Source of the DNA: Sandaracinobacter neustonicus
GTDB lineage: Bacteria > Pseudomonadota > Alphaproteobacteria > Sphingomonadales > Sphingomonadaceae
Assembly (NCBI RefSeq): GCF_006385875.1
Contig: NZ_VFSU01000031.1
Location: 36,506 to 100,505 of the forward strand
Length of the DNA: 64,000 nt
Direction of reading: 5' to 3'
The notes under the pieces: model-generated
What the model was told of the DNA's origin: nothing
Database searches by the model: none
The model's input: the letters and a program-made list of their open reading frames with translations, nothing else
Position numbers and translations under genes: made by a program
In this document: piece by piece, positions 1 to 64,000 of the stretch
Layout: each line of letters opens with the position of its first letter
Position numbering within the stretch: position 1 is the first letter of the stretch

Positions 1-362
1 CTTTGCGTTGCGCCTGAACTTCAGCGCTGTGTGAGTGATCAGATTCGATTGCCTGCGGCGCTGCGGAGCACTCTCTCCCTGCAAGGGGGAGAGATGGAGA
101 GGGGGTGTCACCGGTTGGCCTGATCCGCTGACATCCCAACAGCCACACGTCACCCCGGACTTGATCCGGGGTGACGTGTGGAGAGGTGGGTGGGACATGC
201 TCCAATGCGCCGCAGGTCACAAACCCCTAACCTCGCGCCAAGCGGTTGGCCCCCACCCCAACCCCTCCCCTAAAGGAGGAGGGGCTAAAAGCGTTGGGGG
301 TGCGAGCGGCGTCACGCCCCTGCCGGGTGCCGGGCAGAGCCCGGCCCGCCGGAGGCACACCG
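1..362. repeat. Mosaic intergenic repeat island, left end cut by the window edge
   Basis: Fills the space before msrB. Bases 1-130 hold the forward core (GATTGCCTGCGGCGC near 47) followed by a CT/GA-rich hairpin (about 78-101). Bases 148-175 are a palindrome with arms CACCCCGGA and TCCGGGGTG. Bases 207-218 carry the core in reverse (GCGCCGCAGG). Bases 234-362 hold the module CCCCTCCCC...GGAGGAGGGG and a reversed hairpin pair; the inner one is CCGGGCAGAGCCCGG at 330-344, and the outer box CCGCCGGAGG faces the msrB stop codon. The same modules recur in the same order in other islands of this window. No gene is seen here. Confidence 0.8.
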
Positions 363-380
363 GGAACACTCCCCGCCCAA

Positions 381-782
381 TCACCCTTCGGCTGAAGGCT
401 CAAACTCCAGCGCCACGCCGTTGATGCAGTAACGCAAGCCTGTCGGCGGCGGGCCATCGGGGAACACATGCCCCATGTGGCTGCCGCAATTGGCGCAATG
501 CACTTCCACGCGGATCATGCCGTGGCTGGTGTCGCGCGTGGTTTCCAGCGCGCCTTCCACCGGCGTGTCGAAGCTGGGCCAGCCGGTGCCGCTTTCGAAC
601 TTGGTCGCGCCTTCGAACAGCGCCGCGCCGCAACCGGCGCAGCGGAACACGCCGGGGCGCTTTTCCCGCAATAGCCCGCAGCTGCCCGGCGCTTCGGTGC
701 CATGCTGGCGCATGATGCGATATTGCTCGGGCGTCAGCTTTGCCCGCCATTCGGCGTCTGTCAGTTCAAAGGGAGTGCTCAT
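381..782 (-). CDS. msrB: Peptide-methionine (R)-S-oxide reductase MsrB
   Basis: 133 residues, a full-length single-domain MsrB. It repairs the R form of methionine sulfoxide in oxidised proteins and probably acts in the cytoplasm, since no signal peptide is seen. Two CxxC pairs (Cys48/51 and Cys96/99) form the structural zinc site, GTGWPSF is the family signature, and Cys119 in RYCINGVAL is the catalytic cysteine. Cys35 (GSCGLL) could be the resolving cysteine (inference). Its ATG overlaps the aroB stop codon by 4 bases (ATGA), so it is the last gene of aroK-aroB-msrB and is probably translated with aroB. Confidence 0.96.
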   Translation of the reverse strand: MSTPFELTDAEWRAKLTPEQYRIMRQHGTEAPGSCGLLREKRPGVFRCAGCGAALFEGATKFESGTGWPSFDTPVEGALETTRDTSHGMIRVEVHCANCGSHMGHVFPDGPPPTGLRYCINGVALEFEPSAEG

Positions 783-1906
783 GCCGCTTTCCTCGCCGCC
801 GGTTGCACCGAAAGGTCCGCCGCCAGAAACGCTTCCACGCTTTGCAGCGACACATCCTTGGCCAAAAAGCTGTCGCCCGGCCCGCGCGCCAGAATGAAGG
901 GCAGCCCCTCTGCCGTGCGCTTTTTATCCTGCCGCATGTGCGCGATCAGGCGCGGCGCGGCATCTGCGGCGATGCCCGGTTCGCGCGGCCATGCCATCAT
1001 CCCCAGCGATTGCAGATGGCGGGTGAAGCGATCCGCATCCGCCTTTCTCATCAGCTTCGCGGCGGCGGAAAAGCGCAGCGCCTGCGCCATGCCGATACCC
1101 ACGGCCTCGCCGTGCAGCAGGCGGCTGGAAAAGCCCGTCTCCGCCTCCAGCGCATGGCCGAAGGTGTGGCCCAGGTTCAGCAGCGCGCGGATATCGTTGG
1201 TCTCGCGCTCGTCTGCGGCGACGATGGCCGCCTTGGCGCGGCAGCTTTGCGCCACCGCATGCGCCAGCACCTGCGCATCCTTGGCCAGCAGCCGTTCCGC
1301 ATTGGCAAGGCACCATTCGTAAAAGGCCGGGTCTGAAATCAGCCCATATTTCACGATTTCGGCATAGCCCGCCTTCATCTCGCGCTCCGGCAGGCTTTGC
1401 AGGCAATCGAGATCGGCCCACACCGCCAGCGGCTGGTGGAACGCGCCCACCAGATTCTTCCCCGCCTTCGTGTTGATCCCGGTTTTCCCGCCGACAGATG
1501 AATCGACCATCGCCAGCAGCGTCGTCGGCACCTGCACAAAGCCCATGCCGCGCTTCACGATAGAGGCCGCGAATCCCGTCAGGTCTCCGATCACGCCACC
1601 GCCCAGCGCGATCACCGCGTCTGACCGGGTCACTTCCAGTTCCAGCAGCCGGTCCACCAGCGCTTCCAGCGCGGCGAATCCCTTGGTCGTTTCCCCGGCA
1701 GGCAGGATGATGGGGATCACCTCGAACCCGCTCAGCCCGGCGGTCAGCCGCTCAAGATGCAGCTTTGCCACCGTCTCGTCCGTCACCACTGCCACCCGGC
1801 GGCTTTTCACCAGCGCGGACAGCCGCGCCCCGGCGGAGGCCAGCACGCCGGGGCCGATGGCGATCCGGTAGCTTCGGTCGTTTAACGCAACGGGGACTTC
1901 GATCAT
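779..1906 (-). CDS. aroB: 3-Dehydroquinate synthase
   Basis: 375 residues, the usual AroB length. It makes 3-dehydroquinate from DAHP, step two of the shikimate pathway, using NAD and a divalent metal. The NAD-binding segment ALGGGVIGDLTGFAAS and the family blocks QVPTTLLAMVDSSVGGKTGIN and NLGHTFGHALE (metal-binding His) are present. The ATG at 1906 shares its A with the aroK stop codon (TGATG), which supports this start over a TTG three bases upstream. It lies between aroK and msrB in one operon. Confidence 0.97.
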   Translation of the reverse strand: MIEVPVALNDRSYRIAIGPGVLASAGARLSALVKSRRVAVVTDETVAKLHLERLTAGLSGFEVIPIILPAGETTKGFAALEALVDRLLELEVTRSDAVIALGGGVIGDLTGFAASIVKRGMGFVQVPTTLLAMVDSSVGGKTGINTKAGKNLVGAFHQPLAVWADLDCLQSLPEREMKAGYAEIVKYGLISDPAFYEWCLANAERLLAKDAQVLAHAVAQSCRAKAAIVAADERETNDIRALLNLGHTFGHALEAETGFSSRLLHGEAVGIGMAQALRFSAAAKLMRKADADRFTRHLQSLGMMAWPREPGIAADAAPRLIAHMRQDKKRTAEGLPFILARGPGDSFLAKDVSLQSVEAFLAADLSVQPAARKAA

Positions 1907-2493
1907 CAAACTGCCTTCGAATCCCGGCCAATCAGCGCATGAAGGATGGCATTTACCGTCTCTTCATGCGGTCCGTCGGCCGAAATGATGTGAATTGGCG
2001 CCTGCCTGTAGCAGGGCGCACGCAACTCCATCAACTCGCCAAGCACCTGTTTCGGGTCTTTTCCGATCAGCAAAGGGCGATGATTGCGCTTGGAAACCCG
2101 TGCCGCCAGCGTTTCGATGGCCGCATCCAGCCAGATCGCGGTGCCTTCGTTCAGAATCAGCGCCCGCGTCTCAGCGTCCACGAAGGCACCGCCGCCGGTG
2201 GCGATGATCTTGTGTCCGCCCTCCATCAGCCGGCCGATCACCCGCCGCTCGCCGTCGCGGAAATGCGATTCGCCAAAGCGCGCGAAGATTTCGGAGATCG
2301 GCATTTGCGCCGCCACCTCGATCTCGGCGTCTGCGTCCACGAAGGGCCAGCGCAGTTTCGCCGCCAGCCGCTTGCCCACAGTCGTCTTGCCGCTGCCCAT
2401 CAGCCCCACCAGAACGATGGGCCGCCGCCGCCAATCCGCGCGCACGCCGTCCACCCGGCGCACGCCGCGATGCCCCCGCGCGCTCGGCGGCAT
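1906..2493 (-). CDS. aroK: Shikimate kinase
   Basis: 195 residues from the ATG at 2493. It phosphorylates shikimate with ATP. The P-loop GLMGSGKTT lies near residue 30, the shikimate-binding segment FVDADAEIE follows, and GGGAF and RPLL are the later family motifs. The reading frame stays open far upstream, but that part is antisense to the divergent secreted-protein gene, so the first ATG before the P-loop was chosen. A short N-terminal extension (about 22 residues) precedes the conserved domain. First gene of aroK-aroB-msrB. Confidence 0.95.
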   Translation of the reverse strand: MPPSARGHRGVRRVDGVRADWRRRPIVLVGLMGSGKTTVGKRLAAKLRWPFVDADAEIEVAAQMPISEIFARFGESHFRDGERRVIGRLMEGGHKIIATGGGAFVDAETRALILNEGTAIWLDAAIETLAARVSKRNHRPLLIGKDPKQVLGELMELRAPCYRQAPIHIISADGPHEETVNAILHALIGRDSKAV

Positions 2494-2589
2494 GTCAGAG
2501 GGGGCTTCCACTGGCTTCACAGGCCCCGCTATAGGGGCCAGATGCCAGCTTGCGCAAACGCCCCGATTGCCCGTGATACAGCCCCCCGC

Positions 2590-4356
2590 GTGACGGCACC
2601 GGCCACCGGATCGCGCCGCTGGATTCTGCTTCTGGCCGCAGCCCTGCTGCCAACAGCGCCGCTCGCCGCGCAGGCCCAGCCCGCGGGCGCGCCGAAATCG
2701 CTGCTGCCCGATGATATCGCGGAACCCGCCGCCCCCCAGCCGGGCACGGTGGAAGGCGCCGTGCAGATGGCCCCTTCCGCCCCAACGCCGCTGCCGGGGT
2801 TCGAGCCGCTGCCCACGGTCGCGCCGCCGCCACCCCCGCCGCCGGAGCCTGAACCCACCGACCCGCTGGCGGAACTGGCAGGCCCCACCGCGCAGCCGGA
2901 ACGCGCCGGGCCGCTCAGCATCGGCAACGGCGGCTATCGCGCCGATCTGTTCACCGGCTCCGATGCGCGCTTCCTCACCGCGCTGCTCGCCCGGCTTGAT
3001 CGCCCGCTCGCCAGCCGCTGGGGGCAGATTCTGCTGCAACGCGCGCTGCTGACGGCGGCGGATGCCCCCGGCCCGATCAACCCGGCGGACTGGGTTTCGG
3101 CCCGCGCCCGCGCCCTCGTCGCCATCGGCTCGGCGGCGGATGCGCACCGCCTCGTCTCGTCCATCGCGGTGGATCGCTACACCGTGCCGCTCTATCATGC
3201 GGCGCTGCTCAGCTCTGCGGCGGCGGGCGACCCGATGGCGATGTGCCCGCTGTCGCCGCTCGCCCGCGTCCTCACCGAAAGCCCGGACTGGGCGCTGGCA
3301 GACGCCATGTGCCTGGCGATTCTGGGCGACGATGTGGGGGCCGCCTCGCAGTTCGATCAGCTGCGCCGCAAGCAGCAGATCACCGCGTTCGATATCGGCC
3401 TCGCCGAACGCGTCGCCTCTGCCACCGGCGCGGGCCGTCGCGGCGCGAACCCGGAGTGGGACGAAGCCGCCTCCGGCCTCACGGCATGGCGCATTGGTCT
3501 TGCCAGCGCCGCCGGGCTTGAAATCCCCGCAAATCTGCTGACCGCTGCCTCGCCGCAGATGAAGGCCTGGTATGTCCGCCTGCCCGGCCCCGCGCTGGAA
3601 AGCCGCGCCGGCTTCGCCGCAGATGCCGCCGCCACCGGTGCGATCAGCACGGCGGAAATCAACCGCATCCTCGCCGCCGAAGCAGACGGTCTGAACCCCG
3701 CCGCCGTCGGCCAAAGTCCCGGCGGCCGCCTGCGCAGCGCCAATGTCGCCGCCGCGCTGCCTGATCGCATCGCCGCGATGAAGGCGCTGTGGGGCCTCGC
3801 GCCCGCCAACTCGGCCGCCGCTTATGGCTGGAAAGTCGCCACCGCGCCCGCGGCCGCCCGCATCAGCCCCGACGCTGCCTTGTCGGCCGACGCGCCCGCG
3901 CTCGTCTCCAGCCTGCTCGCGGCCGGAATCGTTCCCATCGCCGAACGCTGGTGGCCCGTCCTCGCCAGCGCCGACAGCGATGACCGCGCCGCCGCATGGG
4001 GGCCGCTCGCCGCCGCCTCGCCGCGCGTGCCGGTGGAAGGCGGCCTCTACAACGATTGGGCGAAAACCGTGCCCGCCCATCGCGCGCAACTGCTCGCCGC
4101 CGGGCTGGAAGGGCTGGGGCGCGGCAAGGTCGGCCCCGAACTCGCCCCGCTGGACAATGACTGGACCCGCGCGCTGGACCGCGCCGTCGCCGCCCGCCAC
4201 CCCGGCGAAGTCATCGTGATCGCCACCAACGCCCTGCGCGGCAGCTGGGCCGAAGTCCACCCGGACCAACTCCGCCGCATCGCCCGCGCATTGGTCGCCA
4301 TCGGCCACGCGCCCGAAGCGCGGCTGATCGTGGCGGAGGCCGCGACGCGGGGGTAG
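2590..4356 (+). CDS. Secreted protein of unknown function, alanine-rich, proline-rich N-terminus
   Basis: 588 residues from a GTG at 2590. That start places a clean signal peptide at the N-terminus (Arg-Arg, then ILLLAAALLPTAPLAA, with possible cleavage after AQA). An in-frame ATG at 2542 would add 16 residues before the signal and is less likely. Residues about 45-90 are proline-rich (an eight-proline run followed by PEPEP), like an extended periplasmic linker. The rest is alanine-rich and probably helical, with repeated 'ARALVAIG' segments near residues 175 and 565 that suggest an alpha-solenoid. It is divergent from aroK, with 96 bases between them. I recognise no enzyme motif. Confidence 0.8.
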   Translation: MTAPATGSRRWILLLAAALLPTAPLAAQAQPAGAPKSLLPDDIAEPAAPQPGTVEGAVQMAPSAPTPLPGFEPLPTVAPPPPPPPEPEPTDPLAELAGPTAQPERAGPLSIGNGGYRADLFTGSDARFLTALLARLDRPLASRWGQILLQRALLTAADAPGPINPADWVSARARALVAIGSAADAHRLVSSIAVDRYTVPLYHAALLSSAAAGDPMAMCPLSPLARVLTESPDWALADAMCLAILGDDVGAASQFDQLRRKQQITAFDIGLAERVASATGAGRRGANPEWDEAASGLTAWRIGLASAAGLEIPANLLTAASPQMKAWYVRLPGPALESRAGFAADAAATGAISTAEINRILAAEADGLNPAAVGQSPGGRLRSANVAAALPDRIAAMKALWGLAPANSAAAYGWKVATAPAAARISPDAALSADAPALVSSLLAAGIVPIAERWWPVLASADSDDRAAAWGPLAAASPRVPVEGGLYNDWAKTVPAHRAQLLAAGLEGLGRGKVGPELAPLDNDWTRALDRAVAARHPGEVIVIATNALRGSWAEVHPDQLRRIARALVAIGHAPEARLIVAEAATRG

Positions 4357-4370
4357 GGCGGGGCGGGTTT

Positions 4371-4790
4371 TGTGCCTCCGGCGGCCAAGGGCTTTGCCCT
4401 TGGAACCCGTGCCAAGGAAATGATTTCCCTGCACCCTCTAAGTTGGCGTTGCGCCCCAACCCCAACGCCGTTCGAGTGATCAGATTCGATTGCCTGCGGC
4501 GCACCGCAACTCTCCCCTCCTGTAAGGGGGAGAGTTGGAGAGGGGGTGTCACCGCCGGGCCTGACCAACCAACCTCATCCCACCCCCAACCTCGCCACCC
4601 GCTCAGCCTGAGTCCTGAGCTTGTCGAAGGGTCGAAGGCCCCTGAGAGACTCCCCAACCTTCCCACGCCCACAACCGTCACCCCGGACTTGATCCGGGGT
4701 CCAGCTGTTCTTCGGCAAGGCTGGAGTTGAAAAGCCAGACCCCGGATCAAGTCCGGGGTGACGGTGAAAAACCACCGCGGATAAAACAGA
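4371..4790. repeat. Mosaic intergenic repeat island (forward half plus palindromes)
   Basis: Occupies most of 4357-4879 between two convergent genes. Starts with CCTCCGGCGG, the hairpin CCAAGGGCTTTGCCCTTGG (4385-4403) and a second hairpin around AAATGATTTCCCTG. Then follow the core with GATTGCCTGCGGCGC (near 4490), the CT/GA hairpin, a CTCAGCCTGAG...TTGTCGAAG repeat (about 4601-4635), and two inverted copies of the CCCCGGA..TCCGGGG palindrome (about 4678-4705 and 4737-4762). The right-hand reverse end seen in other islands is missing. No gene is seen. Confidence 0.8.
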
Positions 4791-4821
4791 AACGCCCCAC
4801 CCGAACCCACAGCCCCCCAAC

Positions 4822-4856
4822 GAGAAAGGGCCCCCGGTTTCCCGGAAGCCCCTTCT
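4822..4856 (-). terminator. Probable terminator of the rpsF-rpsR-rplI operon
   Basis: Inverted repeat 23 bases beyond the rplI stop codon. On the minus strand it reads GAGAAGGGGC, then CCGG, a GAAA loop, CCGG, and GGGCCCTTTCTC, so the stem has small bulges. Only a short T stretch follows, so the terminator call is moderate. Confidence 0.5.
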
Positions 4857-4879
4857 CAAACCTCGCAAGGGCAGAACCC

Positions 4880-5476
4880 TTAGGCTTCGGTCGTTTCCTC
4901 GGCCGTGGCGTCGTCCTCGGGCAGGGTGCCCGGTTCGGCGCTGGCGTCGAATTCTTCCGTGAAGCCGGCTTCTTCCCGTTCGAACAGGTCGGCCGTCACG
5001 TCGACGCCCTTGGCCTGCAGTTCGGCTTCTTCCGGCGAACGGGCGACGTTCACCTTGGCGGAAACCGTCACTTCCGGGTGCAGCACCAGCTTCACCGTGG
5101 TGATGCCCAGCGTCTTGATCGGCTTGTCCAGCACCACGGCGCTCTTCAGCACCTTGTGGCCGGATTCGGTCACGGCATCCGCCACGTCGCGGGCGGAAAC
5201 CGAACCATACAGCGCACCGGCGTTCGAAGCCTGGCGGATCAGCACGACCGAAACCTCGGTCATGGTGGCGGCCTGCGCTTCGGCCGCTTCACGGCGCTTG
5301 GCGTTGTCGGCTTCGATCGTTGCGCGCTGCGCTTCGAACTTCGCCTTGTTGGCGTCTGTGGCGCGAAGCGCCTTGCCGCGCGGCAGCAGGAAGTTGCGCG
5401 CGAAGCCGGGCTTCACAGACACAACATCACCAATGCGGCCGAGCTTTTCGACGCGCTCAAGAAGGATCACATCCAT
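4880..5476 (-). CDS. rplI: 50S ribosomal protein L9 with an acidic C-terminal tail
   Basis: 198 residues; typical L9 is about 150. The N-terminal rRNA-binding domain (MDVILLERVEKLGRIGDVV, then KPGFARNFLLPRGKA) and the connecting helix are intact, and the C-terminal domain ends near residue 150. The extra 45-50 residues are acidic and rich in E, D, A and T. Third gene of rpsF-rpsR-rplI, 12 bases after rpsR. Such tails are familiar in alphaproteobacterial L9; its role is unknown to me. Confidence 0.97.
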   Translation of the reverse strand: MDVILLERVEKLGRIGDVVSVKPGFARNFLLPRGKALRATDANKAKFEAQRATIEADNAKRREAAEAQAATMTEVSVVLIRQASNAGALYGSVSARDVADAVTESGHKVLKSAVVLDKPIKTLGITTVKLVLHPEVTVSAKVNVARSPEEAELQAKGVDVTADLFEREEAGFTEEFDASAEPGTLPEDDATAEETTEA

Positions 5477-5488
5477 CGAATATGCTCC

Positions 5489-5713
5489 TTACTTCACGAG
5501 ATAGGGCAGCAGGCCGAGATGGCGTGCGCGCTTGATGGCTTGCGAAAGTTCGCGCTGCTTCTTGGCGGAAACCGCCGTGATGCGCGAAGGGACGATCTTG
5601 CCGCGTTCAGAGACGAAGCCCTGCAGCAGGCGGATATCCTTGTAATCGATCTTCGGCGCATTGTTGCCCGAAAAGGGGCAGCTCTTGCGGCGACGGAAAA
5701 ACGGGCGTGCCAT
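5489..5713 (-). CDS. rpsR: 30S ribosomal protein S18
   Basis: 74 residues, normal for S18. It binds the small-subunit platform as a partner of S6. Diagnostic segments are [12 protein letters not shown] near the start, [19 protein letters not shown] in the middle, and the C-terminal RNA-binding block [15 protein letters not shown]. It starts 3 bases after the rpsF stop codon and is followed closely by rplI, the standard gene order. Confidence 0.98.
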
Positions 5714-5716
5714 GGC

Positions 5717-6172
5717 TTACCAGGCTCCTTCTTCAACCCGGGGGGCACGGTCCGGGCGGGGGCCGCGATCGCCGCGATCTCCACGCGGGCCACGATCACC
5801 ACGATCGCCCCTGTCACCACGCTCACCACGTTCGCCGCGCTCGGCACGGTCAGACTTCTTCATCATCGCGGACGGGCCGGTTTCCAGCGCGTCGACACGG
5901 ATGGTCTGATAGCGGATCACGTCTTCGTTCAGCGAAACCTGACGCTCCAGCTCCTGAATCGCAGGCGCCGGGGCCTCGATGTTCAGCAGCACATAATGCG
6001 CCTTGCGGTTCTTCGCGATGCGATAGGCAATGGTGCGCAGGCCCCAATATTCGGTGCCCTTCACCTCACCACCCATGTCGGTGACAACCTTGGTAAACGC
6101 CTCTGTGAGGCTCTCCACCTGCGCAGGCGCCAGATCCTGACGCGCGAGGTAGACATGCTCGTAAAACGGCAT
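5717..6172 (-). CDS. rpsF: 30S ribosomal protein S6 with a Gly/Arg/Asp-rich tail
   Basis: 151 residues; the conserved S6 fold covers about residues 1-100 ([23 protein letters not shown], and [10 protein letters not shown]). Beyond it lies a low-complexity tail made largely of RGD, RGE and RGP triplets, probably disordered and able to contact RNA (inference). It leads the rpsF-rpsR-rplI operon. Its 5' region (6173-6250) has a small inverted repeat with arms CGCGG and CCGCG. An S6:S18 autoregulatory leader is known in many bacteria, but I cannot confirm that motif here. Confidence 0.97.
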
Positions 6173-6310
6173 GCGTGTCTCTCTTCCTCTGCCGATCGCT
6201 GACCTCGCGGCGAATTCCGCGCATGGCCCCTCCGGCTATCTTGAAGCGGCGGGCCATAGGGGAAAGTCGGCGGCGAGGCAAGGGCGGGGGCTGAGCGTGG
6301 GGCTTTTTTG

Positions 6311-6375
6311 CCTCCGGCGGGCAGGGAAATGATTTCCCTGCACCCTCAACATTGGCGTTGTGCGCCATCCGGTCA
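6311..6375. repeat. Short hairpin repeat (partial island unit)
   Basis: A truncated unit between rpsF and the orphan gene: CCTCCGGCGG, then a hairpin with arms GCAGGGAAAT and ATTTCCCTGC (6321-6341), then the ACCCTCAACATT and GCGTTG core start. The first hairpin of the usual pair is missing here. Confidence 0.75.
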
Positions 6376-6465
6376 AATGTACCATTGAACAGTGTTGATA
6401 GCCTGCAACGCTGACGGCTTGCCCTGATATTGATGTGACGAGAGCAAGGCGGACACTTTCAAACC

Positions 6466-6930
6466 TTATTTAAGAGAGTGTGTGATGTCCTCAACACGCT
6501 TGCAATGGTAAAGCGCTGTATGCGGCTCAGCAAATGCTGCGCTTTGAATGACTGCGTCCAGTGATTGCGCATGTATGCTGACCATGCGCCCGCTATCTAA
6601 AAATAGAATTACAGTTCCTCTGTATTCTTCTGGAGGATACCATAGGAGATTGAGAATTTTGCCGGAAGTTGGCTCACTTGATGCGGGTATTCCTTGAAAT
6701 TCTGAGCTATGGATGAATGTGTTTTTGTCAAAGTCGATCAAAATATTTCCTGTTATCCCTTCCGAAGTATCCGATTTCGTGCAGGAATTCCCGCGTTCGT
6801 TGCAATGCGTGGAGCTTCTGAAAGAGCATTTTAGTTTGAGATGATCTGTCCATTTCGCATCGGAAGATGCCAAGGTCGGCATGCCTGCCATAATTGCGAC
6901 ACTCGTGAATAGGATGTGGTCTGTCCGCAT
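6466..6930 (-). CDS. Orphan AT-rich protein, probably secreted
   Basis: 154 residues, function not recognised. The first 22 residues (MRTDHILFTSVAIMAGMPTLAS) look like a weak signal peptide. The mature part has four cysteines in its first third (CSF, HCNE, SCTK) and one near the end (YHCK), so disulfides are plausible. A segment SGKILNLLWYPPEEYRGTVILFLD looks like beta-strands. Base composition is clearly more AT-rich than the neighbours, as in recently acquired genes. It lies beside the parDE module. Confidence 0.6.
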   Translation of the reverse strand: MRTDHILFTSVAIMAGMPTLASSDAKWTDHLKLKCSFRSSTHCNERGNSCTKSDTSEGITGNILIDFDKNTFIHSSEFQGIPASSEPTSGKILNLLWYPPEEYRGTVILFLDSGRMVSIHAQSLDAVIQSAAFAEPHTALYHCKRVEDITHSLK

Positions 6931-6994
6931 TGTCAGATGACTCCTTGTTACTCAAAAGCCTATCGTTTCAGCGCGATACTCATATGATCAGAGT

Positions 6995-7291
6995 TCAGAA
7001 GGGGAACAGAATCGCGCTGTAGTTCCGCGCGCCGTGCAGGATGTGCAGAATCACGATCTTTCCGGGTTCGACGCGATAGAAAATCAGATAATCGCCATGG
7101 ATACGCCGCCGTACGCCGGATGCCTCATAGCGTGCAACGAGCGGGAATCGCTCGGGCATATCCGCCAGTTCCGTGCATTTAATCCGGAGGTCGTGCAGGA
7201 AGCTCAACGCGCGCTGCGGGTTGTCCTGCGCGATATAGTCTCCGATCGCCTCAAGATCATATTCGGCTTCGGCCGACAGATGGACGATCAT
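6995..7291 (-). CDS. parE: ParE/RelE-family toxin
   Basis: 98 residues, the normal length for the ParE/RelE superfamily. Typical signatures: a start like MIVHLSAEAEYDLEAIGDYIAQDNP, the middle ERFPLV, and the end VRRRIHGDYLIFYRVEPGKIVILHILHGARN. ParE toxins usually poison DNA gyrase and RelE toxins cut mRNA; the sequence alone does not settle which, but the ParE group fits better. Its ATG overlaps the antitoxin stop codon by 4 bases. Confidence 0.9.
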   Translation of the reverse strand: MIVHLSAEAEYDLEAIGDYIAQDNPQRALSFLHDLRIKCTELADMPERFPLVARYEASGVRRRIHGDYLIFYRVEPGKIVILHILHGARNYSAILFPF

Positions 7292-7545
7292 CTGTCAGGG
7301 GCGGCCATCGCACGATATTTTGCCTCCAGCCGATCAAACACGGTGTCCGCGGCGGCAGTTCGCCCGGCGTCGGCATCGGCCAGACCGCGCGTGATCGAGG
7401 CATCAAGCGCCGCCAAACGCGTTTCCCGATCCTGAATCAGTCGCACCCCTTCGCGGAGAACCTCGCTTTTCGAGTTGTAGCGGCCGGTCGACACAAGGCT
7501 GGCCACGAACTGCTCAAGCTGCTGCCCCAGATCTGCGCTAATCAT
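7288..7545 (-). CDS. parD: ParD-family antitoxin
   Basis: 85 residues from the ATG at 7545, which has AGGAG seven bases upstream; a TTG two codons earlier is rejected. The N-terminal half (MISADLGQQLEQFVASLVSTGRYNSKSEVLREGVRLIQDRE) is the ribbon-helix-helix DNA-binding fold of ParD/CopG proteins, and the C-terminal half is the toxin-binding tail. It should bind the toxin and repress its own promoter. Two palindromes lie just upstream. Confidence 0.92.
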   Translation of the reverse strand: MISADLGQQLEQFVASLVSTGRYNSKSEVLREGVRLIQDRETRLAALDASITRGLADADAGRTAAADTVFDRLEAKYRAMAAPDR

Positions 7546-7578
7546 CAGCAATCTCCTGCTGCCGCGACGGATAGTGCA

Positions 7579-7619
7579 TTATCAACAGTTGATAAAGACT
7601 GTCGCGCAAGTTCGCGACA
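7579..7619 (-). promoter_or_regulatory. Probable parDE operator
   Basis: Two perfect palindromes upstream of parD. TTATCAACAGTTGATAA (7579-7595) covers a GATAAT-like -10 element read on the minus strand. TGTCGCG...CGCGACA (7600-7619, six-base spacer) lies just beyond it. Ribbon-helix-helix antitoxins bind such sites to repress their own operon, so this is the expected operator. Confidence 0.65.
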
Positions 7620-7670
7620 TCATGCGGGCACGCAGCAGGCCGAAAGTCAGGGAAACCGGAGGAAATAGGG

Positions 7671-7718
7671 TGCAGGGAGCACGGCTCCCTGCCGGGGTGA
7701 AGGGGCAGAGCCCCTTCA
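7671..7718. repeat. Hairpin pair downstream of the glutamate dehydrogenase gene
   Basis: Reversed island end only. Arms GCAGGGAGC and GCTCCCTGC (loop ACG, 7672-7692) are followed by GAAGGGGCAGAGCCCCTTC (7699-7717), 20 bases from the gdh stop codon. Both stems differ in sequence from the copies at 24173 and 24153 yet stay complementary. Confidence 0.75.
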
Positions 7719-7737
7719 TTTACTCCCCCCAAACCCG

Positions 7738-10700
7738 TCAACCGATCAGCGCAGCCCTTGCCACTGTTGCCAGATGCGCCAGCATCGCCAGCGTCGGCGC
7801 GCCGGTGATGCGGGCGGCTTGTATGGTGCGGGCGATGGCGTCGGCCTGTGCTGCATGGGCTTTCAGCCAGCTGTTGGTTTCCGCCAGCGGGTCTCCGCCT
7901 TTGGGCGTCAGGCGGCCGATCAGGTCCAGTCGCATGGTTTCGAAGGCGCGGGCGGCTGTGGCTGCCAGCAGCCGTTCCCAGCTGTCGGCGGGGTGCAGGG
8001 CGCGGGTGGCACCGTGCGCCCAGTCGATCCCCAGCGCTTCGCCCAGCCTTGTGTAGGCTTCGGCCGTCTTGCCTTCGTCCAGTTCTAGGTCTGAGGCCAG
8101 CGCCACCACGCCTGCTGCGCCGGACAGCGCATTCAGCGTGGCGATCCAGTCCACCACATTCGCCGGGGCACCGGCCAGCGTGAGGCGCTGGCGCACGGCT
8201 TCCACCTGCGCGCGCGGTTCCGGGCGCAGCAGCTTGTCCAGCCGGGGCAGCAGTCGCTTCAGGCCGGGGGCGAGGCGGGCGGAGAGCCGCTCGGGGTTTT
8301 CCGCGCCGGTGCGCACGGCCAGATCGCCCACCAGCGCGCGGGTGAGGCCGGCGGCTTCGCCATGGAAGATCAGCGCTTGCGCTGCCGGCACCTCTGCGGC
8401 GTCGATGGCGGCCCACAGGCTTTCCAGATCGAACAGGGTCCGCGCGGAGACGAAAGCGGCGGCGATGGTGGACAGCGGCAGCCCCAGTTCAGCCGACAGG
8501 TCATGCGCCAGCGTCAGCCCGCCGCGATTCACCAGCAAGTTGGCGAGCTTGGTGGCGATGATCTGGCGGCGCAGCTGGTGGCCGCGGATTTCGGCCTCGT
8601 AAGGGCCGCGCATCATCGGCGGGAAGGCGCGGAACAGATCCTCTTCCAGCAGCAGGTCGGTCACCAGATCGGATTCGACCAGCGCGTCTTTCAGCTCCAT
8701 CTTGGTGTAAGACAGCAGCACGGCCAGTTCCGGCCGCGTCAGGCCCCGGCCCAGCCGCTTGCGCTCTTCGATGTCGCGCGGGCCGGGCAGACCTTCCACC
8801 TGCCGGTCCAGCCGGCCGGAGGCTTCCAGCATTTCCATCAGCCGCACATGCGCCTGCAGCCGCTCGCGGGCGTTGGCTTCCACCACGGAGAGGATCAGCG
8901 TCTGCGCCGAATTGTTGGAGAGCACGAGGGCCGCCACTTCGTCCGTCATCTCGGCCAGCAGCGTGTCGCGCGCGTCCTCCGTCAGCCGCCCGGCGCGGGT
9001 GGCCGCGCCCAGCGCGATCTTGATGTTCACTTCATGGTCGGAAGTGTCGACGCCCGCCGAATTGTCGATGAAGTCGGTGTTCAGACGCCCGCCATGGCTG
9101 GCGAACTCGATGCGCCCGGCCTGTGTGACGCCAAGGTTCGCACCTTCGCCGATCACCTTCGCGCGCACATCCTGCCCGTTCACCCGCTGCGCGTCGTTGG
9201 CGCGGTCCCCAACGTCGCCGTTCGATTCAGACGTCGCCTTGATATAGGTGCCGATGCCGCCGAACCACATCAGGTCCACCGGGGCCTTCAGGATCGCCGT
9301 CATCAGTTCGGCCGGGGCCAGCGCTTCGGCGTCGATATTCAGCAGCGCGCGCACTTCGGCCGACAGCGGGATCGATTTCTGGCTGCGCGGGAACACCCCG
9401 CCGCCATTGGAAATCAGCTTCGCGTCATAATCGGCCCAGCTGGAGCGCGGCAGCGCGAACAGCCGGGCGCGTTCGGCCCAGCTGGCGGCAGGGTCCGGCG
9501 CGGGATCAAGGAAGATGTGGCGGTGATCGAACGCCGCCACCAATTTCAGGCTTTTCGACAGCAGCATGCCGTTGCCGAACACGTCGCCGGACATATCGCC
9601 CACGCCCGCCACGGTGACGGGATCGGCCTGCACGTCCACGCCCATTTCGGCGAAGTGGCGGGTCACGGAAACCCATGCCCCGCGCGCGGTGATGCCCATC
9701 GCCTTGTGATCGTAACCGACGGAGCCGCCGCTGGCGAAGGCGTCGCCCAGCCAGAAGCCCGCCTCCAGCGCGAGGCCGTTGGCGGTGTCTGAGAAGGTGG
9801 CCGTGCCCTTGTCTGCCGCGACCACCAGATAGGGGTCGTCCGCATCCAGTCGCTTCACATGATGCGGCGGTACCACCTTGCCTTCGGCATCCAGATTGTC
9901 GGTGATGGAGAGCAGGGTGCGGATGAACAGCTTATAGGCTTCAAGGCCCTCCGCCGCCCATGCGTCGCGGTTGGCGGCGGGATCGGGCAGCTGCTTGGGG
10001 AAGAAACCGCCCTTCGCGCCGGTGGGCACGATCACGCTGTTCTTCACCATCTGCGCCTTCACAAGGCCCAGCACTTCGGTGCGGAAATCGTCGCGCCGGT
10101 CAGACCAGCGGAGCCCGCCTCGCGCGATAGGGCCGCCGCGCAGGTGGATGCCTTCCACGCGCGGGCTATACACCCAGATTTCGCGCCAGGGCAGCGGCTT
10201 GGGCAGGCCCGGCACGCGCGCCGATTCCAGCTTGAAGGCCAGCGCGGCAGGCCCGCCGGGGACGAAGGCATTGGTGCGCAGCATCGCCTGCACCAGCCCC
10301 AGGAACAGCCGCAGGATGCGGTCGTCGTCGATCGCCTGCACGGCGTCCAGCGTTTCGCGGAAGCGTTCGCTCGCGGCTTCGGCGGCCTTTTTCGTGCCGT
10401 CCGGCGCGTGGTGCGCGCGGAACAGCGCGATCAGCGCCAGCGTGGCGGGCTTGTTGCGCTTCAGCACGTCCACCACGGTCTGCAACGAATAGGCGCTGCC
10501 CGTCTGCCGCAGGTAACGGAACCATGCGCGCAACCAGTTGGCCTCCTCCGCCGTCAGCCCGCAGGCCGGGATCAGCGCGTTGAAGCCGTCATTTTCCTGC
10601 GTGCCTGTCAGCACCGCGTCGAGCGCCGGGTTCACTACCTGACAGAAGGGCGGCAGTTCGGCGGCGGGCACATTGGCTTCCAGCGTGAAATCGTGGATCC

Positions 10701-12393
10701 AGCCCAGCTCGCCCCCGGCGAGGTCGTAGGGGACTTCCTCGATCACCCGGAAGCCGAAATTCTCCAGCATCGGCACCGAATCGGACAGCGGGATGATCTC
10801 CCCCAGCCGGTAGATTTTCAGCCGGATGATGCTGTCCGGGTCTCCGGCGCGGCGATAGAGCGCCACATGCCGATCATCCGGGGTGGAGAGTTCCGTGAGC
10901 CGCAGGATGTCGGCCGCCGCTTCGGCGGGGGTGAATTCGGATCGGTAGCCGGGCGAGAAGGCGCGTCCGTGGGAGAGTGCCAGCCGCGCCGCGCGGATTG
11001 CGCCTGCGCGGTCGCGCAGGGCGAGCTCCAGCTCGTCGTCCCAGCCGCGCGTCAGCTGCACGAGCTTCTGGTTCAGCGATGCGGCGTCGGGCGCGGTCGC
11101 CACGCCGTCCACCACATAATGCACCCGCGCGAGGCCCTCGGCGCGCAGTTCCGCGTCGAATTTGTCCAGCTTGCCGCCGGTTTCGCCTTCCAGCATGCGG
11201 CCGATGCGGGCGCGCAAATCCGCCGAATAGGTTTCGCGCGGGATGTAAACGAGGAAGGAGGCCTTGGCAGAGCGCGAATCATGCCGCGCAAACAACTGCG
11301 GGCGGGGGCGGTCCAGCAGGCTCAGCAGCCCGCGCGCCATCTCCAGCAGTTCGTCGGTGTCGATCTGGAACATTTCCTCGCGCGGGAAAGTCTCGATCAC
11401 ATGCGTCAGCGCGCGGCCCGCGTGGCTGCGCGGGGTGAAGCCCAGCTGCTCGGCCACTTCGGCCACCTTGCGCCGCACCAGCGGCACCCGGCGCGGGCTT
11501 TCGCGCAGCGCGGCGCTGGCGAACAGGCCCAGGAAATGCACCGCCCCCACCACGCTGCCCTTGGCATCGAAGCGGCGCACGCTGATCACGTCCAGCGGCA
11601 CGATGCGGTGCACGGTGGAGCGCAGCGGCGATTTGTGGATGCTCAGCGGCTCGCTCGCCCCGGCCTCATCCTGCGGCGCGGGCCAGCGCTCGCGGTCGCG
11701 CATCAGCCCCAGCCGCGTTTCGCCATCGGCAAAGCCCAGCAGGGTGAAATTGTCGGAGGCCAGCCATTCAAGGAAGGCGATGGTTTCGGCCAGCACATGC
11801 GGGGCAATCGGCGGCGGCCGGTCGTTCAGCTCCCGCGCGGCGGCGCGCAGTTCGCGCAGCATCAGCTGCCAGTCCGTCACGGCGCGGCGCACATCGCCAT
11901 AGACAAGCCCCAGCTGCTGCGCGAGGTCGGCGCGGCGCTTGGCGGGCGCGCGCTCCACGTCCATCAGGATCAGGCTTTCGCGCGGCGCATCCGGCTCGCC
12001 CAGCGCCACCACCCGGCCGTCACCGTCGCGTCGCACCCCCATGATGGGGTGGAACAGCCGCTGAATCTCCAGCCCGAAACTGCCCATCACGGCAGTCGCC
12101 GAATCGACGAGGAAGGGCATATCATCGGTGGAGAGCGCGACCGCCATGTGGCGGTTGCCCGCGTCGCCCTCGCCGGAACCGACTTCCACATTGTGCGCGC
12201 CCGGCAGCCGCACCGCGAAGGTGCGGAAGGCGAAATCCGCCAGCCGGTCCAGATCGGGGTCCGAAAGCCCCTCGATCTCGGACAGCGCCGCGCTGCCGAA
12301 CAGCAGGTCGCGGAACTGGCGCTTCAGCGCGGTTGGAAACCTCTGCAGATCCGTAGGCGGGGCCGCCGTTTTCGCCGTGCTGGGCATTCGCAT
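7738..12393 (-). CDS. gdhB: Large NAD-dependent glutamate dehydrogenase
   Basis: 1551 residues, matching the 180-kDa class of NAD-specific glutamate dehydrogenases (GDH2/GdhB), which oxidise glutamate to 2-oxoglutarate and ammonia, mainly for catabolism. The catalytic core is in the middle-to-C-terminal part: GGPIARGGLRWSDR, then VPTGAKGGFFPKQLP with the catalytic Lys near residue 795, and GGGVFPRS and KVIGEGANLGVTQAGR in the nucleotide-binding region. The long N-terminal part carries the family's ACT-like regulatory segments. ATG at 12393 or 12387 is possible. The gene symbol follows Pseudomonas usage. Confidence 0.95.
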   Translation of the reverse strand: MRMPSTAKTAAPPTDLQRFPTALKRQFRDLLFGSAALSEIEGLSDPDLDRLADFAFRTFAVRLPGAHNVEVGSGEGDAGNRHMAVALSTDDMPFLVDSATAVMGSFGLEIQRLFHPIMGVRRDGDGRVVALGEPDAPRESLILMDVERAPAKRRADLAQQLGLVYGDVRRAVTDWQLMLRELRAAARELNDRPPPIAPHVLAETIAFLEWLASDNFTLLGFADGETRLGLMRDRERWPAPQDEAGASEPLSIHKSPLRSTVHRIVPLDVISVRRFDAKGSVVGAVHFLGLFASAALRESPRRVPLVRRKVAEVAEQLGFTPRSHAGRALTHVIETFPREEMFQIDTDELLEMARGLLSLLDRPRPQLFARHDSRSAKASFLVYIPRETYSADLRARIGRMLEGETGGKLDKFDAELRAEGLARVHYVVDGVATAPDAASLNQKLVQLTRGWDDELELALRDRAGAIRAARLALSHGRAFSPGYRSEFTPAEAAADILRLTELSTPDDRHVALYRRAGDPDSIIRLKIYRLGEIIPLSDSVPMLENFGFRVIEEVPYDLAGGELGWIHDFTLEANVPAAELPPFCQVVNPALDAVLTGTQENDGFNALIPACGLTAEEANWLRAWFRYLRQTGSAYSLQTVVDVLKRNKPATLALIALFRAHHAPDGTKKAAEAASERFRETLDAVQAIDDDRILRLFLGLVQAMLRTNAFVPGGPAALAFKLESARVPGLPKPLPWREIWVYSPRVEGIHLRGGPIARGGLRWSDRRDDFRTEVLGLVKAQMVKNSVIVPTGAKGGFFPKQLPDPAANRDAWAAEGLEAYKLFIRTLLSITDNLDAEGKVVPPHHVKRLDADDPYLVVAADKGTATFSDTANGLALEAGFWLGDAFASGGSVGYDHKAMGITARGAWVSVTRHFAEMGVDVQADPVTVAGVGDMSGDVFGNGMLLSKSLKLVAAFDHRHIFLDPAPDPAASWAERARLFALPRSSWADYDAKLISNGGGVFPRSQKSIPLSAEVRALLNIDAEALAPAELMTAILKAPVDLMWFGGIGTYIKATSESNGDVGDRANDAQRVNGQDVRAKVIGEGANLGVTQAGRIEFASHGGRLNTDFIDNSAGVDTSDHEVNIKIALGAATRAGRLTEDARDTLLAEMTDEVAALVLSNNSAQTLILSVVEANARERLQAHVRLMEMLEASGRLDRQVEGLPGPRDIEERKRLGRGLTRPELAVLLSYTKMELKDALVESDLVTDLLLEEDLFRAFPPMMRGPYEAEIRGHQLRRQIIATKLANLLVNRGGLTLAHDLSAELGLPLSTIAAAFVSARTLFDLESLWAAIDAAEVPAAQALIFHGEAAGLTRALVGDLAVRTGAENPERLSARLAPGLKRLLPRLDKLLRPEPRAQVEAVRQRLTLAGAPANVVDWIATLNALSGAAGVVALASDLELDEGKTAEAYTRLGEALGIDWAHGATRALHPADSWERLLAATAARAFETMRLDLIGRLTPKGGDPLAETNSWLKAHAAQADAIARTIQAARITGAPTLAMLAHLATVARAALIG

Positions 12394-12528
12394 CGTCTCT
12401 CTGTCACCTCGGCGGCATCAAATGCCCAACCGTGTCGGAGCTATGCGCCTCCCTTTACAGGGCTTCAAGCAGCGAGGGCGTCGGAATCTTGCGGCGGCTT
12501 CCGAATTTTCTGCGGCAATCCATGGGCT

Positions 12529-13230
12529 TCATCGCGAGTTGTTCGCCAGCCAGGCGATGGCCGCGCCCAGTTCCCGGTGCAGATCGTCCGTTTCCGCCTG
12601 CGAGAGCAGGGTGCGCCAGGAAATCAGCGCCACCGCGACGCCGGTCAACCCCTGCCCGGCCTCCGGTGCGAAGGGCAGGGCCACTGCTCGGAACAGGATG
12701 GCCGGGCGCGGCCCGCCGATGTCGGGGTCGAAATCGCTGTCCAGATGCAGCGGCTGCCCGGCGGCGATCGCTTCCAGCGCCAGCGCCACGGCGCGCTCGC
12801 CCACGCCCAGCGTCGCATTGGCGGACGAGGCCGCCATGTTCATGGCGGTGCCCTCATGTGCGAACTGCATCCGCAGCAACTCTGCACCCACCTCGCGGAT
12901 CGTCACCAGCCCGCCCCGGCTGCGCTCCACCCGCATCGCCTGCGCGGCAAACGGCGGTGCCAGCAGCGCGGTCGCGCCATCGGCCGATGGCAGCCGCCGC
13001 TCCCCGCGCAGCCGCATCCACAGCGCCTGCGCCCTGTTGGACAGCCGTCGCTCGATCCCGGACGGCGGGGCCTCCCCCGCCAGCGCGGTGGCAGAGGCGG
13101 CGTCGAACGGCTGCAACGCGCCGCGCCGCCGCCGGGCGGTCGCCCATGGATTCTGGGTTGGATTCGGGGGGTGCAGGCCCTTCTCCGGGCCCAGCACGGG
13201 GGTGTCGGCCATCTCCATCCCTTTCGGCAT
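12529..13230 (-). CDS. Conserved protein, possibly with a PAS-like domain
   Basis: 233 residues. Residues about 60-200 (NRAQALWMRLRGERRLPSAD, then LVTIREVGAELLRM, then GGPRPAILFRAVALPF) resemble the small PAS-like family of alphaproteobacteria (PAS_5), but the match is by eye and weak. No membrane segment or catalytic motif is seen. It lies 135 bases upstream of the glutamate dehydrogenase gene on the same strand and could be cotranscribed with it. Two in-frame ATGs shortly after the chosen start are possible alternatives. Confidence 0.7.
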   Translation of the reverse strand: MPKGMEMADTPVLGPEKGLHPPNPTQNPWATARRRRGALQPFDAASATALAGEAPPSGIERRLSNRAQALWMRLRGERRLPSADGATALLAPPFAAQAMRVERSRGGLVTIREVGAELLRMQFAHEGTAMNMAASSANATLGVGERAVALALEAIAAGQPLHLDSDFDPDIGGPRPAILFRAVALPFAPEAGQGLTGVAVALISWRTLLSQAETDDLHRELGAAIAWLANNSR

Positions 13231-13301
13231 CGGCTGAGATCACGGCCCGCCGCGCCGAAAGTTGCGTGCCTGCTATCAGGTGAGCGCATCATAGCTGACT
13301 T

Positions 13302-13407
13302 GTCCCCGCTACCGGGGGCCGGTAAGAGCCGCAGGGAGAGCTGGCCAAGGCCAGCGCGGCAGAAACAGATGGCCGGAATTTCGACTGGCCAATGGTGACC
13401 GGGGGAC
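13302..13407 (+). promoter_or_regulatory. Structured 5' leader of the sulfurtransferase operon
   Basis: Several nested stems lie before the ATG at 13411. GTCCCC (13302-13307) can pair with the local CGGGG (13313-13317), or instead with GGGGAC (13402-13407), which is the ribosome-binding region. Between them are GCCGC/GCGGC (13328-13332 and 13356-13360) enclosing GCTGGCC/GGCCAGC (13340-13355), and TGGCC/GGCCA (13370-13374 and 13387-13391). Mutually exclusive pairing near the start codon suggests a translational switch. I recognise no known riboswitch consensus. Confidence 0.4.
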
Positions 13408-13410
13408 TTG

Positions 13411-14250
13411 ATGGACGCGATTGTCAGCGCCGAATGGCTGAAGGCCGAGATTTCCAAGAGCGACGTGCGCGTGGTGGATGCCACCCTGTTCCTGCCCGAT
13501 CATGGCCGCGACGCCCGCGTCGAATTCGAAGCCGCGCACATTCCGGGCGCGGTGTTCTTCGATATCGAGGAAATCGCTGACACGTCGTCCGGCCTGCCGT
13601 TCATGCTGCCCAAGCCGGAAAAATTCGCCTCCCGCGCGCAGGCGCTGGGGCTGGGCGATGGCTCGCGCATCGTCGTTTACGATAACTCGCCGCTGCGCAC
13701 GGCCGCGCGGGCGTGGTGGATGTTCCATTTGTTCGGCGCGCATCAGGTGGCCGTGCTGGATGGCGGGCTGGAGGCGTGGAAGGCAGCCGGCGGCGGGCTG
13801 GAAAGCGGCAAGCCGGTGGTGCGCCACCGCCACTTCACGGTGTGGGCGGATATGTCCTCCGTGCGCGATCTGGCCGCCGTGCGCGACAATCTGAAAACCG
13901 GCGCGGCGCAACTGGTCGATGCCCGATCGCCCTCGCGCTTTGCCGGTGCGGAGCCGGAAAGCCGCCCCGGCGTGCGCCCCGGCCATATTCCGGGCGCGAA
14001 GAACCTTCCCTACAGCGAGCTGTATAATGCAGACGGCACCATCAAGGACGCAGAGGGGCTGAATGCCGCCTTCGCCGCTGCCGGAGTCGATCCGGCGAAG
14101 CCGCTGATCGCCACTTGCGGTTCGGGCATCACCGCTTCCAGCATCGTGCTGGCCGCCACCCTGCTGGGTGCGAAAAGCCCGGCGCTGTATGATGGCAGCT
14201 GGGCCGAATGGGGCGCGCAGGCGGATACGCCGGTCGTCACGGGGGCCTGA
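13411..14250 (+). CDS. sseA: 3-Mercaptopyruvate/thiosulfate sulfurtransferase (two rhodanese domains)
   Basis: 279 residues from the ATG at 13411, preceded by GGGGGA. Two rhodanese domains: an inactive N-terminal one (about residues 8-130) and a catalytic C-terminal one with Cys236 in the loop CGSGIT, which is typical of 3-mercaptopyruvate sulfurtransferases rather than thiosulfate rhodaneses. It moves sulfur from mercaptopyruvate to cyanide or thiol acceptors. First gene of a three-gene operon; the next start lies 7 bases after its stop. The leader upstream is structured. Confidence 0.92.
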   Translation: MDAIVSAEWLKAEISKSDVRVVDATLFLPDHGRDARVEFEAAHIPGAVFFDIEEIADTSSGLPFMLPKPEKFASRAQALGLGDGSRIVVYDNSPLRTAARAWWMFHLFGAHQVAVLDGGLEAWKAAGGGLESGKPVVRHRHFTVWADMSSVRDLAAVRDNLKTGAAQLVDARSPSRFAGAEPESRPGVRPGHIPGAKNLPYSELYNADGTIKDAEGLNAAFAAAGVDPAKPLIATCGSGITASSIVLAATLLGAKSPALYDGSWAEWGAQADTPVVTGA

Positions 14251-14257
14251 GAGGGGC

Positions 14258-15451
14258 TTGGCGGAAAAACCCGATAGTTGGGCGGCGCACGCAGGCCGCC
14301 GGCCGGAGTGGACACAGAATCGCGAAGGCACCGGCGGGATCGTGAACCCGCCGGTGTGGCGCGCCTCCACCATTCTTTACCCGGACATCGCCTCGATGGA
14401 CGCTGCCAACGGCCTACAGGACGAAACCCTGTTCTATGGCCGCAAGGGCACCCCCACCACATGGGCGTTGCGCGAAGCGCTGACGGGGCTGGAACCGGGC
14501 GCGGCGGGCACCATGCTCTACCCCTCCGGCGTGGCGGCGATTGCCGGGGCCATCCTGTCGGTGGTGAAGCCCGGCGATCATATCCTGCTGCCGGACAGCG
14601 CCTATGATCCCACCAGCCTGTTCGGGCAGGGAATGCTGAAACGGCTGAACGTGGAAGCGCAGCCCTATGATCCGCTGATCGGGGCCGGAATCACGCAACT
14701 GTTCCGCCCGGAAACCGCGCTGGTGCTGCTGGAATCGCCCGGCTCCCTCACCTTCGAAGTGCAGGATGTGCCCGCCATCGCGGCGGCGGCGAAGGCGGCG
14801 GGCATCCCCACCCTGCTGGACAACACATGGGCCGCCAGCCACTTCTTCAAGGGAATCGCGGCGGGTTGCGACATGGTGGTGCAGGCGCTCACCAAATATG
14901 TCGGCGGCCATTCGGACCTGATAATGGGCAGTGTGTCCGCCACGGCCGCCTATTTCCCGCGTCTACGCAACACCGCATGGCAGCTGGGGCAGTGCGTTTC
15001 GGGCGATGAAGCGGCGCTGGCGTTGCGCGGCTTCCGCACCCTGCCCATGCGCATGGCCCGGCATCAGCAATCCGCGCTCACCGTCGCCCACTGGCTGAAG
15101 GCGCACCCTTTGGTGGACCGCGTGCTGCATCCGGCTTTCCCGGATTGCCCGGGGCACGAGATCTGGAAACGTGATTTCTCGGGCAGCTCCGGCCTGTTCG
15201 GGGTGGTGCTGAACATCGGCTCGCGCGCGGATGCGCCGCGCTTCTTCGATCAGCTGCAACAGTTCGGAATCGGCTTTAGCTGGGGCGGCTTCGAAAGCAT
15301 CGCCATTCCCACCAGCCCGGAAAAGATCCGCAGGCTGAACAGCTTCACCCCGTCCGGCCTGAGCCTCAGGCTGTCCATCGGGCTGGAAGACCCGGACGAT
15401 CTCATCGCAGATTTGTCCGCCGCACTGGACAGGCTGAGGAGCATGGAATGA
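14258..15451 (+). CDS. metC: Cystathionine beta-lyase (PLP-dependent)
   Basis: 397 residues. The start is a TTG at 14258, eight bases after the previous stop, with GAGGGG before it; upstream in-frame starts fall inside sseA. Cys/Met metabolism PLP family: the PLP-binding lysine is Lys213 in LTKYVGGHSD, and the active-site block YGRKGTPTTWALREALTGLE is present. It cleaves cystathionine to homocysteine, pyruvate and ammonia. MetC fits better than gamma-synthase or gamma-lyase because of the KYVGGHSD and SWGGFES segments. The next ATG overlaps its stop codon (ATGA). Confidence 0.88.
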   Translation: MAEKPDSWAAHAGRRPEWTQNREGTGGIVNPPVWRASTILYPDIASMDAANGLQDETLFYGRKGTPTTWALREALTGLEPGAAGTMLYPSGVAAIAGAILSVVKPGDHILLPDSAYDPTSLFGQGMLKRLNVEAQPYDPLIGAGITQLFRPETALVLLESPGSLTFEVQDVPAIAAAAKAAGIPTLLDNTWAASHFFKGIAAGCDMVVQALTKYVGGHSDLIMGSVSATAAYFPRLRNTAWQLGQCVSGDEAALALRGFRTLPMRMARHQQSALTVAHWLKAHPLVDRVLHPAFPDCPGHEIWKRDFSGSSGLFGVVLNIGSRADAPRFFDQLQQFGIGFSWGGFESIAIPTSPEKIRRLNSFTPSGLSLRLSIGLEDPDDLIADLSAALDRLRSME

Positions 15452-16875
15452 CCGACATCGCATCCCTCTATCGCGACACTGATGCAACGGGCCTGGCCCG
15501 GCTGGTGAAGAAGGGGGATGTGACGCGGGAGGAGCTTCTGGAAGCCGCCGTGGAGCGCGTCCGCGCGACGGACCCGCTGCTGGATTATATGGCGCAGGAT
15601 TGTCTGGATCGCGCGCAGGCGCAGGCGGCCGCGCCGCTGCCGGAATCGCCGCTGGCCGGGGTGCCCTTCCTGGTGAAGGATCTGGGCATCAATATCGCGG
15701 GCGTCCGCACCGGGTCCGGCAGCCGCTATCTGGAGCATCTGCCCGTCACCAATTCGCTGTTCGTCGATCGCGCCGACGCCGCCGGGCTGCTCACCTTCGG
15801 CAAGACGGCGACGCCGGAACTGGGCCTGACCGTCACCACCGAATCGATCGCCAATGGCCTCACCCGCAATCCGTGGAACAGTGGCAGAACCGCAGGCGGC
15901 TCGTCTGGCGGGGCCGCCGTGGCCGTGGCGGTGGGAACCGTGCCGCTGGCGCAGGCGTCAGACGGCGGCGGCTCGGTGCGGGTGCCCGCCAGCTGCTGCG
16001 GCCTTCTGGGCCTGAAAACCTCGCGCGGGCGAATCCCGCTCGGCCCGGGCAAGGTGGAGGACTGGAACGGCCTGTCCGGCATCGGCCCGATCAGCCGCAC
16101 CGTCCGCGACGCTGCCGCCTTTCTGGACGTGTTCGCCCACCCTGCGCCCGGCGATCGCGTGCGCCCCGCCGCCCCCGAGGGCGGCTGGCTGGAAGCGATC
16201 CGGCATAAGGCCCCGCGCCTTGATGTCGGCCTGATGCTCACCCCCTATAGCGGCGATCACCTCGATCCAGACGTGCATGGCGTGGTGCATGACACGGCCC
16301 TGCTGCTGGGCCGCCTTGGCCACAGCGTGCGTGAAGCCCGCCCCGATGTGGACTGGGCCGCGATGATGGATGCCAACGTCACCAACATCGCCATCTGCAC
16401 CGCCCGCACGCTGGCCACCCACGCCGAACTGGTCGGCCATGAAGCCGCGCCGGAGTCGATCGAGAAAATCACCGCCATGTGGCGGCACATCGCCGCCAGC
16501 CGCAGCGGCGAACAGCTGCAAGCCGCCATCGCCAGCTTCGAAGCCGCCGCCATCGCCGTGGACAGCTTCTTCGAAAGCCACGACCTGCTGCTCAGCCCCA
16601 CGCTTGCCAAACCTCCGGTGGAACTGGGCGTGCTGCATCTGGATCAGGACGATCCCTCCCGCTTCGGTGCGGAATTCTCCGCCTTTTCACCCTTCGCCTC
16701 ACTGGCCAACATCAGCGGCTGCCCCGCCATCAACCTGCCGCTGGGCACCAGCCACGACGGCCTGCCCATCGGCGTGATGCTGATGGCCCCCTTTGGCCGC
16801 GAAGACCTGCTGCTGCAAATCGCCGCCGAGCTGGAAACGGAAGTGCCGTGGGCAGGGCGGCGGCCGCATATTTGA
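15448..16875 (+). CDS. Amidase of the amidase-signature family
   Basis: 475 residues, normal for the family. The Ser-cisSer-Lys triad is visible: Lys77 in PFLVKDL, Ser152 in GGSSGGAA, and nucleophile Ser176 in DGGGSVRVPAS. It hydrolyses an amide, but the substrate is unknown; there is no sign that it is GatA, since no gatB or gatC lies nearby. Its ATG overlaps the metC stop by 4 bases, so it is the third gene of the sseA-metC-amidase operon. No signal peptide. Confidence 0.9.
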   Translation: MTDIASLYRDTDATGLARLVKKGDVTREELLEAAVERVRATDPLLDYMAQDCLDRAQAQAAAPLPESPLAGVPFLVKDLGINIAGVRTGSGSRYLEHLPVTNSLFVDRADAAGLLTFGKTATPELGLTVTTESIANGLTRNPWNSGRTAGGSSGGAAVAVAVGTVPLAQASDGGGSVRVPASCCGLLGLKTSRGRIPLGPGKVEDWNGLSGIGPISRTVRDAAAFLDVFAHPAPGDRVRPAAPEGGWLEAIRHKAPRLDVGLMLTPYSGDHLDPDVHGVVHDTALLLGRLGHSVREARPDVDWAAMMDANVTNIAICTARTLATHAELVGHEAAPESIEKITAMWRHIAASRSGEQLQAAIASFEAAAIAVDSFFESHDLLLSPTLAKPPVELGVLHLDQDDPSRFGAEFSAFSPFASLANISGCPAINLPLGTSHDGLPIGVMLMAPFGREDLLLQIAAELETEVPWAGRRPHI

Positions 16876-16890
16876 GGGGGGGCGCTGGGG

Positions 16891-17608
16891 GCCTCCGGCG
16901 GCCCGGGCGCTGCCCGGGACCCGGCAGGGGCGTGACGCCGCTCGCGCGCCCCCAGTTTTTTTGGCGATTGTATCTTTTGCAAACCGAAATCGCCTGCCTG
17001 TCTTCCGTTCCGCTCAGGCTGAGCTTGTCGAAGCCCCGGACGTGAATGCTCAACGGCTGAGCAGGTCGGGGGTCGCCCCATGGGGCTTCGACAAGCTCAG
17101 CCTGAGCGGGGGAAGAGGGTAGCAGCAAAAGCCGAAAAGTCGGCGGGTTTGCAAAGGATAGAATCGCCGTTTTTTAGCCCCTCCCCTGCAGGGGAGGGGT
17201 TGGGGTGGGGGCCATCCGCTTGGCGCGAGGTTGGGGATTTAGTGCCTGCGGCGTTTCAGGGCGTGCACCACCTACCCCTCCACCCGTCGCCCCGGACTTG
17301 ATCCGGGGGTGGCGGTTGTGGGTGTGGGGAGCGTGGTGGGTTCCTCAGGGGGCCTTCGACCCTTCGACAAGCTCAGGACTCAGGCTGAGCGGGTGGGGCG
17401 GTTGGTGGATCAGGCCCGGCGTGGACACCCCCTCTCCAACTCTCCCCCTTGCAGGGGGAGAGAGCCGCGTTGCGCCGCAGGCAATCAAAGTTGATCACTC
17501 ACACGGCGTTGGAATTAGGCCACCCCGCCAACTTAGAGGGTGCAGGGAAATCATTTCCCTGCCGGGTGCAGGGCAGAGCCCTGCTTGGCCTGTCCCGGAC
17601 CCGGAGGC
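16891..17608. repeat. Large mosaic repeat island with hairpin pairs at both ends
   Basis: Fills the 755-base space between convergent amidase and scpA. Left end: CCTCCGGCGG, hairpin CCCGGGCGCTGCCCGGG (16902-16918), then GCAGGGGCG...CGCC. Middle: a roughly 100-base inverted-repeat element (17011-17108), the GGGG/CCCC-rich module (about 17178-17236), a CCCCGGACTTGATCCGGGG palindrome (17284-17308) and a TTCGACAAGCTCAGG repeat. Right end: reverse CT/GA hairpin, reversed core GCGCCGCAGGCAATC (about 17475), arms GCAGGGAAAT/ATTTCCCTGC (17542-17562), a GGGCAGAGCCC hairpin and a reversed outer box, 22 bases from the scpA stop. Confidence 0.85.
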
Positions 17609-17630
17609 AAACTTTCCCGCCAGCCCGCCC

Positions 17631-18404
17631 CTACCCTGCGCTCCGCATCCGCAGCATCAGCGGCCCGAATGCGCCGCTCTGTGTGAGTTCCGCTTGCCCG
17701 GTGCGGGTGAGTTCCAGCGCCGCCACGAACGAGGACGCCAGTGTGGAGCGCGCGAGTTGCCGGTCTTCGGTGGTGGGCAGGAATTTCGCCAGTTCCGTCC
17801 AGTCCAGCGCGGTGCCGATCAGGCTGGAGAGGCGTTGCAGCGCGTCTTCCAGCGTGCAGATGGCGCCGCGATTGTGGGGGGTCCATGGGCCGGGCTTGGG
17901 CCGCTGGTTCAGCGCGCCATAGGCTTGCAGCAGGTCATAGAGCGTGGCGTCCCATTGCGACTGGCGCACGGTGCGCAGCCCTTCGGGCTTGCCGCGCGCG
18001 AACACGTCGCGGCCCAGCAGGTCTCGCTGCATCAGCCTGTCCGCCGCATCGCGCATGGCTTCCAGCCGTTGCAGCCGCCAGCGCAGCCGTTCGGCCAGCA
18101 GGTTCGGATCGGGATCGGGCTGTTCTTCGCGCGGCAGCAGCAGGGCGGATTTCAGATAGGCGAGCCATGCCGCCATCACCAGATAATCGGCTGCGATCTC
18201 CAGCTTCAGCGCGCGGGCCTTCTGGATGAAGGCCAGATATTGCTCCACCAGCGGCAGGATGGGGATTTTCGCCAGATCGATCTTCTGGTGCCGCGCAAGG
18301 TTCAGCAGAAGGTCCAGCGGGCCTTCCCAGCTTTCGAACGAGACGATCAGGGTTTCGGGCAGCGGCGGGGTCCGCGGCGGGTCTTCCGCGAACGGCTGGT
18401 TCAT
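17631..18404 (-). CDS. scpA: Segregation and condensation protein A
   Basis: 257 residues from the ATG at 18404. ScpA is the kleisin that bridges the SMC heads in chromosome condensation. Signature: the N-terminal SFESWEGPLDLLLNLARHQKIDLAKIPI and a helical middle with DYLVMAAWLAYLKSALLL. The ATG overlaps the nagZ stop codon by 4 bases, which fixes the start (the open frame runs further upstream into nagZ). The partner gene scpB, usually directly downstream, is absent; the repeat island follows instead. Confidence 0.95.
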   Translation of the reverse strand: MNQPFAEDPPRTPPLPETLIVSFESWEGPLDLLLNLARHQKIDLAKIPILPLVEQYLAFIQKARALKLEIAADYLVMAAWLAYLKSALLLPREEQPDPDPNLLAERLRWRLQRLEAMRDAADRLMQRDLLGRDVFARGKPEGLRTVRQSQWDATLYDLLQAYGALNQRPKPGPWTPHNRGAICTLEDALQRLSSLIGTALDWTELAKFLPTTEDRQLARSTLASSFVAALELTRTGQAELTQSGAFGPLMLRMRSAG

Positions 18405-19417
18405 GCCGCCGCCAGCAAGGCGTCTCGCCGCTCTGCCAGTTTGGTGACGGTTCCGGCCGGGGCGACCGGCCACGCCATCGCCCGCGCCAGCCGTTCGGCC
18501 GCCGTGGCGGAAATCGGCCCCAGCGCATCCGCCACTTCGCGCATTTCTGCGAAATCGCCGGAACAGTGCAGTGCGATGTCGCAGCCCGCCTCGATCACCC
18601 CGGTGGCGCGGCCGCCCATCGTGTTGCCGCCCGGCTGCAACCCCAGCGCCTGCATGCCCAGATCGTCTGACATCAGCAAATTATCAAAGCCGATGGAGCC
18701 ACGGATGATGTCGCGGATGATCGTGGGGGAGAGGGAGGCGCAGAAGGTCTCGTCCCACGCGGTGTAGAGGATATGCGCCGTCATCGCCATCGGCGCATCG
18801 GCGAGGCGACGGAACGGGATCAGGTCCGTTTCCAGTTCCTCGGCGCTCGCCGTGACGGTGGGCAGCGCCAGATGCGAATCGAGCGTGCCGCGCCCATGGC
18901 CGGGAATATGCTTCACCACCCCAACGCAGCCGCCCAACTTCAGCCCGTCCAGCGTGGCGCGGCCCAGCGAGGCGACCATCGCCGGATCGGTGCCATAGCT
19001 GCGGTCGCCGATCACCTCGTGCATGCCTTCGGCTTTTACGTCCAGCAGCGGCAGGCAATCGACGTTCACGCCCAGTTCTGCCAGCATCACGCCCAGCGCC
19101 TGCGCATTGGCTCGCGCGGCGGCCATCGCCGTCAGCGGGGCCTTGGCGAATGCTTCGCCGAACATAGCGGGCGGCGGGAATTCCGGCCAGTGCGGCGGCC
19201 GCAGCCGCGCCACCCGGCCGCCTTCCTGATCGATCAGGATCGGAACCTGCGCGTTGCCAGACAGCGCGCGCAGCGAATCGGTGAGCGCCCGCACCTGATC
19301 GGGCGTGTCGATGTTGCGCTTGAACAGGATGTAACCGGCGGGATCGCAGGCGCGGAACAGCGCACGCTCGTCATCGGTGATATGGGTGCCGGCAAGGCCG
19401 AAGAAGGCGGGAATCAT
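18401..19417 (-). CDS. nagZ: Beta-N-acetylhexosaminidase NagZ
   Basis: 338 residues, glycoside hydrolase family 3, normal length. It removes N-acetylglucosamine from anhydromuropeptides during cell-wall recycling in the cytoplasm. The motif KHIPGHGRGTLDSH carries the catalytic Asp/His loop typical of NagZ, and MSDDLGM carries the nucleophile Asp. The second gene of a minus-strand run (MAPEG protein, nagZ, scpA), overlapping scpA by 4 bases. No signal peptide, consistent with a cytoplasmic role. Confidence 0.95.
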   Translation of the reverse strand: MIPAFFGLAGTHITDDERALFRACDPAGYILFKRNIDTPDQVRALTDSLRALSGNAQVPILIDQEGGRVARLRPPHWPEFPPPAMFGEAFAKAPLTAMAAARANAQALGVMLAELGVNVDCLPLLDVKAEGMHEVIGDRSYGTDPAMVASLGRATLDGLKLGGCVGVVKHIPGHGRGTLDSHLALPTVTASAEELETDLIPFRRLADAPMAMTAHILYTAWDETFCASLSPTIIRDIIRGSIGFDNLLMSDDLGMQALGLQPGGNTMGGRATGVIEAGCDIALHCSGDFAEMREVADALGPISATAAERLARAMAWPVAPAGTVTKLAERRDALLAAA

Positions 19418-19436
19418 CGACCGTCCATGCCTCTCC

Positions 19437-19841
19437 TCATGCCGCGCCGCAAGACGCGCAGGGCGGGAATCCCCGCGCGATCACCAGCAGGGCCAGCGCG
19501 GCGACGGCCAGATAGGTCAGCACCGCCCCCAGAAAGCGCGGCGCGTTCGGGGCAGGGCGGCTCATCCCCAGCGGGTGCAGCAGCCGCGCGCCCACCAGCA
19601 GCGCCGCCAGCGCGATGACAATCGGGGTGGCTCCCGCGCTGCGCTCCGCCAGCGCCAGCAGTATCAGGCCGATGGGCACCCACTCCGCGCAGTTGGCGTG
19701 CGCCCGCACCCGGGCCAGCAACTCCGCGTCTCCGCCATCGCCCAGCGATATGCCCGCCGCGCGCCGACGGATGGAAATGCGCAGCGCCAGAGCCACAAGC
19801 AACAGGCCCAATATCCCCGCCGAAATCATCGTCACCGGCAT
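19437..19841 (-). CDS. MAPEG-family membrane protein
   Basis: 134 residues from the ATG at 19841; upstream open frame is discarded because it runs antisense to rpmF. Four membrane helices are visible (about residues 3-23, 52-70, 73-90 and 105-125). ARVRAHANCAEWVPIGLILLALAE is the MAPEG signature (the Arg-x-x-x-Asn-x-x-E pattern that binds glutathione in characterised members). The reaction is unknown. It ends in a CASC motif. Nineteen bases upstream of nagZ on the same strand. Confidence 0.88.
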   Translation of the reverse strand: MPVTMISAGILGLLLVALALRISIRRRAAGISLGDGGDAELLARVRAHANCAEWVPIGLILLALAERSAGATPIVIALAALLVGARLLHPLGMSRPAPNAPRFLGAVLTYLAVAALALLVIARGFPPCASCGAA

Positions 19842-19980
19842 GTTTCCGCTCTCCCCTTCGCGCTTGCCACTTGCCTTTTTCCGGATTCTGGCTAAGACCG
19901 CGCGCTCGATTCCCAACTGTCCGGGCGGTTCGGGCGCGTCTGTCGCGCTTCCCGCCCTTTTGATTTGAAGAAGGTGCCTC

Positions 19981-20160
19981 ATGGCCGTCCCCAAGCGCAA
20001 GACCTCGCCTTCCCGGCGCAACATGCGGCGCAGCCACCACGCGCTGGTCGCGGTGCAACCGCAAGAATGCACCAACTGTGGCGAGCTGAAGCTGAACCAT
20101 CACATCTGCCCGGCCTGCGGCTTTTACGACGGCCGCGAAGTGATCGCGTCGGAAGACTGA
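19981..20160 (+). CDS. rpmF: 50S ribosomal protein L32
   Basis: 59 residues, the standard L32 length. It begins [20 protein letters not shown] and has two CxxC pairs (ECTNCGE and [14 protein letters not shown]) that form the zinc ribbon. GAAGAAGG lies 7-14 bases before the ATG. It precedes plsX by 69 bases, the conserved rpmF-plsX-fabH arrangement that ties ribosome and phospholipid synthesis together. Confidence 0.97.
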
Positions 20161-20229
20161 TCGAAGGGGGAGGGGTGGCCACGCGAAACCGCGCTTGATA
20201 CCCCGCCCGGCCATGGCTAGTCACGCCGC

Positions 20230-21312
20230 GTGACTGCTGACAAAACCCTGAAACGCCCGCTCATTGCCCTGGACGCAATGGGCGGAGACGTCGGCCCCGA
20301 AGTCGTGATCGGCGGGGCCGAACTCGCGCGAGAGCGCTATCCGGAGCTTCGCTTCCGCCTGTATGGGCAGGAACCGCTGATTCGCGCCGCGCTCGCCGCC
20401 GCTCCGCGCATCGCGGCGGAGGCGGAAATCGTCCATGTAGAGGGCGTGGTGCTGGGCACGGACAAGCCCGGTCAGGCCATCCGCCGCGCCAAATCCACCT
20501 CCATGGGCCTTGCGATCGAGGCGGTGAAGGCAGGGGAGGCGCAGGCCGCCGTGTCCGCCGGGAACACCGGCGCGCTGATGGCGATGGCGAAGCTGGCGCT
20601 GCGCACCATGCAGGGGATCGACCGCCCCGCGCTCGTCGCGCTGATGCCCACGCTGAAAAGCGATTCGGTGGTGCTCGATCTGGGCGCGAACACCGAATGC
20701 GATGCGGAAAATCTCGTGCAGTTCGCGGTGATGGGCGCGGCCTTCGCCCGCACCGTGCTGGGGCTGGACAAGCCCAAGGTCGCTTTCCTGAACATCGGCG
20801 AGGAAGATATGAAGGGTACGGAAGCGATCCGCGACGCCGCTGCCCTGATCCGCACGGCGGCCGTGGACCTGCCGCTGGAATTCCTCGGCAATGTCGAAGG
20901 CAATGGCATCGCGCAGGGCAACACCGACGTGATCGTGACGGACGGCTTTTCCGGCAACATCGCGCTGAAAACGGCGGAAGGCACGGCCAAGCTCGTCACC
21001 GGGCTGCTGGCGAACGCCTATCGCGCCTCCTTGCTCACGAAGATCGGCTATCTGTTCTCGAGGCCCGCGCTGCGCGCGCTGCGTGATCAGCTGGACCCGA
21101 ACAACCACAATGGCGCGGTGTTCCTGGGCCTGAACGGGGTGGTGGTGAAAAGCCATGGCGCGGCCAATATCAAGGGCTTCGCCAATGCCATCGGCGTCGC
21201 GCACGATCTGGTGACGCAGGATATCAACAGCCGCATCCAGCTGGATCTGAAGAATTTCGCCGCGCACCGCCCGGCCCCGCCATCGCCGGAACCGGCGGTG
21301 GGAGCAGCCTGA
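20230..21312 (+). CDS. plsX: Phosphate acyltransferase PlsX
   Basis: 360 residues starting at a GTG (20230). It makes acyl-phosphate from acyl-ACP for phospholipid synthesis. Family blocks: [16 protein letters not shown] at the start, [32 protein letters not shown] and [16 protein letters not shown]. The C-terminal tail is rich in proline and alanine. No membrane segment; PlsX is peripheral to the inner membrane. fabH follows 5 bases after its stop. Confidence 0.96.
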
Positions 21313-21317
21313 ACCCC

Positions 21318-22280
21318 ATGGCCCGCCGCAGCGTCATCATCGGCACCGGCAGCGCGCTGCCGCCCGAAATCGTCACCAACGCCGATCTGGCGGACCGGCT
21401 GGACACGTCTGACGAGTGGATCGTCGAGCGCACCGGCATCCGCGAACGCCATGTCGCTGCGCCGGGGGTGAAAACCTCCGATCTTGCCGTGCAGGCGGCG
21501 GAGGCGGCGATGCAGGCGGCGAACGTCGGCGCGGCGGACATCGATCTGGTGATCGTCGCCACCGCCACCCCGGATCAGACCTTCCCGGCCACCGCCACCA
21601 CCGTGCAGGCGCGGCTGGGCATCCGGCAGGGCGCGGCGTTCGACGTCGCCGCCGTCTGCTCGGGCTTCGTCTATGCGCTGACGGTGGCGGACGCGATGCT
21701 GAAAACCGGCGCGCACCGCCGGGCGCTGGTGATCGGCGCGGAACTGTTCAGCCGCATCCTCGATTGGGAGGATCGCACCACCGCCGTGCTGTTCGGGGAT
21801 GGCGCGGGGGCTGTCGTGTTGGAAGCGCAGGAGACGGATTCGCGCGGTATTCTCTCTGCCCGCCTGCATGCGGATGGGCGGCACAACGATCTACTCTATG
21901 TGGATGGCGGCCCGGGCAGCACCGGCACCGTCGGCAAGTTGCGCATGAAGGGGCGGGAGGTGTTCCGCCACGCGGTTGCCAACCTCGCCTCTGTTACCTT
22001 CGAAGTCCTTGAAGACGCCGGGCTTTCCGCCAGCGAGATCGACTGGATCGTGCCACATCAGGCCAACGCCCGCATATTGGAGGCCACCGCGAAAAAGCTG
22101 GGCCTGCCGATGGAGCGGGTGATCATGACGGTGTCCGGCCATGCCAACACTTCGGCCGCATCCGTGCCGCTGGCGCTGGATGCGGCCGTGCGTAGCGGCC
22201 GGATCAAGCCGGGGGACCTCTGCCTGCTGGAAGCGATGGGTGGTGGCTTCACATGGGGCGCGGTGCTGCTCAGGGCCTGA
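21318..22280 (+). CDS. fabH: Beta-ketoacyl-ACP synthase III
   Basis: 320 residues. It starts fatty acid chains by condensing acetyl-CoA with malonyl-ACP. The Cys-His-Asn triad is present: Cys114 in AAVCSGF, the His in [11 protein letters not shown], and the Asn in GHANTSAAS. Follows plsX by 5 bases, certainly the same operon. ihfA follows after 284 bases, so it may have its own promoter there. Confidence 0.97.
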
Positions 22281-22564
22281 TTCGCCGGTTTCGGGGGCGC
22301 TCTGCCGCGCGCATGCGGCGGCCAAGCGTAAAATCCTTTCGGATTAAGCATTTCCCTGCTGTTAAGGGCTTCCGCCAAGCCACGCTTTTGATTAGCCTTC
22401 CCGTTCATAAAGCTTGTGTCCGAGTCGCGCGCTTCCCATGTGTGATTCGGTTGGCCGCCAACTGGTGCGCAGTTGGCTGGTTTGCAGGTGGCAGAAATGC
22501 AGATGGCAACAAGGGCTGCAGGCCGAATTGGCGGCAGGCTGAATTGCCAGTTTCGGGGGGCTGA

Positions 22565-22870
22565 ATGGTTCAAACCCAGAAATCGGTGCCGACGCTCACA
22601 CGAGCGGATCTGGCGGACGAATTGCACCGGACCATCGGCCTGTCCCGCGCGGAATCGGCGGATCTGGTCGAACAGGTGCTGGACACCATCACAGAGGCGC
22701 TGCTGGACGGCGGCAATGTGAAGCTCTCCTCCTTCGGCAGCTTCATGCTGCGCAAGAAGGGGCTGCGCGTGGGCCGCAATCCGAAAACCGGCGTGGAAGT
22801 GCCGATCCAGCCGCGCACCGTGCTCACCTTCCGCCCGAGCCAGCTGCTCCGGCAGAAGCTGAACGACTGA
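22565..22870 (+). CDS. ihfA: Integration host factor subunit alpha
   Basis: 101 residues, the HU/IHF fold. [39 protein letters not shown] holds the DNA-intercalating Pro in the arm (RNPKTG). IHF-alpha is favoured over HU because of length, the arm sequence, and its place directly before a merR-type gene as in other alphaproteobacteria. It sharply bends DNA. The ATG is preceded by GGGGGG, and its stop lies 1 base before the next ATG. Confidence 0.95.
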
Positions 22871-22871
22871 G

Positions 22872-23345
22872 ATGGCGCTCCCCCCGGAAGCAGACGCCGA
22901 CGGCAAGGATCCGGCGGCCTTTCGCACCATTCGCGAAGTCTCCGAACTTCTCGACGTGCCGCAACATGTGCTGCGCTTCTGGGAAACCCGCTTTCCGGAG
23001 CTGAAGCCGCTGCAACGCGGCGGCAACCGTCGCTATTACCGCCCCGGCGATGTCGCCTTCGCCTCCGCGCTGCACAAGCTGCTCCACAAGGACGGCTACA
23101 CCGTGAAGGGCGTGCGCAAGCTCATCACGGATCATGGCGCGGGCAATCTCGTCGCCATCGCCAATGGCGAATCCGTCGCGGCCAAAGGCCGGGGCCGTCC
23201 TGCGGCCATCGCGCCGGTTACCCCGATCGCCTCCGAACCCGCTCCGGCACCGATCCCGCTGCCCACGGCTGCCGCTACGTCGCACAGCCTGCTCACCGAA
23301 CTGCTGGTGTTGCGGGACCGTCTCGCTTCCGCTCTGGCGGCCTAA
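22872..23345 (+). CDS. MerR-family transcriptional regulator
   Basis: 157 residues. The N-terminal winged helix (about residues 18-85; [40 protein letters not shown]) is the MerR DNA-binding domain. The C-terminal part is a proline/alanine-rich linker and a short helix ([20 protein letters not shown]), without the cysteines of metal sensors. It starts 1 base after the ihfA stop, the conserved ihfA-merR pair of alphaproteobacteria. The target genes are unknown. Confidence 0.92.
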
Positions 23346-23393
23346 AACCCTTCCACGCTTGCGGCTGACATATCCCGCCCGCATACTCCGGGC

Positions 23394-24122
23394 GTGAAAT
23401 CCATCGCTGTCTTTTCGATCAAGGGGGGCGTCGGCAAATCCGCCTGCGCCGTGAACCTTGCCCATGCAGCCGCCACCACCGGCGGCCGCCGAACCCTGCT
23501 GTGGGATCTCGATTCGCAAGGCGCGGCCACATGGCTGCTGCAACGCGAACCTACCCCCGGCCAGAAAGCCCGCGCCGCGCTCGCCGGAGAGGAGGCGTTG
23601 CCCGGCCTCGTCCTCCACACGGATTTCCCGAACCTCGACATCCTCCCCGCAGACCGCTCGCTGCGTCGGCTGGAAGGCGACCTCGCCCAGTCAGACAAGG
23701 CGAAGCAGCTGAAAAAACAGCTGAAAAGCTTCACCGAAAGCTATGATCGCATCCTGATCGATTGCCCGCCCGGCCTCTCCGAACTGGCCGAGCGCATCTT
23801 CCGCGCCGCAGACCTGATCGTGCTGCCCACCATCCCCTCCCCGCTCAGCGAACGCGCCGCCGGCCAGCTGCGACAGGAACTGGCCCGCGGCGGCATCAAC
23901 CGCCCGGCCCTCCTCCCCGTCTGGAGCATGGTGGACGCCCGCCGCAAACTGCACCGCGAAACCGTCAGCACCCACCCGGACTGGCCCGCCATCCCCTATT
24001 CCACCGCCGTCGAACAAATGGCCGTCCACCGCGCCCCCGTCGCCCAGTTCCAACCCAACAGCCCCGCCGCCCGCGCCTTCGCCGGGCTGTGGGCGCAGGT
24101 GGAAGCGGCGCTGTTGCGATAG
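23394..24122 (+). CDS. ParA-family ATPase
   Basis: 242 residues from a GTG at 23394. The deviant Walker A motif KGGVGKSA is at residues 10-17, and DWDLDSQGAAT-like (LLWDLDSQGAA) and LIDCPPG are the other nucleotide motifs. These proteins position cargo or partition DNA or complexes. There is no ParB next to it, so it is not clearly the chromosomal ParA; it belongs with stand-alone ParA-like ATPases. It lies 48 bases after the merR-type gene and may be cotranscribed. Confidence 0.88.
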   Translation: MKSIAVFSIKGGVGKSACAVNLAHAAATTGGRRTLLWDLDSQGAATWLLQREPTPGQKARAALAGEEALPGLVLHTDFPNLDILPADRSLRRLEGDLAQSDKAKQLKKQLKSFTESYDRILIDCPPGLSELAERIFRAADLIVLPTIPSPLSERAAGQLRQELARGGINRPALLPVWSMVDARRKLHRETVSTHPDWPAIPYSTAVEQMAVHRAPVAQFQPNSPAARAFAGLWAQVEAALLR

Positions 24123-24141
24123 GGGCGACGGAGGGGTTTTG

Positions 24142-24559
24142 GCCTCCGGCGGCCGGGCTCTGCCCGGACCCGGCAGGGAAATGATTTCCCTGCACCCTCA
24201 ACATTTGCGTTGTGCGCAAACACCAACGCCGTGCGGGTCATCAGATTCCATTGCCTGCGGCGCAACATGACTCTCTCTCCCCGTTGGGGAGAGAGCTGGA
24301 GAGAGGGGAGCAACGCCGGGTATGGCCCACCAGCCTCCCCACCCGCTCAGCCTGAGCTTGTCGAAGGCCCCGGAAAACCCGCACCCTCCCCCCACCCGCA
24401 ACCGTCTCACCCCGAACTTGATCCGGGGCAACGTGTAGAGAAGCGGGTGGACCACTCCCCGAAAGGCGCCGCAGGCAATCAAACCACCCGCCATCCCAAC
24501 CCATCCGATGAACCTATTAATGTGGGTGCAGGGAGCACGGCTCCCTGCCCGCCGGAGGC
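24142..24559. repeat. Mosaic repeat island between convergent genes
   Basis: Fills most of 24123-24602. Left end: CCTCCGGCGG, hairpin CCGGGCTCTGCCCGG (24153-24167), arms GCAGGGAAAT/ATTTCCCTGC (24173-24193), a GCGTTG..CAACGC hairpin, the core, and a CT/GA hairpin whose stem is a variant (CTCTCTCCCC/GGGGAGAGAG). Middle: CTCAGCCTGAGCTTGTCGAAG (about 24345-24366) and a CCGAACTTGATCCGGGG copy. Right end: GCGCCGCAGGCAATC (about 24468), arms GCAGGGAGC/GCTCCCTGC (24528-24548) and the reversed box CCGCCGGAGG. Confidence 0.85.
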
Positions 24560-24602
24560 AAAAAACCTCATCGCTTCAACCCCACGCTCCCCACCCCCAA
24601 AC

Positions 24603-25943
24603 TCACCGCGCCAGAGGAATCGTCACCCGCGCCCGCAACCCGCGTTTGTCACGGTTGCTCAGCACCACGTCGCCACCGTGGGCGCGGGCGATGGAGCGGG
24701 CGACGGAGAGGCCGAGGCCTGTGCCGCCGGTTTCGCGGCTGCGCGAGCGTTCGAGGCGGTAGAAGGGTTCGAACACCCGTTCGGCTTCGGACACCGGGAT
24801 TCCGGGGCCTTCATCGTCCACGTCGATCACGGCTGATCCGCCGTCTCTCCATGCGCGGGCGTGGGCTTTTTTGCCGTAGATTTCGCCGTTTTCCAGCAGG
24901 TTGGTGAGCAGGCGTTTCAGTTCGACGGGATCGCCTTCGACGATAAGGGGTTCGTCTGCCTCGGCGGAGACCTTGCGGCCCGTCAGCGCCAGATCGTCTG
25001 CAGCCTGTTCCAGCAGCGAGCCGAGTTCCAGCCGCTGGCGGTTCAGCGGCTCGCTGTCTGTGCGGGCGAGGCTGAGGGTGGAGCGGACCATGGCTTCCAT
25101 TTCCGCGACGTCGGCGGACATGCGGGCGCGGTCTGCTTCGGGCAGCGATTCCATGCGGAAGGCAAGGCGGGTGAGCGGGGTGCGCAGATCGTGCGCGATG
25201 GCGCCCAGCATCTGCGTGCGATCTGTCACATAGGCTTTCAGCCGTTGTTGCATCTGCTGGAAGGCTTGCGCGGCGCGTTCGATTTCGGCGGGGCCGTCCA
25301 CGTTGGGCGGGGTGGCGCGCGGATCGCGGCCCAGCGCCTCGGCGGCGTCTGCGAAGCGCTCGAACGGTTCGGACAGGCGGCGGGCGAAAATCCAGGCGAT
25401 GGGCAGCATGGCGAGTGCGGAGAGGAGGAAGAGCAGCAGGAACTGGCGCTCGCGGGTGGCGAACAGCTGCTGGTTGCGTGGTTCGATCAGCAGCCAGCCG
25501 TCGCGTTCGCGCAGCAGCAGGCGGAAATGGCCTTGCAGGGCGGTGACGGGCGGGCCGCCGGCGCGCGGGTAAAGCTCCACGAACTTGCGGCCTTGCGCGT
25601 CTGTCATGTCCAGCGCGACGTCTCCGGGCATGCGGCCCAGCCGGTTGGCCAGTTCGATTTCGGCGCGGGCGGCGGCGGGGCCGGCGGTTTCCGGGCGGAA
25701 GGGGGCGGCGGGGACGGGGCGGAAGGTGAGCGCGCGTTCGTTGCGTTCAAGAATCGCTTCGGCGAGCGTGGCGACCGGCACCGTTTGCGGCGGATCGGGC
25801 GGCAGCAGAGCGAGCAGCGCCAGATTGATCAGCTGGGCGATGGCAACGGTGGCCAGCACCAGCGCGAAAATCTGCGTGAACAGGCTGCTGGGAACCTCCC
25901 GCCGGGCGGGCGGCGCGCCTTCCTGTTTGCCGGACTCGCTCAG
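24603..25943 (-). CDS. Sensor histidine kinase (EnvZ/OmpR type partner)
   Basis: 446 residues if it starts at a CTG at 25943, overlapping the regulator stop codon by 4 bases (CTGA). The first conventional start, a GTG at 25859, would cut into the first membrane helix. Layout: helix one (about residues 24-46), a periplasmic region of about 110 residues, helix two (about 165-187), a HAMP segment, the dimerisation box AIAHDLRTPLTRLAF with His251, then the ATP-binding domain with NLLENGEIYG, DEGPGIP and GGTGLGLSV. NLLENGEIYG differs from the common NLxxNA form by having ENGE. The signal sensed is unknown. Confidence 0.88.
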   Translation of the reverse strand: MSESGKQEGAPPARREVPSSLFTQIFALVLATVAIAQLINLALLALLPPDPPQTVPVATLAEAILERNERALTFRPVPAAPFRPETAGPAAARAEIELANRLGRMPGDVALDMTDAQGRKFVELYPRAGGPPVTALQGHFRLLLRERDGWLLIEPRNQQLFATRERQFLLLFLLSALAMLPIAWIFARRLSEPFERFADAAEALGRDPRATPPNVDGPAEIERAAQAFQQMQQRLKAYVTDRTQMLGAIAHDLRTPLTRLAFRMESLPEADRARMSADVAEMEAMVRSTLSLARTDSEPLNRQRLELGSLLEQAADDLALTGRKVSAEADEPLIVEGDPVELKRLLTNLLENGEIYGKKAHARAWRDGGSAVIDVDDEGPGIPVSEAERVFEPFYRLERSRSRETGGTGLGLSVARSIARAHGGDVVLSNRDKRGLRARVTIPLAR

Positions 25944-26650
25944 CGGCGAATGACCTTCGGCGTGAACATATAACCTTCGTTGCGCACGGTGCGGATCAGT
26001 TCCTCGCGATTTTTCACGGCGCCGTCCAGCTTGCGGCGCAGGCGGCTGATCTGCACGTCTATGGAGCGATCATAGCTGTCTGCATCGCGGCCGCGGGCCA
26101 GTTCCAGCAGTTCCTCGCGGCCCAGCGGCTGTTGCGGGCGTTCCACGAATACGCGCAGCAGGGAGAATTCGCCATCTGACAGGGCGATCAGCACACCATC
26201 GGGCGAGGTGAGTTCGCGGCGGACGAGATCGAGCTTCCAGCCATCGAATTCGGCGATGACGCCGCCGGCTTCGGGGTTGCTGCCCTGCCTGCGGCGGAGC
26301 ACGGCGCGAATGCGGGCCAGCAGTTCGCGCGGGTTGCAGGGCTTGGGCAGATAATCATCTGCGCCGACTTCGAGGCCGACGATCCTATCGCTGTCTTCCC
26401 CCATGGCCGAGAGCATGATGATGCCGGGGCCGCCGGGGGTGGAGATGCGGCGGGCGATTTCCAGCCCATGTTCGCCGGGCATCATCAGATCGAGCACGAC
26501 GAGATCGAAGGGCGAAGGGGCAGCGGAAATGGCGCGGTCCATGGTGATGCCGTCTTCGGCTGTCGTCACGGAATAGCCGTGGCGGCCCAGAAAATCGGAG
26601 ACCAGATCGCGGATTCCGGGGTCATCATCCACCAGCAGGATATTCGGCAT
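25940..26650 (-). CDS. OmpR-family response regulator
   Basis: 236 residues. The receiver domain (residues 1-115) has the acidic pocket DDD at 8-10, phosphoacceptor Asp54 in VVLDLMMPGE and Lys in YLPKP. The winged-helix DNA-binding domain (about 135-233; DGEFSLLRVFVERPQQPLGREELLEL, then SYDRSIDVQISRLRRKL) is OmpR-type. It is upstream of, and overlaps, the histidine kinase gene, so the two form one two-component system. A TTACAG...CTGTAA inverted repeat lies upstream of its start. Confidence 0.95.
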   Translation of the reverse strand: MPNILLVDDDPGIRDLVSDFLGRHGYSVTTAEDGITMDRAISAAPSPFDLVVLDLMMPGEHGLEIARRISTPGGPGIIMLSAMGEDSDRIVGLEVGADDYLPKPCNPRELLARIRAVLRRRQGSNPEAGGVIAEFDGWKLDLVRRELTSPDGVLIALSDGEFSLLRVFVERPQQPLGREELLELARGRDADSYDRSIDVQISRLRRKLDGAVKNREELIRTVRNEGYMFTPKVIRR

Positions 26651-26670
26651 GGGTTTGGCCTTGTTGGTCC

Positions 26671-26711
26671 TTACAGTGCCATAACCCCTAGCGTGGCGGG
26701 TGCTGCTGTAA
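26671..26711 (-). promoter_or_regulatory. Possible operator upstream of the two-component operon
   Basis: TTACAG (26671-26676) and CTGTAA (26706-26711) form an inverted repeat whose half-sites are 29 bases apart, 20-60 bases before the regulator ATG. On the minus strand, TTTACA is also a plausible -35 element. It may be an autoregulation site or simply chance. Confidence 0.25.
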
Positions 26712-26946
26712 AGCTTTCCTTTTCGGCGGCGGGTGGGCCGCGAAAGGTCATGAAAGTCATGCCCGTGCGGGGTTGCATGGGTGGCGTTGTGGCCAGTGGG
26801 GGCGAGATGCGGGGTTCAAAGAGCGGGCGGGAGGCTGGCAATTGGTTGCGGTGTAGTGAAGGGGGGACTCAAGGCTGCGGTGTGTCATTCCCGGAATTCG
26901 AAATATGCATTGTGTCCCCTGATTTTCGAAATTTCTATTCTAATGC

Positions 26947-27612
26947 TTAGGGTTTGACAGGAGTGGGCGTGAGTTTTTTTTCCACCTTATCAATAACGTC
27001 TTTCTTAATCATTATTTCTTTTCCTATGGATTGATTGTTGGCTTTCCAGGCGGATTCAAGTTTCTTTATCGAGTTGTAATACTCTAGATTTGCTGCATTG
27101 ACAGCAGCGTTCTTCTCGTCGAGTTCTTCGCTGTAGCGCTTTAGCCGCTGCCTGTCCGCAGCATCAGAATACTCATTATAGGGTGAGGTGCGGTAGTCCT
27201 CTAGCCGATCTTTCACAAAATCTAGGTGACTAGAAAAATCCAGGCTCTTCTGATACTTGCTTCTCATCGCCCGCAGAGCGTCCTGTGATGCCGTTAGATA
27301 GGCAATGGCGCTCTTCTTCCATCCATCGTCTATCTCTGAGCTGCTAACGAATATGATGGCCTTGTCTGCTTCTTTGACGGCCTCATCCACCTTATCAAAA
27401 AGCTCATTGAAGGTAATATTGCTATCTTCGTATTCTACGCGAAGGACATTTTCAGCATTAGCAGAAGCAGATGAAACTAATTTCTTCCCGTCTTTGAATT
27501 CAGTTTCAGCTTCTTTCTTGGCCTCCAAGTATTTGTCTACTTGGACATAAGTGAATATTGCTGCGACCGCGACGGTCAGTGAGATTAGTATGGTTTTTAG
27601 GTTGGTGCTCAT
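26947..27612 (-). CDS. Orphan AT-rich membrane-anchored helical protein
   Basis: 221 residues from the ATG at 27612, which has GGAGG 5 bases upstream; an ATG seven codons earlier lacks one. One N-terminal membrane helix (residues about 6-22, ILISLTVAVAAIFTYVQV) is followed by a charged, almost wholly helical domain rich in K, E, D and A, likely coiled coil, facing the periplasm. Function not recognised. Base composition is clearly more AT-rich than neighbouring genes, suggesting transfer. It stands alone between the two-component operon and a repeat region. Confidence 0.65.
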   Translation of the reverse strand: MSTNLKTILISLTVAVAAIFTYVQVDKYLEAKKEAETEFKDGKKLVSSASANAENVLRVEYEDSNITFNELFDKVDEAVKEADKAIIFVSSSEIDDGWKKSAIAYLTASQDALRAMRSKYQKSLDFSSHLDFVKDRLEDYRTSPYNEYSDAADRQRLKRYSEELDEKNAAVNAANLEYYNSIKKLESAWKANNQSIGKEIMIKKDVIDKVEKKLTPTPVKP

Positions 27613-27759
27613 GGCCCCTCCAGCGTTGCGCATAATCCGGGGCGCAATACATAATTCATCACCGTCATCATATGCTTAAAAATTCAGCCTTTGCAGTGAG
27701 TAGTTGGCTGAATATCTATCGTGTCTCCCTATTTTGTCCAGCCTTGTGGTTGTGGCGCT

Positions 27760-28000
27760 CCCCTCACCCCAACCCCTCCCCTGGAAGCGAAGCTGACGCG
27801 AGCGTCAACGGGAGGGGCTTTAAGGTGTTGGGGGTGCAGGGGAATCATTTCCCTGCCGGGGGAGTTTGAGGGGGCGGAGCCTCCTCAACTCTGAGGTTGG
27901 CGGGGAGAAGCTGGACCCCGGATCAAGTCCGGGGTGACGGTTGTGGGGAGGTTTGTGGGTTTGCTCAGGGGCCTTCGACAGGCTCAGGCTGAGCGGGTGG
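27760..28000. repeat. Partial mosaic repeat modules
   Basis: Part of the 472-base gene-free stretch 27613-28084. It holds the CCCCAACCCCTCCCC...GGGAGGGGCT module, here with an inserted GCGAAGCTGACGCGAGCGTC stretch (about 27788-27807), a hairpin with arms GCAGGGGAAT/ATTTCCCTGC (about 27837-27856), the GGACCCCGGATCAAGTCCGG palindrome (about 27911-27938), and a CCTTCGACAGGCTCAGGCTG copy (27972-27991). Outside these I see nothing. Confidence 0.7.
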
Positions 28001-28084
28001 GTAGCGTTGGCTGAGCGGTGGGGCGGTCGCGTTGGCTGCGGCGGGGATGTCTGGCGTCAGCTGCTCTGTCGGGCGCGTCGGGCG

Positions 28085-28519
28085 CTACTTTGCGGCTTTG
28101 GCACCGTCCGGCTCGGTTTTGACTTTGCAGGTTCGCAGGGTTTCGGCGGTGGTTGGGTCGTTGATGGTTTTGAACTTGGATTGTTGCAGCAGGACGGTGC
28201 CATCCGGCTGTTCCCACCATGCGAGACCGAGGCCGGGTTCGAGGCCATATTCGGTGGTGTAGCGGGTGCCCGGGGTGGCATCGGTGGGCGTCAGGCGGAA
28301 ATCGTCTCCGCGGATGATGAGGGCGAGGTCTGGCTTGCCTTCGGCGTTGGTGCCGTGGATCGCGGTGATCGGCAGGTCTTTCTCGCAGGTGTAAGAGATG
28401 GTGCGGCTGGCCTTGGCGAGTGACGGCGCGGCGGCGGGGGCCTCTGCCTTCGGGGCTTCGGCTTTCTGGCCGCAGGCGGCCAGAGCTAGCAGCGCGGCGG
28501 CGGAGAGGAGGCGCTTCAT
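28085..28519 (-). CDS. MliC-like lysozyme-inhibitor lipoprotein
   Basis: 144 residues from the ATG at 28519. The lipobox LALAAC puts the lipidated cysteine at residue 16. Then comes a PAEAPK-rich linker and, from about residue 40, a domain with the MliC pattern: YTCEK near the start, ALIIRGDDFRLTPTDATPGTRY in the middle, and TLRTCK near the end. MliC proteins block C-type lysozyme at the cell envelope; the family call is by eye. Its ATG overlaps the glutathione peroxidase stop codon by 4 bases. Confidence 0.75.
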   Translation of the reverse strand: MKRLLSAAALLALAACGQKAEAPKAEAPAAAPSLAKASRTISYTCEKDLPITAIHGTNAEGKPDLALIIRGDDFRLTPTDATPGTRYTTEYGLEPGLGLAWWEQPDGTVLLQQSKFKTINDPTTAETLRTCKVKTEPDGAKAAK

Positions 28520-29118
28520 GCCTTCAGTGCCTTGTTGATGGCGGCCGTGAGTTCCGGGCTTTCCGGTGTGACCTTGGAGTTGAAGCCGGCGATGATCTTG
28601 CCATCCTTGCCGATCAGGAATTTGTGGAAGTTCCATTTCGGCTCATTCTCGACCGGGATCTGGGTTTTGGCCCAGCGGTAGAGCGGAATCGCCTGATCGC
28701 CCTTCACATGCGCCTTTTCGGCCATGGGGAAGGTGATGCCGAACTTGGTGTCGCAGAACTGCTTGATCTTGCCGTTGTCGTCATACTCCTGGCTCATGAA
28801 ATCGCCCGAGGGGACGCCGAGCACGGTGAAGCCCTTGGCCTGATAGGCCTGTTGCAGCTTCTGAAGCCCTTCATATTGCGGGGTGAATCCGCAGAAGCTG
28901 GCGGTGTTCACCAGCAGCACCACCTGCCCCTTGTAGGCAGAGAGCGGCAGCGGCTTGCCATCAATCCGGGTGAGGGTGAAATCATAGGCGGATTTCGCGG
29001 CCGGAGCGGAAGGCTTCGGGGCAGGTGGCGGTGGGGTCTGCGCGCGGGTGGCGGAGAAGACCATGCCCCCTGCGGACAGGAGGGTGACGGCACCGAGAAT
29101 GGGAAGCCAGATCCGCAT
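28516..29118 (-). CDS. Glutathione peroxidase family protein, probably periplasmic
   Basis: 200 residues. An N-terminal signal or anchor (residues about 4-25) and a proline-rich linker precede the thioredoxin-like GPx domain (about 42-200). Peroxidatic Cys76 is in NTASFCGFTPQY, a possible resolving Cys in KQFCDTKFGITFP, and the catalytic Trp-Asn in WNFHKFLI. The enzyme is a cysteine, not selenocysteine, form, which often uses thioredoxin-like donors. It is followed by the MliC-like gene in a 4-base overlap. Confidence 0.92.
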   Translation of the reverse strand: MRIWLPILGAVTLLSAGGMVFSATRAQTPPPPAPKPSAPAAKSAYDFTLTRIDGKPLPLSAYKGQVVLLVNTASFCGFTPQYEGLQKLQQAYQAKGFTVLGVPSGDFMSQEYDDNGKIKQFCDTKFGITFPMAEKAHVKGDQAIPLYRWAKTQIPVENEPKWNFHKFLIGKDGKIIAGFNSKVTPESPELTAAINKALKA

Positions 29119-29230
29119 GAGGACCCCTTGTTAAGGATATTTCGCTGCGCTTACTCCAACGCGGAGTCGGCTGCAACGGCAAGTCTTGGTGATGCTGTTC
29201 TTTGTGAACACGTTGGCTTCGCTGCCTCTC

Positions 29231-29324
29231 CCTCCTCCCGCTCAGGCTGAGCTTGTCGAAGCCCGTGGGGCATGTTGTGCTTTCGCGTCCGGGGCTTCGA
29301 CAGGCTCAGCCTGAGCGGGAGGAG
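29231..29324. repeat. Inverted-repeat element, arms CGCTCAGGCTGAGC / GCTCAGCCTGAGCG
   Basis: Lies in the 328-base gap between the glutathione peroxidase and metZ. Two facing copies of a 30-base repeat (CGCTCAGGCTGAGCTTGTCG at 29239 and its inverse ending at 29320) surround about 26 bases. The arms extend into CTCCTCCC/GGGAGGAG. It is the short form of the element seen at 17011, 51356, 59977 and 63745. I see nothing else in this gap. Confidence 0.8.
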
Positions 29325-29446
29325 AGGTAGCGGGACAGAGGACAAGGGACGGAGGGCGGGGAACAGGCAAGCCATGCCTGTTTGCAGAGGATGCTATCGC
29401 CCAACTCTTTCCCATCTGGCTGCTTTGGCGCTAGGGGTGCGGCACC

Positions 29447-30655
29447 ATGAAGAAAACCACAGGACAGGATCGCGCAATCACCGCCCGCTGGCGGCCGGCG
29501 ACGCAGATGGTGCGCGGGGGGACCGCGCGCAGCAATTATGGCGAAACGTCAGAGGCGATCTTCCTGTCGTCCGGCTTTTGCTATGACAATGCCGAGGAAG
29601 CCGCTGCGCGCTTCCGGGGTGAGGCGAAGGGCATGACCTATTCGCGGCTGCAGAACCCCACGGTGGAGATGCTGGAGGAACGGCTGGCGCTGCTGGAAGG
29701 CGCAGAGGCCTGCCGGGTTTCCGCCAGCGGCATGGCGGCGATGACGGGGATGTTGATGTCCACGCTGTCTGCCGGGGATCATCTGATCGGCGGGCGGGCG
29801 GCGTTCGGGTCTTGCAGGGTGCTGGTGGATAATATTCTGCCGCGCTTCGGGATCGAGACGACCACGGTGGATGCGCGGGATGCGCAGGCGTTTGCGAAGG
29901 CGATGCGGCCGAACACCAGGGCGGTGTTTCTGGAGACGCCCGCCAACCCGACGCTGGATATCGTGGATTTGCGCGCCGTGGCCGACATCGCGCACAACGG
30001 CGGCGCGCTGGTGATGGTGGACAACGCCTTTGCCTCCCCCATCGTACAGCGGCCGCTGGAGCTGGGGGCGGATATCGTCGCTTATTCCGCGACCAAGCTG
30101 ATGGACGGGCAGGGGCGCGTGCTGGCCGGGGCGGTGTTGGGGCCGGAGGAGTGGATGGAGAAAAGCTATCTGGCTTTCACCCGCCATACCGGGCCGATTT
30201 TGAGCGCGTTCAATGCGTGGGTGGTGCTGAAAAGCCTTGAGACGCTGGAGCTGCGGGTGACGCGGGCTTGCGAGAATGCGCTGAAGGTGGCGCGCTTCCT
30301 GAGCCAGCGGGTGCCGGGGACGCTGTATCCGGGGCTGGAAAGCCATCCGCAACATGCGCTGGCGATGAGCCAGATGCGGGCCGGGGGGACGATCATCGCG
30401 CTGCATCTGGAGGGCGGGCGTGCCGAGGCGCACGGGCTGTTGGATGCGCTGCAGCTGATCGATATCTCCAACAATGTGGGGGACAGCCGGACGCTGATGA
30501 CGCATCCGGCCTCCACTACCCATGCCAGTATGAGCGTGGAGGCGCGCGAGGAAATGGGGATCGTGGAGGGGACTCTCAGGCTTTCGGTGGGGCTGGAGGA
30601 TGCGGACGATCTGATCGACGATCTGGATCAGGCGTTGCGGGCGATCGGGCTTTGA
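29447..30655 (+). CDS. metZ: O-succinylhomoserine sulfhydrylase
   Basis: 402 residues, Cys/Met metabolism PLP family. PLP lysine is Lys217 in SATKLMDGQGRVLAG, and the block TYSRLQNPTVEMLEERLALLEGAE forms the active site. It condenses O-succinylhomoserine with sulfide to homocysteine, the direct sulfhydrylation route to methionine. The call rests on the N-terminal SNYGETSEAIFLSSGFCYDNAEEAA, typical of MetZ, and on the metZ-apaG order found in alphaproteobacteria. Confidence 0.93.
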   Translation: MKKTTGQDRAITARWRPATQMVRGGTARSNYGETSEAIFLSSGFCYDNAEEAAARFRGEAKGMTYSRLQNPTVEMLEERLALLEGAEACRVSASGMAAMTGMLMSTLSAGDHLIGGRAAFGSCRVLVDNILPRFGIETTTVDARDAQAFAKAMRPNTRAVFLETPANPTLDIVDLRAVADIAHNGGALVMVDNAFASPIVQRPLELGADIVAYSATKLMDGQGRVLAGAVLGPEEWMEKSYLAFTRHTGPILSAFNAWVVLKSLETLELRVTRACENALKVARFLSQRVPGTLYPGLESHPQHALAMSQMRAGGTIIALHLEGGRAEAHGLLDALQLIDISNNVGDSRTLMTHPASTTHASMSVEAREEMGIVEGTLRLSVGLEDADDLIDDLDQALRAIGL

Positions 30656-30686
30656 GCCTGCGCGATTTTCAGAAAGAGGCAGGCCT

Positions 30687-31100
30687 GTGAGCCTGCCGGG
30701 TCTCTTTTCGGCGGTGGCGACGACGGAGGGGATCAGCGTGCGCGTGCAGCCGCGCTATGCGGCTGACCAGTCGGACCCGGCGAACGGGCATTGGGTGTGG
30801 CATTATCATATCCGCGTGGAAAATGGTTCGGGGATGGAGGTGCAGCTGATCGACCGGCACTGGATCATCACCGACGGCCATGGCGTGCGCAAGGATGTGA
30901 TGGGCGAAGGCGTCGTGGGGGAGCAGCCGGTGATCGCGCCGGGGGGCAGTTACGATTATGTCTCCGGCTGCCCGCTGGCGACGCCGATGGGGTATATGGT
31001 GGGGCGATTCGGCATGGTGGACGGCGGCGGACGCCGGTTCGAAGTGGCGATTCCGGGGTTTGACCTGCTCTCCCCGGATGCGAAGGGGGCTGCGAATTGA
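30687..31100 (+). CDS. apaG: ApaG-domain protein
   Basis: 137 residues from a GTG at 30687 with AGAGGCAGG upstream. Diagnostic segments are GHWVWHYHIRVENGSGMEVQLIDRHWIITDGHG and GEGVVGEQPVIAPGGSYDYVSGCPL, an immunoglobulin-like fold. The biochemical role is unsettled; it is linked genetically to cobalt/magnesium handling and Ap4A levels. 31 bases after metZ, and its stop codon shares a base with the following ATG (TGATG). Confidence 0.95.
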   Translation: MSLPGLFSAVATTEGISVRVQPRYAADQSDPANGHWVWHYHIRVENGSGMEVQLIDRHWIITDGHGVRKDVMGEGVVGEQPVIAPGGSYDYVSGCPLATPMGYMVGRFGMVDGGGRRFEVAIPGFDLLSPDAKGAAN

Positions 31101-31897
31101 TGAAGCGCTCCCTGTTGCCGCTGAACGCGTTGCGGGTGTTCGATGCGGCGGCGCGATCCTTGTCTTTCACGCGCGCGGCGGACGAGCTGGCGGTGACGCC
31201 GGCCGCCGTGGGGCAGCAGATTCGGGCGCTGGAGGAAACGCTGGGGGTGATCCTGTTCCGCCGGACCGCGCGCGGGCTGGAACTGACGCCGGAGGCGTTG
31301 CGGGCGTTGCCGCATTTGCGGCAAGGTTTTTCCGCGTTCGAGGAATCGGTGGCGGCCTTGCAGGAAGGGCAGGCGGCGGCGCGGCTTTCCATCGGCTGTG
31401 CGCGGGGGGCGATCCGCCACTGGCTGATGCCGCGGCTGGCGCGCTGGCTGGAAGCGAATCCGGACGCGCATGTGCAGGTGCTGGCGCTGGATGGGCCGGT
31501 GGATTTCGCGCAGGCCAATCTGGACCTCGCCCTGAGTTTCGGCCCCGCTCCGGATGCTGAAGGGGTGTTCGGGCGCAAGCTGGCGGATGAACTGCTGGTG
31601 ACGGTGGCCGCGCCGGGGAACCCTGCGCGGGCCCCCGTTCAGCGAAGTCTGGGTTGGCGCAGCATGGATGGCCCGGCGGTGGCGTTGCCGGATGCGGGGC
31701 AGGCACTGGACTGGGCGTTGGCGGGGCTGGGCGAAGCGCAGGTGCCGCTGACGCTGGCGGCGGATGCGCTGGCCGCAGGGTTGCTGGAGGAACGGGGCGA
31801 GCGGGTGCCGACGGAGGATGGTTATTGGATTTGTGCGCCTGCGCCGCAGTGGAAGGGGGCGAAGGTGAAGGGGCTGGTGGAGATGTTGCTGGGGTAG
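31100..31897 (+). CDS. LysR-family regulator (GcvA-like)
   Basis: 265 residues from the ATG at 31100. The N-terminal helix-turn-helix (LPLNALRVFDAAARSLSFTRAADELAVTPAAVGQQIRALEETLGVILFRR) is close to the GcvA subgroup. The effector domain (about 90-265) is shorter than in most LysR proteins (usually near 300), lacking perhaps 30-40 residues. It overlaps apaG by one base, so it is probably expressed with metZ-apaG; a role in methionine or sulfur control is possible (inference). Confidence 0.9.
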   Translation: MKRSLLPLNALRVFDAAARSLSFTRAADELAVTPAAVGQQIRALEETLGVILFRRTARGLELTPEALRALPHLRQGFSAFEESVAALQEGQAAARLSIGCARGAIRHWLMPRLARWLEANPDAHVQVLALDGPVDFAQANLDLALSFGPAPDAEGVFGRKLADELLVTVAAPGNPARAPVQRSLGWRSMDGPAVALPDAGQALDWALAGLGEAQVPLTLAADALAAGLLEERGERVPTEDGYWICAPAPQWKGAKVKGLVEMLLG

Positions 31898-31924
31898 TGT
31901 GGGGGGGCTGCTTACCCCTTCGTT

Positions 31925-32216
31925 CGTCACCCGGGACTTGATCCGGGGGCCAGCTCTCTACTCCGACGTTGCCGAAGGGCAGCTGGACCCGGATCAAGTC
32001 CGGGGTGACGGTTTTGAGGAGGGCAGTGGCTCAGGCCCGGCGGTGACACCCCCTCTCCATCTCTCCCCCTTGCAGGGGGAGAGGGCTGCGGAGCGCCGCA
32101 GGCAATCGAATCCGGTCACGTCCACGGGGCTGGAGTTTTGGCGCGACGCAAATGTAGAGGGTGCAGGGAAATCATTTCCCTGCCGGGTGCAGGGCAGAGC
32201 CCTGCCCGCCGGAGGC
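31925..32216. repeat. Mosaic repeat island, reverse half
   Basis: Occupies most of 31898-32251 between convergent lysR and ribH. Two facing copies of the CCGGGACTTGATCCGGGGG palindrome (about 31930-31950 and 31985-32012) come first, then the reverse CT/GA hairpin (about 32055-32085), reversed core GCGCCGCAGGCAATCGAATC (about 32093), arms GCAGGGAAAT/ATTTCCCTGC (32163-32183), a GCAGGGCAGAGCCCTGC hairpin, and the reversed outer box. The left hairpin pair is missing. Confidence 0.8.
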
Positions 32217-32251
32217 GAAAACCTGTCTCGTGGCAGGCCGGCCCTCCCCGT

Positions 32252-32677
32252 TCAGCCTTGTTCGAACTGGCGTTTCAGGGTCAGCAGCGCCAGCGCCGCA
32301 CCCACGGCTTCGCCGGCCTTGTTCTTCTGCGCCGGGTCGGCTCGCGTCAGGGCCTGCGCTTCATTTTCCACTGTGAGGATGCCGTTGCCGATGGGGAGGC
32401 CGTCCAGCGTGAGGGCCATGAGGCCCCGGGCGCTTTCGGTGGCGACCACTTCGAAATGGAAGGTTTCGCCACGGATGACGCAGCCCAGCGCGACGAAACC
32501 GTCGTAGGCGGCGGTGTCTGCGGCCATGGAGATGGCGGCGGGGATTTCGAGTGCGCCGGGGACTTCGAGCACGTCATATTTGTGGCCGCCGGCTTCCAGC
32601 GCGGCTTTCGCGCCTTGCAGCTGCAACTCATAGATATGGCGGTAGAAACCGGCGCCGACGATCAGAATTTTGGCCAT
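32252..32677 (-). CDS. ribH: 6,7-Dimethyl-8-ribityllumazine synthase
   Basis: 141 residues from the ATG at 32677, with AAGGA 9 bases upstream. It condenses the diaminouracil with dihydroxybutanone phosphate. Family signatures: [37 protein letters not shown] (conserved His) and NAGILTVEN-like ([13 protein letters not shown]). Eleven bases after the ribB-like gene and the last gene of the rib run on this strand. Confidence 0.95.
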
Positions 32678-32688
32678 GGACTGTTCCT

Positions 32689-33957
32689 TCAACCGATCAG
32701 CGGACGTTCCGCCACCATTTTCAGGCCATAGCCTTCGAGGCCGACATAGGCGCGATGTCCGGTGGAGAGAAGGACCATATCCGTCACGCCCAGATCGACG
32801 AGGATTTGCGAGCCGACGCCGAGTTCGCGCACATGGCTGAAATCGCCCATCCCGCGCGCTTTCATTTGCTGGGAGAGGCCATCTGCGCGGCTGTCGCGGA
32901 TGAGGATCAGGATGCCCGCGCCTTCGGTGGCGATGGCCTGCATGGCGTGGCCGATCAGCCCGGCGCGGCCGCCGGTTTCGCCCAGCAGGTCTGCGAAGGG
33001 GTTCAGGCTGTGCACGCGGACGAGGGTGGGTTTTCCCGGCTCTATGCGGCCCTTCATCAGCACCAGATGCTCGGTGTATTCGGCGGTGTTGGCGTAGGTG
33101 ATCGCCGTCCAGCGGCCGCCATATTCGCTGTCGATCTCGACCTCGGCGACCTTGGCGACCAGATGATCGTGGCGCATGCGATAGGCGATCAGGTCGCGGA
33201 TGGTGCCGATTTTCAGGCCGTGGCGGCGGGCAAACGGGATCAGATCATCCAGCCGGGCCATGGAGCCGTCTTCGTTCATGATCTCGCAGATGACGCCGGA
33301 CGGATTCAGCCCGGCGAGGCGGGAGACGTCCACGGCGGCTTCGGTGTGGCCCGCGCGCACCAGCACGCCGCCGTCGCGGGCAACGAGCGGGAAGACATGG
33401 CCGGGGGTGACGATGGAAGCGGCGCTTTTGGACGCGTCTATGGCGACCGCGACGGTGCGGGCGCGGTCTGCGGCGGAAATGCCGGTGGTGACGCCGTCTT
33501 TCGCCTCGATGGAGACGGTGAAGGCGGTTTCGTGCCGGGTGCGGTTCATGGCGGACATCAGCGGCAGGCCGAGCTGATCCACCCGTGCCTTGCTGAGCGA
33601 CAGGCAGATGAGGCCGCGCCCGTGGGTGGCCATGAAGTTGATGGCGTCGGGCGTTGCCATCTGCGCGGGGATGATGAGGTCGCCTTCATTCTCACGGTCT
33701 TCATCGTCCACGAGGATATACATGCGGCCGTTGCGGGCTTCGGCGATGATCTCCTCGATGGGGACGAGCGGGGAGGGGCCGCTGCCGGAGAGGAAGCTCT
33801 CCAGCTTCTTCAGGGTTTCCGCCGTGGGGTTCCAGCCGGGGGTGTCCAGATCGCGCAGGGTGTTGGCGTGCAGCCCGGCGGCGCGCGCCAGCCCGGAGCG
33901 GCTGAGGCCGGTTTCGGCGAGATGGGCGCGGATGCGGTCGAGGATATGTTGCGGCAT
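32689..33957 (-). CDS. ribB: 3,4-Dihydroxy-2-butanone-4-phosphate synthase with HTH N-terminus and RibA-like C-terminus
   Basis: 422 residues in three parts. Residues 1-58 ([33 protein letters not shown]) look like an XRE-type helix-turn-helix. Residues about 68-268 are DHBP synthase ([12 protein letters not shown] and [11 protein letters not shown] hold the active-site residues). Residues about 270-422 resemble GTP cyclohydrolase II but lack its three zinc cysteines: [15 protein letters not shown] stands where VRVHSECLTGD is usual. The enzyme should therefore make dihydroxybutanone phosphate only; such degenerate tails are known as RibBX. Eleven bases upstream of ribH. Confidence 0.93.
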
Positions 33958-34006
33958 GGGCGCGCAGTGTCACATCAAAATGTGATGCGCAACCCCGCAC
34001 ATCACA

Positions 34007-34624
34007 TCAGGCTGTGAATCGGGTGCTCGTCATGCGTTGCAGATAGCGGGCGAGCACGTCCGCCTCCAGATTCACCTGCCGCCCGGCGGTGGCGCTGCCC
34101 AGCGTGGTGTGAAGCGCGGTGTGGGGGATGATGTTGAGGTGGAACAGCGCGTCGCCGCCGGGCAAATCCTCCACGGCGTTCACGGTGAGCGAGACGCCGT
34201 CGACCGTGATCGAGCCTTTGGGGGCGAGCATCGGCGCGAGCGCGGCTGGCGCGCGGATGGCGATGTGGGTGGAGCCATCCACCGCCTCTACCCGTTCCAC
34301 CGTGCCGATGGCGTCGACATGGCCGGTGACGATATGGCCGCCCAGTTCGTCGCCCAGCTTCAGCGCGCGTTCGAGGTTCAGCCGCGCGCCTTCGGCCCAA
34401 AGCGCGGCGGCGGTGCGGGAAACGGTTTCGCCCGAGACATCCACGCTAAAGCTGTCCGCCGATTTGGAGGTGACGGTGAGGCAGACGCCGGAGCAGGCGA
34501 TGGAGGCGCCGATGGCGACGCTCGACAGATCGGCGGTGGCGCGGATGGTCAGCCGCAGGTCTGCGCCGGGCTTGCGGGTGACGGCGGTGATTTCGCCGAT
34601 GTCTGTGATGATTCCGGTGAACAT
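34007..34624 (-). CDS. ribE: Riboflavin synthase alpha subunit
   Basis: 205 residues from the ATG at 34624 (MFTGIITDIG, the invariant start of the family; an upstream in-frame start is discarded). Two duplicated lumazine-binding domains of about 90 residues, with SIACSGVCLTV in the first and SITVDGVSLTVN in the second. It dismutates two lumazines to riboflavin. It is 49 bases upstream of the ribB-like gene. Some genomes name this gene ribC. Confidence 0.96.
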   Translation of the reverse strand: MFTGIITDIGEITAVTRKPGADLRLTIRATADLSSVAIGASIACSGVCLTVTSKSADSFSVDVSGETVSRTAAALWAEGARLNLERALKLGDELGGHIVTGHVDAIGTVERVEAVDGSTHIAIRAPAALAPMLAPKGSITVDGVSLTVNAVEDLPGGDALFHLNIIPHTALHTTLGSATAGRQVNLEADVLARYLQRMTSTRFTA

Positions 34625-34714
34625 GGGCCTGTGTAGGCGCGCCGCGTTCAGCATGAAAGGGCTGGAACAGCGTTGGCGGCGGCGCTAGCGTCCTCGGCGC
34701 GAAGGAGGGCTCGC

Positions 34715-35179
34715 GTGCGCAAGATTGTTGCGGTGCTGCTGTATCTGCTGGCGATCCTGATGCTCGCGCTGACGCCGCTGTTCGGGGCGATGGCCTTTCA
34801 TGATGGCGGCACGGTGCAGACGCGGATGGCGCTGCTGCTGTATGGGCTGATCGCGCTGATCCCGCTGCTGCTGGGGCTGTTGACGGAGCCGGACGGGCGG
34901 ATGATTCCGGCCGGGCTGATCCTGATGGGCGCAGGCGCGGGCGGGGTGGCGCTGACGCTGATCCTGAGCGCCACGGTGGGCAACCCGGCGCTGCTGGAGG
35001 CGATTGCGCCGGGGCGGGAATTGCGGCTGTCTGCGATGGGGTTGTTGCTGACCAGCCTGCCGATGGCGCTGATCGGCGCGGCGCTGTGGTGGGTGGGCAA
35101 GGTGCGGCGCGACCCGGCGACCCGGCGCGGGCGTTACGGCCGGGTGGCGGCGGCGTTCGACGAGGAGGATGAGGCGTAG
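34715..35179 (+). CDS. Four-helix membrane protein of unknown function
   Basis: 154 residues from a GTG at 34715, with AGGAGG 6-7 bases upstream. Four hydrophobic helices (about residues 3-25, 38-57, 66-90 and 104-128) and a charged, basic then acidic tail (RRDPATRRGRYGRVAAAFDEEDEA). Function not recognised. It runs opposite to the riboflavin genes, and its 3' end overlaps the ribD 3' end by 46 bases, an unusual convergent overlap within a metabolic cluster. Confidence 0.82.
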   Translation: MRKIVAVLLYLLAILMLALTPLFGAMAFHDGGTVQTRMALLLYGLIALIPLLLGLLTEPDGRMIPAGLILMGAGAGGVALTLILSATVGNPALLEAIAPGRELRLSAMGLLLTSLPMALIGAALWWVGKVRRDPATRRGRYGRVAAAFDEEDEA

Positions 35180-36138
35180 AGGTCCAGCCTGTCCGGGCCG
35201 AGCATCCGGCTGTCCTGCAAGCGCCATCTGCCATGGGTTTCCGCGAGATCGGCGGGGTACAACCCTTCCAGCCCGATGCCCGCGCCGATCAGGATGGGGG
35301 CGCGCAGGATCGCCAGCCGGTCCACCCGGCCCGCCGCCAGCAGCGTGGCGGCAAGACCACCGCCGCCTTCGCACAGGATGCGGTTCAGTTGCCTCTCCGC
35401 CACCAGCGCATCCAGCGCGGCGAGCGAGGGCAAGGCGATGAAGCCATCGGGCACCGGGCCAGTGGTGAGCGCGGCGCGCAGCGGTTGCGGCGCGCTGCCG
35501 CCGGGCAGGCGGGCGGTGAGTTGCGGCGCGTCCGCGCGGAGCGTGCCGCCGCCGACCAGCACGAGATCGGATTCGGCCCTGAGCGCGTGGGCGTAGGCGC
35601 GGGCCGGTTCGCTTGTGATCCATTGGCTGCGGCCGTCTGCCATGGCGAGGCGGCCGTCCAGCGAGAGCGCCAGTTTCAGGGTGAGCTCTGCGCCCCGGCC
35701 CGCCAGCCGCTTGCTGAAGCCGCGCAATTCGGCTTGGGCTTCCGCCGCCAGCACGCCGGTGGTGGTTTCGATGCCTGCCGCCCGCAGCAGGGCGAGCCCC
35801 TTGCCCGCCGTGCGTGGGTCCGGATCCTGCATCGCCACCACGCAGCGGGCGATCCCGGCGGCCACAAGGCTGTCCGCGCAAGCCGCGCCGCGCGGGGAGA
35901 GGTGAGCGCAAGGTTCCAGCGTGACATAGGCGGTGGCCCCGCGCGCGGCCGTGCCCGCCTGCTGCAGCGCCATGGCCTCCGCGTGCGGGCGGCCGCCGTC
36001 CTGCGTCCAGCCCCGGCCGATGACGCGGTTGTTGTGGATGATCAGGCAGCCGACGTTTGGGTTGGCGGCTGTGCGGCCGCGTCCTCGTTTGGCGAGGGTG
36101 AGCGCGGCGGCCATCCATTGTTGGTCGGTTGGGGTCAT
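35134..36138 (-). CDS. ribD: Bifunctional riboflavin deaminase/reductase
   Basis: 334 residues. The N-terminal deaminase (about residues 5-145) has the zinc motif HAEAMAL and PCAHLSPRGAACADSL. The C-terminal reductase (about 150-330) starts LKLALSLDGRLAMADGRSQWIT and has LVLVGGGTLRADAP and ILCEGGGGLAATLL. It performs steps two and three of riboflavin synthesis. Ends in a Ser-rich stretch that overlaps the opposite-strand membrane gene. No FMN riboswitch was recognised upstream. Confidence 0.95.
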   Translation of the reverse strand: MTPTDQQWMAAALTLAKRGRGRTAANPNVGCLIIHNNRVIGRGWTQDGGRPHAEAMALQQAGTAARGATAYVTLEPCAHLSPRGAACADSLVAAGIARCVVAMQDPDPRTAGKGLALLRAAGIETTTGVLAAEAQAELRGFSKRLAGRGAELTLKLALSLDGRLAMADGRSQWITSEPARAYAHALRAESDLVLVGGGTLRADAPQLTARLPGGSAPQPLRAALTTGPVPDGFIALPSLAALDALVAERQLNRILCEGGGGLAATLLAAGRVDRLAILRAPILIGAGIGLEGLYPADLAETHGRWRLQDSRMLGPDRLDLYASSSSSNAAATRP

Positions 36139-36155
36139 GTTCGGGCGTTGGGGTT

Positions 36156-36537
36156 GAGGGGGCTTTGCCCCCTCAAGCTCCCCCAGCAGGGAACTATGTT
36201 CCCTGCACCCTCATTTGTTGGGTGAGCGAATGGGGTGTGCCGGGGGATTGGGTGATTGCCTGCGGCGCTTTGGGGGGTGTTTTGCCGGTTTTTCCGCTCG
36301 TCAGCCCGGACTTGGTCTGGGGTGGCGGGTGGGAGGTGTTTGCGTTGTGGATCAGGCCCGGAGGTGACACCCCCTCTCCATCTCTCCCCCTTGCAGGGGG
36401 AGAGGGCTGCGGTGCGCCGCAGGCAATTGAATCTGGTCATCCAAACGGCGTTGGAGTTGGTGCGCGACACCAATTTTGAGGGTGCAGAGAAATCATTTCC
36501 CTGCCGGGTGCAGGGCAGAGCCCTGCCCGCCGGAGGC
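36156..36537. repeat. Mosaic repeat island with a distinct hairpin variant
   Basis: Fills most of 36139-36580. Left end: hairpin GAGGGGGCTTTGCCCCCTC (36156-36174) and arms GCAGGGAAC/GTTCCCTGC (36186-36206), a stem combination found nowhere else here. Then GATTGCCTGCGGCGC (about 36255-36269), a degenerate CCCGGACTTGGTCTGGGG palindrome, the reverse CT/GA hairpin, the reversed core, arms GCAGAGAAAT/ATTTCCCTGC (36484-36504) with one mismatch, GCAGGGCAGAGCCCTGC and the reversed outer box. Confidence 0.82.
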
Positions 36538-36580
36538 AAAAACACCTGCCCGCTCTCCCCCCAAGCGGGCCGGACGGGCA

Positions 36581-37042
36581 TCAACTGCTCGCTTGCTGTG
36601 CGGCGGCGCGTTCGGCTTCCAGCGCTTTTTGCCGGGCTTGCTGGGCTTCGTAGGCGCGGCGGTTGGCTTCCACTTGCGCGCGCAGCTTGTCCATGGCGGC
36701 TTCGCGTTCGGAGATGGCGTCTTCCGAGGTTCGCTGTCCGCTCCAGCTTTCGAAATAGACGATGCGGTCCGGCACTTCGATGCCGCTGTCCATGGCGATG
36801 AGGAAGCTGCCGACGATGAGCGCGCCCATGGCGAGCGCGCCGACGCCGAAGACGGTTTTGTAGAGCGGTTGTTCGCGCCAGCGGGCGATCAGGCCCTGTT
36901 GCGGCATGTTCCAGCTGAAGCCTTCGGCTTCGTCCAGCTCGCGCTTCATCAGCACGGCGCGGCGGCGCGCGTCGTCATCCTCCGACGCGTGCTGGTCGGC
37001 GAAGGGTTGCGGCATTTTGACGGCTTTGGGCTTTTTCAGCAT
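36581..37042 (-). CDS. Single-pass membrane protein with a coiled-coil tail
   Basis: 153 residues, function not recognised. A cytoplasmic N-terminal part (residues 1-60; charged, then GFSWNMPQQGLIARWREQP) leads to one membrane helix (about 62-83, TVFGVGALAMGALIVGSFLIAM). After EVPDRIVYFESWSGQRTSEDA comes a C-terminal coiled coil rich in A, E, R and Q (about 110-150). The gene lies 26 bases downstream of dnaN on the same strand and may share its transcript. Confidence 0.78.
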   Translation of the reverse strand: MLKKPKAVKMPQPFADQHASEDDDARRRAVLMKRELDEAEGFSWNMPQQGLIARWREQPLYKTVFGVGALAMGALIVGSFLIAMDSGIEVPDRIVYFESWSGQRTSEDAISEREAAMDKLRAQVEANRRAYEAQQARQKALEAERAAAQQASS

Positions 37043-37068
37043 GGGCGGGCGATCCTGTGCGCCGCGTG

Positions 37069-38193
37069 TCAGACCCGCATCGGCATCAGCACATAGAGGG
37101 CCTGAGAGTCCTCGGATTCGCGGATGAGCGTGGGGGCGGCGGCATCCGCCATATGGACTTCGACCAGATCGCCTTCAACCTGCGAGAGGATATCCAGCAG
37201 GTAGCGGCTGTTGAAGCCGACATCGAACCCGGCGGCGGCGTAATCGGCGGGGACATCCTCGCTGGCGGTGCCGTTTTCCGGGCTGGTGACGGAGAGGGTG
37301 ACGCGGTCGCGATCGAGGCTGAGCTTCACGGCGCGGGTTTTTTCGCTGGCGATTGCCGTGACGCGGTCCACGCCTTCGGCGAGCGTCGCCGGGTCGATCT
37401 TCAGCAGCTTGTCGTTCGCGGTGGGGATCACCCGGCTGTAATCGGGGAAGGTGCCGTCGATCAGCTTGGAGGTGAGCACGGCCTGGCCGATGGCGAAGCG
37501 GATTTTCGACTGGCTGAGCGAAATGCCGACGTCTCCGCCGCGTTCATCCAGCAGTTTGCGGACTTCGGCCACGCACTTGCGGGGGATGATGATGTCCGGC
37601 ATCCCGGCCGCGCCTTCAGGCAGGGGGATTTCCACGCGGGCGAGGCGGTGGCCGTCTGTCGCGACGGCGCGAAGGGTGCCGCCGGGGGCGCCCTGACTGC
37701 CCTGTGCGGGGGCGTGGACGAAGATGCCGTTCAGATAGTAACGGGTTTCTTCGGTGGAGATGGCGAAGCGGGTTTTATCCACCAGCATCACCAGCGTGTC
37801 TGCGGGCAGGCTGAAGGAGACGGGCAGGTCGCTTTCGCCGATCACCGGGAAATCTTCACGCGGGAGGGTTTGCAGCGAGAAGCGCGCGCGCCCGGCGGTG
37901 ACGGCCATCTTGGAGGCGGCGGCGTCCAGCGTGACCTGCGCGCCATCGGGCAGCTTGCGGACGATATCGAACAGGGTGTGGGCGGAGACGGTGGTGGCAC
38001 CGGCGGTTTCCACCGTGGCGGGCACTTCCTCCACGATCTGCAGATCAAGATCGGTCGCCATCAGCTTCAACGACTGGCCATCCGCCGCGAGGAGCACGTT
38101 GGAGAGGATCGGGATGGTGTTCCGCCGCTCCACCACCGATTGCACATGGCCCAGCGCCTTCAGGAGTGCGGCGCGTTCGACAACCAGCTTCAT
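37069..38193 (-). CDS. dnaN: DNA polymerase III sliding clamp (beta subunit)
   Basis: 374 residues from the ATG at 38193 (MKLVVERAALLKALGHVQSVVERRNTIPILSNVLL, a standard DnaN start). Three domains of the beta clamp fold, ending in the conserved QALYVLMPMRV. It forms the ring that holds polymerase III on DNA. Unlike many bacteria, dnaA and recF are not next to it here; a 153-residue membrane protein follows. No origin-like cluster of DnaA boxes was noticed. Confidence 0.97.
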   Translation of the reverse strand: MKLVVERAALLKALGHVQSVVERRNTIPILSNVLLAADGQSLKLMATDLDLQIVEEVPATVETAGATTVSAHTLFDIVRKLPDGAQVTLDAAASKMAVTAGRARFSLQTLPREDFPVIGESDLPVSFSLPADTLVMLVDKTRFAISTEETRYYLNGIFVHAPAQGSQGAPGGTLRAVATDGHRLARVEIPLPEGAAGMPDIIIPRKCVAEVRKLLDERGGDVGISLSQSKIRFAIGQAVLTSKLIDGTFPDYSRVIPTANDKLLKIDPATLAEGVDRVTAIASEKTRAVKLSLDRDRVTLSVTSPENGTASEDVPADYAAAGFDVGFNSRYLLDILSQVEGDLVEVHMADAAAPTLIRESEDSQALYVLMPMRV

Positions 38194-38303
38194 GCGTGAC
38201 GGATTCCCTGCCAGAAGATTTTTCCATCTTCTATACAGCAAGCAAGGGGGCGGGGAAGCGGCTTGTTGCAACTGCTGCCTGTGGCGATGAATGAGGAGAG
38301 GCG

Positions 38304-39077
38304 ATGAGACAGTTGTTGCTGATGCTGGGGGCCGTTCTGGGGCTGTTGCTGTCCGGCGGGCCTGTGCGGGCGGAGAGCCAGTACCGGTTGCTGGTGATCG
38401 CGATGCCCAGCAAATATCATTATGAATATGTGCCAGTTGCGCGCGAAGGGTTGCAGCGGATGGCGCGACAGCATGCGTTCGACATGGAGTGGGCGGGCAG
38501 CCCGCAGGTGCTGGAGGGCGATCTTGGCGGCTATGCCGCGATCCTGCTGCTGAACACCCCGGTGGAGGATCTGAACCCCGCCCAGCGCGCCGGGTTCGAA
38601 GCCTATGTGAACGGCGGCGGCAATGTGATGATCGTGCACCGCGCGGCCATCGCGCTGCCCGCGAACAGCTGGCCCTGGTACGAACGGCTGGTGGGGCGGA
38701 CGGTGGGGGTGCACCCGATGTTGCAGACGGCCGCGGTGACGGTGGCGGACCGGGGCTTCCCCGCGGTGTGGGGCCTGCCCGAGCGCTGGCTGTGGAGCGA
38801 CGAATATTATGTGACCACCAACCCCTATGGCGTGCGCATCACCCCGGTGCTGAACGTGGACGAGACAAGCTATGACCCCACCAAAATCTGGCCGGGGCAG
38901 GTGGCGAAACCGATGGGGCGGGAGCATCCGGTGGCCTGGTATCACCGGCCGGGGAAAAGCCGGGTGTTCGTGACGACGCTGGGGCATGATGTGGAGGCGT
39001 ATCGCGACCCGCACTATCTGGAGCAGTTGATGGGGGGGATCTGGTGGACTGCGACCGGGTTGGGAGAGGCGCGGTGA
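38304..39077 (+). CDS. ThuA-like secreted protein
   Basis: 257 residues with a signal peptide (residues 1-23, cleavage after VRA). The mature part has the glutamine-amidotransferase-like ThuA fold: YRLLVIAMPSKYHYEYVP, LGGYAAILLLNTPVEDLNPAQRAGFEAYVNGGGNVMIVHRA, EYYVTTNPYGVRITPVL, PVAWYHRPGKSRVFVTTLGHDVEAYRDPHYLEQLMGGIWW. The last block is highly typical of the family. These proteins are linked to sugar utilisation, with unknown chemistry. It stands alone between dnaN and a repeat island. Confidence 0.9.
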   Translation: MRQLLLMLGAVLGLLLSGGPVRAESQYRLLVIAMPSKYHYEYVPVAREGLQRMARQHAFDMEWAGSPQVLEGDLGGYAAILLLNTPVEDLNPAQRAGFEAYVNGGGNVMIVHRAAIALPANSWPWYERLVGRTVGVHPMLQTAAVTVADRGFPAVWGLPERWLWSDEYYVTTNPYGVRITPVLNVDETSYDPTKIWPGQVAKPMGREHPVAWYHRPGKSRVFVTTLGHDVEAYRDPHYLEQLMGGIWWTATGLGEAR

Positions 39078-39102
39078 TTCTTTGGGGGCGGTGAGGTTGG
39101 AG

Positions 39103-39465
39103 GCCTCCGGCGGCTCGGGCGCTGCCCGAGACCCGGCAGGAGCGTGACGCCCCTGCACCCCCGAGCTTTTTAGCCCCTCCTCCTTTAGGGGAGGGGTTGG
39201 GGTGGGGGCTGTCCGCCTAGCGCGAGGTTGGGGTTATGGCCTGCGGCGCTTCCGTTGCACTTGTTGTGAAGACAGTGGATCAGGCCAACCGCTGACACCC
39301 CCTCTCCAACTCTCCCCCTTGCAGGGGGAGAGAGTCACGCAGCGCCGCAGGCAATCGAATCTGATCACTCACACGACGTTGGAATTGGGGCGCAACGCCA
39401 ACTTAGAGGGTGCAGGGAAATCATTTCCCTGCCGGGTGCAGGGCAGAGCCCTGCCCGCCGGAGGC
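39103..39465. repeat. Complete compact mosaic repeat island
   Basis: Fills most of 39078-39476 between convergent genes and is the clearest complete copy. Left: CCTCCGGCGG, CTCGGGCGCTGCCCGAG (39114-39130), arms GCAGGAGCG/CGCCCCTGC. Then the CCCCTCC...GGGGAGGGG module (about 39173-39200), GCCTGCGGCGC (about 39240-39250), the reverse CT/GA hairpin (about 39306-39331), GCGCCGCAGGCAATCGAATC (about 39341), a GCGTTG-type hairpin (GTTGG..GCAACGCC), arms GCAGGGAAAT/ATTTCCCTGC (39412-39432), GCAGGGCAGAGCCCTGC, and the reversed outer box. It ends 12 bases from the rppH stop. Confidence 0.87.
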
Positions 39466-39476
39466 AAAAAAAGCCC

Positions 39477-39970
39477 CTACAGCTTCGGCCCAAGCTCCGC
39501 GACGATCTGCGTGTACAGTTCGCGTTTGAACGGCACGATCAGCTCTGCGAGTTGGGTGAGGCTGGCCCATTGCCATGCTTTGAACTCGGCGTGGCCTCCC
39601 GCTTCGTGGGCCAGCAGGTTCACGTCTGCGTCTGTGCCATGGAAGCGCAGGGCGTACCATTTTTGCCGCTGGCCGCGATATTTGCCTTTCCAGATCGTGC
39701 CGACGAGGTTGTCCGGCAGGTCGTAGCTCAGCAGTCCGGCGTTTCGGCGATCAGGCTGGTGAGGTGGGCCAGCACGCCGGTTTCCTCTTCCAGTTCGCGC
39801 AGCGCGGCGGTGTAGGGGTCTTCGCCATCGTCGATGCCGCCTTGCGGCATCTGCCAGGCCTCGACGGTGGAATCGAAGCGCTGGCCGACGAAGATGCGGT
39901 TGTCGGCGTTGACGAGCATGACGCCGACGCCGGGACGGTAGGGCAGGCTGTGTTTCAGATGCGGCTTCAC
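39477..39970 (-). pseudogene. rppH: RNA pyrophosphohydrolase RppH with a single-base frameshift
   Basis: A Nudix gene broken by the apparent loss of one G near 39731. From a GTG at 39970 (sharing GTGA with the preceding stop) the frame encodes a normal start with [35 protein letters not shown] and the Nudix helix [10 protein letters not shown], then stops at ETPDC. One extra base would restore [20 protein letters not shown] and run on to a proper end (...RELYTQIVAELGPKL) at 39477, giving 164 residues, the normal RppH length. Whether this is a real mutation or an assembly error cannot be told here. Confidence 0.9.
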
Positions 39971-40905
39971 GCGAGCAGGGCTTTCAAATCGGCGACCTGC
40001 GCTTCGAGGTCTGCCTGGGCGGAGGGGATCGCAGCGCGCAACTGGGCGGAGCCATGCACCTGCCCGGCGGCTTCGCGGGTGATGAGGCGGGTGCCTGCGG
40101 CGGCAAGCTTGGCGGCATAGGCGCGGCCCTGATCGCGCAGCGGATCGAGACCGCAGGTAAAGACGAGCGCGGGCGGCAGATCGGCCCAATCGGCGGAGAG
40201 GATGGGCGAGGCCAGTTCGTGCGCGGGATCGGGGGCGTAATGGGTGCCGAACCACGCCATTCCGGCGGCGGTGAGCAGATAGCCTTCGGCGAATTCCACC
40301 ATGGAGCCACTGTCTGCCGCCATGTCTGTGCCGGGGTAGATCAGCCATTGCGCGGCGACGGGCAGCTCGCGGCGCAGGGCGCGGGCGGAGATGGCGGAGA
40401 GGTTGCCGCCCGCCGAATCGCCCGCGAAGATCAACCGCGAGACCTTGAAGCCGAGGGAGGCCGGCGAGGAGGCGATCCAGCGGGCGGCGGCCAGCGCATC
40501 GTCCACGGCGGCGGGCCATGGCGCTTCGGGGGCGAGGCGGTAATCGACGGCGACGGCGTTGAAGCCGGTGAGCTTGGCGATTTCCGCGACAAGGCTGTTG
40601 TGGCTGTCCAGATCGCCGATCACCCAGCCGCCGCCGTGGAAGAAGCAGATGGTGGGTCCATCTGCCGCTGCGTTGGCGGGGCGATAGCTGCGGGCCTTGA
40701 TCGCGCCTGCCGGGCCAGAATTAGCAGGACGGGGGATTTCAAAATTCGCGGTGGCGACGTCTGCGGGGGCCGGACGCTCGGCGATGGCGCCCATTTGCAG
40801 ATACATTTGCCGGGCGGTTTCGGCATCCACCTCGTGCATTTGCGGGCCTTCCACCGCCGCCATCATGCCCAGCAGATTCTTCACATCGTCGCGCACGTAG
40901 GTCAT
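39967..40905 (-). CDS. Alpha/beta hydrolase of the hormone-sensitive lipase family
   Basis: 312 residues. The oxyanion motif HGGGWVIGD (about residues 89-97), the nucleophile elbow GDSAGGNLS, the acid GLDPLRDQG and the His in GQVHGSAQ form a complete catalytic set of the HSL/esterase family (Est-type). No signal peptide, so cytoplasmic; the natural ester is unknown. Its stop codon overlaps the start of the frameshifted rppH. Confidence 0.9.
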
Positions 40906-40930
40906 CTCTCTCTCCCCGATTTGCCTGTTT

Positions 40931-41731
40931 TCAGGCGATAAATTGTTCCATCAATATGCGATCATCCAGCGCATAATCGGGATCGAACAGCAGTTCGAGC
41001 CGGTGGCTGAGGTTGGATATGATCTTCACATGCCGGACGTCGCGCACCTCCAGCTGATCCGCCACGGCGGACACCGGCCTGCGCCCGGCCTCAAGGATGC
41101 GGAACTCGATGGTGGAATTGTTCTTCACCAGCGCGCCCTTCCAGCGGCGGGGGCGGAACGGGCTGAGCGCGGTGAGGGCGAGCAGATCGGCGTCGAGCGG
41201 CAGGATCGGCCCGCCCGCAGAGAGATTATAGGCGGTGGAACCGGCGGGCGTGGAGACCAGCACGCCGTCGCAGGCCAGTTCCTCCAGCCGCACCTTGCCG
41301 TCTATGCTGATCTCGATCTTGGAGGCCTGCCTTGTTTCACGCAGCAGCGAGACCTCGTTGATGGCAGGCGAAACGATGGTCTGCCCCGATGTCGTCGTCG
41401 CCTCCATGGTGAGGGGGGAGAGGAAGAAGCTGGTGGCGCGGCGGACGCGCTCTTCCAGATCCCCGGCCCGGTAATCGTTCATCAGGAAGCCCACCGTGCC
41501 CCGGTTCATGCCGAACACGGGCTTGGGTTTTTCCACCGTCAGCACCCGGTGCAGCACGGAGAGCATGAAGCCGTCCCCGCCGACCACCACGACTGCATCC
41601 GAATCCGGCACGGCGACGAAGCGATGCGCGGCGCGCAGTTCACGCGCGGCTTCCTCCGCCTGCGGGGTGTCGGACACCAGCAGGCCCAGCTTGGGCGCTT
41701 CATGCACCCACAGGCTGTTCTCCCCACGCAT
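40931..41731 (-). CDS. nadK: NAD kinase
   Basis: 266 residues. It phosphorylates NAD to NADP. The GGDGFML motif near residue 53 and STPAGSTAYNLSAGGP near residue 165 are the diagnostic NAD-kinase motifs, and NRGTVGFLMND and LLRETRQ flank them. Ends with HRLELLFDPDYALDDRILMEQF, as in alphaproteobacterial forms. It lies 4 bases after moaA, so the two are cotranscribed. Confidence 0.95.
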   Translation of the reverse strand: MRGENSLWVHEAPKLGLLVSDTPQAEEAARELRAAHRFVAVPDSDAVVVVGGDGFMLSVLHRVLTVEKPKPVFGMNRGTVGFLMNDYRAGDLEERVRRATSFFLSPLTMEATTTSGQTIVSPAINEVSLLRETRQASKIEISIDGKVRLEELACDGVLVSTPAGSTAYNLSAGGPILPLDADLLALTALSPFRPRRWKGALVKNNSTIEFRILEAGRRPVSAVADQLEVRDVRHVKIISNLSHRLELLFDPDYALDDRILMEQFIA

Positions 41732-41735
41732 CGGC

Positions 41736-42734
41736 TCAGCCGCCCGTCATCGACATGTGGCGGGGAACGGCGGGGGGCGCGGCGCGGCGGTCGATCCTGA
41801 AATCATGGCCCTTTGGTTTCAATTGCATGGCGCGATCCAGCGCGGCGTCCAGCGCCGCCGGGCCTTCGTGCCGCAGGATATCGCGCAGTTCCACCTTGCT
41901 CTCTTGCCCCAGACACATGAACAATGTGCCGGTGGCCGTCACGCGCACACGGTTGCAGCTTTCGCAGAAATTGTGGGTGAGCGGGGTGATGAAGCCCAGC
42001 CGCTGCCCGGTTTCCGCCACCCGGACATAGCGCGCCGGGCCGCCGGTGCGTTCCGGGCTGTCCACCAGCGTCAGCCGCTGTTGCAGCGCGCGGCGCACAT
42101 CGGTGAGGGGCAGGTAGCGATCCGTGCGGTCCTCCTCCACAAGGCCTAGCGGCATGGTTTCGATGAAGCTGAGATCGAAGCCATGGCCCGCACACCATGC
42201 GGCCATGGGCAAAATCTCGTCTTCGTTCAGGCCCTTCAGCGCCACCATGTTGATCTTCACCCGAAGCCCGGCCGCCTTCGCGGCGGCGATCCCCTCCAGC
42301 ACCGGGGCCAGTTCGCCGCGCCGGGTGATCTGGCGGAAACGGCCGGGGTCGAGGCTGTCCAGACTGACATTCACACGGCGGATGCCAGCCGCGCGCAGCG
42401 GCTCTGCAAAGCTGGCCAGCTGACTGGCGTTGGTGGTGAGCGTGAGTTCATCCAGCCCGGCCCCCAGATGCCGCGACAGCGATTGCACAAGGCCGATCAG
42501 CCCCCGGCGCACCAACGGCTCGCCCCCCGTCAGCCGGATGCGGGAGACCCCGCGTGCGACAAAGGCCGAGCCGATCGCGTCCAGCTCCTCCAGCGTGAGC
42601 ACCTCGCGCTTGGGCAGGAACGTCATGCTGTCCGGCATGCAGTAAGTGCAGCGAAAATCGCACCTGTCCGTCACAGAGAGGCGCACATAGGAAATGCGCC
42701 GTCCGAAACCGTCTATAAGGGGACGTGCCGACAT
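41736..42734 (-). CDS. moaA: GTP 3',8-cyclase MoaA
   Basis: 332 residues from the ATG at 42734. Radical SAM enzyme that starts molybdenum cofactor synthesis. The N-terminal cluster motif CDFRCTYC near residue 27, the C-terminal cluster motif [18 protein letters not shown], and the C-terminal Gly-Gly (MTGG) are all present. moaC and other mo genes are not adjacent; nadK follows by 4 bases. Confidence 0.96.
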
Positions 42735-42790
42735 GGTGCCTGTGTAGGCGCTGCGGGGCCGGGGCACAAAGGTGGATTTTTTGGGGGGGC

Positions 42791-42838
42791 GAGTGGCGTC
42801 ACGCCCCTGCCGGGTTCCAAGGGCAGAGCCCTTGGCCT
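42791..42838. repeat. Isolated hairpin pair (reversed unit)
   Basis: Two hairpins in the 119-base gap between moaA and the DUF885 gene. The first has the right arm CGCCCCTGC with loop TCA and an imperfect left arm; the second is CCAAGGGCAGAGCCCTTGG (42817-42835). The pair lies 15 bases from the DUF885 gene stop codon, the usual position next to a stop. Confidence 0.7.
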
Positions 42839-42853
42839 TCCTTCACCCCAATC

Positions 42854-44557
42854 TCACTCCGGCAGCCCCAACCCCCGGCGGACGTGCCCGCGCAGCACGT
42901 CCATCGGCAGCTGGCCGCCGTCCAGCACGAGGGCATGGAATTTGCGGATGTCGAAGCGGCTGCCCAATGCCTGTTCGGCTTCGCTGCGCATTTGCTCCAG
43001 CGCGGCGGAGCCCGCGCCATAGGCCAGTGCCTGCGCGGGGATGTCCGCACCATAGCGGAAGACTTCGGATTCGATTTCGGCGTCTGTCAGGAAGGTGTTC
43101 TGCTGCATGAAGCTGCGGGCCTGATCGAAGCTCCAGCCTTCGTGGTTCAGGCCGGTGTCCACCACGAGGCGTGTGTAGATCATGCTGTCCAGCATCAGGC
43201 GGCTCAGGCGGTCTTTCGGGTCTGCGTATCCGCCCATGCGCCCTGCCAGCCGGGAGGCATATTCGCCCCAGCCTTCCACATAGGCGGTGACGGGGGCGAG
43301 ACGGCGGAATTCCGGGAGGGCGTTGTTTTCCAGTGCGCCCGCGCGCTGGAAATGATGGCCGGGGATCAGCTCGTGGTAGATCAGCGCGCAGGCGTTGGCC
43401 TGGCTGCGGCTTTCCACGTTGGAGGCCGGGAAGCGATATTCGCCCGCGGCGTTCGTGGGCGAGGGTTGCTGATAATAGCCGAAGGTCATGCCCGGCGTGT
43501 CGGCGGGAACGGCGCGATAAGGGGCCTTTGGCGCGGTGGCGAAGAATTTCGGGACATTTGGCTCGATCAGCGCGAGGCAGCGGTTGTAGCGCTCCACCAC
43601 CTTTTCCGCCGTTGCATCCCGGAATTGCGCATCTTCCCTCGCATAGCGGCGGATGCCTGCGCTGCCGCCCGGGACGCCCAGCGCGGTGGCGACCGCTTCC
43701 AGTTCGGCGTTGGTGCGGGCAAGGCCGTCCCGGCCGATTGCGGCGAGTTCGGCCGGGGTGGCGGGCAGCGTGGTGACGAGGGCGGCGACGGCTTCATAAT
43801 GCGCCTTGCCGCCCGGATATTGCGCAAGGCCGACATTCAGCGGCGCGGCGGCGAGATAGGCGGGGGAGAAGCTGGTGCGGATGGCGGCCACGGCCTCCGG
43901 GATGCGGGCGGCGGCGGCTTTCGCCTCTGTGCGCAGGCGGTCGCGCTCTGCCGGGGAGAGGGCGGCCAGCCGCTCGTCTGGCAGGTTGGCCCAGTTGGCG
44001 GATTGGGTTGCGATTCCGTCCAGCTTGGTCAGCGCGCGGGGGATTTGTGCGCGCGGCACGCGGATGCCGCGTTCGGCCTGCACCGCCAGCCGGGCGTTGA
44101 TATGGCCGAGTTCCTGCTCCAGCGACTGGATCATCGAGACATAGGCGGCAGCATCTGCAGGCGTTTTCAGCGGGTTGGAGGCCAGCGCCAGCCCGGCGAT
44201 GTCCAGCGGCCACAGCGAATAGGGGCCGGGGATGCTATAGGCGTAATCGGCCTCTTCATGCGCAAGCGTGCGCAACTGGTGGCGGAGCGCGCCGAGATCG
44301 AGCCGTTCGGATTCGCTGAGTGTGGCGGGATCGATGGCCGCAATCGTCGCCAGCAGCCGTTCGGCGAATTGCCTGTTCGATTTCAGGCTGGCGGGACTGC
44401 TGGAGGGGAGGGCGGGGACGGCCAGACCGGCGTGGATGCGCGCGGCGACGTCTCTTTGAGCGCTGAACTGGCTGTAGCTGTCGATCGCGCTGTTGAGGGC
44501 CGGGTTGGCGGCGGCGGGCGTTGCGAGAAGCAGGCAGGCAAATGCGCGGAACAGCAT
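42854..44557 (-). CDS. Secreted DUF885-family peptidase
   Basis: 567 residues with a signal peptide (residues 1-18, cleavage near TPAAA). The DUF885 zinc-peptidase-like motif HELIPGHHFQRA lies near residues 393-404 and DPKDRLSRLMLDSMIYTRLVVDTGLN downstream. FIQQNTFL-like (FMQQNTFLTDAEIESEVFRYGADIPAQALAYGAG) is the typical C-terminal block. Probably a periplasmic or outer-envelope metal-dependent peptidase; the substrate is unknown. It follows trpE by 63 bases on the same strand. Confidence 0.92.
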   Translation of the reverse strand: MLFRAFACLLLATPAAANPALNSAIDSYSQFSAQRDVAARIHAGLAVPALPSSSPASLKSNRQFAERLLATIAAIDPATLSESERLDLGALRHQLRTLAHEEADYAYSIPGPYSLWPLDIAGLALASNPLKTPADAAAYVSMIQSLEQELGHINARLAVQAERGIRVPRAQIPRALTKLDGIATQSANWANLPDERLAALSPAERDRLRTEAKAAAARIPEAVAAIRTSFSPAYLAAAPLNVGLAQYPGGKAHYEAVAALVTTLPATPAELAAIGRDGLARTNAELEAVATALGVPGGSAGIRRYAREDAQFRDATAEKVVERYNRCLALIEPNVPKFFATAPKAPYRAVPADTPGMTFGYYQQPSPTNAAGEYRFPASNVESRSQANACALIYHELIPGHHFQRAGALENNALPEFRRLAPVTAYVEGWGEYASRLAGRMGGYADPKDRLSRLMLDSMIYTRLVVDTGLNHEGWSFDQARSFMQQNTFLTDAEIESEVFRYGADIPAQALAYGAGSAALEQMRSEAEQALGSRFDIRKFHALVLDGGQLPMDVLRGHVRRGLGLPE

Positions 44558-44620
44558 GATCGGACCCCCTTTTGAGACCGGGGGGTTAGAGCATCGTTTG
44601 ACGGTGCCGCAAAGGGGCTT

Positions 44621-46138
44621 TTACTGCCCGAAGCCCGGTTCGGCGGCGGCTGCCAGTGCGGCGCGGGCGGCGGCCATCAGCGCGCCGGATTTATGCTCGC
44701 ATTCGCGCTGTTCGGCGGCCGGATCGGAATCGGCGACGATGCCCGCGCCTGCCGTTACGTGCATCACCCCGTCCTTCACCACTGCGGTGCGCAGGATGAT
44801 GCAGCTGTCCATCCCGCCGTCCGGCGCGAAATAGCCGACACCGCCTGCGTAGGGGCCGCGCTTTTCGCCTTCCAGTTCGGCGATGATCTGCATCGCCCGC
44901 ACCTTGGGCGCGCCGGACACGGTGCCCGCCGGGAAGCCCGCCAGCAGCGCGTCGATGGCGTCCGTGCCCGGCTTCTGGCGGCCGACCACGTTGGACACGA
45001 TGTGCATCACATGGCTGTAGCGTTCGATGGTGAAGCGTTCCGTCACCTGCACGCTGCCCGCTTCTGCCACCCGGCCGACATCGTTGCGGCCGAGATCGAG
45101 CAGCATCAGATGTTCGGCCAGTTCCTTCGGGTCCGCCAGCAGCGACTGGCGGTTGGCTTCATCCTCCGCCTCTGTCGCGCCCCTTGGCCGTGTGCCGGCG
45201 ATGGGACGGATGGTGACGTCTCCGTCACGCGCGCGGACGAGGATTTCCGGGCTGGAGCCGATCACCGCGAAGCCGGGGAGATCGAGGTGATAGAGGAAAG
45301 GCGAGGGGTTCACCCGCCTGAGCGCGCGATAGAGCTGGAACGGCGGCAGCGGGAACGGCAGCGAAAAGCGTTGGGCCAGCACGACCTGAAAAATGTCTCC
45401 GGCGGCGATATAGTCTTTCGCGGCGGCGACCATGTCGGCGTAGCGGCCGGGCGGCACGGCGGGTGTCGGCGTGGTGGCGGCGGGCAGATCGGGCGTGGCG
45501 GCGCGCGGCGGCAGCGGCTGCGACAGGCGGGCGGCGGCCGCGTGCAGCCGGTCATCGGCTGCGGCGAGCGCCTGTTCCGGGTCCGTCGCGCCATCGGCAT
45601 AGACGGGGGCGACGAGGGTGAGGGTGTCGGCCAGCCTGTCGAACACCAGCAGCAGGCCGGGGCGGACGAAGACCATGTCCGGCACGCCCAGCGGGTCTGC
45701 CGTGGGCACGGGCAGTTTTTCGACGAGACCGGCGGTTTCATAGCCGAAATAGCCGACGAGGAAGGGCAGCGCCGGCGGCAGCCCGGCGGGCACCTCCATG
45801 CGGATGGAGGCGACCAGTTCACGCAGTGCCTGAAGCGTGGGGGCCGGCGCGGGGGAGAAGGCGGCCCTGTCTGTGCGCCAGTGGCGGTTCAGTTCGGCGG
45901 CGTGACCCTGTGCGCGGAAGGCGAGATCGGGATCGAGCCCGATCAGCGAATAACGCCCGCGCGTGCGGCCGCCCTCCACCGATTCCAGCAGGAAGTCGCC
46001 CCGGCCTTCCTGCGCCAGCTTCAGCCATGCCGACACCGGGGTTTCCGTATCAGCCCCCAGTATGAGGTGGCGGCAGGCGTGCTGCCCGGCCTTCAGGCGC
46101 GCGAGCGCGCCCGCGAAATCTGCCCCCGCCGCCGCCAT
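44621..46138 (-). CDS. trpE: Anthranilate synthase component I
   Basis: 505 residues. It converts chorismate to anthranilate with ammonia from TrpG. The N-terminal FLLESVEGG holds the LLES tryptophan-feedback motif, and the C-terminal chorismate-binding domain has FQVVLAQRF, IRPIAGTRPRG, ELAEHLMLLDLGRNDVGRVA and SGAPKVRAMQIIAELE. trpG, trpD and trpC do not follow; DUF885 does. It lies 3 bases after the PpiD-like gene, on the same transcript. Confidence 0.95.
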   Translation of the reverse strand: MAAAGADFAGALARLKAGQHACRHLILGADTETPVSAWLKLAQEGRGDFLLESVEGGRTRGRYSLIGLDPDLAFRAQGHAAELNRHWRTDRAAFSPAPAPTLQALRELVASIRMEVPAGLPPALPFLVGYFGYETAGLVEKLPVPTADPLGVPDMVFVRPGLLLVFDRLADTLTLVAPVYADGATDPEQALAAADDRLHAAAARLSQPLPPRAATPDLPAATTPTPAVPPGRYADMVAAAKDYIAAGDIFQVVLAQRFSLPFPLPPFQLYRALRRVNPSPFLYHLDLPGFAVIGSSPEILVRARDGDVTIRPIAGTRPRGATEAEDEANRQSLLADPKELAEHLMLLDLGRNDVGRVAEAGSVQVTERFTIERYSHVMHIVSNVVGRQKPGTDAIDALLAGFPAGTVSGAPKVRAMQIIAELEGEKRGPYAGGVGYFAPDGGMDSCIILRTAVVKDGVMHVTAGAGIVADSDPAAEQRECEHKSGALMAAARAALAAAAEPGFGQ

Positions 46139-46141
46139 CGC

Positions 46142-48076
46142 TTATTGGGCGATCGCGCCGGTCAGGCGGCTGTTCACCTGCTTGATGGCTTCGGGGTTGC
46201 GGCGCACGCCCACGTCGCGCTCGATGGTGCGCACGAAGCTTTCGGCCATTTCATTGCCCGCGTCGCGCAGCAGGCTCTGGCGCACGGCGTCCACCAGTTG
46301 CGGCGCTTCGGCGAGGTTGCCCGGCGTCACGTCATCCACCTTCACCACGAACCAGCCCTGACCGCCCGGTGCGGCCAGCACGCGGGCCTGCCCCTTGGGG
46401 GTGCTGAGCAGCAACACCACCGGCGGCGGCACCTGCTGGCCCTGTTGCGCCATCTGCGTGAGTTCGAGGCGGCGCACCGACAGCGACTGGGCGGGCGGCA
46501 GCGCCTTGCCTGCGCCCGCCTGCGCCAGCGTTTCGCCCTTGCTGACGGCGGCGGCAATGCGCTCCGCCTCTGCCTTGGCGGCGTCTGACCGGGCCTTGAT
46601 GCCCCACGCCATTTCCACGTCGGCGCGGATCTTGTCCACCGGCACCACCGCGGGGGCGATCACGTCCGTCACTTCCAGCAGGGCGTAGCGGCCGTTTTCC
46701 AGCTCCACCACCTGCGGGCCTTCGCCGGGATCAGCATCGAAGGCCTTGGGCAGCAGCGGCTGCTCCACACGGGTGACCTGATAATTGGCATCGAACAGGC
46801 GGCCGTCCGCCGCGAGCGCGGGGGAGGTCTGCACCGCGATTCCCAGCGATTTCGCGACATCGCCCAGCGATTCGCCGCCCTGCAGGCGATCTTCCACCTT
46901 GGCGACCGTGTCAGACAGAAGGTCCGTCGTCTTTTCGTCTGTCAGCTTCTTCTCAATCTCTGCGCTGACGGACGGGAAGGGGCGGGCGGCAGCCGGGAGG
47001 ATGCGGTCCACCATCAGCACATGCCAGCCCAGCGGCGACTGCACCGGATCGGACACGCCACCGGATTTCAGCGCGAAGGCCGCCTTGGAGACGCCTTCGT
47101 TCACCGTTTTGGCGAGGTCTGCGGCGCTGTGCACGCCCAGCACGGTGTCGACATCGGCATAGCCTTCGCCCGCCGCCGCTTCGAGGAAGGGCTTGCCGCC
47201 GCGAACGGCGCTGACGAAGGCCTTTGCCGCCGCTTCGTCGCGAATCACCACTTGCCGGACTTCGCGCTGCTCCACGCCGCCGAATTCCTGCTGATGCTCG
47301 TCATAATATTTGCGCACCTCGGCCGCCGTGGGGCGGGCCTTTTCGGCCAGCGCGAAGCTGTCGATTTCTGCGAAGCGGAAGGCGCGGCGTTCCGGCAGGG
47401 TGTAGGCGGCCTTGTTTTCATCATGGAAGGCCTTCAGCTGCGCGTCGCTCGGCTTGCCCGGATCGGGCATCGCGGCCGAGGGGATCGGCAGGATGCTGCC
47501 GCGCCGCACTTCCAGCAGCAGCGCCGCGAAGGGTTCCGCCATGCCGCGCGGCACGCTGGTGCCTGCCACCACCGGTTGCAGCAGCTGGCGGCGCAGCAGG
47601 TCCTGCTCCACCGAATCGCGCAGTTCCTGCTCAGACAGGCGCTGATCCGCCAGCAGGCGGCGGAAGGTCGGCTCGTCGAACTTGCCGTTCACGTGGAAAG
47701 CCGGGACAGAGGCGATTTCACCGTCGATCATCCGGCGGGAGATCGCCATGCCGTTCTTGCCGGCGAAGGCCTGCATCGCCTTGCCCGAGATCATCTGCTG
47801 CAGCACCATCTCGCCGCCACCGGCCTTGATGAAATCAGGGTTGGTGATGGTAGGTGTGCGCTGCCGTTCGCGCGCCACGGCGCGATCGACAAGCTTCTGG
47901 TAATCGGTTTCGCTGATGGGAGAATCGCCAACCGTGGCCATCACCTTGCCGCTGGGGCCGGAGCCGCCGCCGGGGCCGGTGGGATGGAACAGGGTGACGA
48001 CAAGCGCCCCCAGCGCGAGCAGGAGGATGAGAATCCCGACCCATGAGGACACCGACTTGCGCAGGATCTGGAGCAT
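46142..48076 (-). CDS. ppiD: PpiD/SurA-like peptidylprolyl isomerase, membrane-anchored foldase
   Basis: 644 residues from the ATG at 48076 (an upstream in-frame start is discarded). One membrane helix near residues 12-33 (VGILILLLALGALVVTLF), then a SurA/PpiD N-terminal chaperone domain (about 45-220), a rotamase (PPIC) domain (about 230-360; FALKSGGVSDPVQSPLGWHVLMVD) and a further helical part to 644. It would assist folding of periplasmic and outer-membrane proteins at the inner membrane. Upstream of trpE, a common sphingomonad pairing. Confidence 0.9.
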   Translation of the reverse strand: MLQILRKSVSSWVGILILLLALGALVVTLFHPTGPGGGSGPSGKVMATVGDSPISETDYQKLVDRAVARERQRTPTITNPDFIKAGGGEMVLQQMISGKAMQAFAGKNGMAISRRMIDGEIASVPAFHVNGKFDEPTFRRLLADQRLSEQELRDSVEQDLLRRQLLQPVVAGTSVPRGMAEPFAALLLEVRRGSILPIPSAAMPDPGKPSDAQLKAFHDENKAAYTLPERRAFRFAEIDSFALAEKARPTAAEVRKYYDEHQQEFGGVEQREVRQVVIRDEAAAKAFVSAVRGGKPFLEAAAGEGYADVDTVLGVHSAADLAKTVNEGVSKAAFALKSGGVSDPVQSPLGWHVLMVDRILPAAARPFPSVSAEIEKKLTDEKTTDLLSDTVAKVEDRLQGGESLGDVAKSLGIAVQTSPALAADGRLFDANYQVTRVEQPLLPKAFDADPGEGPQVVELENGRYALLEVTDVIAPAVVPVDKIRADVEMAWGIKARSDAAKAEAERIAAAVSKGETLAQAGAGKALPPAQSLSVRRLELTQMAQQGQQVPPPVVLLLSTPKGQARVLAAPGGQGWFVVKVDDVTPGNLAEAPQLVDAVRQSLLRDAGNEMAESFVRTIERDVGVRRNPEAIKQVNSRLTGAIAQ

Positions 48077-48138
48077 GAAAGACCTTCTTGAAACCACTGG
48101 CCACCCATCGGGCGGCATTTGGGGCACCTGTTAGCGGC

Positions 48139-48654
48139 ATGGCAGGGCTTTGGCCAGCGGGCTGGCGGCAGCCCGACGCAGCGGCGGGCGCGGCCCCGCT
48201 GATCCTGACGCTGGCGCTGCCCGAGGCCTTGCAGCGCGCAACGGACGCCCTGCGCGGGCGGCTGGCACCGGAGGCCGCCGCCCATGCGCCCGCGCATCTG
48301 GGGCTGTTCCGGCATTTGCCGGGGTTGCAGGCGGCCATCATCGAGGCGGACATGCGGGCCATGGCGACGGGCACTGCGCCGACGTTCCGGCTGGGGCCGC
48401 CGCAGCGGTGGGACAGGCTGTGGGTGGCCCCGGCAACGGGGCTGGACGCCCTGCGCGACGAACTGGCCGCACGCTGGCACGGCCTGCTGGCTGCGCCCGA
48501 TATGGGGCGGCCACGGCTGCATATCAGCCTGTGCGGTGGCCCCGATTCGCCGCCGCCGCTGCCGGAAGGACCGTGGCGCGCCTGCGGGCTGCTGCTGTGG
48601 CAATACGACAAGGCGTGCTGGAGGCCGCTTGTGGCATGCCGTTTCCGCCGGTAA
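48139..48654 (+). CDS. 2H phosphoesterase (2'-5' RNA ligase family)
   Basis: 171 residues from the ATG at 48139. Two His motifs about 110 residues apart fit the 2H superfamily: APAHLGLFRHLPG and RLHISLCGG. The first motif reads HLG, where Thr or Ser normally follows as HxT/S, so catalytic competence is uncertain. The family acts on cyclic phosphodiesters or 2'-5' RNA ends. Short divergent gap (62 bases) from the PpiD-like gene, and 10 bases before bamD. Confidence 0.75.
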   Translation: MAGLWPAGWRQPDAAAGAAPLILTLALPEALQRATDALRGRLAPEAAAHAPAHLGLFRHLPGLQAAIIEADMRAMATGTAPTFRLGPPQRWDRLWVAPATGLDALRDELAARWHGLLAAPDMGRPRLHISLCGGPDSPPPLPEGPWRACGLLLWQYDKACWRPLVACRFRR

Positions 48655-48664
48655 GGCGGGGGCC

Positions 48665-49540
48665 ATGACAATCCGCTCCGTTCCGGCCTTCCGGGTGCGC
48701 CCCACTGGCCGCATGCCCACTGGCCGCATGTTGGCCGCATCCCTTCTGGCCGTGTCGCTTGCCTTGACCGCCGGTTGCGCGCGCAACCGCAACAAGCCCC
48801 GGCAGGATCAGGCCTATGTCGCCCGCGATGTGGAGACGCTGTATTCCATCGCCCGCGATACGCTGGAGAAGGGCGATTACAAGCTGGCCGCGATGATGTT
48901 CGACGAGGTGGAGCGCCAGCACCCCTATTCGGTGTGGGCGCGCCGCGCGCAGCTGATGTCTGCGTTCAGCTATTACGCATCGCGCCAATATCCCGAAGCG
49001 ATCATGACGTCGCAGCGCTTCCTCAGCCTGCACCCCGGCAACCGCGATGCGCCCTATGCCTATTACATCATCGCGCTGAGCTATTATGAACAGATCGCCG
49101 ATGTGGCGCGGGATCAGAAGATCACGCAACAGGCGCTGACGGCGTTGCAGGAACTGGTGCGGCGCTTCCCGGACAGCCGCTATGCCGCAGACGCGCGGCT
49201 GAAGATCGACCTTGTGAACGACCATCTGGCCGGCAAGGAACTGGATGTCGGCCGCTTCTACGCGCGCAACCGGCAGTGGATTTCCGCCGCCGTCCGCTAT
49301 CGCAACGTGATCGACGAGTATCAGACGACGAGCCATGTGCCCGAAGCGCTTTACCGGCTGGTGGAAGCCAATCTGGCACTGGGCTTGCAGGACGAGGCGC
49401 TGCGCAACGCGGCTGTGCTGTCGGCCAACTATCCCGGCTCCAAATGGTATGAGCGGGCCTATGCGCTGATGCGGAAATATGCCCCCAACGCCACCGTGGA
49501 GGCACCAAAGGCCGCAGGGGCCACCCCCGGCGGCGCCTGA
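48665..49540 (+). CDS. bamD: Outer membrane assembly lipoprotein BamD
   Basis: 291 residues from the ATG at 48665. Lipobox LTAGC puts the lipidated Cys at residue 38; the N-terminus before the signal is extended and contains a tandem PTGRM/PTGRM. TPR-like repeats follow: YSIARDTLEKGDYKLAAMMFDEVERQHPYSVWARRAQLM, HPGNRDAPYAYYIIALSYYEQI and YRNVIDEYQTTSHVPEALYRLVEANLALG. BamD is an essential part of the BAM complex. recN follows by 8 bases. Confidence 0.95.
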   Translation: MTIRSVPAFRVRPTGRMPTGRMLAASLLAVSLALTAGCARNRNKPRQDQAYVARDVETLYSIARDTLEKGDYKLAAMMFDEVERQHPYSVWARRAQLMSAFSYYASRQYPEAIMTSQRFLSLHPGNRDAPYAYYIIALSYYEQIADVARDQKITQQALTALQELVRRFPDSRYAADARLKIDLVNDHLAGKELDVGRFYARNRQWISAAVRYRNVIDEYQTTSHVPEALYRLVEANLALGLQDEALRNAAVLSANYPGSKWYERAYALMRKYAPNATVEAPKAAGATPGGA

Positions 49541-49548
49541 CGCCCCGG

Positions 49549-51192
49549 ATGCTCAGGGGGCTTTCGATCCGGGATCTGGTGCTGATCGAGCGGGTCGCGC
49601 TTGAGCTGGAGCCGGGGCTGACCGTGCTGACGGGCGAGACGGGGGCGGGGAAATCCATCCTGCTGGATGGCCTTGGGCTGGCGCTGGGCGAGCGCGCTGA
49701 CGCCGCCATGGTGCGCAAGGGCGCGGCACAGGCTGTCGCCACCGCCAGTTTCGAAGTGGCCCCCGGCCATGCCGCCGCACTGCTGCTGGCGGAAAACGGA
49801 ATCGAAAGCGACACCCCCGGCGAGATTGTGCTGCGCCGTACGCTGAAGGCCGATGGTGGCAGCCGCGCGCATGTGAATGACGTGCCGGTTTCCGCCACGC
49901 TGCTGCGCCAGCTGGGGCAGTTGCTGGTGGAAGTGCATGGCCAGCATGACGAACGCGGCCTGCTGAACCCGCGCGGGCATATGGAGTTGCTGGACGGTTT
50001 CGCCGGGCATTCGGCGGCGCTGGCCGATGTTGCCGTCGCCTATGCCGAATGGCGCGCGGCGCAGGATGCGCGCGAAGCCGCCGAGGCCGCCGCCGAGAAA
50101 GACGCGCGAGACCGGGACTGGCTGGAGCATGCCGCGGGCGAATTGAAGGCGCTGAAGCCGCTGCCCGGCGAGGAGGCCGAACTGGCCGAGACGCGCAGCA
50201 ATATGCAGAAGGGCGCGCGGCTGGCCGATGCGCTGGAATCCGTGGACGCGCTCGTCTCTGCCGCAGACGGTGCGTTGGGGCAGTTGCGACAGGCGGCGCG
50301 GCGGCTGGAACGCATCGCCGAGGGCGACGCGGATTTGCAGGCGGCGCTGGACGGAATCGACCGGGCGCTGGTGGAAGGCGATTCCGTGGAAGCGGCGCTG
50401 CAACGGGTGCGCTCACGCTTTCTGGTGTCTCCCGATGCGCTGGAGGCCGCCGAAGCGCGGCTGTTCGAACTGCGCGCCATGGCGCGCAAGCACCGGGTGG
50501 AGGTGGAGGCGCTGCCCGCGCTCGCCGCCGATCTGCTGGCGCGGCTGGCCGCGCTGGAGGTGGCGGGCGATCGGATCGGCACGCTGACGAAGGCGGAAGC
50601 CGCCGCGCTGGCCGTGCTGGAGCAGCTGGCCGCGAAGCTGAGCGCCGCACGCACGGCCGCAGGCACCCGGCTGGATGCGGCGGTGAACGCCGAGTTGCCC
50701 GCGCTGAAGCTGGACTCCGCGCGCTTCCGCACGGTGGTGGCCCCGGCCGCTCTGGGCGCGACCGGCGGCGATCAGGTGCGGTTCGAAATCGCCACCAACG
50801 CCGGCACAGACTTCGGCCCCCTCACGAAGATCGCCTCAGGCGGCGAACTCTCCCGCTTCATCCTCGCGCTGAAAGTGGCGCTGGCCAGCACCGGCACCGC
50901 CGGCACGCTGATCTTCGACGAGATCGACCGCGGCGTGGGCGGTGCCACCGCCAGCGCCATCGGCGGCCGCCTCGCCCGCGTGGCAGACGGTGCGCAAGTG
51001 CTGGTGGTGACACACAGCCCGCAAGTGGCAGCCGAAGGCGCGCACCATCTGCGCATCAGCAAAGCCAGCGGCGCCACAACAGTGGAACCACTGGACGCCG
51101 ACGCCCGCCGCGACGAAGTGGCGCGCATGCTGTCCGGCGCGGAAGTGACGGCCGAGGCAAGGGCGGCGGCGGAGACGTTGCTGCGGCGGTGA
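49549..51192 (+). CDS. recN: DNA repair ATPase RecN
   Basis: 547 residues, the SMC-like RecN length. Walker A TGETGAGKS near residue 28, a helical coiled-coil arm (about 150-370), the ABC signature KIASGGELSRFILALK, and Walker B TLIFDEIDRGVGG. It acts in repair of double-strand breaks. Eight bases after bamD on the same strand; the pair is common in alphaproteobacteria. Confidence 0.96.
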   Translation: MLRGLSIRDLVLIERVALELEPGLTVLTGETGAGKSILLDGLGLALGERADAAMVRKGAAQAVATASFEVAPGHAAALLLAENGIESDTPGEIVLRRTLKADGGSRAHVNDVPVSATLLRQLGQLLVEVHGQHDERGLLNPRGHMELLDGFAGHSAALADVAVAYAEWRAAQDAREAAEAAAEKDARDRDWLEHAAGELKALKPLPGEEAELAETRSNMQKGARLADALESVDALVSAADGALGQLRQAARRLERIAEGDADLQAALDGIDRALVEGDSVEAALQRVRSRFLVSPDALEAAEARLFELRAMARKHRVEVEALPALAADLLARLAALEVAGDRIGTLTKAEAAALAVLEQLAAKLSAARTAAGTRLDAAVNAELPALKLDSARFRTVVAPAALGATGGDQVRFEIATNAGTDFGPLTKIASGGELSRFILALKVALASTGTAGTLIFDEIDRGVGGATASAIGGRLARVADGAQVLVVTHSPQVAAEGAHHLRISKASGATTVEPLDADARRDEVARMLSGAEVTAEARAAAETLLRR

Positions 51193-51218
51193 TGGGGCGT
51201 TGTCCCTAGCTGTGGAAG

Positions 51219-51673
51219 ACCAAGGGCTCTGCCCTTGGAACCCGGCAGGGAGCTGTGCTCCCTACACCCACATTTGTAGGTCTTTCGGATAGGGTTGGTT
51301 TGCGGTTGGTTTGATTGCCTGCGGCGCTTTGGGGCGGTGTGACGTTATCATTTCCCGCTCAGGCTGAGCTTGTCGAAGCCCCCGGAGCGAAGCTGCGGCG
51401 GCCGAGCCGGGGGTCATGCCACATGGGGCTTCGACAAGCTCAGCCTGAGCGGATAGAGAGCGGGTTGGGGTGTGGGGATGTTGTGGATCAGGCCTACCGG
51501 TGACACCCCCTCTCCTACTCTCCCCCTTACAGGGGGAGAGAGTTGCGGTGCGCCGCAGGCAATCGAATCTGATCACTCGAACGGCGTTGGGGTTGGGGCG
51601 CAACGCAAACTTAGAGGGTGCAGGGAAATCATTTCCCTGCCGGGTGCAGGGCAGAGCCCTGCCCGCCGGAGGC
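51219..51673. repeat. Mosaic repeat island with an inverted-repeat element
   Basis: Fills most of 51193-51740. Left: hairpin CCAAGGGCTCTGCCCTTGG (51220-51238), arms GCAGGGAGC/GCTCCCTAC (51245-51265, last base mismatched), GATTGCCTGCGGCGC (about 51313-51327), the roughly 100-base inverted-repeat element (51356-51451), reverse CT/GA hairpin (about 51516-51542), reversed core, arms GCAGGGAAAT/ATTTCCCTGC (51620-51640), GCAGGGCAGAGCCCTGC and the reversed outer box. Its right end abuts the start of a plus-strand gene, not a stop codon. Confidence 0.84.
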
Positions 51674-51740
51674 CCCCACGCCCCACGCCCCGCAGCCCCC
51701 CAACATGCGCGGGCTTTGCCCCCGGCTCCGAACGCCCTAC

Positions 51741-52634
51741 ATGTCTGCGGGCATGAACGCGGAATATGAAAAGCTGGTGGCGGAAGCCCCTTATGGCCGG
51801 GTGGAGCGTTTGTCTCCGTTGGTGCGGCGGGTGTTGGCGCAGAATCCGTCGCCGTTCACCTTTCTGGGCACCGGCACCTATATCGTCGGCAATGGCATTG
51901 TGGCCGTGATCGATCCCGGCCCGGCTGACCCGGCGCATCTGGATGCGGTGGCGGCGGCGCTGGAGGGGGAGGTGGTTTCGCACCATCTCGTCACGCACAC
52001 GCATATGGATCATTCGCCCGGCGCGCGGCCGTTGCAGGCGCGGCTGGGCGGGGTGATCGCCGGGTGCGCGCCGCTGGCGCTGAGTGACGACGGCCCGCGT
52101 GCGGATGCCGGGTTCGATCCGCATTATGCCCCGGATCAGGTGCTGGCCGATGGGGAGAGCGTGTCGGGCCCCGGCTGGACGCTGACGGCGGTGCACACGC
52201 CGGGGCATACCTCCAACCATCTGTGTTTCGCGCTGGAGGAGGAGGGCGCGCTGTTTTCCGGCGACCATGTGATGGGCTGGTCCACCAGCGTGGTCGCGCC
52301 GCCCGATGGGGACATGGCGGCCTATATGGCTTCGTTGCAAAAGCTGCTGGAGCGGCCGGACACGCGCTATTTCCCCACCCATGGCGCGCCGGTGGAGGAG
52401 CCGCAGCGGCTGGTGCGGGCGATGATCGGCCACCGCCGCCAGCGGGAGAACCAGATTCTGGCGCTGCTGGGGGCGGGGCCGCGCGCGATCCCGGCGCTGG
52501 TGGAGCAGATGTATGCGGCGATTGATCCGCGCCTGTGGCCGGCGGCCGGGCGCAGCGTGCTGGCGCATCTGATCGATTTGCAGGCGCGCGGTCGCGTGCT
52601 GCCGGATGGCGAGATGTGGGTGATGCGGCCATGA
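51741..52634 (+). CDS. MBL-fold metallo-hydrolase (LACTB2/beta-lactamase-like)
   Basis: 297 residues from the ATG at 51741; an ATG at 51753 is equally plausible since neither has a strong ribosome-binding site. Metal motif THTHMDHSPGAR (near residue 85), HTPGHTSNHLCF, LFSGDHVMGWS and PTHGAP provide the metal ligands. The segment NPSPFTFLGTGTYIVG and the C-terminal winged-helix-like end are typical of the LACTB2-like group. Substrate unknown. Its stop overlaps the next ATG (ATGA). Confidence 0.9.
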   Translation: MSAGMNAEYEKLVAEAPYGRVERLSPLVRRVLAQNPSPFTFLGTGTYIVGNGIVAVIDPGPADPAHLDAVAAALEGEVVSHHLVTHTHMDHSPGARPLQARLGGVIAGCAPLALSDDGPRADAGFDPHYAPDQVLADGESVSGPGWTLTAVHTPGHTSNHLCFALEEEGALFSGDHVMGWSTSVVAPPDGDMAAYMASLQKLLERPDTRYFPTHGAPVEEPQRLVRAMIGHRRQRENQILALLGAGPRAIPALVEQMYAAIDPRLWPAAGRSVLAHLIDLQARGRVLPDGEMWVMRP

Positions 52635-53260
52635 AGCGGCTTCTTTCGATCATCGGCGCGCTGGCGCTGATCGGCGTCGCGCTGGGGCTGGCTGCCGGGC
52701 CGGAGCGGCGGCAGCAGGCGTGCATCTCCATCGGCCTGTGCGAGCGGCCGGATTTTCTGGGGGCGATGCTGGTATCGGTGCAGAAGCAACAGAAGCTGCT
52801 GGTGCTGACGGCGCGGCTGGTGCTGCCGGTTTCCTCTGCGCGCGATACCACCTTTGGCTCCATCACCGTCGCCACCACGCGGCAGACGGCGATCCTGCCC
52901 GCCACGGTGAATTATGTGGTGGATCTCTCCGCGTTGAAGTCGTCTGACCTGAACTGGGATCGGGAGACTGAGACGCTGCGCGTGCAGCGTCCGCCGGTGC
53001 GGCCGATGCCCGCCAGCATCGATTGGGGGCAGGCGCAGACGTTCGAGGACAGCGGCTGGCAGACGGCGCTGACGGGCGTGTCCGCCAATCTGAAGCGCGA
53101 CAATGAGCAAAAGGCCCCCGGCCAGTTCGCGGCGCAGGCGGGTGCGAAGGATTTGCTGGCAATGGCCGATCATGCCGCCGATCAGGCGCTGGAAACCAGC
53201 TTCCGCATGCCGCTGGTGGCGGCGGGATTCACGGATGCGAAGGTGATCGTCAGCCGCTGA
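52631..53260 (+). CDS. DUF4230-family protein
   Basis: 209 residues from an ATG overlapping the previous stop codon by 4 bases. One N-terminal membrane segment (residues 4-22). The middle matches the DUF4230 pattern: QKQQKLLVLTARLVLPVSSARDTTFGSITVATTRQTAILPATVNYVVDLSALKSSDLNWDRETETLRVQRPPV. The C-terminal half is helical. The function of this family is not established. Confidence 0.88.
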   Translation: MKRLLSIIGALALIGVALGLAAGPERRQQACISIGLCERPDFLGAMLVSVQKQQKLLVLTARLVLPVSSARDTTFGSITVATTRQTAILPATVNYVVDLSALKSSDLNWDRETETLRVQRPPVRPMPASIDWGQAQTFEDSGWQTALTGVSANLKRDNEQKAPGQFAAQAGAKDLLAMADHAADQALETSFRMPLVAAGFTDAKVIVSR

Positions 53261-53267
53261 GGGTTGG

Positions 53268-53945
53268 TCAGAACTTCGTGTTCAGCCCCAAACTCAGCGC
53301 ATGGTTGACGCGGTCGTCTCCGGTGACGACGGCCTGATTGAGATAGCCCGCCTCCAGCACGACCGTCTTTGTCAGCGGGATGCCCAGCCCGGCGAAGGTG
53401 CGGAACTGGCTCACGCCTTCCAGCCCGTCGTCCTCTGGGCTGGAGAGCAGCGCCAGCAATTCCGTGTGGACAATCGCCTTCAGCCCCTCCGGCCCCTTCA
53501 GCGGGATGTTCAGCCGCAACTGCTGCCGCACCCGCACAGCCATCCCGTCGGAATCGCTGAAGAAGCGCTCCTCCAGCCGGGTGCGGCCCAGCAGTTCCGC
53601 CTTGCCGATGGACATCAGCTTGTAGTTCGCCTGCTGGTAGATGCGATGTTCATGCTCCACCTGCCCGCTGAGGCTTTTGGACCAGACATAGCTGTAGCCG
53701 GCACCCAGCAGCCCGCCGCTCGGCGGCCGCCAGCCCAGCAGGCCGCGCACCTGAAAATGGCCGAAGTGGGTGGCATTGTCGGAATGGCGACTGTTCATAT
53801 CCATCACCAGATCGAAATCGGATGAGAGCTTCTTCGTCGCCGCCAGAGACAGCCAGACCTGCGCGTCATTGTCGTCACCGGCGCGCACGCCGGTGGCCAT
53901 GCCCAGCAGCAGCGCCAGCGCGAGGAATTGTCTTAAAAACGTCAT
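53268..53945 (-). CDS. DUF2490-family outer membrane protein
   Basis: 225 residues from the ATG at 53945. Signal peptide (residues 1-22, cleavage near VRA/GDD). The mature part alternates polar and hydrophobic residues and contains DNDAQVWLSLAATKKLSSDFDLVMDMNSRHSD, YKLMSIGKAELLGRTRLEERFF and ends in a C-terminal Phe (LSLGLNTKF), the beta-barrel assembly signal. Probably an outer membrane beta barrel; role unknown. It is convergent with the DUF4230 gene, 7 bases apart. Confidence 0.85.
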   Translation of the reverse strand: MTFLRQFLALALLLGMATGVRAGDDNDAQVWLSLAATKKLSSDFDLVMDMNSRHSDNATHFGHFQVRGLLGWRPPSGGLLGAGYSYVWSKSLSGQVEHEHRIYQQANYKLMSIGKAELLGRTRLEERFFSDSDGMAVRVRQQLRLNIPLKGPEGLKAIVHTELLALLSSPEDDGLEGVSQFRTFAGLGIPLTKTVVLEAGYLNQAVVTGDDRVNHALSLGLNTKF

Positions 53946-54041
53946 GCGGCCTGCATTGGCAGATTGCCCCGTTCGCGCAAGATCGCGCCTGCGCCACATG
54001 CCCCCTTCCCATGACGCGCTGAAGACAGCAGAACGGCGCGC

Positions 54042-54218
54042 ATGCCCGAACTGGCCGCCTCTGCCGTCGCATCGCCCTGCCGCAACATCTGCCGGCTGAA
54101 GCGTGGGCTTTGCACCGGCTGCGGCCGCACCATGGAAGAGATCGCCGCATGGCCCACCGCGCCGGATGCGGTGAAACTGGCCATTCGGGCGCGCGCGGCG
54201 GGCAGAATTCGCGCCTGA
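54042..54218 (+). CDS. Small DUF1289 protein with zinc-like cysteines
   Basis: 58 residues. It has the DUF1289 pattern: SPCRNICRLKRGLCTGCGRTMEEIAAW, with four cysteines (SPC, NIC, LC, GC). The fold probably binds zinc or a cluster, and a role in Fe-S handling or regulation has been proposed for the family; unproven. Divergent from the DUF2490 gene (96-base gap) and 50 bases upstream of rpe. Confidence 0.85.
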   Translation: MPELAASAVASPCRNICRLKRGLCTGCGRTMEEIAAWPTAPDAVKLAIRARAAGRIRA

Positions 54219-54268
54219 ACGGCAATCAGCGTCTTGGCGGCGAATCGGGCAACGGCTAACACTGGAAC

Positions 54269-54928
54269 ATGCCCCCCGTTCGCATCGCCCCCTCCATCCT
54301 CTCTGCCGACTTTTCCAAGCTGGGGGAGGAGGTGCGCGCCATCGATGCCGCCGGGGCAGACTGGATTCATGTGGACGTGATGGACAATCATTTTGTCCCC
54401 AATCTCACCATCGGGCCGATGGTTGTGAAGGCGCTGCGCCCGCACAGCCAGAAGCCGTTCGACGTGCATCTGATGGTGCAGCCCGCCGACGCGCTGGTGG
54501 AGGCCTTTGCCGAGGCCGGGGCCGATATCCTCTCTGTCCACCCGGAATCCGGGCCGCATTTGCACCGCACGCTGATGCGCATCCGCGCGCTGGGCAAGCA
54601 GGCGGGCGTGGTGCTGAACCCGGCGACGCCGCTGAGCGCGCTGGACCATGTGATGGACCTGATCGACCTTGTGCTGGTGATGAGCGTGAACCCCGGCTTT
54701 GGCGGGCAGAGCTTCATCGAAAGCGCGCTTCCCAAGATCGAGGCGATCCGCAAGCGCATCGACGCCAGCGGGAAGTCCATCGAGCTGGAAGTGGACGGCG
54801 GGGTGGATGCCGGCAATGCGGGCCGACTGGCCGCCGCCGGGGCCACCATGCTGGTGGCGGGCACCGCCAGCTTCAGGGGTGGGCCGGATCGCTATGCCGC
54901 CAACATCGCGGCGCTGAAGGCCGCCTGA
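54269..54928 (+). CDS. rpe: Ribulose-phosphate 3-epimerase
   Basis: 219 residues. It interconverts ribulose- and xylulose-5-phosphate. Motifs: SILSADFSKLGEEV, DWIHVDVMDNHFVPNLTIGP (metal and substrate residues), FDVHLMVQ, and MSVNPGFGGQSFI. Its stop codon shares a base with the next ATG (TGATG). First clear gene of a run with the heparinase-like gene. Confidence 0.96.
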   Translation: MPPVRIAPSILSADFSKLGEEVRAIDAAGADWIHVDVMDNHFVPNLTIGPMVVKALRPHSQKPFDVHLMVQPADALVEAFAEAGADILSVHPESGPHLHRTLMRIRALGKQAGVVLNPATPLSALDHVMDLIDLVLVMSVNPGFGGQSFIESALPKIEAIRKRIDASGKSIELEVDGGVDAGNAGRLAAAGATMLVAGTASFRGGPDRYAANIAALKAA

Positions 54929-56694
54929 TGGCCAGCGCGGAACCGCAGGACATGCCGGAGGAGCAGGAGCCGGAGGCACTGCGCCTGACGCGCAACCTGG
55001 GGGATCGCGGCCCGTCTCTGGCAGAGCGGCTGTCCGATCGGCTGGATCGGCTGTCGTTCGCCTCGCCCTTCCATCGCATGCGGCTGAAGGGGCGCTTCCC
55101 GCTGAAGCTGATCGCCATCCCCGAGGATCCGATCCCCGGCGATCCCGCCATCGGCCAGCGGCTGAAGGGCGGGCGGCTGTTCCGGGGCGGCTATGGGCAG
55201 GGCATGCTGGATGCCCGGCTGGATCACCCGGACGCGCCCGCCAGCTGGCGGCGCTGGGTGCATGGCTGGGGCTGGTTGCGCGACCTTTCCATGGTGGAGC
55301 TGACGGCGGGCGAAGCGGCCCGTGCAGAGGCGCTGGCGAAGCGCTGGCTGGCGCATTTCCACGATTATGACGAAGCCGCATGGGCGCCCGACGCCACCGG
55401 CAGCCGCATCCAGATGGCGATCCTGCACGCGCCGCTGGTGATGCCCGGCAAGGATCATGTCCACCGGTCCGCCGTGCTGAACGGCATCGCCCGCTGGGCG
55501 CGGCATCTGGACCGCGCCGCGCCGCGCATGCAGCCGGGCCTGCCGAAGCTGCAGGCGGCGGGCGGGCTGGTCTCCGCCGCGCTGATGCTGCCCGGCGGCG
55601 ACGAGCGGCAGGGCAGGGCGCTGGCACTGCTGGAGGAAACGCTGGCGGACCTGATGGCGGAAGATGGCGCGCCCGTGTCCCGCTCTCCGCTGGACCTTGC
55701 CGAAATCGCGGACCAGATGCTGGTCCTGTCTGCCTTTCACACCGCGCGCATGCAGAAGCCGTCTGAAACCGTCGCCCGCACGCTGGAGCTGGCGCGCACC
55801 GCGCTGGGCACGCTGGCGATGGGCGATGGCGTGCCCGCGCCATGGCATGGCGGCCAGCCGGATCAGGCTCAACTGGCGCGGCTGGGGGTGAAGCCGGCGG
55901 ACGCGCCGCCACCGCGCTCCTCCGGGTTCCAGCGGCTGGCGGCGGGCAGCGTGCGGCTGATCGCGGATGCCGGGCCGCCGCCGTCAGCGCGGCTGAACCC
56001 CGCCACCCATGCCTCCACGCTGGCCTTCGCCTTCACCGATGGCGCGCGCGCGGTGGTGCTGTCTTGCGGGGCGGAACGCGGCAGCGCGGGGTCGCGCAAC
56101 TTCCCGCCCGAACTGGTGATGGGCCTGCGCTCCACCGCCGGGCACAGCACGCTGGTGCTGGCCGATACCAACAGCAGCCGCCTGCACGATGGCGGCCCCC
56201 GCAGGCTGGGCGGGGTGGAGGAAGTGTTGGTGGAAGCCCGCATCACCCGCGACGGCCAGTGGCTGGAAGGGCGGCACGACGGCTATCGCCGCCGCCACGG
56301 CTATGACCATCTGCGCCGCCTGTGGCTGAACCCGGACGGCACGGACCTGCGCGGCGAAGACCATCTGCTGCCGGTGAAAGGCACGCTGGCGCTGGCCCGG
56401 CACAAGGCGCCGCTGCCCGTCGCCATCCGCTTCCATTTAGGCGCGGACGCCAGCGCCACCCCCACGCAGGATGGAAAAGGTGCGCTGATTCGGCTGGCCG
56501 CGCACGGGCGGGAACCGGCCATCGCATGGGCCTTCCGCGCCAGCTTCAACAACGCCCCCGGCCTCGTCGCCATCGAACCCAGCCTGCTGGTGGACAGCGA
56601 GGGCGCGACGCATGAAATCCAGCAACTGCTGCTGACGACTTTGGTGGAGCCGGGCAAGCCTGCGGACGTGAGCTGGAGCTTCAAGCGGCAGTAG
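54928..56694 (+). CDS. Heparinase II/III-family protein
   Basis: 588 residues; the A of its ATG is the last base of the rpe stop codon. The N-terminal half is helical (an alpha-toroid type; 'WRRWVHGWGWLRDLSMV', then 'LPGGDERQGRALALLEETL'), the C-terminal half beta-rich with TAGHSTLVLADTNSSRLHDGGPR, HDGYRRRHGYDHLRRLWLN and VAIRFHLGADA. This is the heparinase II/III-like arrangement. No signal peptide is evident, so the substrate and location are uncertain; the rpe-heparinase-like order is common in sphingomonads. Confidence 0.88.
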   Translation: MASAEPQDMPEEQEPEALRLTRNLGDRGPSLAERLSDRLDRLSFASPFHRMRLKGRFPLKLIAIPEDPIPGDPAIGQRLKGGRLFRGGYGQGMLDARLDHPDAPASWRRWVHGWGWLRDLSMVELTAGEAARAEALAKRWLAHFHDYDEAAWAPDATGSRIQMAILHAPLVMPGKDHVHRSAVLNGIARWARHLDRAAPRMQPGLPKLQAAGGLVSAALMLPGGDERQGRALALLEETLADLMAEDGAPVSRSPLDLAEIADQMLVLSAFHTARMQKPSETVARTLELARTALGTLAMGDGVPAPWHGGQPDQAQLARLGVKPADAPPPRSSGFQRLAAGSVRLIADAGPPPSARLNPATHASTLAFAFTDGARAVVLSCGAERGSAGSRNFPPELVMGLRSTAGHSTLVLADTNSSRLHDGGPRRLGGVEEVLVEARITRDGQWLEGRHDGYRRRHGYDHLRRLWLNPDGTDLRGEDHLLPVKGTLALARHKAPLPVAIRFHLGADASATPTQDGKGALIRLAAHGREPAIAWAFRASFNNAPGLVAIEPSLLVDSEGATHEIQQLLLTTLVEPGKPADVSWSFKRQ

Positions 56695-56696
56695 GG

Positions 56697-57125
56697 TTAG
56701 AAATCCACCACTACAGAGGCCGCGCTGCGCCTCGCCTCGCCATGATAGACGGCCTCGATATTGTTGCCATCGGGATCGAGCACGAACGCCGCATAATAGC
56801 CGGGATGATAGGGCCGCTCGCCGGGCGGGCCAAAATCCTGCCCGCCATGGGCCAGCGCCGAGCGATAGAAGGTATCCACCGTCGCGCGGTCCTTCGCCTG
56901 AAACGCCAGATGATGCCGCCCCGTCAGCACCCTCAGCGCCGCCGGGCTGTCTGCCGAGGAGACGACGAGTTCATCGGCCCAGAAATAGCCATCGCCCGTG
57001 CTGACGATGGGGATTTCCAGCACGCCCAGCACGGCCGTGTAGAAATCCTGACTTGCCTTCAGGTCCGCCACCACGAGTTGGATATGATCGATCAGCCGAC
57101 CACGATGCAGTTGCGATGTTTCCAA
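56697..57125 (-). CDS. VOC/glyoxalase-family protein
   Basis: 142 residues starting at a TTG (57125), supported by CGGAGG 6 bases upstream; no ATG lies in a suitable place. Two beta-alpha-beta-beta-beta modules of the vicinal oxygen chelate fold: DHIQLVVADLKASQDFYTAVLGVLEIP, then HHLAFQAKDRATVDTFYRSALAHGG and YYAAFVLDPDGNNIEAVYHG, in which His and Glu metal ligands are visible. Substrate unknown. Convergent with the heparinase-like gene, 2 bases apart. Confidence 0.87.
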   Translation of the reverse strand: METSQLHRGRLIDHIQLVVADLKASQDFYTAVLGVLEIPIVSTGDGYFWADELVVSSADSPAALRVLTGRHHLAFQAKDRATVDTFYRSALAHGGQDFGPPGERPYHPGYYAAFVLDPDGNNIEAVYHGEARRSAASVVVDF

Positions 57126-57287
57126 ACCGAGCCTCCGTGCGGAATATGGCTGAAGGTTGATACGGGCGATGACGTTACATCAGTTGTGCGCCCATATCAT
57201 CCCGCCCGTCGATCTGGCGGCGATCAAAGCGCAACGAAGGGCTGCCGGTCTTTCGAGCGGCGGCCTCTCCCTGCAGGCGGACGGCGA

Positions 57288-57962
57288 TTATTGCGCCGCG
57301 CCGACCCGGCGGCGGCGTGCCGCCATACCCACCGTGCCGAAGCCGATGATCAGCATCGCCCAAGTCGCGGGTTCCGGGACAGCAGCTTCGGCGATGCTCA
57401 CCGAGAAGGTTGCGTCGCGCGAGTTGTTGACGATCGGGCTGAACACCGGGCCATCGCCCAGAATATTGCCGATGATGAGCGTGCCGAGGTTCGGGATCAG
57501 GTTCGAATTGCAGCCGACGAACGTCAGGCAGGTGCCCATCGATGCCAGCCCGCTATTGCCCTCCAGCCCATAGGTGCTGAGGAAGGCGACATAGGTTGTG
57601 CCCTGCGTCAGCGTGACGCCGGTGGGGTTGAAGCTGACGAGCCCGGCCGTGCCCGGGGTGATCGCGCTGCGCCACACTTCCGTGGTGGGCGCGGACCCGT
57701 TCCACACATAGACGACGCCATAGAGCGATTGCAGCGTGGAGCTGTTCAGCGTGAACTGGAAGTTGGTCAGTTCGCCCGTCACGGGCGCGGTGAAGGTCTG
57801 GCCCAGAAACTGCGTCTGGTTGCCGCCCGTCAGGCTGCCGGAAAGATAGCCGAGGTCGTGGGTGTTGGTGGGGTTGCTAATGGTGACGGCAGCGGCCGGC
57901 GTGGCCCCCAGCGTGGCCAGCAGGCCCAGTGCGACGATGCTCTGTTTTGCAATCCGCTTCAT
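57288..57962 (-). CDS. PEPxxWA-CTERM sorting-domain protein
   Basis: 224 residues. A signal peptide (about 1-25, cleavage after PAAA) and a C-terminal sorting signal: PEPATWAMLIIGFGTVGM then AARRRR, that is PEPxxWA, a membrane helix and an Arg cluster. The middle (about 30-190) is beta-rich, Gly/Thr/Asn-rich and has two cysteines. Proteins of this type are cut and anchored by an exosortase system that must be elsewhere in the genome. Function of the mature protein unknown. Divergent from purH, 193 bases apart. Confidence 0.92.
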   Translation of the reverse strand: MKRIAKQSIVALGLLATLGATPAAAVTISNPTNTHDLGYLSGSLTGGNQTQFLGQTFTAPVTGELTNFQFTLNSSTLQSLYGVVYVWNGSAPTTEVWRSAITPGTAGLVSFNPTGVTLTQGTTYVAFLSTYGLEGNSGLASMGTCLTFVGCNSNLIPNLGTLIIGNILGDGPVFSPIVNNSRDATFSVSIAEAAVPEPATWAMLIIGFGTVGMAARRRRVGAAQ

Positions 57963-58155
57963 GCGATGTCCCCTGTTCCGAACGCAGCGACTCTGCCGAT
58001 GCGGCAGCCGCCTGCCGGAGCGATTGCACGCCGATGTTGCACCGCCTTGACAGCGGCATCGTCAGCGGTGTTCGCGCAAACATGGTTGCACCATCGCTTC
58101 GCCTCGGGCACCGGGGCGCGCAATCCTTATCCCCCAGTTCCAGCGAGTCCCCCTC

Positions 58156-59730
58156 ATGACCGATCGCCTGCCCATTCGCCGCGCCCTGCTCTCCGTTTCC
58201 GACAAGTCCGGCCTTGTCGAATTTGCGCAGGCGCTGGCCGCGCATGGCACGGAACTGCTGAGCACCGGCGGCACGGCCAAGGCGCTGCGCGAGGCGGGGC
58301 TGGCTGTGAAGGACGTGTCTGAGCACACCGGCTTCCCGGAGATGATGGACGGCCGGGTGAAAACCCTGCATCCGAAGGTGCATGGCGGGCTGCTGGCGCT
58401 GCGGAATGACGCCGGGCATCAGGCGTCTGCTACGGAACATGCCATTCCGCCCATCGATATGGTGGTGATCAACCTCTATCCGTTCGAAGCGACGGTGGCG
58501 AAGGGCGCGGCGCGCGACGAGGTGATCGAGAATATCGATATCGGCGGGCCTTCGATGGTGCGCTCTGCCGCGAAGAATCATGAATTCGTCGCCTGCGTGA
58601 CGGATGCGGCGGATTATGCGGCGCTGACGGCGGAACTGGCAGACGGCGGACTTTCGCTGGCCACCCGCCGCAAGCTGGCCGCCAAGGCGTTTCAGGCCAC
58701 CGCCGCCTATGATGCGGCCATCGCCAGCTGGTTCTCATTTGCCGACAGCCAAGAGATGTATCCGGCCATTTTCCCGGTGGTGATGCGCCGGGTGGACACG
58801 CTGCGTTACGGCGAAAACCCGCATCAGCAAGCCGCGCTCTATGGTGCGCAGGCGCGCCCCGGCGGCATCGCCAGCGCCGAACTGGTGCAGGGAAAGGCGC
58901 TGTCTTACAACAACATCGCCGATGCGGATGGCGCGTTCAACCTGATCTCGGAATTCCGCGACAAGGAACCGACGGTTGCCATCATCAAGCACGCCAACCC
59001 CTGCGGCGTCGCCAGCGCGCCGACGCTGATCGAAGCCTATGAAGCCGCCAAGGCGACCGACCCCGTCTCTGCCTTCGGCGGCATCATCGCCCTGAACCGC
59101 GAACTGGACGGCCCCACCGCCGAGGCGATCACCGAGCTGTTCACCGAAGTGATCATCGCGCCGGCCGCAGACGAAGCCGCCCGCGCGGCGGTGGCGCGCA
59201 AGAAGAACCTCCGCCTGCTGATCGCACCGCTGTTGGATCCGGCGCGGATCGGCTTCCAGCTGAAAAGCGTGTCCGGCGGCTTCCTGCTGCAAACGCGCGA
59301 CAACCGGCTGGTGGATGAGCTGAAGATCGTGACGAAGCGCGCGCCGACCCCGCAGGAACTGAACGACATGCTGTTCGCATGGATCGTCGCCAAGCATGTG
59401 AAATCCAACGCCATCGTCTACGCCAAAGGCAGCGCGACCGCCGGCATCGGCGCAGGCCAGATGAGCCGGGTGGACAGCGCCCGCATCGCCGCGTGGAAGG
59501 CCAAGGAAGCCGCCGAAACCGCGGGCTGGCCAACGCCCCGCACCATCGGCAGCGCGGTGGCGTCCGACGCCTTCTTCCCCTTCGCGGACGGCCTGCTCGC
59601 CGCCGCCGACGCAGGCGCAACCGCCGTGATCCAGCCGGGCGGCTCCATGCGCGACGCCGAAGTGATCGCCGCCGCCGACGAACGCGGGCTGGCGATGGCA
59701 TTCACCGGGCTTCGGCATTTCAACCACTAA
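58156..59730 (+). CDS. purH: Bifunctional AICAR transformylase / IMP cyclohydrolase
   Basis: 524 residues, normal PurH. N-terminal IMP cyclohydrolase (about 1-195; [52 protein letters not shown]) and C-terminal transformylase (about 200-524; [34 protein letters not shown]). Ends [11 protein letters not shown], as in most PurH. It does the last two steps of purine synthesis. The 193-base upstream gap was checked for a ZTP riboswitch, and none was recognised. Confidence 0.97.
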
Positions 59731-59758
59731 GCGCGGGTTCGCGTTTGGGGGCGTGTTC

Positions 59759-60252
59759 GAAGGGGCTCTGCCCCTTCACCCCGGCAGGGAAATGATTTCC
59801 CTGCACCCTCAATATTTGCGTTGCGCCTGAACTCCAGCGCCGTGCGGGTGATCGGATTCGATTGCCTGCGGCGCTACGTGGCCCTCCCCCCCTGCAAGGG
59901 GGAGAGATGGAGAGGGGGTGTCACCGCCGGGCCTGATGCGCTCCATCCCCACACCCCCCCAGCCCACTCTCAAACCCGCTCAGGCTGAGCTTGTCGAAGC
60001 CCCCGAAGCGAAGGCTCAATGGTTGAGGTCGTGGGTCATGCCGCATGGGGCTTCGACAAGCTCAGCCTGAGCGGGGGGAGGGATTAAGGGGGCTCACCAA
60101 AGCGCCGCAGGCAATCAAACCCCAACCACGCGCCAAGCGGATGGCCCCCACCCCAACCCCTCCCCTAAAGGAGGAGGGGCTTAAGAATGTCGGGGGTGCG
60201 AGCGGCGTCACGCCCCTGCCGGGTGCCGGGCAGAGCCCGGCCCGCCGGAGGC
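59759..60252. repeat. Complete mosaic repeat island
   Basis: Fills most of 59731-60380. Left: GAAGGGGCTCTGCCCCTTC (59759-59777), arms GCAGGGAAAT/ATTTCCCTGC (59784-59804), GCGTTG-type hairpin, GATTGCCTGCGGCGC (about 59861-59875), CT/GA hairpin, then the inverted-repeat element (59977-60073), GCGCCGCAGGCAATC (about 60102-60116), the CCCCAACCCCTCCCC...GGAGGAGGGGCT module (about 60150-60181), imperfect arms with CGCCCCTGC, CCGGGCAGAGCCCGG, and the reversed outer box. The right end is 128 bases upstream of a plus-strand gene. Confidence 0.87.
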
Positions 60253-60380
60253 CTCCAACACCTCCGGCCGGAGCACCCAACGCTGCACGAACAGCCCACC
60301 CTCCCAAGTTTGGGGATTAAGGCCGGGCGGGTCCGCGCATAGGCAGGCTACCAAACCGTTTTGCGAGAAGGGACAGATTC

Positions 60381-61163
60381 ATGGACATCAAGGGATTGTC
60401 GGCGGTGATTACGGGCGGCGCGTCCGGGCTGGGTGCGGCGACGGCGCGGCGGCTGGCGGCGGAGGGCGTGAAGGTTGCGCTGTTCGATCTGAACGCGGAG
60501 AAGGGCGAGGCGCTGGCGGCCGAGCTGGGCGGCGTATTCTGCCAGGTGAATGTGACGGATGACGCGTCGGTCGATGCCGGTTTCGCCAAGGCGCGTGCTG
60601 CCAACGGGCAGGAGCGGATTCTGGTGAACTGCGCGGGCACCGGCAACGCCATCAAGACGGCGAGCCGCGCCAAGGACTCCGGCGAAATCAAGCATTTCCC
60701 GCTGGATGCCTTCAACATGATCATCCAGATCAACCTTGTCGGCACCTTCCGCTGCATCGCCAAGTCGGCGGCGGGCATAATGACGTTGCCGCCCATCGGT
60801 GAGTATGGCGAGCGTGGCGCAATCGTGAACACGGCGAGCGTCGCCGCCGAAGACGGCCAGATCGGGCAGGCTGCCTACTCCGCTTCGAAGGGCGGGGTTG
60901 TGGGCATGACGCTGCCGATCGCGCGCGACCTTTCCAGCGAAGGCATCCGGGTGAACACGATTCTGCCGGGCATTTTCAACACCCCGCTGCTGGCGGCCGC
61001 GCCGGATAATGTGAAGGCGGCGCTGGCGGCTTCGGTTCCCTATCCGAAGCGCCTTGGCAATCCGGAGGAATATGCGAGCCTTGCGCTGGAGATGATCCGG
61101 AATTCCTACTTTAACGGTGAGGATGTGCGGATTGATGGGTCCATTCGGATGGCACCGCGCTGA
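60381..61163 (+). CDS. Short-chain dehydrogenase (3-hydroxyacyl-CoA dehydrogenase type)
   Basis: 260 residues, classical SDR. Rossmann motif TGGASGLGAATARRL near residues 11-25, the NAG-like NCAGTGNA near residue 88, and the active site Ser-Tyr-Lys (NTASVAA, then Tyr166 and Lys170 in YSASKGG). It resembles the type II 3-hydroxyacyl-CoA dehydrogenase / 17-beta-HSD10 group in length and in PGIFNTPLL. Substrate not settled. A strong terminator follows. Confidence 0.9.
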   Translation: MDIKGLSAVITGGASGLGAATARRLAAEGVKVALFDLNAEKGEALAAELGGVFCQVNVTDDASVDAGFAKARAANGQERILVNCAGTGNAIKTASRAKDSGEIKHFPLDAFNMIIQINLVGTFRCIAKSAAGIMTLPPIGEYGERGAIVNTASVAAEDGQIGQAAYSASKGGVVGMTLPIARDLSSEGIRVNTILPGIFNTPLLAAAPDNVKAALAASVPYPKRLGNPEEYASLALEMIRNSYFNGEDVRIDGSIRMAPR

Positions 61164-61175
61164 AGCCGGCTGCGA

Positions 61176-61246
61176 TTAGCGCGAAGCGCTAACTCGCAGA
61201 CTCGGCGAAAGCACGGCCGGCTGAGCGGGCGATCTCTATCGCCCGC
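61176..61246 (+). repeat. Hairpin cluster downstream of the dehydrogenase
   Basis: Two perfect hairpins: TTAGCGC/GCGCTAA with loop GAA (61176-61192), and GCGGGCGAT/ATCGCCCGC with loop CTCT (61225-61246). AGCCGGC (about 61165-61171) can pair with GCCGGCT (about 61216-61222) around the first. The group looks like a branched RNA structure in the 3' tail. Confidence 0.55.
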
Positions 61247-61256
61247 CAGTCCGACG

Positions 61257-61280
61257 AGTCCCGGCTTTGCCGGGACTTTT
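61257..61280 (+). terminator. Rho-independent terminator of the dehydrogenase gene
   Basis: Perfect 9-base stem AGTCCCGGC/GCCGGGACT with loop TTT (61257-61277), followed by TTT and then GCTTTCTG. The best intrinsic terminator in the window. Confidence 0.8.
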
Positions 61281-61351
61281 GCTTTCTGTCTTCCTTCCTT
61301 CCTTAACCTCAACCGGACTCGGCGGCTTAGCCGCCGGCCGGTCCCCCGCTT

Positions 61352-61654
61352 TCACCCCAAACTCACCCCAACCATCCCATCAATCGCCTTCGCCATCCGC
61401 ACATCCCGCGCGCTCAATCCGTCCGCGTCATGCGTGGTCAGCGCGATGTCCACCCGGTTCCACACGTTGAACCATTCCGGGTGATGCTCCTGCTGCTCGG
61501 CCAGCAGCGCCACCCGCGCCATGAATCCGAACGCTTCGGAAAAATCCCGGAAGCGGAACGTGCGCTTCAGATGCTCGCCCTCCAGCGCCCATTCCGGCAG
61601 CGCTGCGCCCAGTTCCGCGCGCGCCGCCGCGTCCAGCTTCTCGACCTTCGCCAT
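61352..61654 (-). CDS. phhB: 4a-hydroxytetrahydrobiopterin dehydratase
   Basis: 100 residues, the usual length. PCD/DCoH family: [70 protein letters not shown] includes the EHHPEW and HDADGLS signatures with the catalytic histidines. It regenerates the pterin cofactor of phenylalanine hydroxylase, or serves other pterin recycling. No phhA is in the window. The gap to the divergent zincin is 21 bases. Confidence 0.94.
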
Positions 61655-61675
61655 CCCTCACCCTATCTCTGCTGC

Positions 61676-62068
61676 ATGTTTCGCCATGCCCCCTCTCTCG
61701 CCGACATCGAAGCCCTCGCGCAAGCCGCCGTGGAGCGCCTGCCAGAGCTGTTCCGCAGCCATCTCGGCAACGTCATCCTGAAAGTGCAGGATTTTCCGGA
61801 CGAAGATGTGATTCAGGCCATGGGGCTGGAGAGCGAGTGGGACATATTGGGCCTCTATTGGGGCCATCATGTCGGCAATCCCGGCGCGGAGTATAGCGGC
61901 GCGCTGCCCCCCACCATCTATCTCTATCGCCGCCCGATGCTGGACGAATGGGCGCACGGGCAAGACACACTGGCCGCGCTGGTGACGCATGTGCTGGTGC
62001 ATGAAGTGGGCCATCATTTCGGCCTGTCTGACGATGATATGCACGCAATCGAAGCCTCGCTGGACTAG
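61676..62068 (+). CDS. Small zinc metallopeptidase (Zincin_1 family)
   Basis: 130 residues from the ATG at 61676. The motif HEVGHHFGLSD gives HExxHxxGxxD, with His109, Glu110, His113 and Asp119 (the third ligand may be Asp119). The segment YRRPMLDEWAHGQDTLAALVTHVLVHEVGHHFGLSDDDMHAIE is the typical C-terminal block of the family. A cytoplasmic, MMP-like zincin of unknown target. It starts 21 bases from phhB on the opposite strand. Confidence 0.9.
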   Translation: MFRHAPSLADIEALAQAAVERLPELFRSHLGNVILKVQDFPDEDVIQAMGLESEWDILGLYWGHHVGNPGAEYSGALPPTIYLYRRPMLDEWAHGQDTLAALVTHVLVHEVGHHFGLSDDDMHAIEASLD

Positions 62069-62119
62069 ATGCGCCCGCCCCTTTAGCGTCCCCTGAACAG
62101 ACATTCAGGGAGTTCGCGC

Positions 62120-63454
62120 ATGAAGGGACTGATTTCGGCCATCCTGTTGACGGCATCCGCCTCGGCGATGGCGGCGGACGTGACGCCCGCCGATCTGGAA
62201 AAGGCCGTCGCGCAGGATTGGTCCACTTACCTCGCGCCGCTCTACGATCATTTCCACCGCAACCCCGAACTCTCCGCCGTGGAGGTGAACACCGCCGCCC
62301 GCATGGCGAAGGAACTGCGTGCGGTGAAGGGCATGGAGGTCACGGAAAAGGTCGGCGGCACCGGAGTCGTCGGCGTGCTGAAGAACGGCCCCGGCCCCGT
62401 CATCCTGCTCCGCGCGGATATGGACGGCCTGCCGGTTGAAGAAAAATCCGGCCTCGCCAACGCGTCCAAGGTCCGCCAGAAAGACCGCAGCGGGGTGGAG
62501 CAGCCGGTGATGCACGCCTGTGGCCATGACACGCATATCACCGGCCTCGTCGCCACCGCCCGCCAGTTGGCGGCGCTGAAAGACAAATGGTCCGGCACGG
62601 TGATCTTCGTCGCCCAACCCGCCGAGGAAATCGTCGGCGGCGCGAAGAAGATGATGGCCGACAATCTCTACCAGCGCTTCGGCAAGCCCGATTACGCCAT
62701 CGGCTGGCACGTCGCTTCGGCGCTCCCCACCGGCACCATCGGCCTCGCCGAAGGCGTCACCTATTCCGCGGCGGATACCGTGGACATCGTCGTCCCCGGC
62801 ATCGGCGCGCACGGGGCCAGCCCGCAAAGCGGCAAGGATCCGATCTTCATCGCATCCGACATCGTGCAATCGCTGCAAGGCTTCATCGGCCGGGAAATCG
62901 CCCCGCTGAAACCCGCCGTCATCACCGTCGGTGCCTTCCACGCCGGGTCCAAACACAACATCATCTCGGACAAGGCTGAACTGTCCGTTACCGTCCGCGC
63001 GGACGATCTGGAAACCCGCAACAAGCTGATCGACGGCATCAAGCGCATCTCCGTGCAAACGGGGCGCAAATGGGGCCTGCCCGAAGACAAGCTGCCCATC
63101 GTCACCGTCCGCGAAGACGAACGCGCCATCCCCAACATCAACGACACCGAACTCACGCGCCGCCTGCACGCGCTTTACGCCAAGGCCTATGGCGACAAAA
63201 TCTTCACCACCGTCACGCGAGACAGCATGGGCGCGGAAGACTTCCCCTACCTCGTCGGCCCGGGCGTGAAAGGCGTCTATTACAACGTCGGCGGCACCCC
63301 GCAGGCGGCGCTGGACGCCGCCAAGGCGGGCGGGCCGCCGGTTCCCAGCCACCACTCGCCGCTGTTCAAAGTGGACGGCGAAGCAGCCGTGAAACTGGGC
63401 GCGCAGACGATGACGCTGGCCGTGCTGGATCTGGCGGCCAAGCCGGGGAGTTAA
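62120..63454 (+). CDS. M20-family amidohydrolase with signal peptide
   Basis: 444 residues. Signal peptide (residues 1-18, cleavage after AMA). M20 metallopeptidase layout: RADMDGLPV, HACGHDTHITGLVATA, FVAQPAEE (catalytic and metal residues), a dimerisation domain (about 215-325; GIGAHGASPQSGKDPI), and a C-terminal metal-binding SMGAEDF. Close to hippurate/aminoacyl hydrolases. Predicted to work in the periplasm on acylated amino acids. Fifty-one bases after the zincin gene. Confidence 0.92.
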   Translation: MKGLISAILLTASASAMAADVTPADLEKAVAQDWSTYLAPLYDHFHRNPELSAVEVNTAARMAKELRAVKGMEVTEKVGGTGVVGVLKNGPGPVILLRADMDGLPVEEKSGLANASKVRQKDRSGVEQPVMHACGHDTHITGLVATARQLAALKDKWSGTVIFVAQPAEEIVGGAKKMMADNLYQRFGKPDYAIGWHVASALPTGTIGLAEGVTYSAADTVDIVVPGIGAHGASPQSGKDPIFIASDIVQSLQGFIGREIAPLKPAVITVGAFHAGSKHNIISDKAELSVTVRADDLETRNKLIDGIKRISVQTGRKWGLPEDKLPIVTVREDERAIPNINDTELTRRLHALYAKAYGDKIFTTVTRDSMGAEDFPYLVGPGVKGVYYNVGGTPQAALDAAKAGGPPVPSHHSPLFKVDGEAAVKLGAQTMTLAVLDLAAKPGS

Positions 63455-63490
63455 GGGGGGCTTTAGGGGCTGTAACGAGGCGGTTTTTTT

Positions 63491-64000
63491 GCCTCCGGCG
63501 GCCAAGGGCTTTGCCCTTGGAACCCGTGCCAAGGAAATGATTTCCCTGCACCCTCAACATTAGCGTTGTGCCCGAACTCCCAACGCCGTGCGGGTGATCA
63601 ACCTTGATTGCCTGCGGCGCACCGAAGCCCTCTCCCCCTGTAAGGGGGAGAGATGGAGAGGGGGTGTCACCGGTTGGCCTGATCCGCCAGCGTCCCCACA
63701 CCCCCACCCACAAACCCACCGCCGCCCCAACCCACTCTCCAACCCGCTCAGGCTGAGCTTGTCGAAGCCCCCGAAGCAAAAGCGCAACGGCTAAGCTCGC
63801 AGTCATGCCACATGGGGCTTCGACAAGCTCAGCCTGAGCGGGGGGAGGGGTAATGGGAGACTGCCCCAAAGCGCCGCAGGCAATAACTTCCAACCTAGCG
63901 CCAAGCGGATAGCCCCCACCCCAACCCCTCCCCTACAGGGGAGGGGCTCAGAAAAAGTTCGGGGGTGCAGGGGCGTCACGCCCCTGCCGGGTGGTGGGCA
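63491..64000. repeat. Mosaic repeat island reaching the window end
   Basis: Fills 63455-64000 after the M20 gene. Left: CCTCCGGCGG, CCAAGGGCTTTGCCCTTGG (63502-63520), a damaged AAAT/ATTT hairpin, GCGTTG..CAACGC hairpin, core GATTGCCTGCGGCGC (about 63606-63620), CT/GA hairpin, then the inverted-repeat element (63745-63840), GCGCCGCAGGCAAT (about 63872), the CCCCTCCCC..GGGGAGGGG module (about 63925-63949), and a perfect reversed hairpin with arms GCAGGGGCG/CGCCCCTGC (63967-63987). No gene is seen. Confidence 0.85.

Follow-up and report, generated by a model that had tools for sequence, protein, structure and literature searches.

BIMEs are mosaic intergenic repeats, composite strings of palindromic modules. 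The name BIME also occurs in the accessible part of PMC2817692. REPINs are built of GTAG-tagged REPs and are associated with RAYT; the inverted REP doublet is their likely mobile unit, according to the available portions of PMC3116915 and PMC8266576. Group 3 TnpA-REP, as presented in the same portion of PMC8266576, requires a perfect stem, and a mismatch lowers or abolishes cleavage. CGTC-REPs, as far as the accessible text of PMC3733652 describes them, are short palindromes of alphaproteobacteria, found mostly as head-to-head dimers and without an associated transposase gene. They adjoin gene 3' ends, occur in convergent gaps, and their dimers often consist of two unlike stems.

The elements described here share with CGTC-REPs the palindromes, the dimer layout, the setting at gene 3' ends and in convergent gaps, the lack of an associated transposase gene and the unlike stems (compared with the same part of PMC3733652). 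Unlike CGTC-REPs, they bear the 10-nt tag CCTCCGGCGG on the end unit, with a pair of hairpins at each end and ACCC borders, and the dimers are far longer and contain nested repeats. Inverted doublets, and related stems that differ yet remain palindromic, are common to this family and to REPINs as covered in the excerpts of PMC3116915 and PMC8266576; however, the present family has no GTAG tag, no detected Y1 transposase, and a spacer that runs to hundreds of bases and contains other repeats. As in BIMEs, composite palindromic modules occupy intergenic space, but here their nesting is symmetrical about a centre and the ends fall into distinct types A, B and C, whereas BIMEs are alternating REPs. 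No description of the unit was found in the literature searched, where the 10-mer CCTCCGGCGG was judged by titles and the beginnings of abstracts for part of the papers listed. The family is best read as a new REP/REPIN-like mobile repeat that carries a CCTCCGGCGG tag and for which no Y1 (RAYT) transposase was detected.

A covariance model (CM) was used to search the window, i.e. the whole stretch of 64,000 nucleotides analysed. It found 21 units at 14 sites (E <= 0.002), in agreement with the original prediction of paired hairpins at 14 or more sites, except that two of the units (6311 and 24524) have a single hairpin. Eight more matches (E 0.03-0.07) are single palindromic arms on the other strand. 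The sites, with CM scores, are as follows.

298..355, minus strand: end unit of type B with a GCCGGGC stem and a second hairpin of the imperfect ...CGCCGCTCGC subfamily (65.4 bits); its dimer extends past the window start, with inner repeats at 50, 71, 153 and 260.
4375..4436, plus strand: end unit of type A with a CCAAGGGC stem and the GTGCCAAGG variant of the second hairpin (47.7 bits); a stop codon lies 18 nt before, and inner repeats continue to about 4758.
6311..6345, plus strand: single-hairpin unit GCAGGGAAATGATTTCCCTGC (35.5 bits).
7668..7717, minus strand: headless unit with GAAGGGGC and GCAGGGAGC stems (39.3 bits).
16892..17588: dimer region between convergent genes, with units at 16892-16949 (plus) and 17538-17588 (minus) and inner repeats (48.5 and 61.1 bits).
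24143..24558: whole dimer with ends at 24143-24197 (plus, CCGGGC, type A) and 24524-24558 (minus, single-hairpin, GCAGGGAGC, type C) (75 and 30.2 bits; single-strand fold z -6.4).
27832..27896, minus strand: degenerate unit amid inner repeats (31.8 bits).
32159..32215, minus strand: end unit of type A, GCAGGGC (87.4 bits); the ribH stop is 36 nt before, and inner repeats start from 31930.
36147..36536: whole dimer in the gap between a 153-aa gene and ribD, with ends at 36480-36536 (minus) and 36147-36210 (plus, GAGGGGGC/GCAGGGAAC) (83.2 and 33.6 bits; fold z -7.6).
39104..39464: whole dimer with ends at 39104-39160 (plus, CTCGGGC, type B) and 39408-39464 (minus, GCAGGGC, type A) (77.8 and 87.4 bits).
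42785..42834, minus strand: headless unit with a CCAAGGGC stem between same-strand genes (27.3 bits).
51221..51672: whole dimer with ends at 51221-51269 (plus, headless, CCAAGGGC) and 51616-51672 (minus, GCAGGGC, type A) (37.9 and 87.4 bits).
59759..60251: whole dimer with ends at 59759-59808 (plus, headless, GAAGGGGC) and 60194-60251 (minus, GCCGGGC, type B) (44.7 and 65.4 bits).
63492..63997: dimer truncated where the window stops, with ends at 63492-63553 (plus, CCAAGGGC) and 63963-63997 (minus, GCAGGGGCG, cut) (47.7 and 33.5 bits).

Hairpins with a stem of at least 7 and a loop of 3 were also scanned mechanically. In the window the scan gave 39 over 10,921 non-coding bases; 34 of these lie in intergenic segments, for which 50 dinucleotide shuffles gave a mean of 1.06 and a maximum of 4. 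All hairpins listed earlier exist, each with its matching arm and three-base loop, although the CCGGGC stem placed at 330 is really the 7-bp GCCGGGC at 329-345. The order of the unit is CCTCCGGCGG, hairpin 1, ACCCG, hairpin 2 and ACCC. It is a palindrome of the general REP kind (20-40 bp, high copy number, mainly intergenic) with neither a GTAG nor a CGTC tag, as it starts with CCTCCGGCGG and has ACCC after each hairpin. The borders given earlier are not general, since the exact CCTCCGGCGG head is present in 13 of the 21 window units, and ACCCTC follows only one of the three end types, ACCCCC or ACCCAC following the others. Part of the CCTCCGGCGG tag is base-paired in the folds of two whole dimers.

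The units do not stand alone: most form the two extremities of longer head-to-head, inverted dimers (about 320-570 bp), a layout not noticed earlier. In the S. neustonicus genome (G000) 23 such pairs were found, or 31 with a wider parser, and 14 compact dimers were parsed in G008. The end units are thus two REPs in inverted orientation, as in a REPIN. Inverted ends of the form CCTCCGGCGG...CCGCCGGAGG are present. A MITE would combine terminal inverted repeats with a target-site duplication, and inspection of a single junction by eye revealed no duplication. Inner repeats are nested between the dimer ends, and one of these is a known CGTC-tagged REP. The repeat CGTC-ACCCCGGA-CTTGA-TCCGGGGT-CCA fits that class in its 8-bp stem, 5-nt loop and CCA tail, and inner module E4, at about 4676-4703, agrees with the definition in the accessible text of PMC3733652. 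For the E4 core there are 130 matches in the genome, and 15 of 189 further genomes of the class also contain matches; the reversed control gave 0.

When the two ends of each dimer were compared, the second hairpin differed in 29 of the 31 dimers of G000; random re-pairing gave a mean of 22, and 3 of 5000 re-pairings reached the observed value. The first hairpin differed in 16/16 comparisons (misparsed row L049 left out), and in G008 the second hairpin differed in 13 of the 14 dimers. Against this pattern, in G002 the first hairpin is alike at both ends, one of seven dimers differing by a point change, and the second differs in 5/7, a number reached in 1,683 of 5000 re-pairings. The two ends of a dimer are nearly always unlike, as the second hairpin in G000 shows, and much of the stem variety arises in this way.

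The arms were said to change together, and they do so. Of 154 pattern units, 98 were aligned and reduced to 39 distinct ones, the 56 not of the 57-nt class being left out; all 39 start with CCTCCGGCGG, the tag by which units were chosen. Paired stem cells amounted to 98.6% as against 83.4% in shuffles, none of 500 reaching the observed value, and two-sided change was seen at 8 of 16 pairs. Among the 624 stem cells, 95 were changed on both sides, 4 were wobbles and 9 were broken, counts that over-state the number of events because stem types are few and common to many copies. When partners were slid by 1-3 columns, only 41-50% of cells paired. By one covariation measure, the number of further pair types, 12 of 500 shuffles reached the observed value.

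The covariance model was also run on the whole genome and its relatives. It matched 149 of 150 candidates scored in G000, where the exact pattern by itself gives 106 units, and five congeners, Sandaracinobacteroides sayramensis among them, have 2 to 99 units each. The second hairpin GCAGGGAAAT is common to G000, G001 and G002; CTCGGGC and GGAGGGC stems are common to G000 and G002, and GCAGGGC, CCGGGC, CCAAGGGC and GGCGGGC stems to G000 and G001. Stem types common to several species are perfectly paired. The dimer beside ribD occupies a 442-bp gap (window 36138-36581); the corresponding gap measures 7 bp in G002, 28 bp in G003, -4 bp in G001 and, extrapolated from a 37% match, about 16 bp in G004. 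This copy is absent in the congeners, where the two genes nearly abut. Similarly, the gap at L049 is 624 bp as against 28 bp in G004. Against mobility, at 5 of 10 comparable sites the relative also carries units; two spurious head-like matches (window 49540 and L038) were dropped from the nine own-only comparisons. We infer that transposition caused this presence and absence of dimers. A search of 72,556 plasmid records with one whole dimer as query matched one, over 52 bases at 85.5%.

No match to Y1_Tnp (PF01797)/RAYT was obtained at E <= 0.001 in the draft genome (99.42% complete), the profile matching 5 of 14 control genomes, and none passed in G002 or G008 either, which counts against the reading as mobile DNA. 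Alternatively, the family could be a classical REP whose RAYT has disappeared from the genome after spreading it; the REP-like architecture and one weak Y1 match each in G001 and G025 speak for this. Against it, no match exists in the unit-rich G000, G002 and G008, the units are missing from relatives that do bear a RAYT (G033 and G057, for example), and the tag belongs to neither the GTAG nor the CGTC type; we regard such a loss as unlikely.

Covariation is usually read as proof of functional RNA, and selection for RNA pairing had been offered as a cause of the matched arms. Hairpins at mRNA 3' ends could protect or end transcripts, and their stems would then covary like structured RNA. Indeed, 95 of 111 units follow a same-strand gene, with the stop at a median of 28 nt and within 50 nt for 67 (111 of 172 candidate places kept; 61 inside genes or without a hairpin dropped), and unit folds beat shuffles (z -3.6). 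This orientation is not independent evidence, as it follows from dimers lying in convergent gaps (in the window, 5 of 5 such gaps above 10 bp contain one), and whole dimers also lie between tandem genes (L032, L037) and divergent genes (L050). A count over 288 hairpins with 2,294 pairs (20 of 308 left out for an unusual length or for over two non-pairs) gave as mismatches G.T 5, A.C 4 and other 15, so that one-strand wobble is not favoured and the RNA account, improbable in our judgement, is left without support. In none of 110 units did the 10 nt past the hairpins contain at least five T on either strand, hence they are not intrinsic terminators, and Rfam gave no window match at gathering score. 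Alternatively, the arms may be re-matched by mutation and not by selection, through replicative template switching that copies one arm and rewrites the stem in one step; the available part of PMC8794818 describes the process as creating and maintaining hairpins, and that of PMC8604942 gives flipped loops as an expected by-product. The ratio of two-sided to one-sided changes (95 to 4) and the changes of the second hairpin in blocks of neighbouring pairs (AAA, ACA, GCG, GAA, GTT, AGC) are consistent with it. Loop flips, which would also mark the suggested inversion between arms, do occur but are rare, in 2 of 85 second hairpins and no first hairpin of G000, so that arm inversion is weak. Two second-hairpin subfamilies with imperfect stems, ...CGCCGCTCGC and GTGCCAAGG (9 and 6 units out of 100), have multiplied too and persist unmended, which argues against strict selection for perfect pairing as well, and head-to-head dimers, copy number and empty sites are left unexplained by template switching; we regard it as possible but doubtful.

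That independent palindromes were inserted, the covariation reflecting family difference only, is suggested by first-hairpin types being mostly tied to end type A or B and by stem types being few and widely shared. It is nevertheless highly unlikely, as all types have the head, ACCC borders, register and inner pairs in common, and single-pair steps connect the perfect 7-bp types, which fits descent of one unit. The paired hairpins are, in our view more probably than not, the inverted ends of a REP/REPIN-like family of likely non-autonomous mobile DNA, with stems probably kept paired through recognition of hairpins on single-stranded DNA, by analogy with group 3 TnpA-REP. An enzyme would recognise the hairpin on one folded strand. 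Identical ends would pair together into one long unstable hairpin; unlike ends would thus be favoured, giving new but self-paired stems. A bolder and somewhat unlikely version is a third, CCTCCGGCGG-tagged REP superfamily that multiplies without any Y1 transposase, whose dimer ends must differ yet self-pair, this rule and not RNA function driving the compensatory changes, with hairpin modules alike across loci independently of linkers. Strong covariation in the ends of REP-like DNA dimers, without an RNA wobble signature, calls for caution in RNA discovery screens. The naturally varied stem series also bears on two questions in the accessible text of PMC3733652, why REP dimers prefer two unlike partners and what moves transposase-less REPs.

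Upstream of the head, native terminators were considered and rejected: for 44 units with a T-run the upstream 35 nt fold at -9.50 as compared to -9.48 in shuffles. The 67 units without a T-run fold slightly better there (-9.09 vs -8.67, sd 0.18). The linkers flanking the stems are too divergent for a tree of stem-type origin, and no codon-position pattern was seen by eye in the A linker, where coding sequence was rejected. Hairpins vary less from copy to copy than linkers do: among 53 A ends the mean pairwise difference was 2.3% for the second hairpin and 1.6% for the inner core, but 28-30% for the linker that separates them. The 2.3% is biased low because ends were picked with that hairpin within one mismatch; in an E2-anchored set (n=78), which has register slips, hairpin and linker differed by 18% and 34%. 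When RNAalifold and mutual information were applied to the 53 ends, the inner module CTCTCCCC, which has two subfamilies, gave the strongest signals; of the 45 pairs listed, none lay within the linker. Linker difference was 0.326 within and 0.343 between first-hairpin types, a small effect (p 0.04 for 0-50, p 0.06 for 64-124) that was not significant in a cleaner set (p 0.14 and 0.13). In that set the second hairpin correlated weakly with the second linker half (r 0.21, p 0.02).

The hairpins of the original prediction are real, since 34 were found in the intergenic segments of the window compared with 1.06 in shuffles. A full unit carries a head, a first hairpin (hp1), ACCCG, a second hairpin (hp2) and ACCC. 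A covariance model was built from 39 distinct 57-nt units and run on the genomes; within the window it located 14 sites, with 21 units between them. In the S. neustonicus genome (a 3.65 Mb draft of 34 contigs, 99.42% complete) at least 149 matches were obtained at E ≤ 0.01, a lower bound because only 150 candidates were scored. At the same threshold, whole genomes of the congeners G001 to G005 gave 54, 99, 27, 9 and 2 matches respectively. By end type, 111 units were divided into 74 A, 32 B, 4 C and one unassigned. An uneven spread of units was noted for the S. neustonicus contigs C11, C24 and C31; among the matches listed, the 64-kb window has at least 10 places, the 480-kb C11 at least one and the 290-kb C24 at least two. 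On C11 the covariance model adds at least one unit beyond the one place listed.

The two arms of the stems do change together, as had been proposed: 8 of 16 pairs showed change on both sides (95 cells; 39 distinct units). Among 624 stem cells 98.6% pair, with 4 wobbles and 9 unpaired. In column shuffles 83.4% were paired and the covariation score was 0.125 vs 0.389 for the real alignment, a value reached by 0 of 500 shuffles, although kin sequences can beat every shuffle in such a test. Further pair types numbered 17 vs 14.5 in shuffles (12 of 500 reach 17), and 41–50% were paired when partners were slid along the alignment. Both hp2 column pairs 40/46 and 41/45 displayed all four Watson-Crick pairs. 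These cell counts represent copies and not events, the independent changes being about as many as the stem types; perfect 7-bp hp1 occurs in eight types across three species. Type B units with an altered hp2 3′ arm (...CGCCGCTCGC), having a mismatch and a bulge, lie at 298–355, 16892–16949 and 60194–60251 of the window, and this variant is a multi-copy subfamily (9 of 100 S. neustonicus units). At five stretches, hp1 is split by a small palindromic insert and followed by a second hp1 (L158, L163 and L169 of G001; L148 and L149 of G002), an arrangement that would result if a different repeat had inserted into the hairpin and duplicated one of its arms.

Selection on RNA had been offered as one cause of the joint changes; the data do not support it, although it may still play a part. 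Perfect pairing was found in 264 of 288 hairpins (2,294 pairs), and the deviations were G.T 5, A.C 4 and other 15. If RNA from one strand were selected, G.U should be spared over A.C, but the counts, though small, are equal. T-runs after the hairpins are absent from all 110 units, whichever strand is read. The covariation is real and is most simply read as kept at the DNA level.

A same-strand gene precedes 95 of 111 units, with a median of 28 nt after the stop codon. In the window, an unselected stretch for gap counts, the element occupies 5 of 8 convergent gaps (one of the five depends on a weak 48-aa gene call; the other three gaps are 7, 2 and −46 bp), 4 of 36 tandem gaps (7 counting headless model matches) and 0 of 9 divergent gaps. 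This placement agrees with that published for REPs (PMC3733652), and alone it does not show function because tolerance of insertion at promoter-free gaps would leave the same pattern. The gap that separates ribD from a 153-aa gene (window 36138–36581) is 442 bp long with a whole dimer inside; it is 7, 28 and −4 bp in G002, G003 and G001, and about 16 bp by extrapolation in G004. At another site (L049) a 624-bp gap corresponds to 28 bp in G004. At ten comparable S. neustonicus sites, the relative lacked units at five and units were present in both at five, the relatives fetched being partly picked as unit carriers. At L084, one of the sites with units in both, the two relatives have other stem types, by either new insertion or replacement.

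Most units are outward ends of head-to-head dimers, of which 23 (about 320–570 bp) were found by strict search and 31 by a wider parser. The interior is nested: GATTGCCTGCGGCGC with its inverse comes first, followed by a CTCTCCCCC hairpin, then a CTGAGCTTGTCGAAG repeat and finally a CGTC repeat. The last, CGTC-ACCCCGGA-CTTGA-TCCGGGGT-CCA, fits the CGTC-REP class; its core has 130 copies in the S. neustonicus genome and also occurs elsewhere in the class (15 of 189 other genomes), the reversed controls giving 0. GATTGCCTGCGGCGC is nearly confined to the genus (148 copies in S. neustonicus, 33 in G002, 14 in G001, 0–1 elsewhere), and TTGCCTCCGGCGG, among 385 genomes, occurs 110 times in S. neustonicus, 21 times in G170, a genome of another family, and 0–4 times in the rest. 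Folds of two whole dimers with RNA parameters (z −6.4 and −7.6) showed a helix across the element, closed by the inner GATTGCCTGCGGCGC pair; the outer heads were paired too in the dimer at 24143. Bare GATTGCCTGCGGCGC-N12-inverse doublets in G002 (Sandaracinobacteroides sayramensis; C1:530770–530811, C9:29751–29792 and C14:4047–4088) suggest that the inner layer is itself an independent repeat. In G170 the four units read (L178–L181) have the TTGCCTCCGGCGG head followed by a different covarying hairpin (CCAAAGGGCTTGCCCTTTGG, CCAAAGGACTTGTCCTTTGG). G008, another genome compared, has compact dimers of 60–80 bp (e.g. L171 2954–3022, L189 3005–3073), many starting 2–12 nt past a stop codon and often as TAAGRG-CCTCCGGCGG. 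In one dimer (L045 5242–8213) the inner repeats enclose some 2.7 kb of cargo, which encodes an HTH regulator (capH profile, E 1.5e-4) and an IrrE-like peptidase PF06114 (capP, E 3.6e-14), both profiles being those of defence regulators.

The paired-hairpin repeat is best classed with the REPs, as a new form among them. Its anatomy, copy number, pairing and presence or absence between genomes are shown by the data; how it moves, by what enzyme, and why its stems stay paired are inferred. The PF01797 profile of the Y1 transposase (RAYT) gave no match in S. neustonicus, G002, G003, G004, G008 and G170, and one weak match each in G001 and G025; 13 of 59 genomes had a match, mostly genomes without units. 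A gene may have been missed where contigs are interrupted by gaps.

The two ends of a dimer tend to differ. In S. neustonicus, hp2 was unlike in 29 of 31 dimers (22.0 by random re-pairing; 3 of 5000 reach 29), a test not of independent events because dimers may be inherited as A/B units, and hp1 was unlike in 16 of 16. The ends were unlike in 13 of 14 G008 dimers, one by a single base; hp2 differed in 1 of 2 dimers of G001 and 5 of 7 of G002, where hp1 differed in only 1 of 7, through a point change. For the heterodimer preference of REPs, PMC3733652 finds no obvious explanation and proposes protection against removal of long hairpins. Unlike ends could protect the present dimers likewise, and we infer that such protection would give an advantage to new stems that are self-paired.

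For 53 A ends that share one register, the mean difference was 1.6% in the inner core, 28–30% in the linker between the core and hp2, and 2.3% in hp2, the last biased low because of how these ends were selected. No link was seen between hp1 type and linker over these ends. In a differently anchored set of 78 ends, which includes register slips, hp2 differed by 18% and the linker by 34%.
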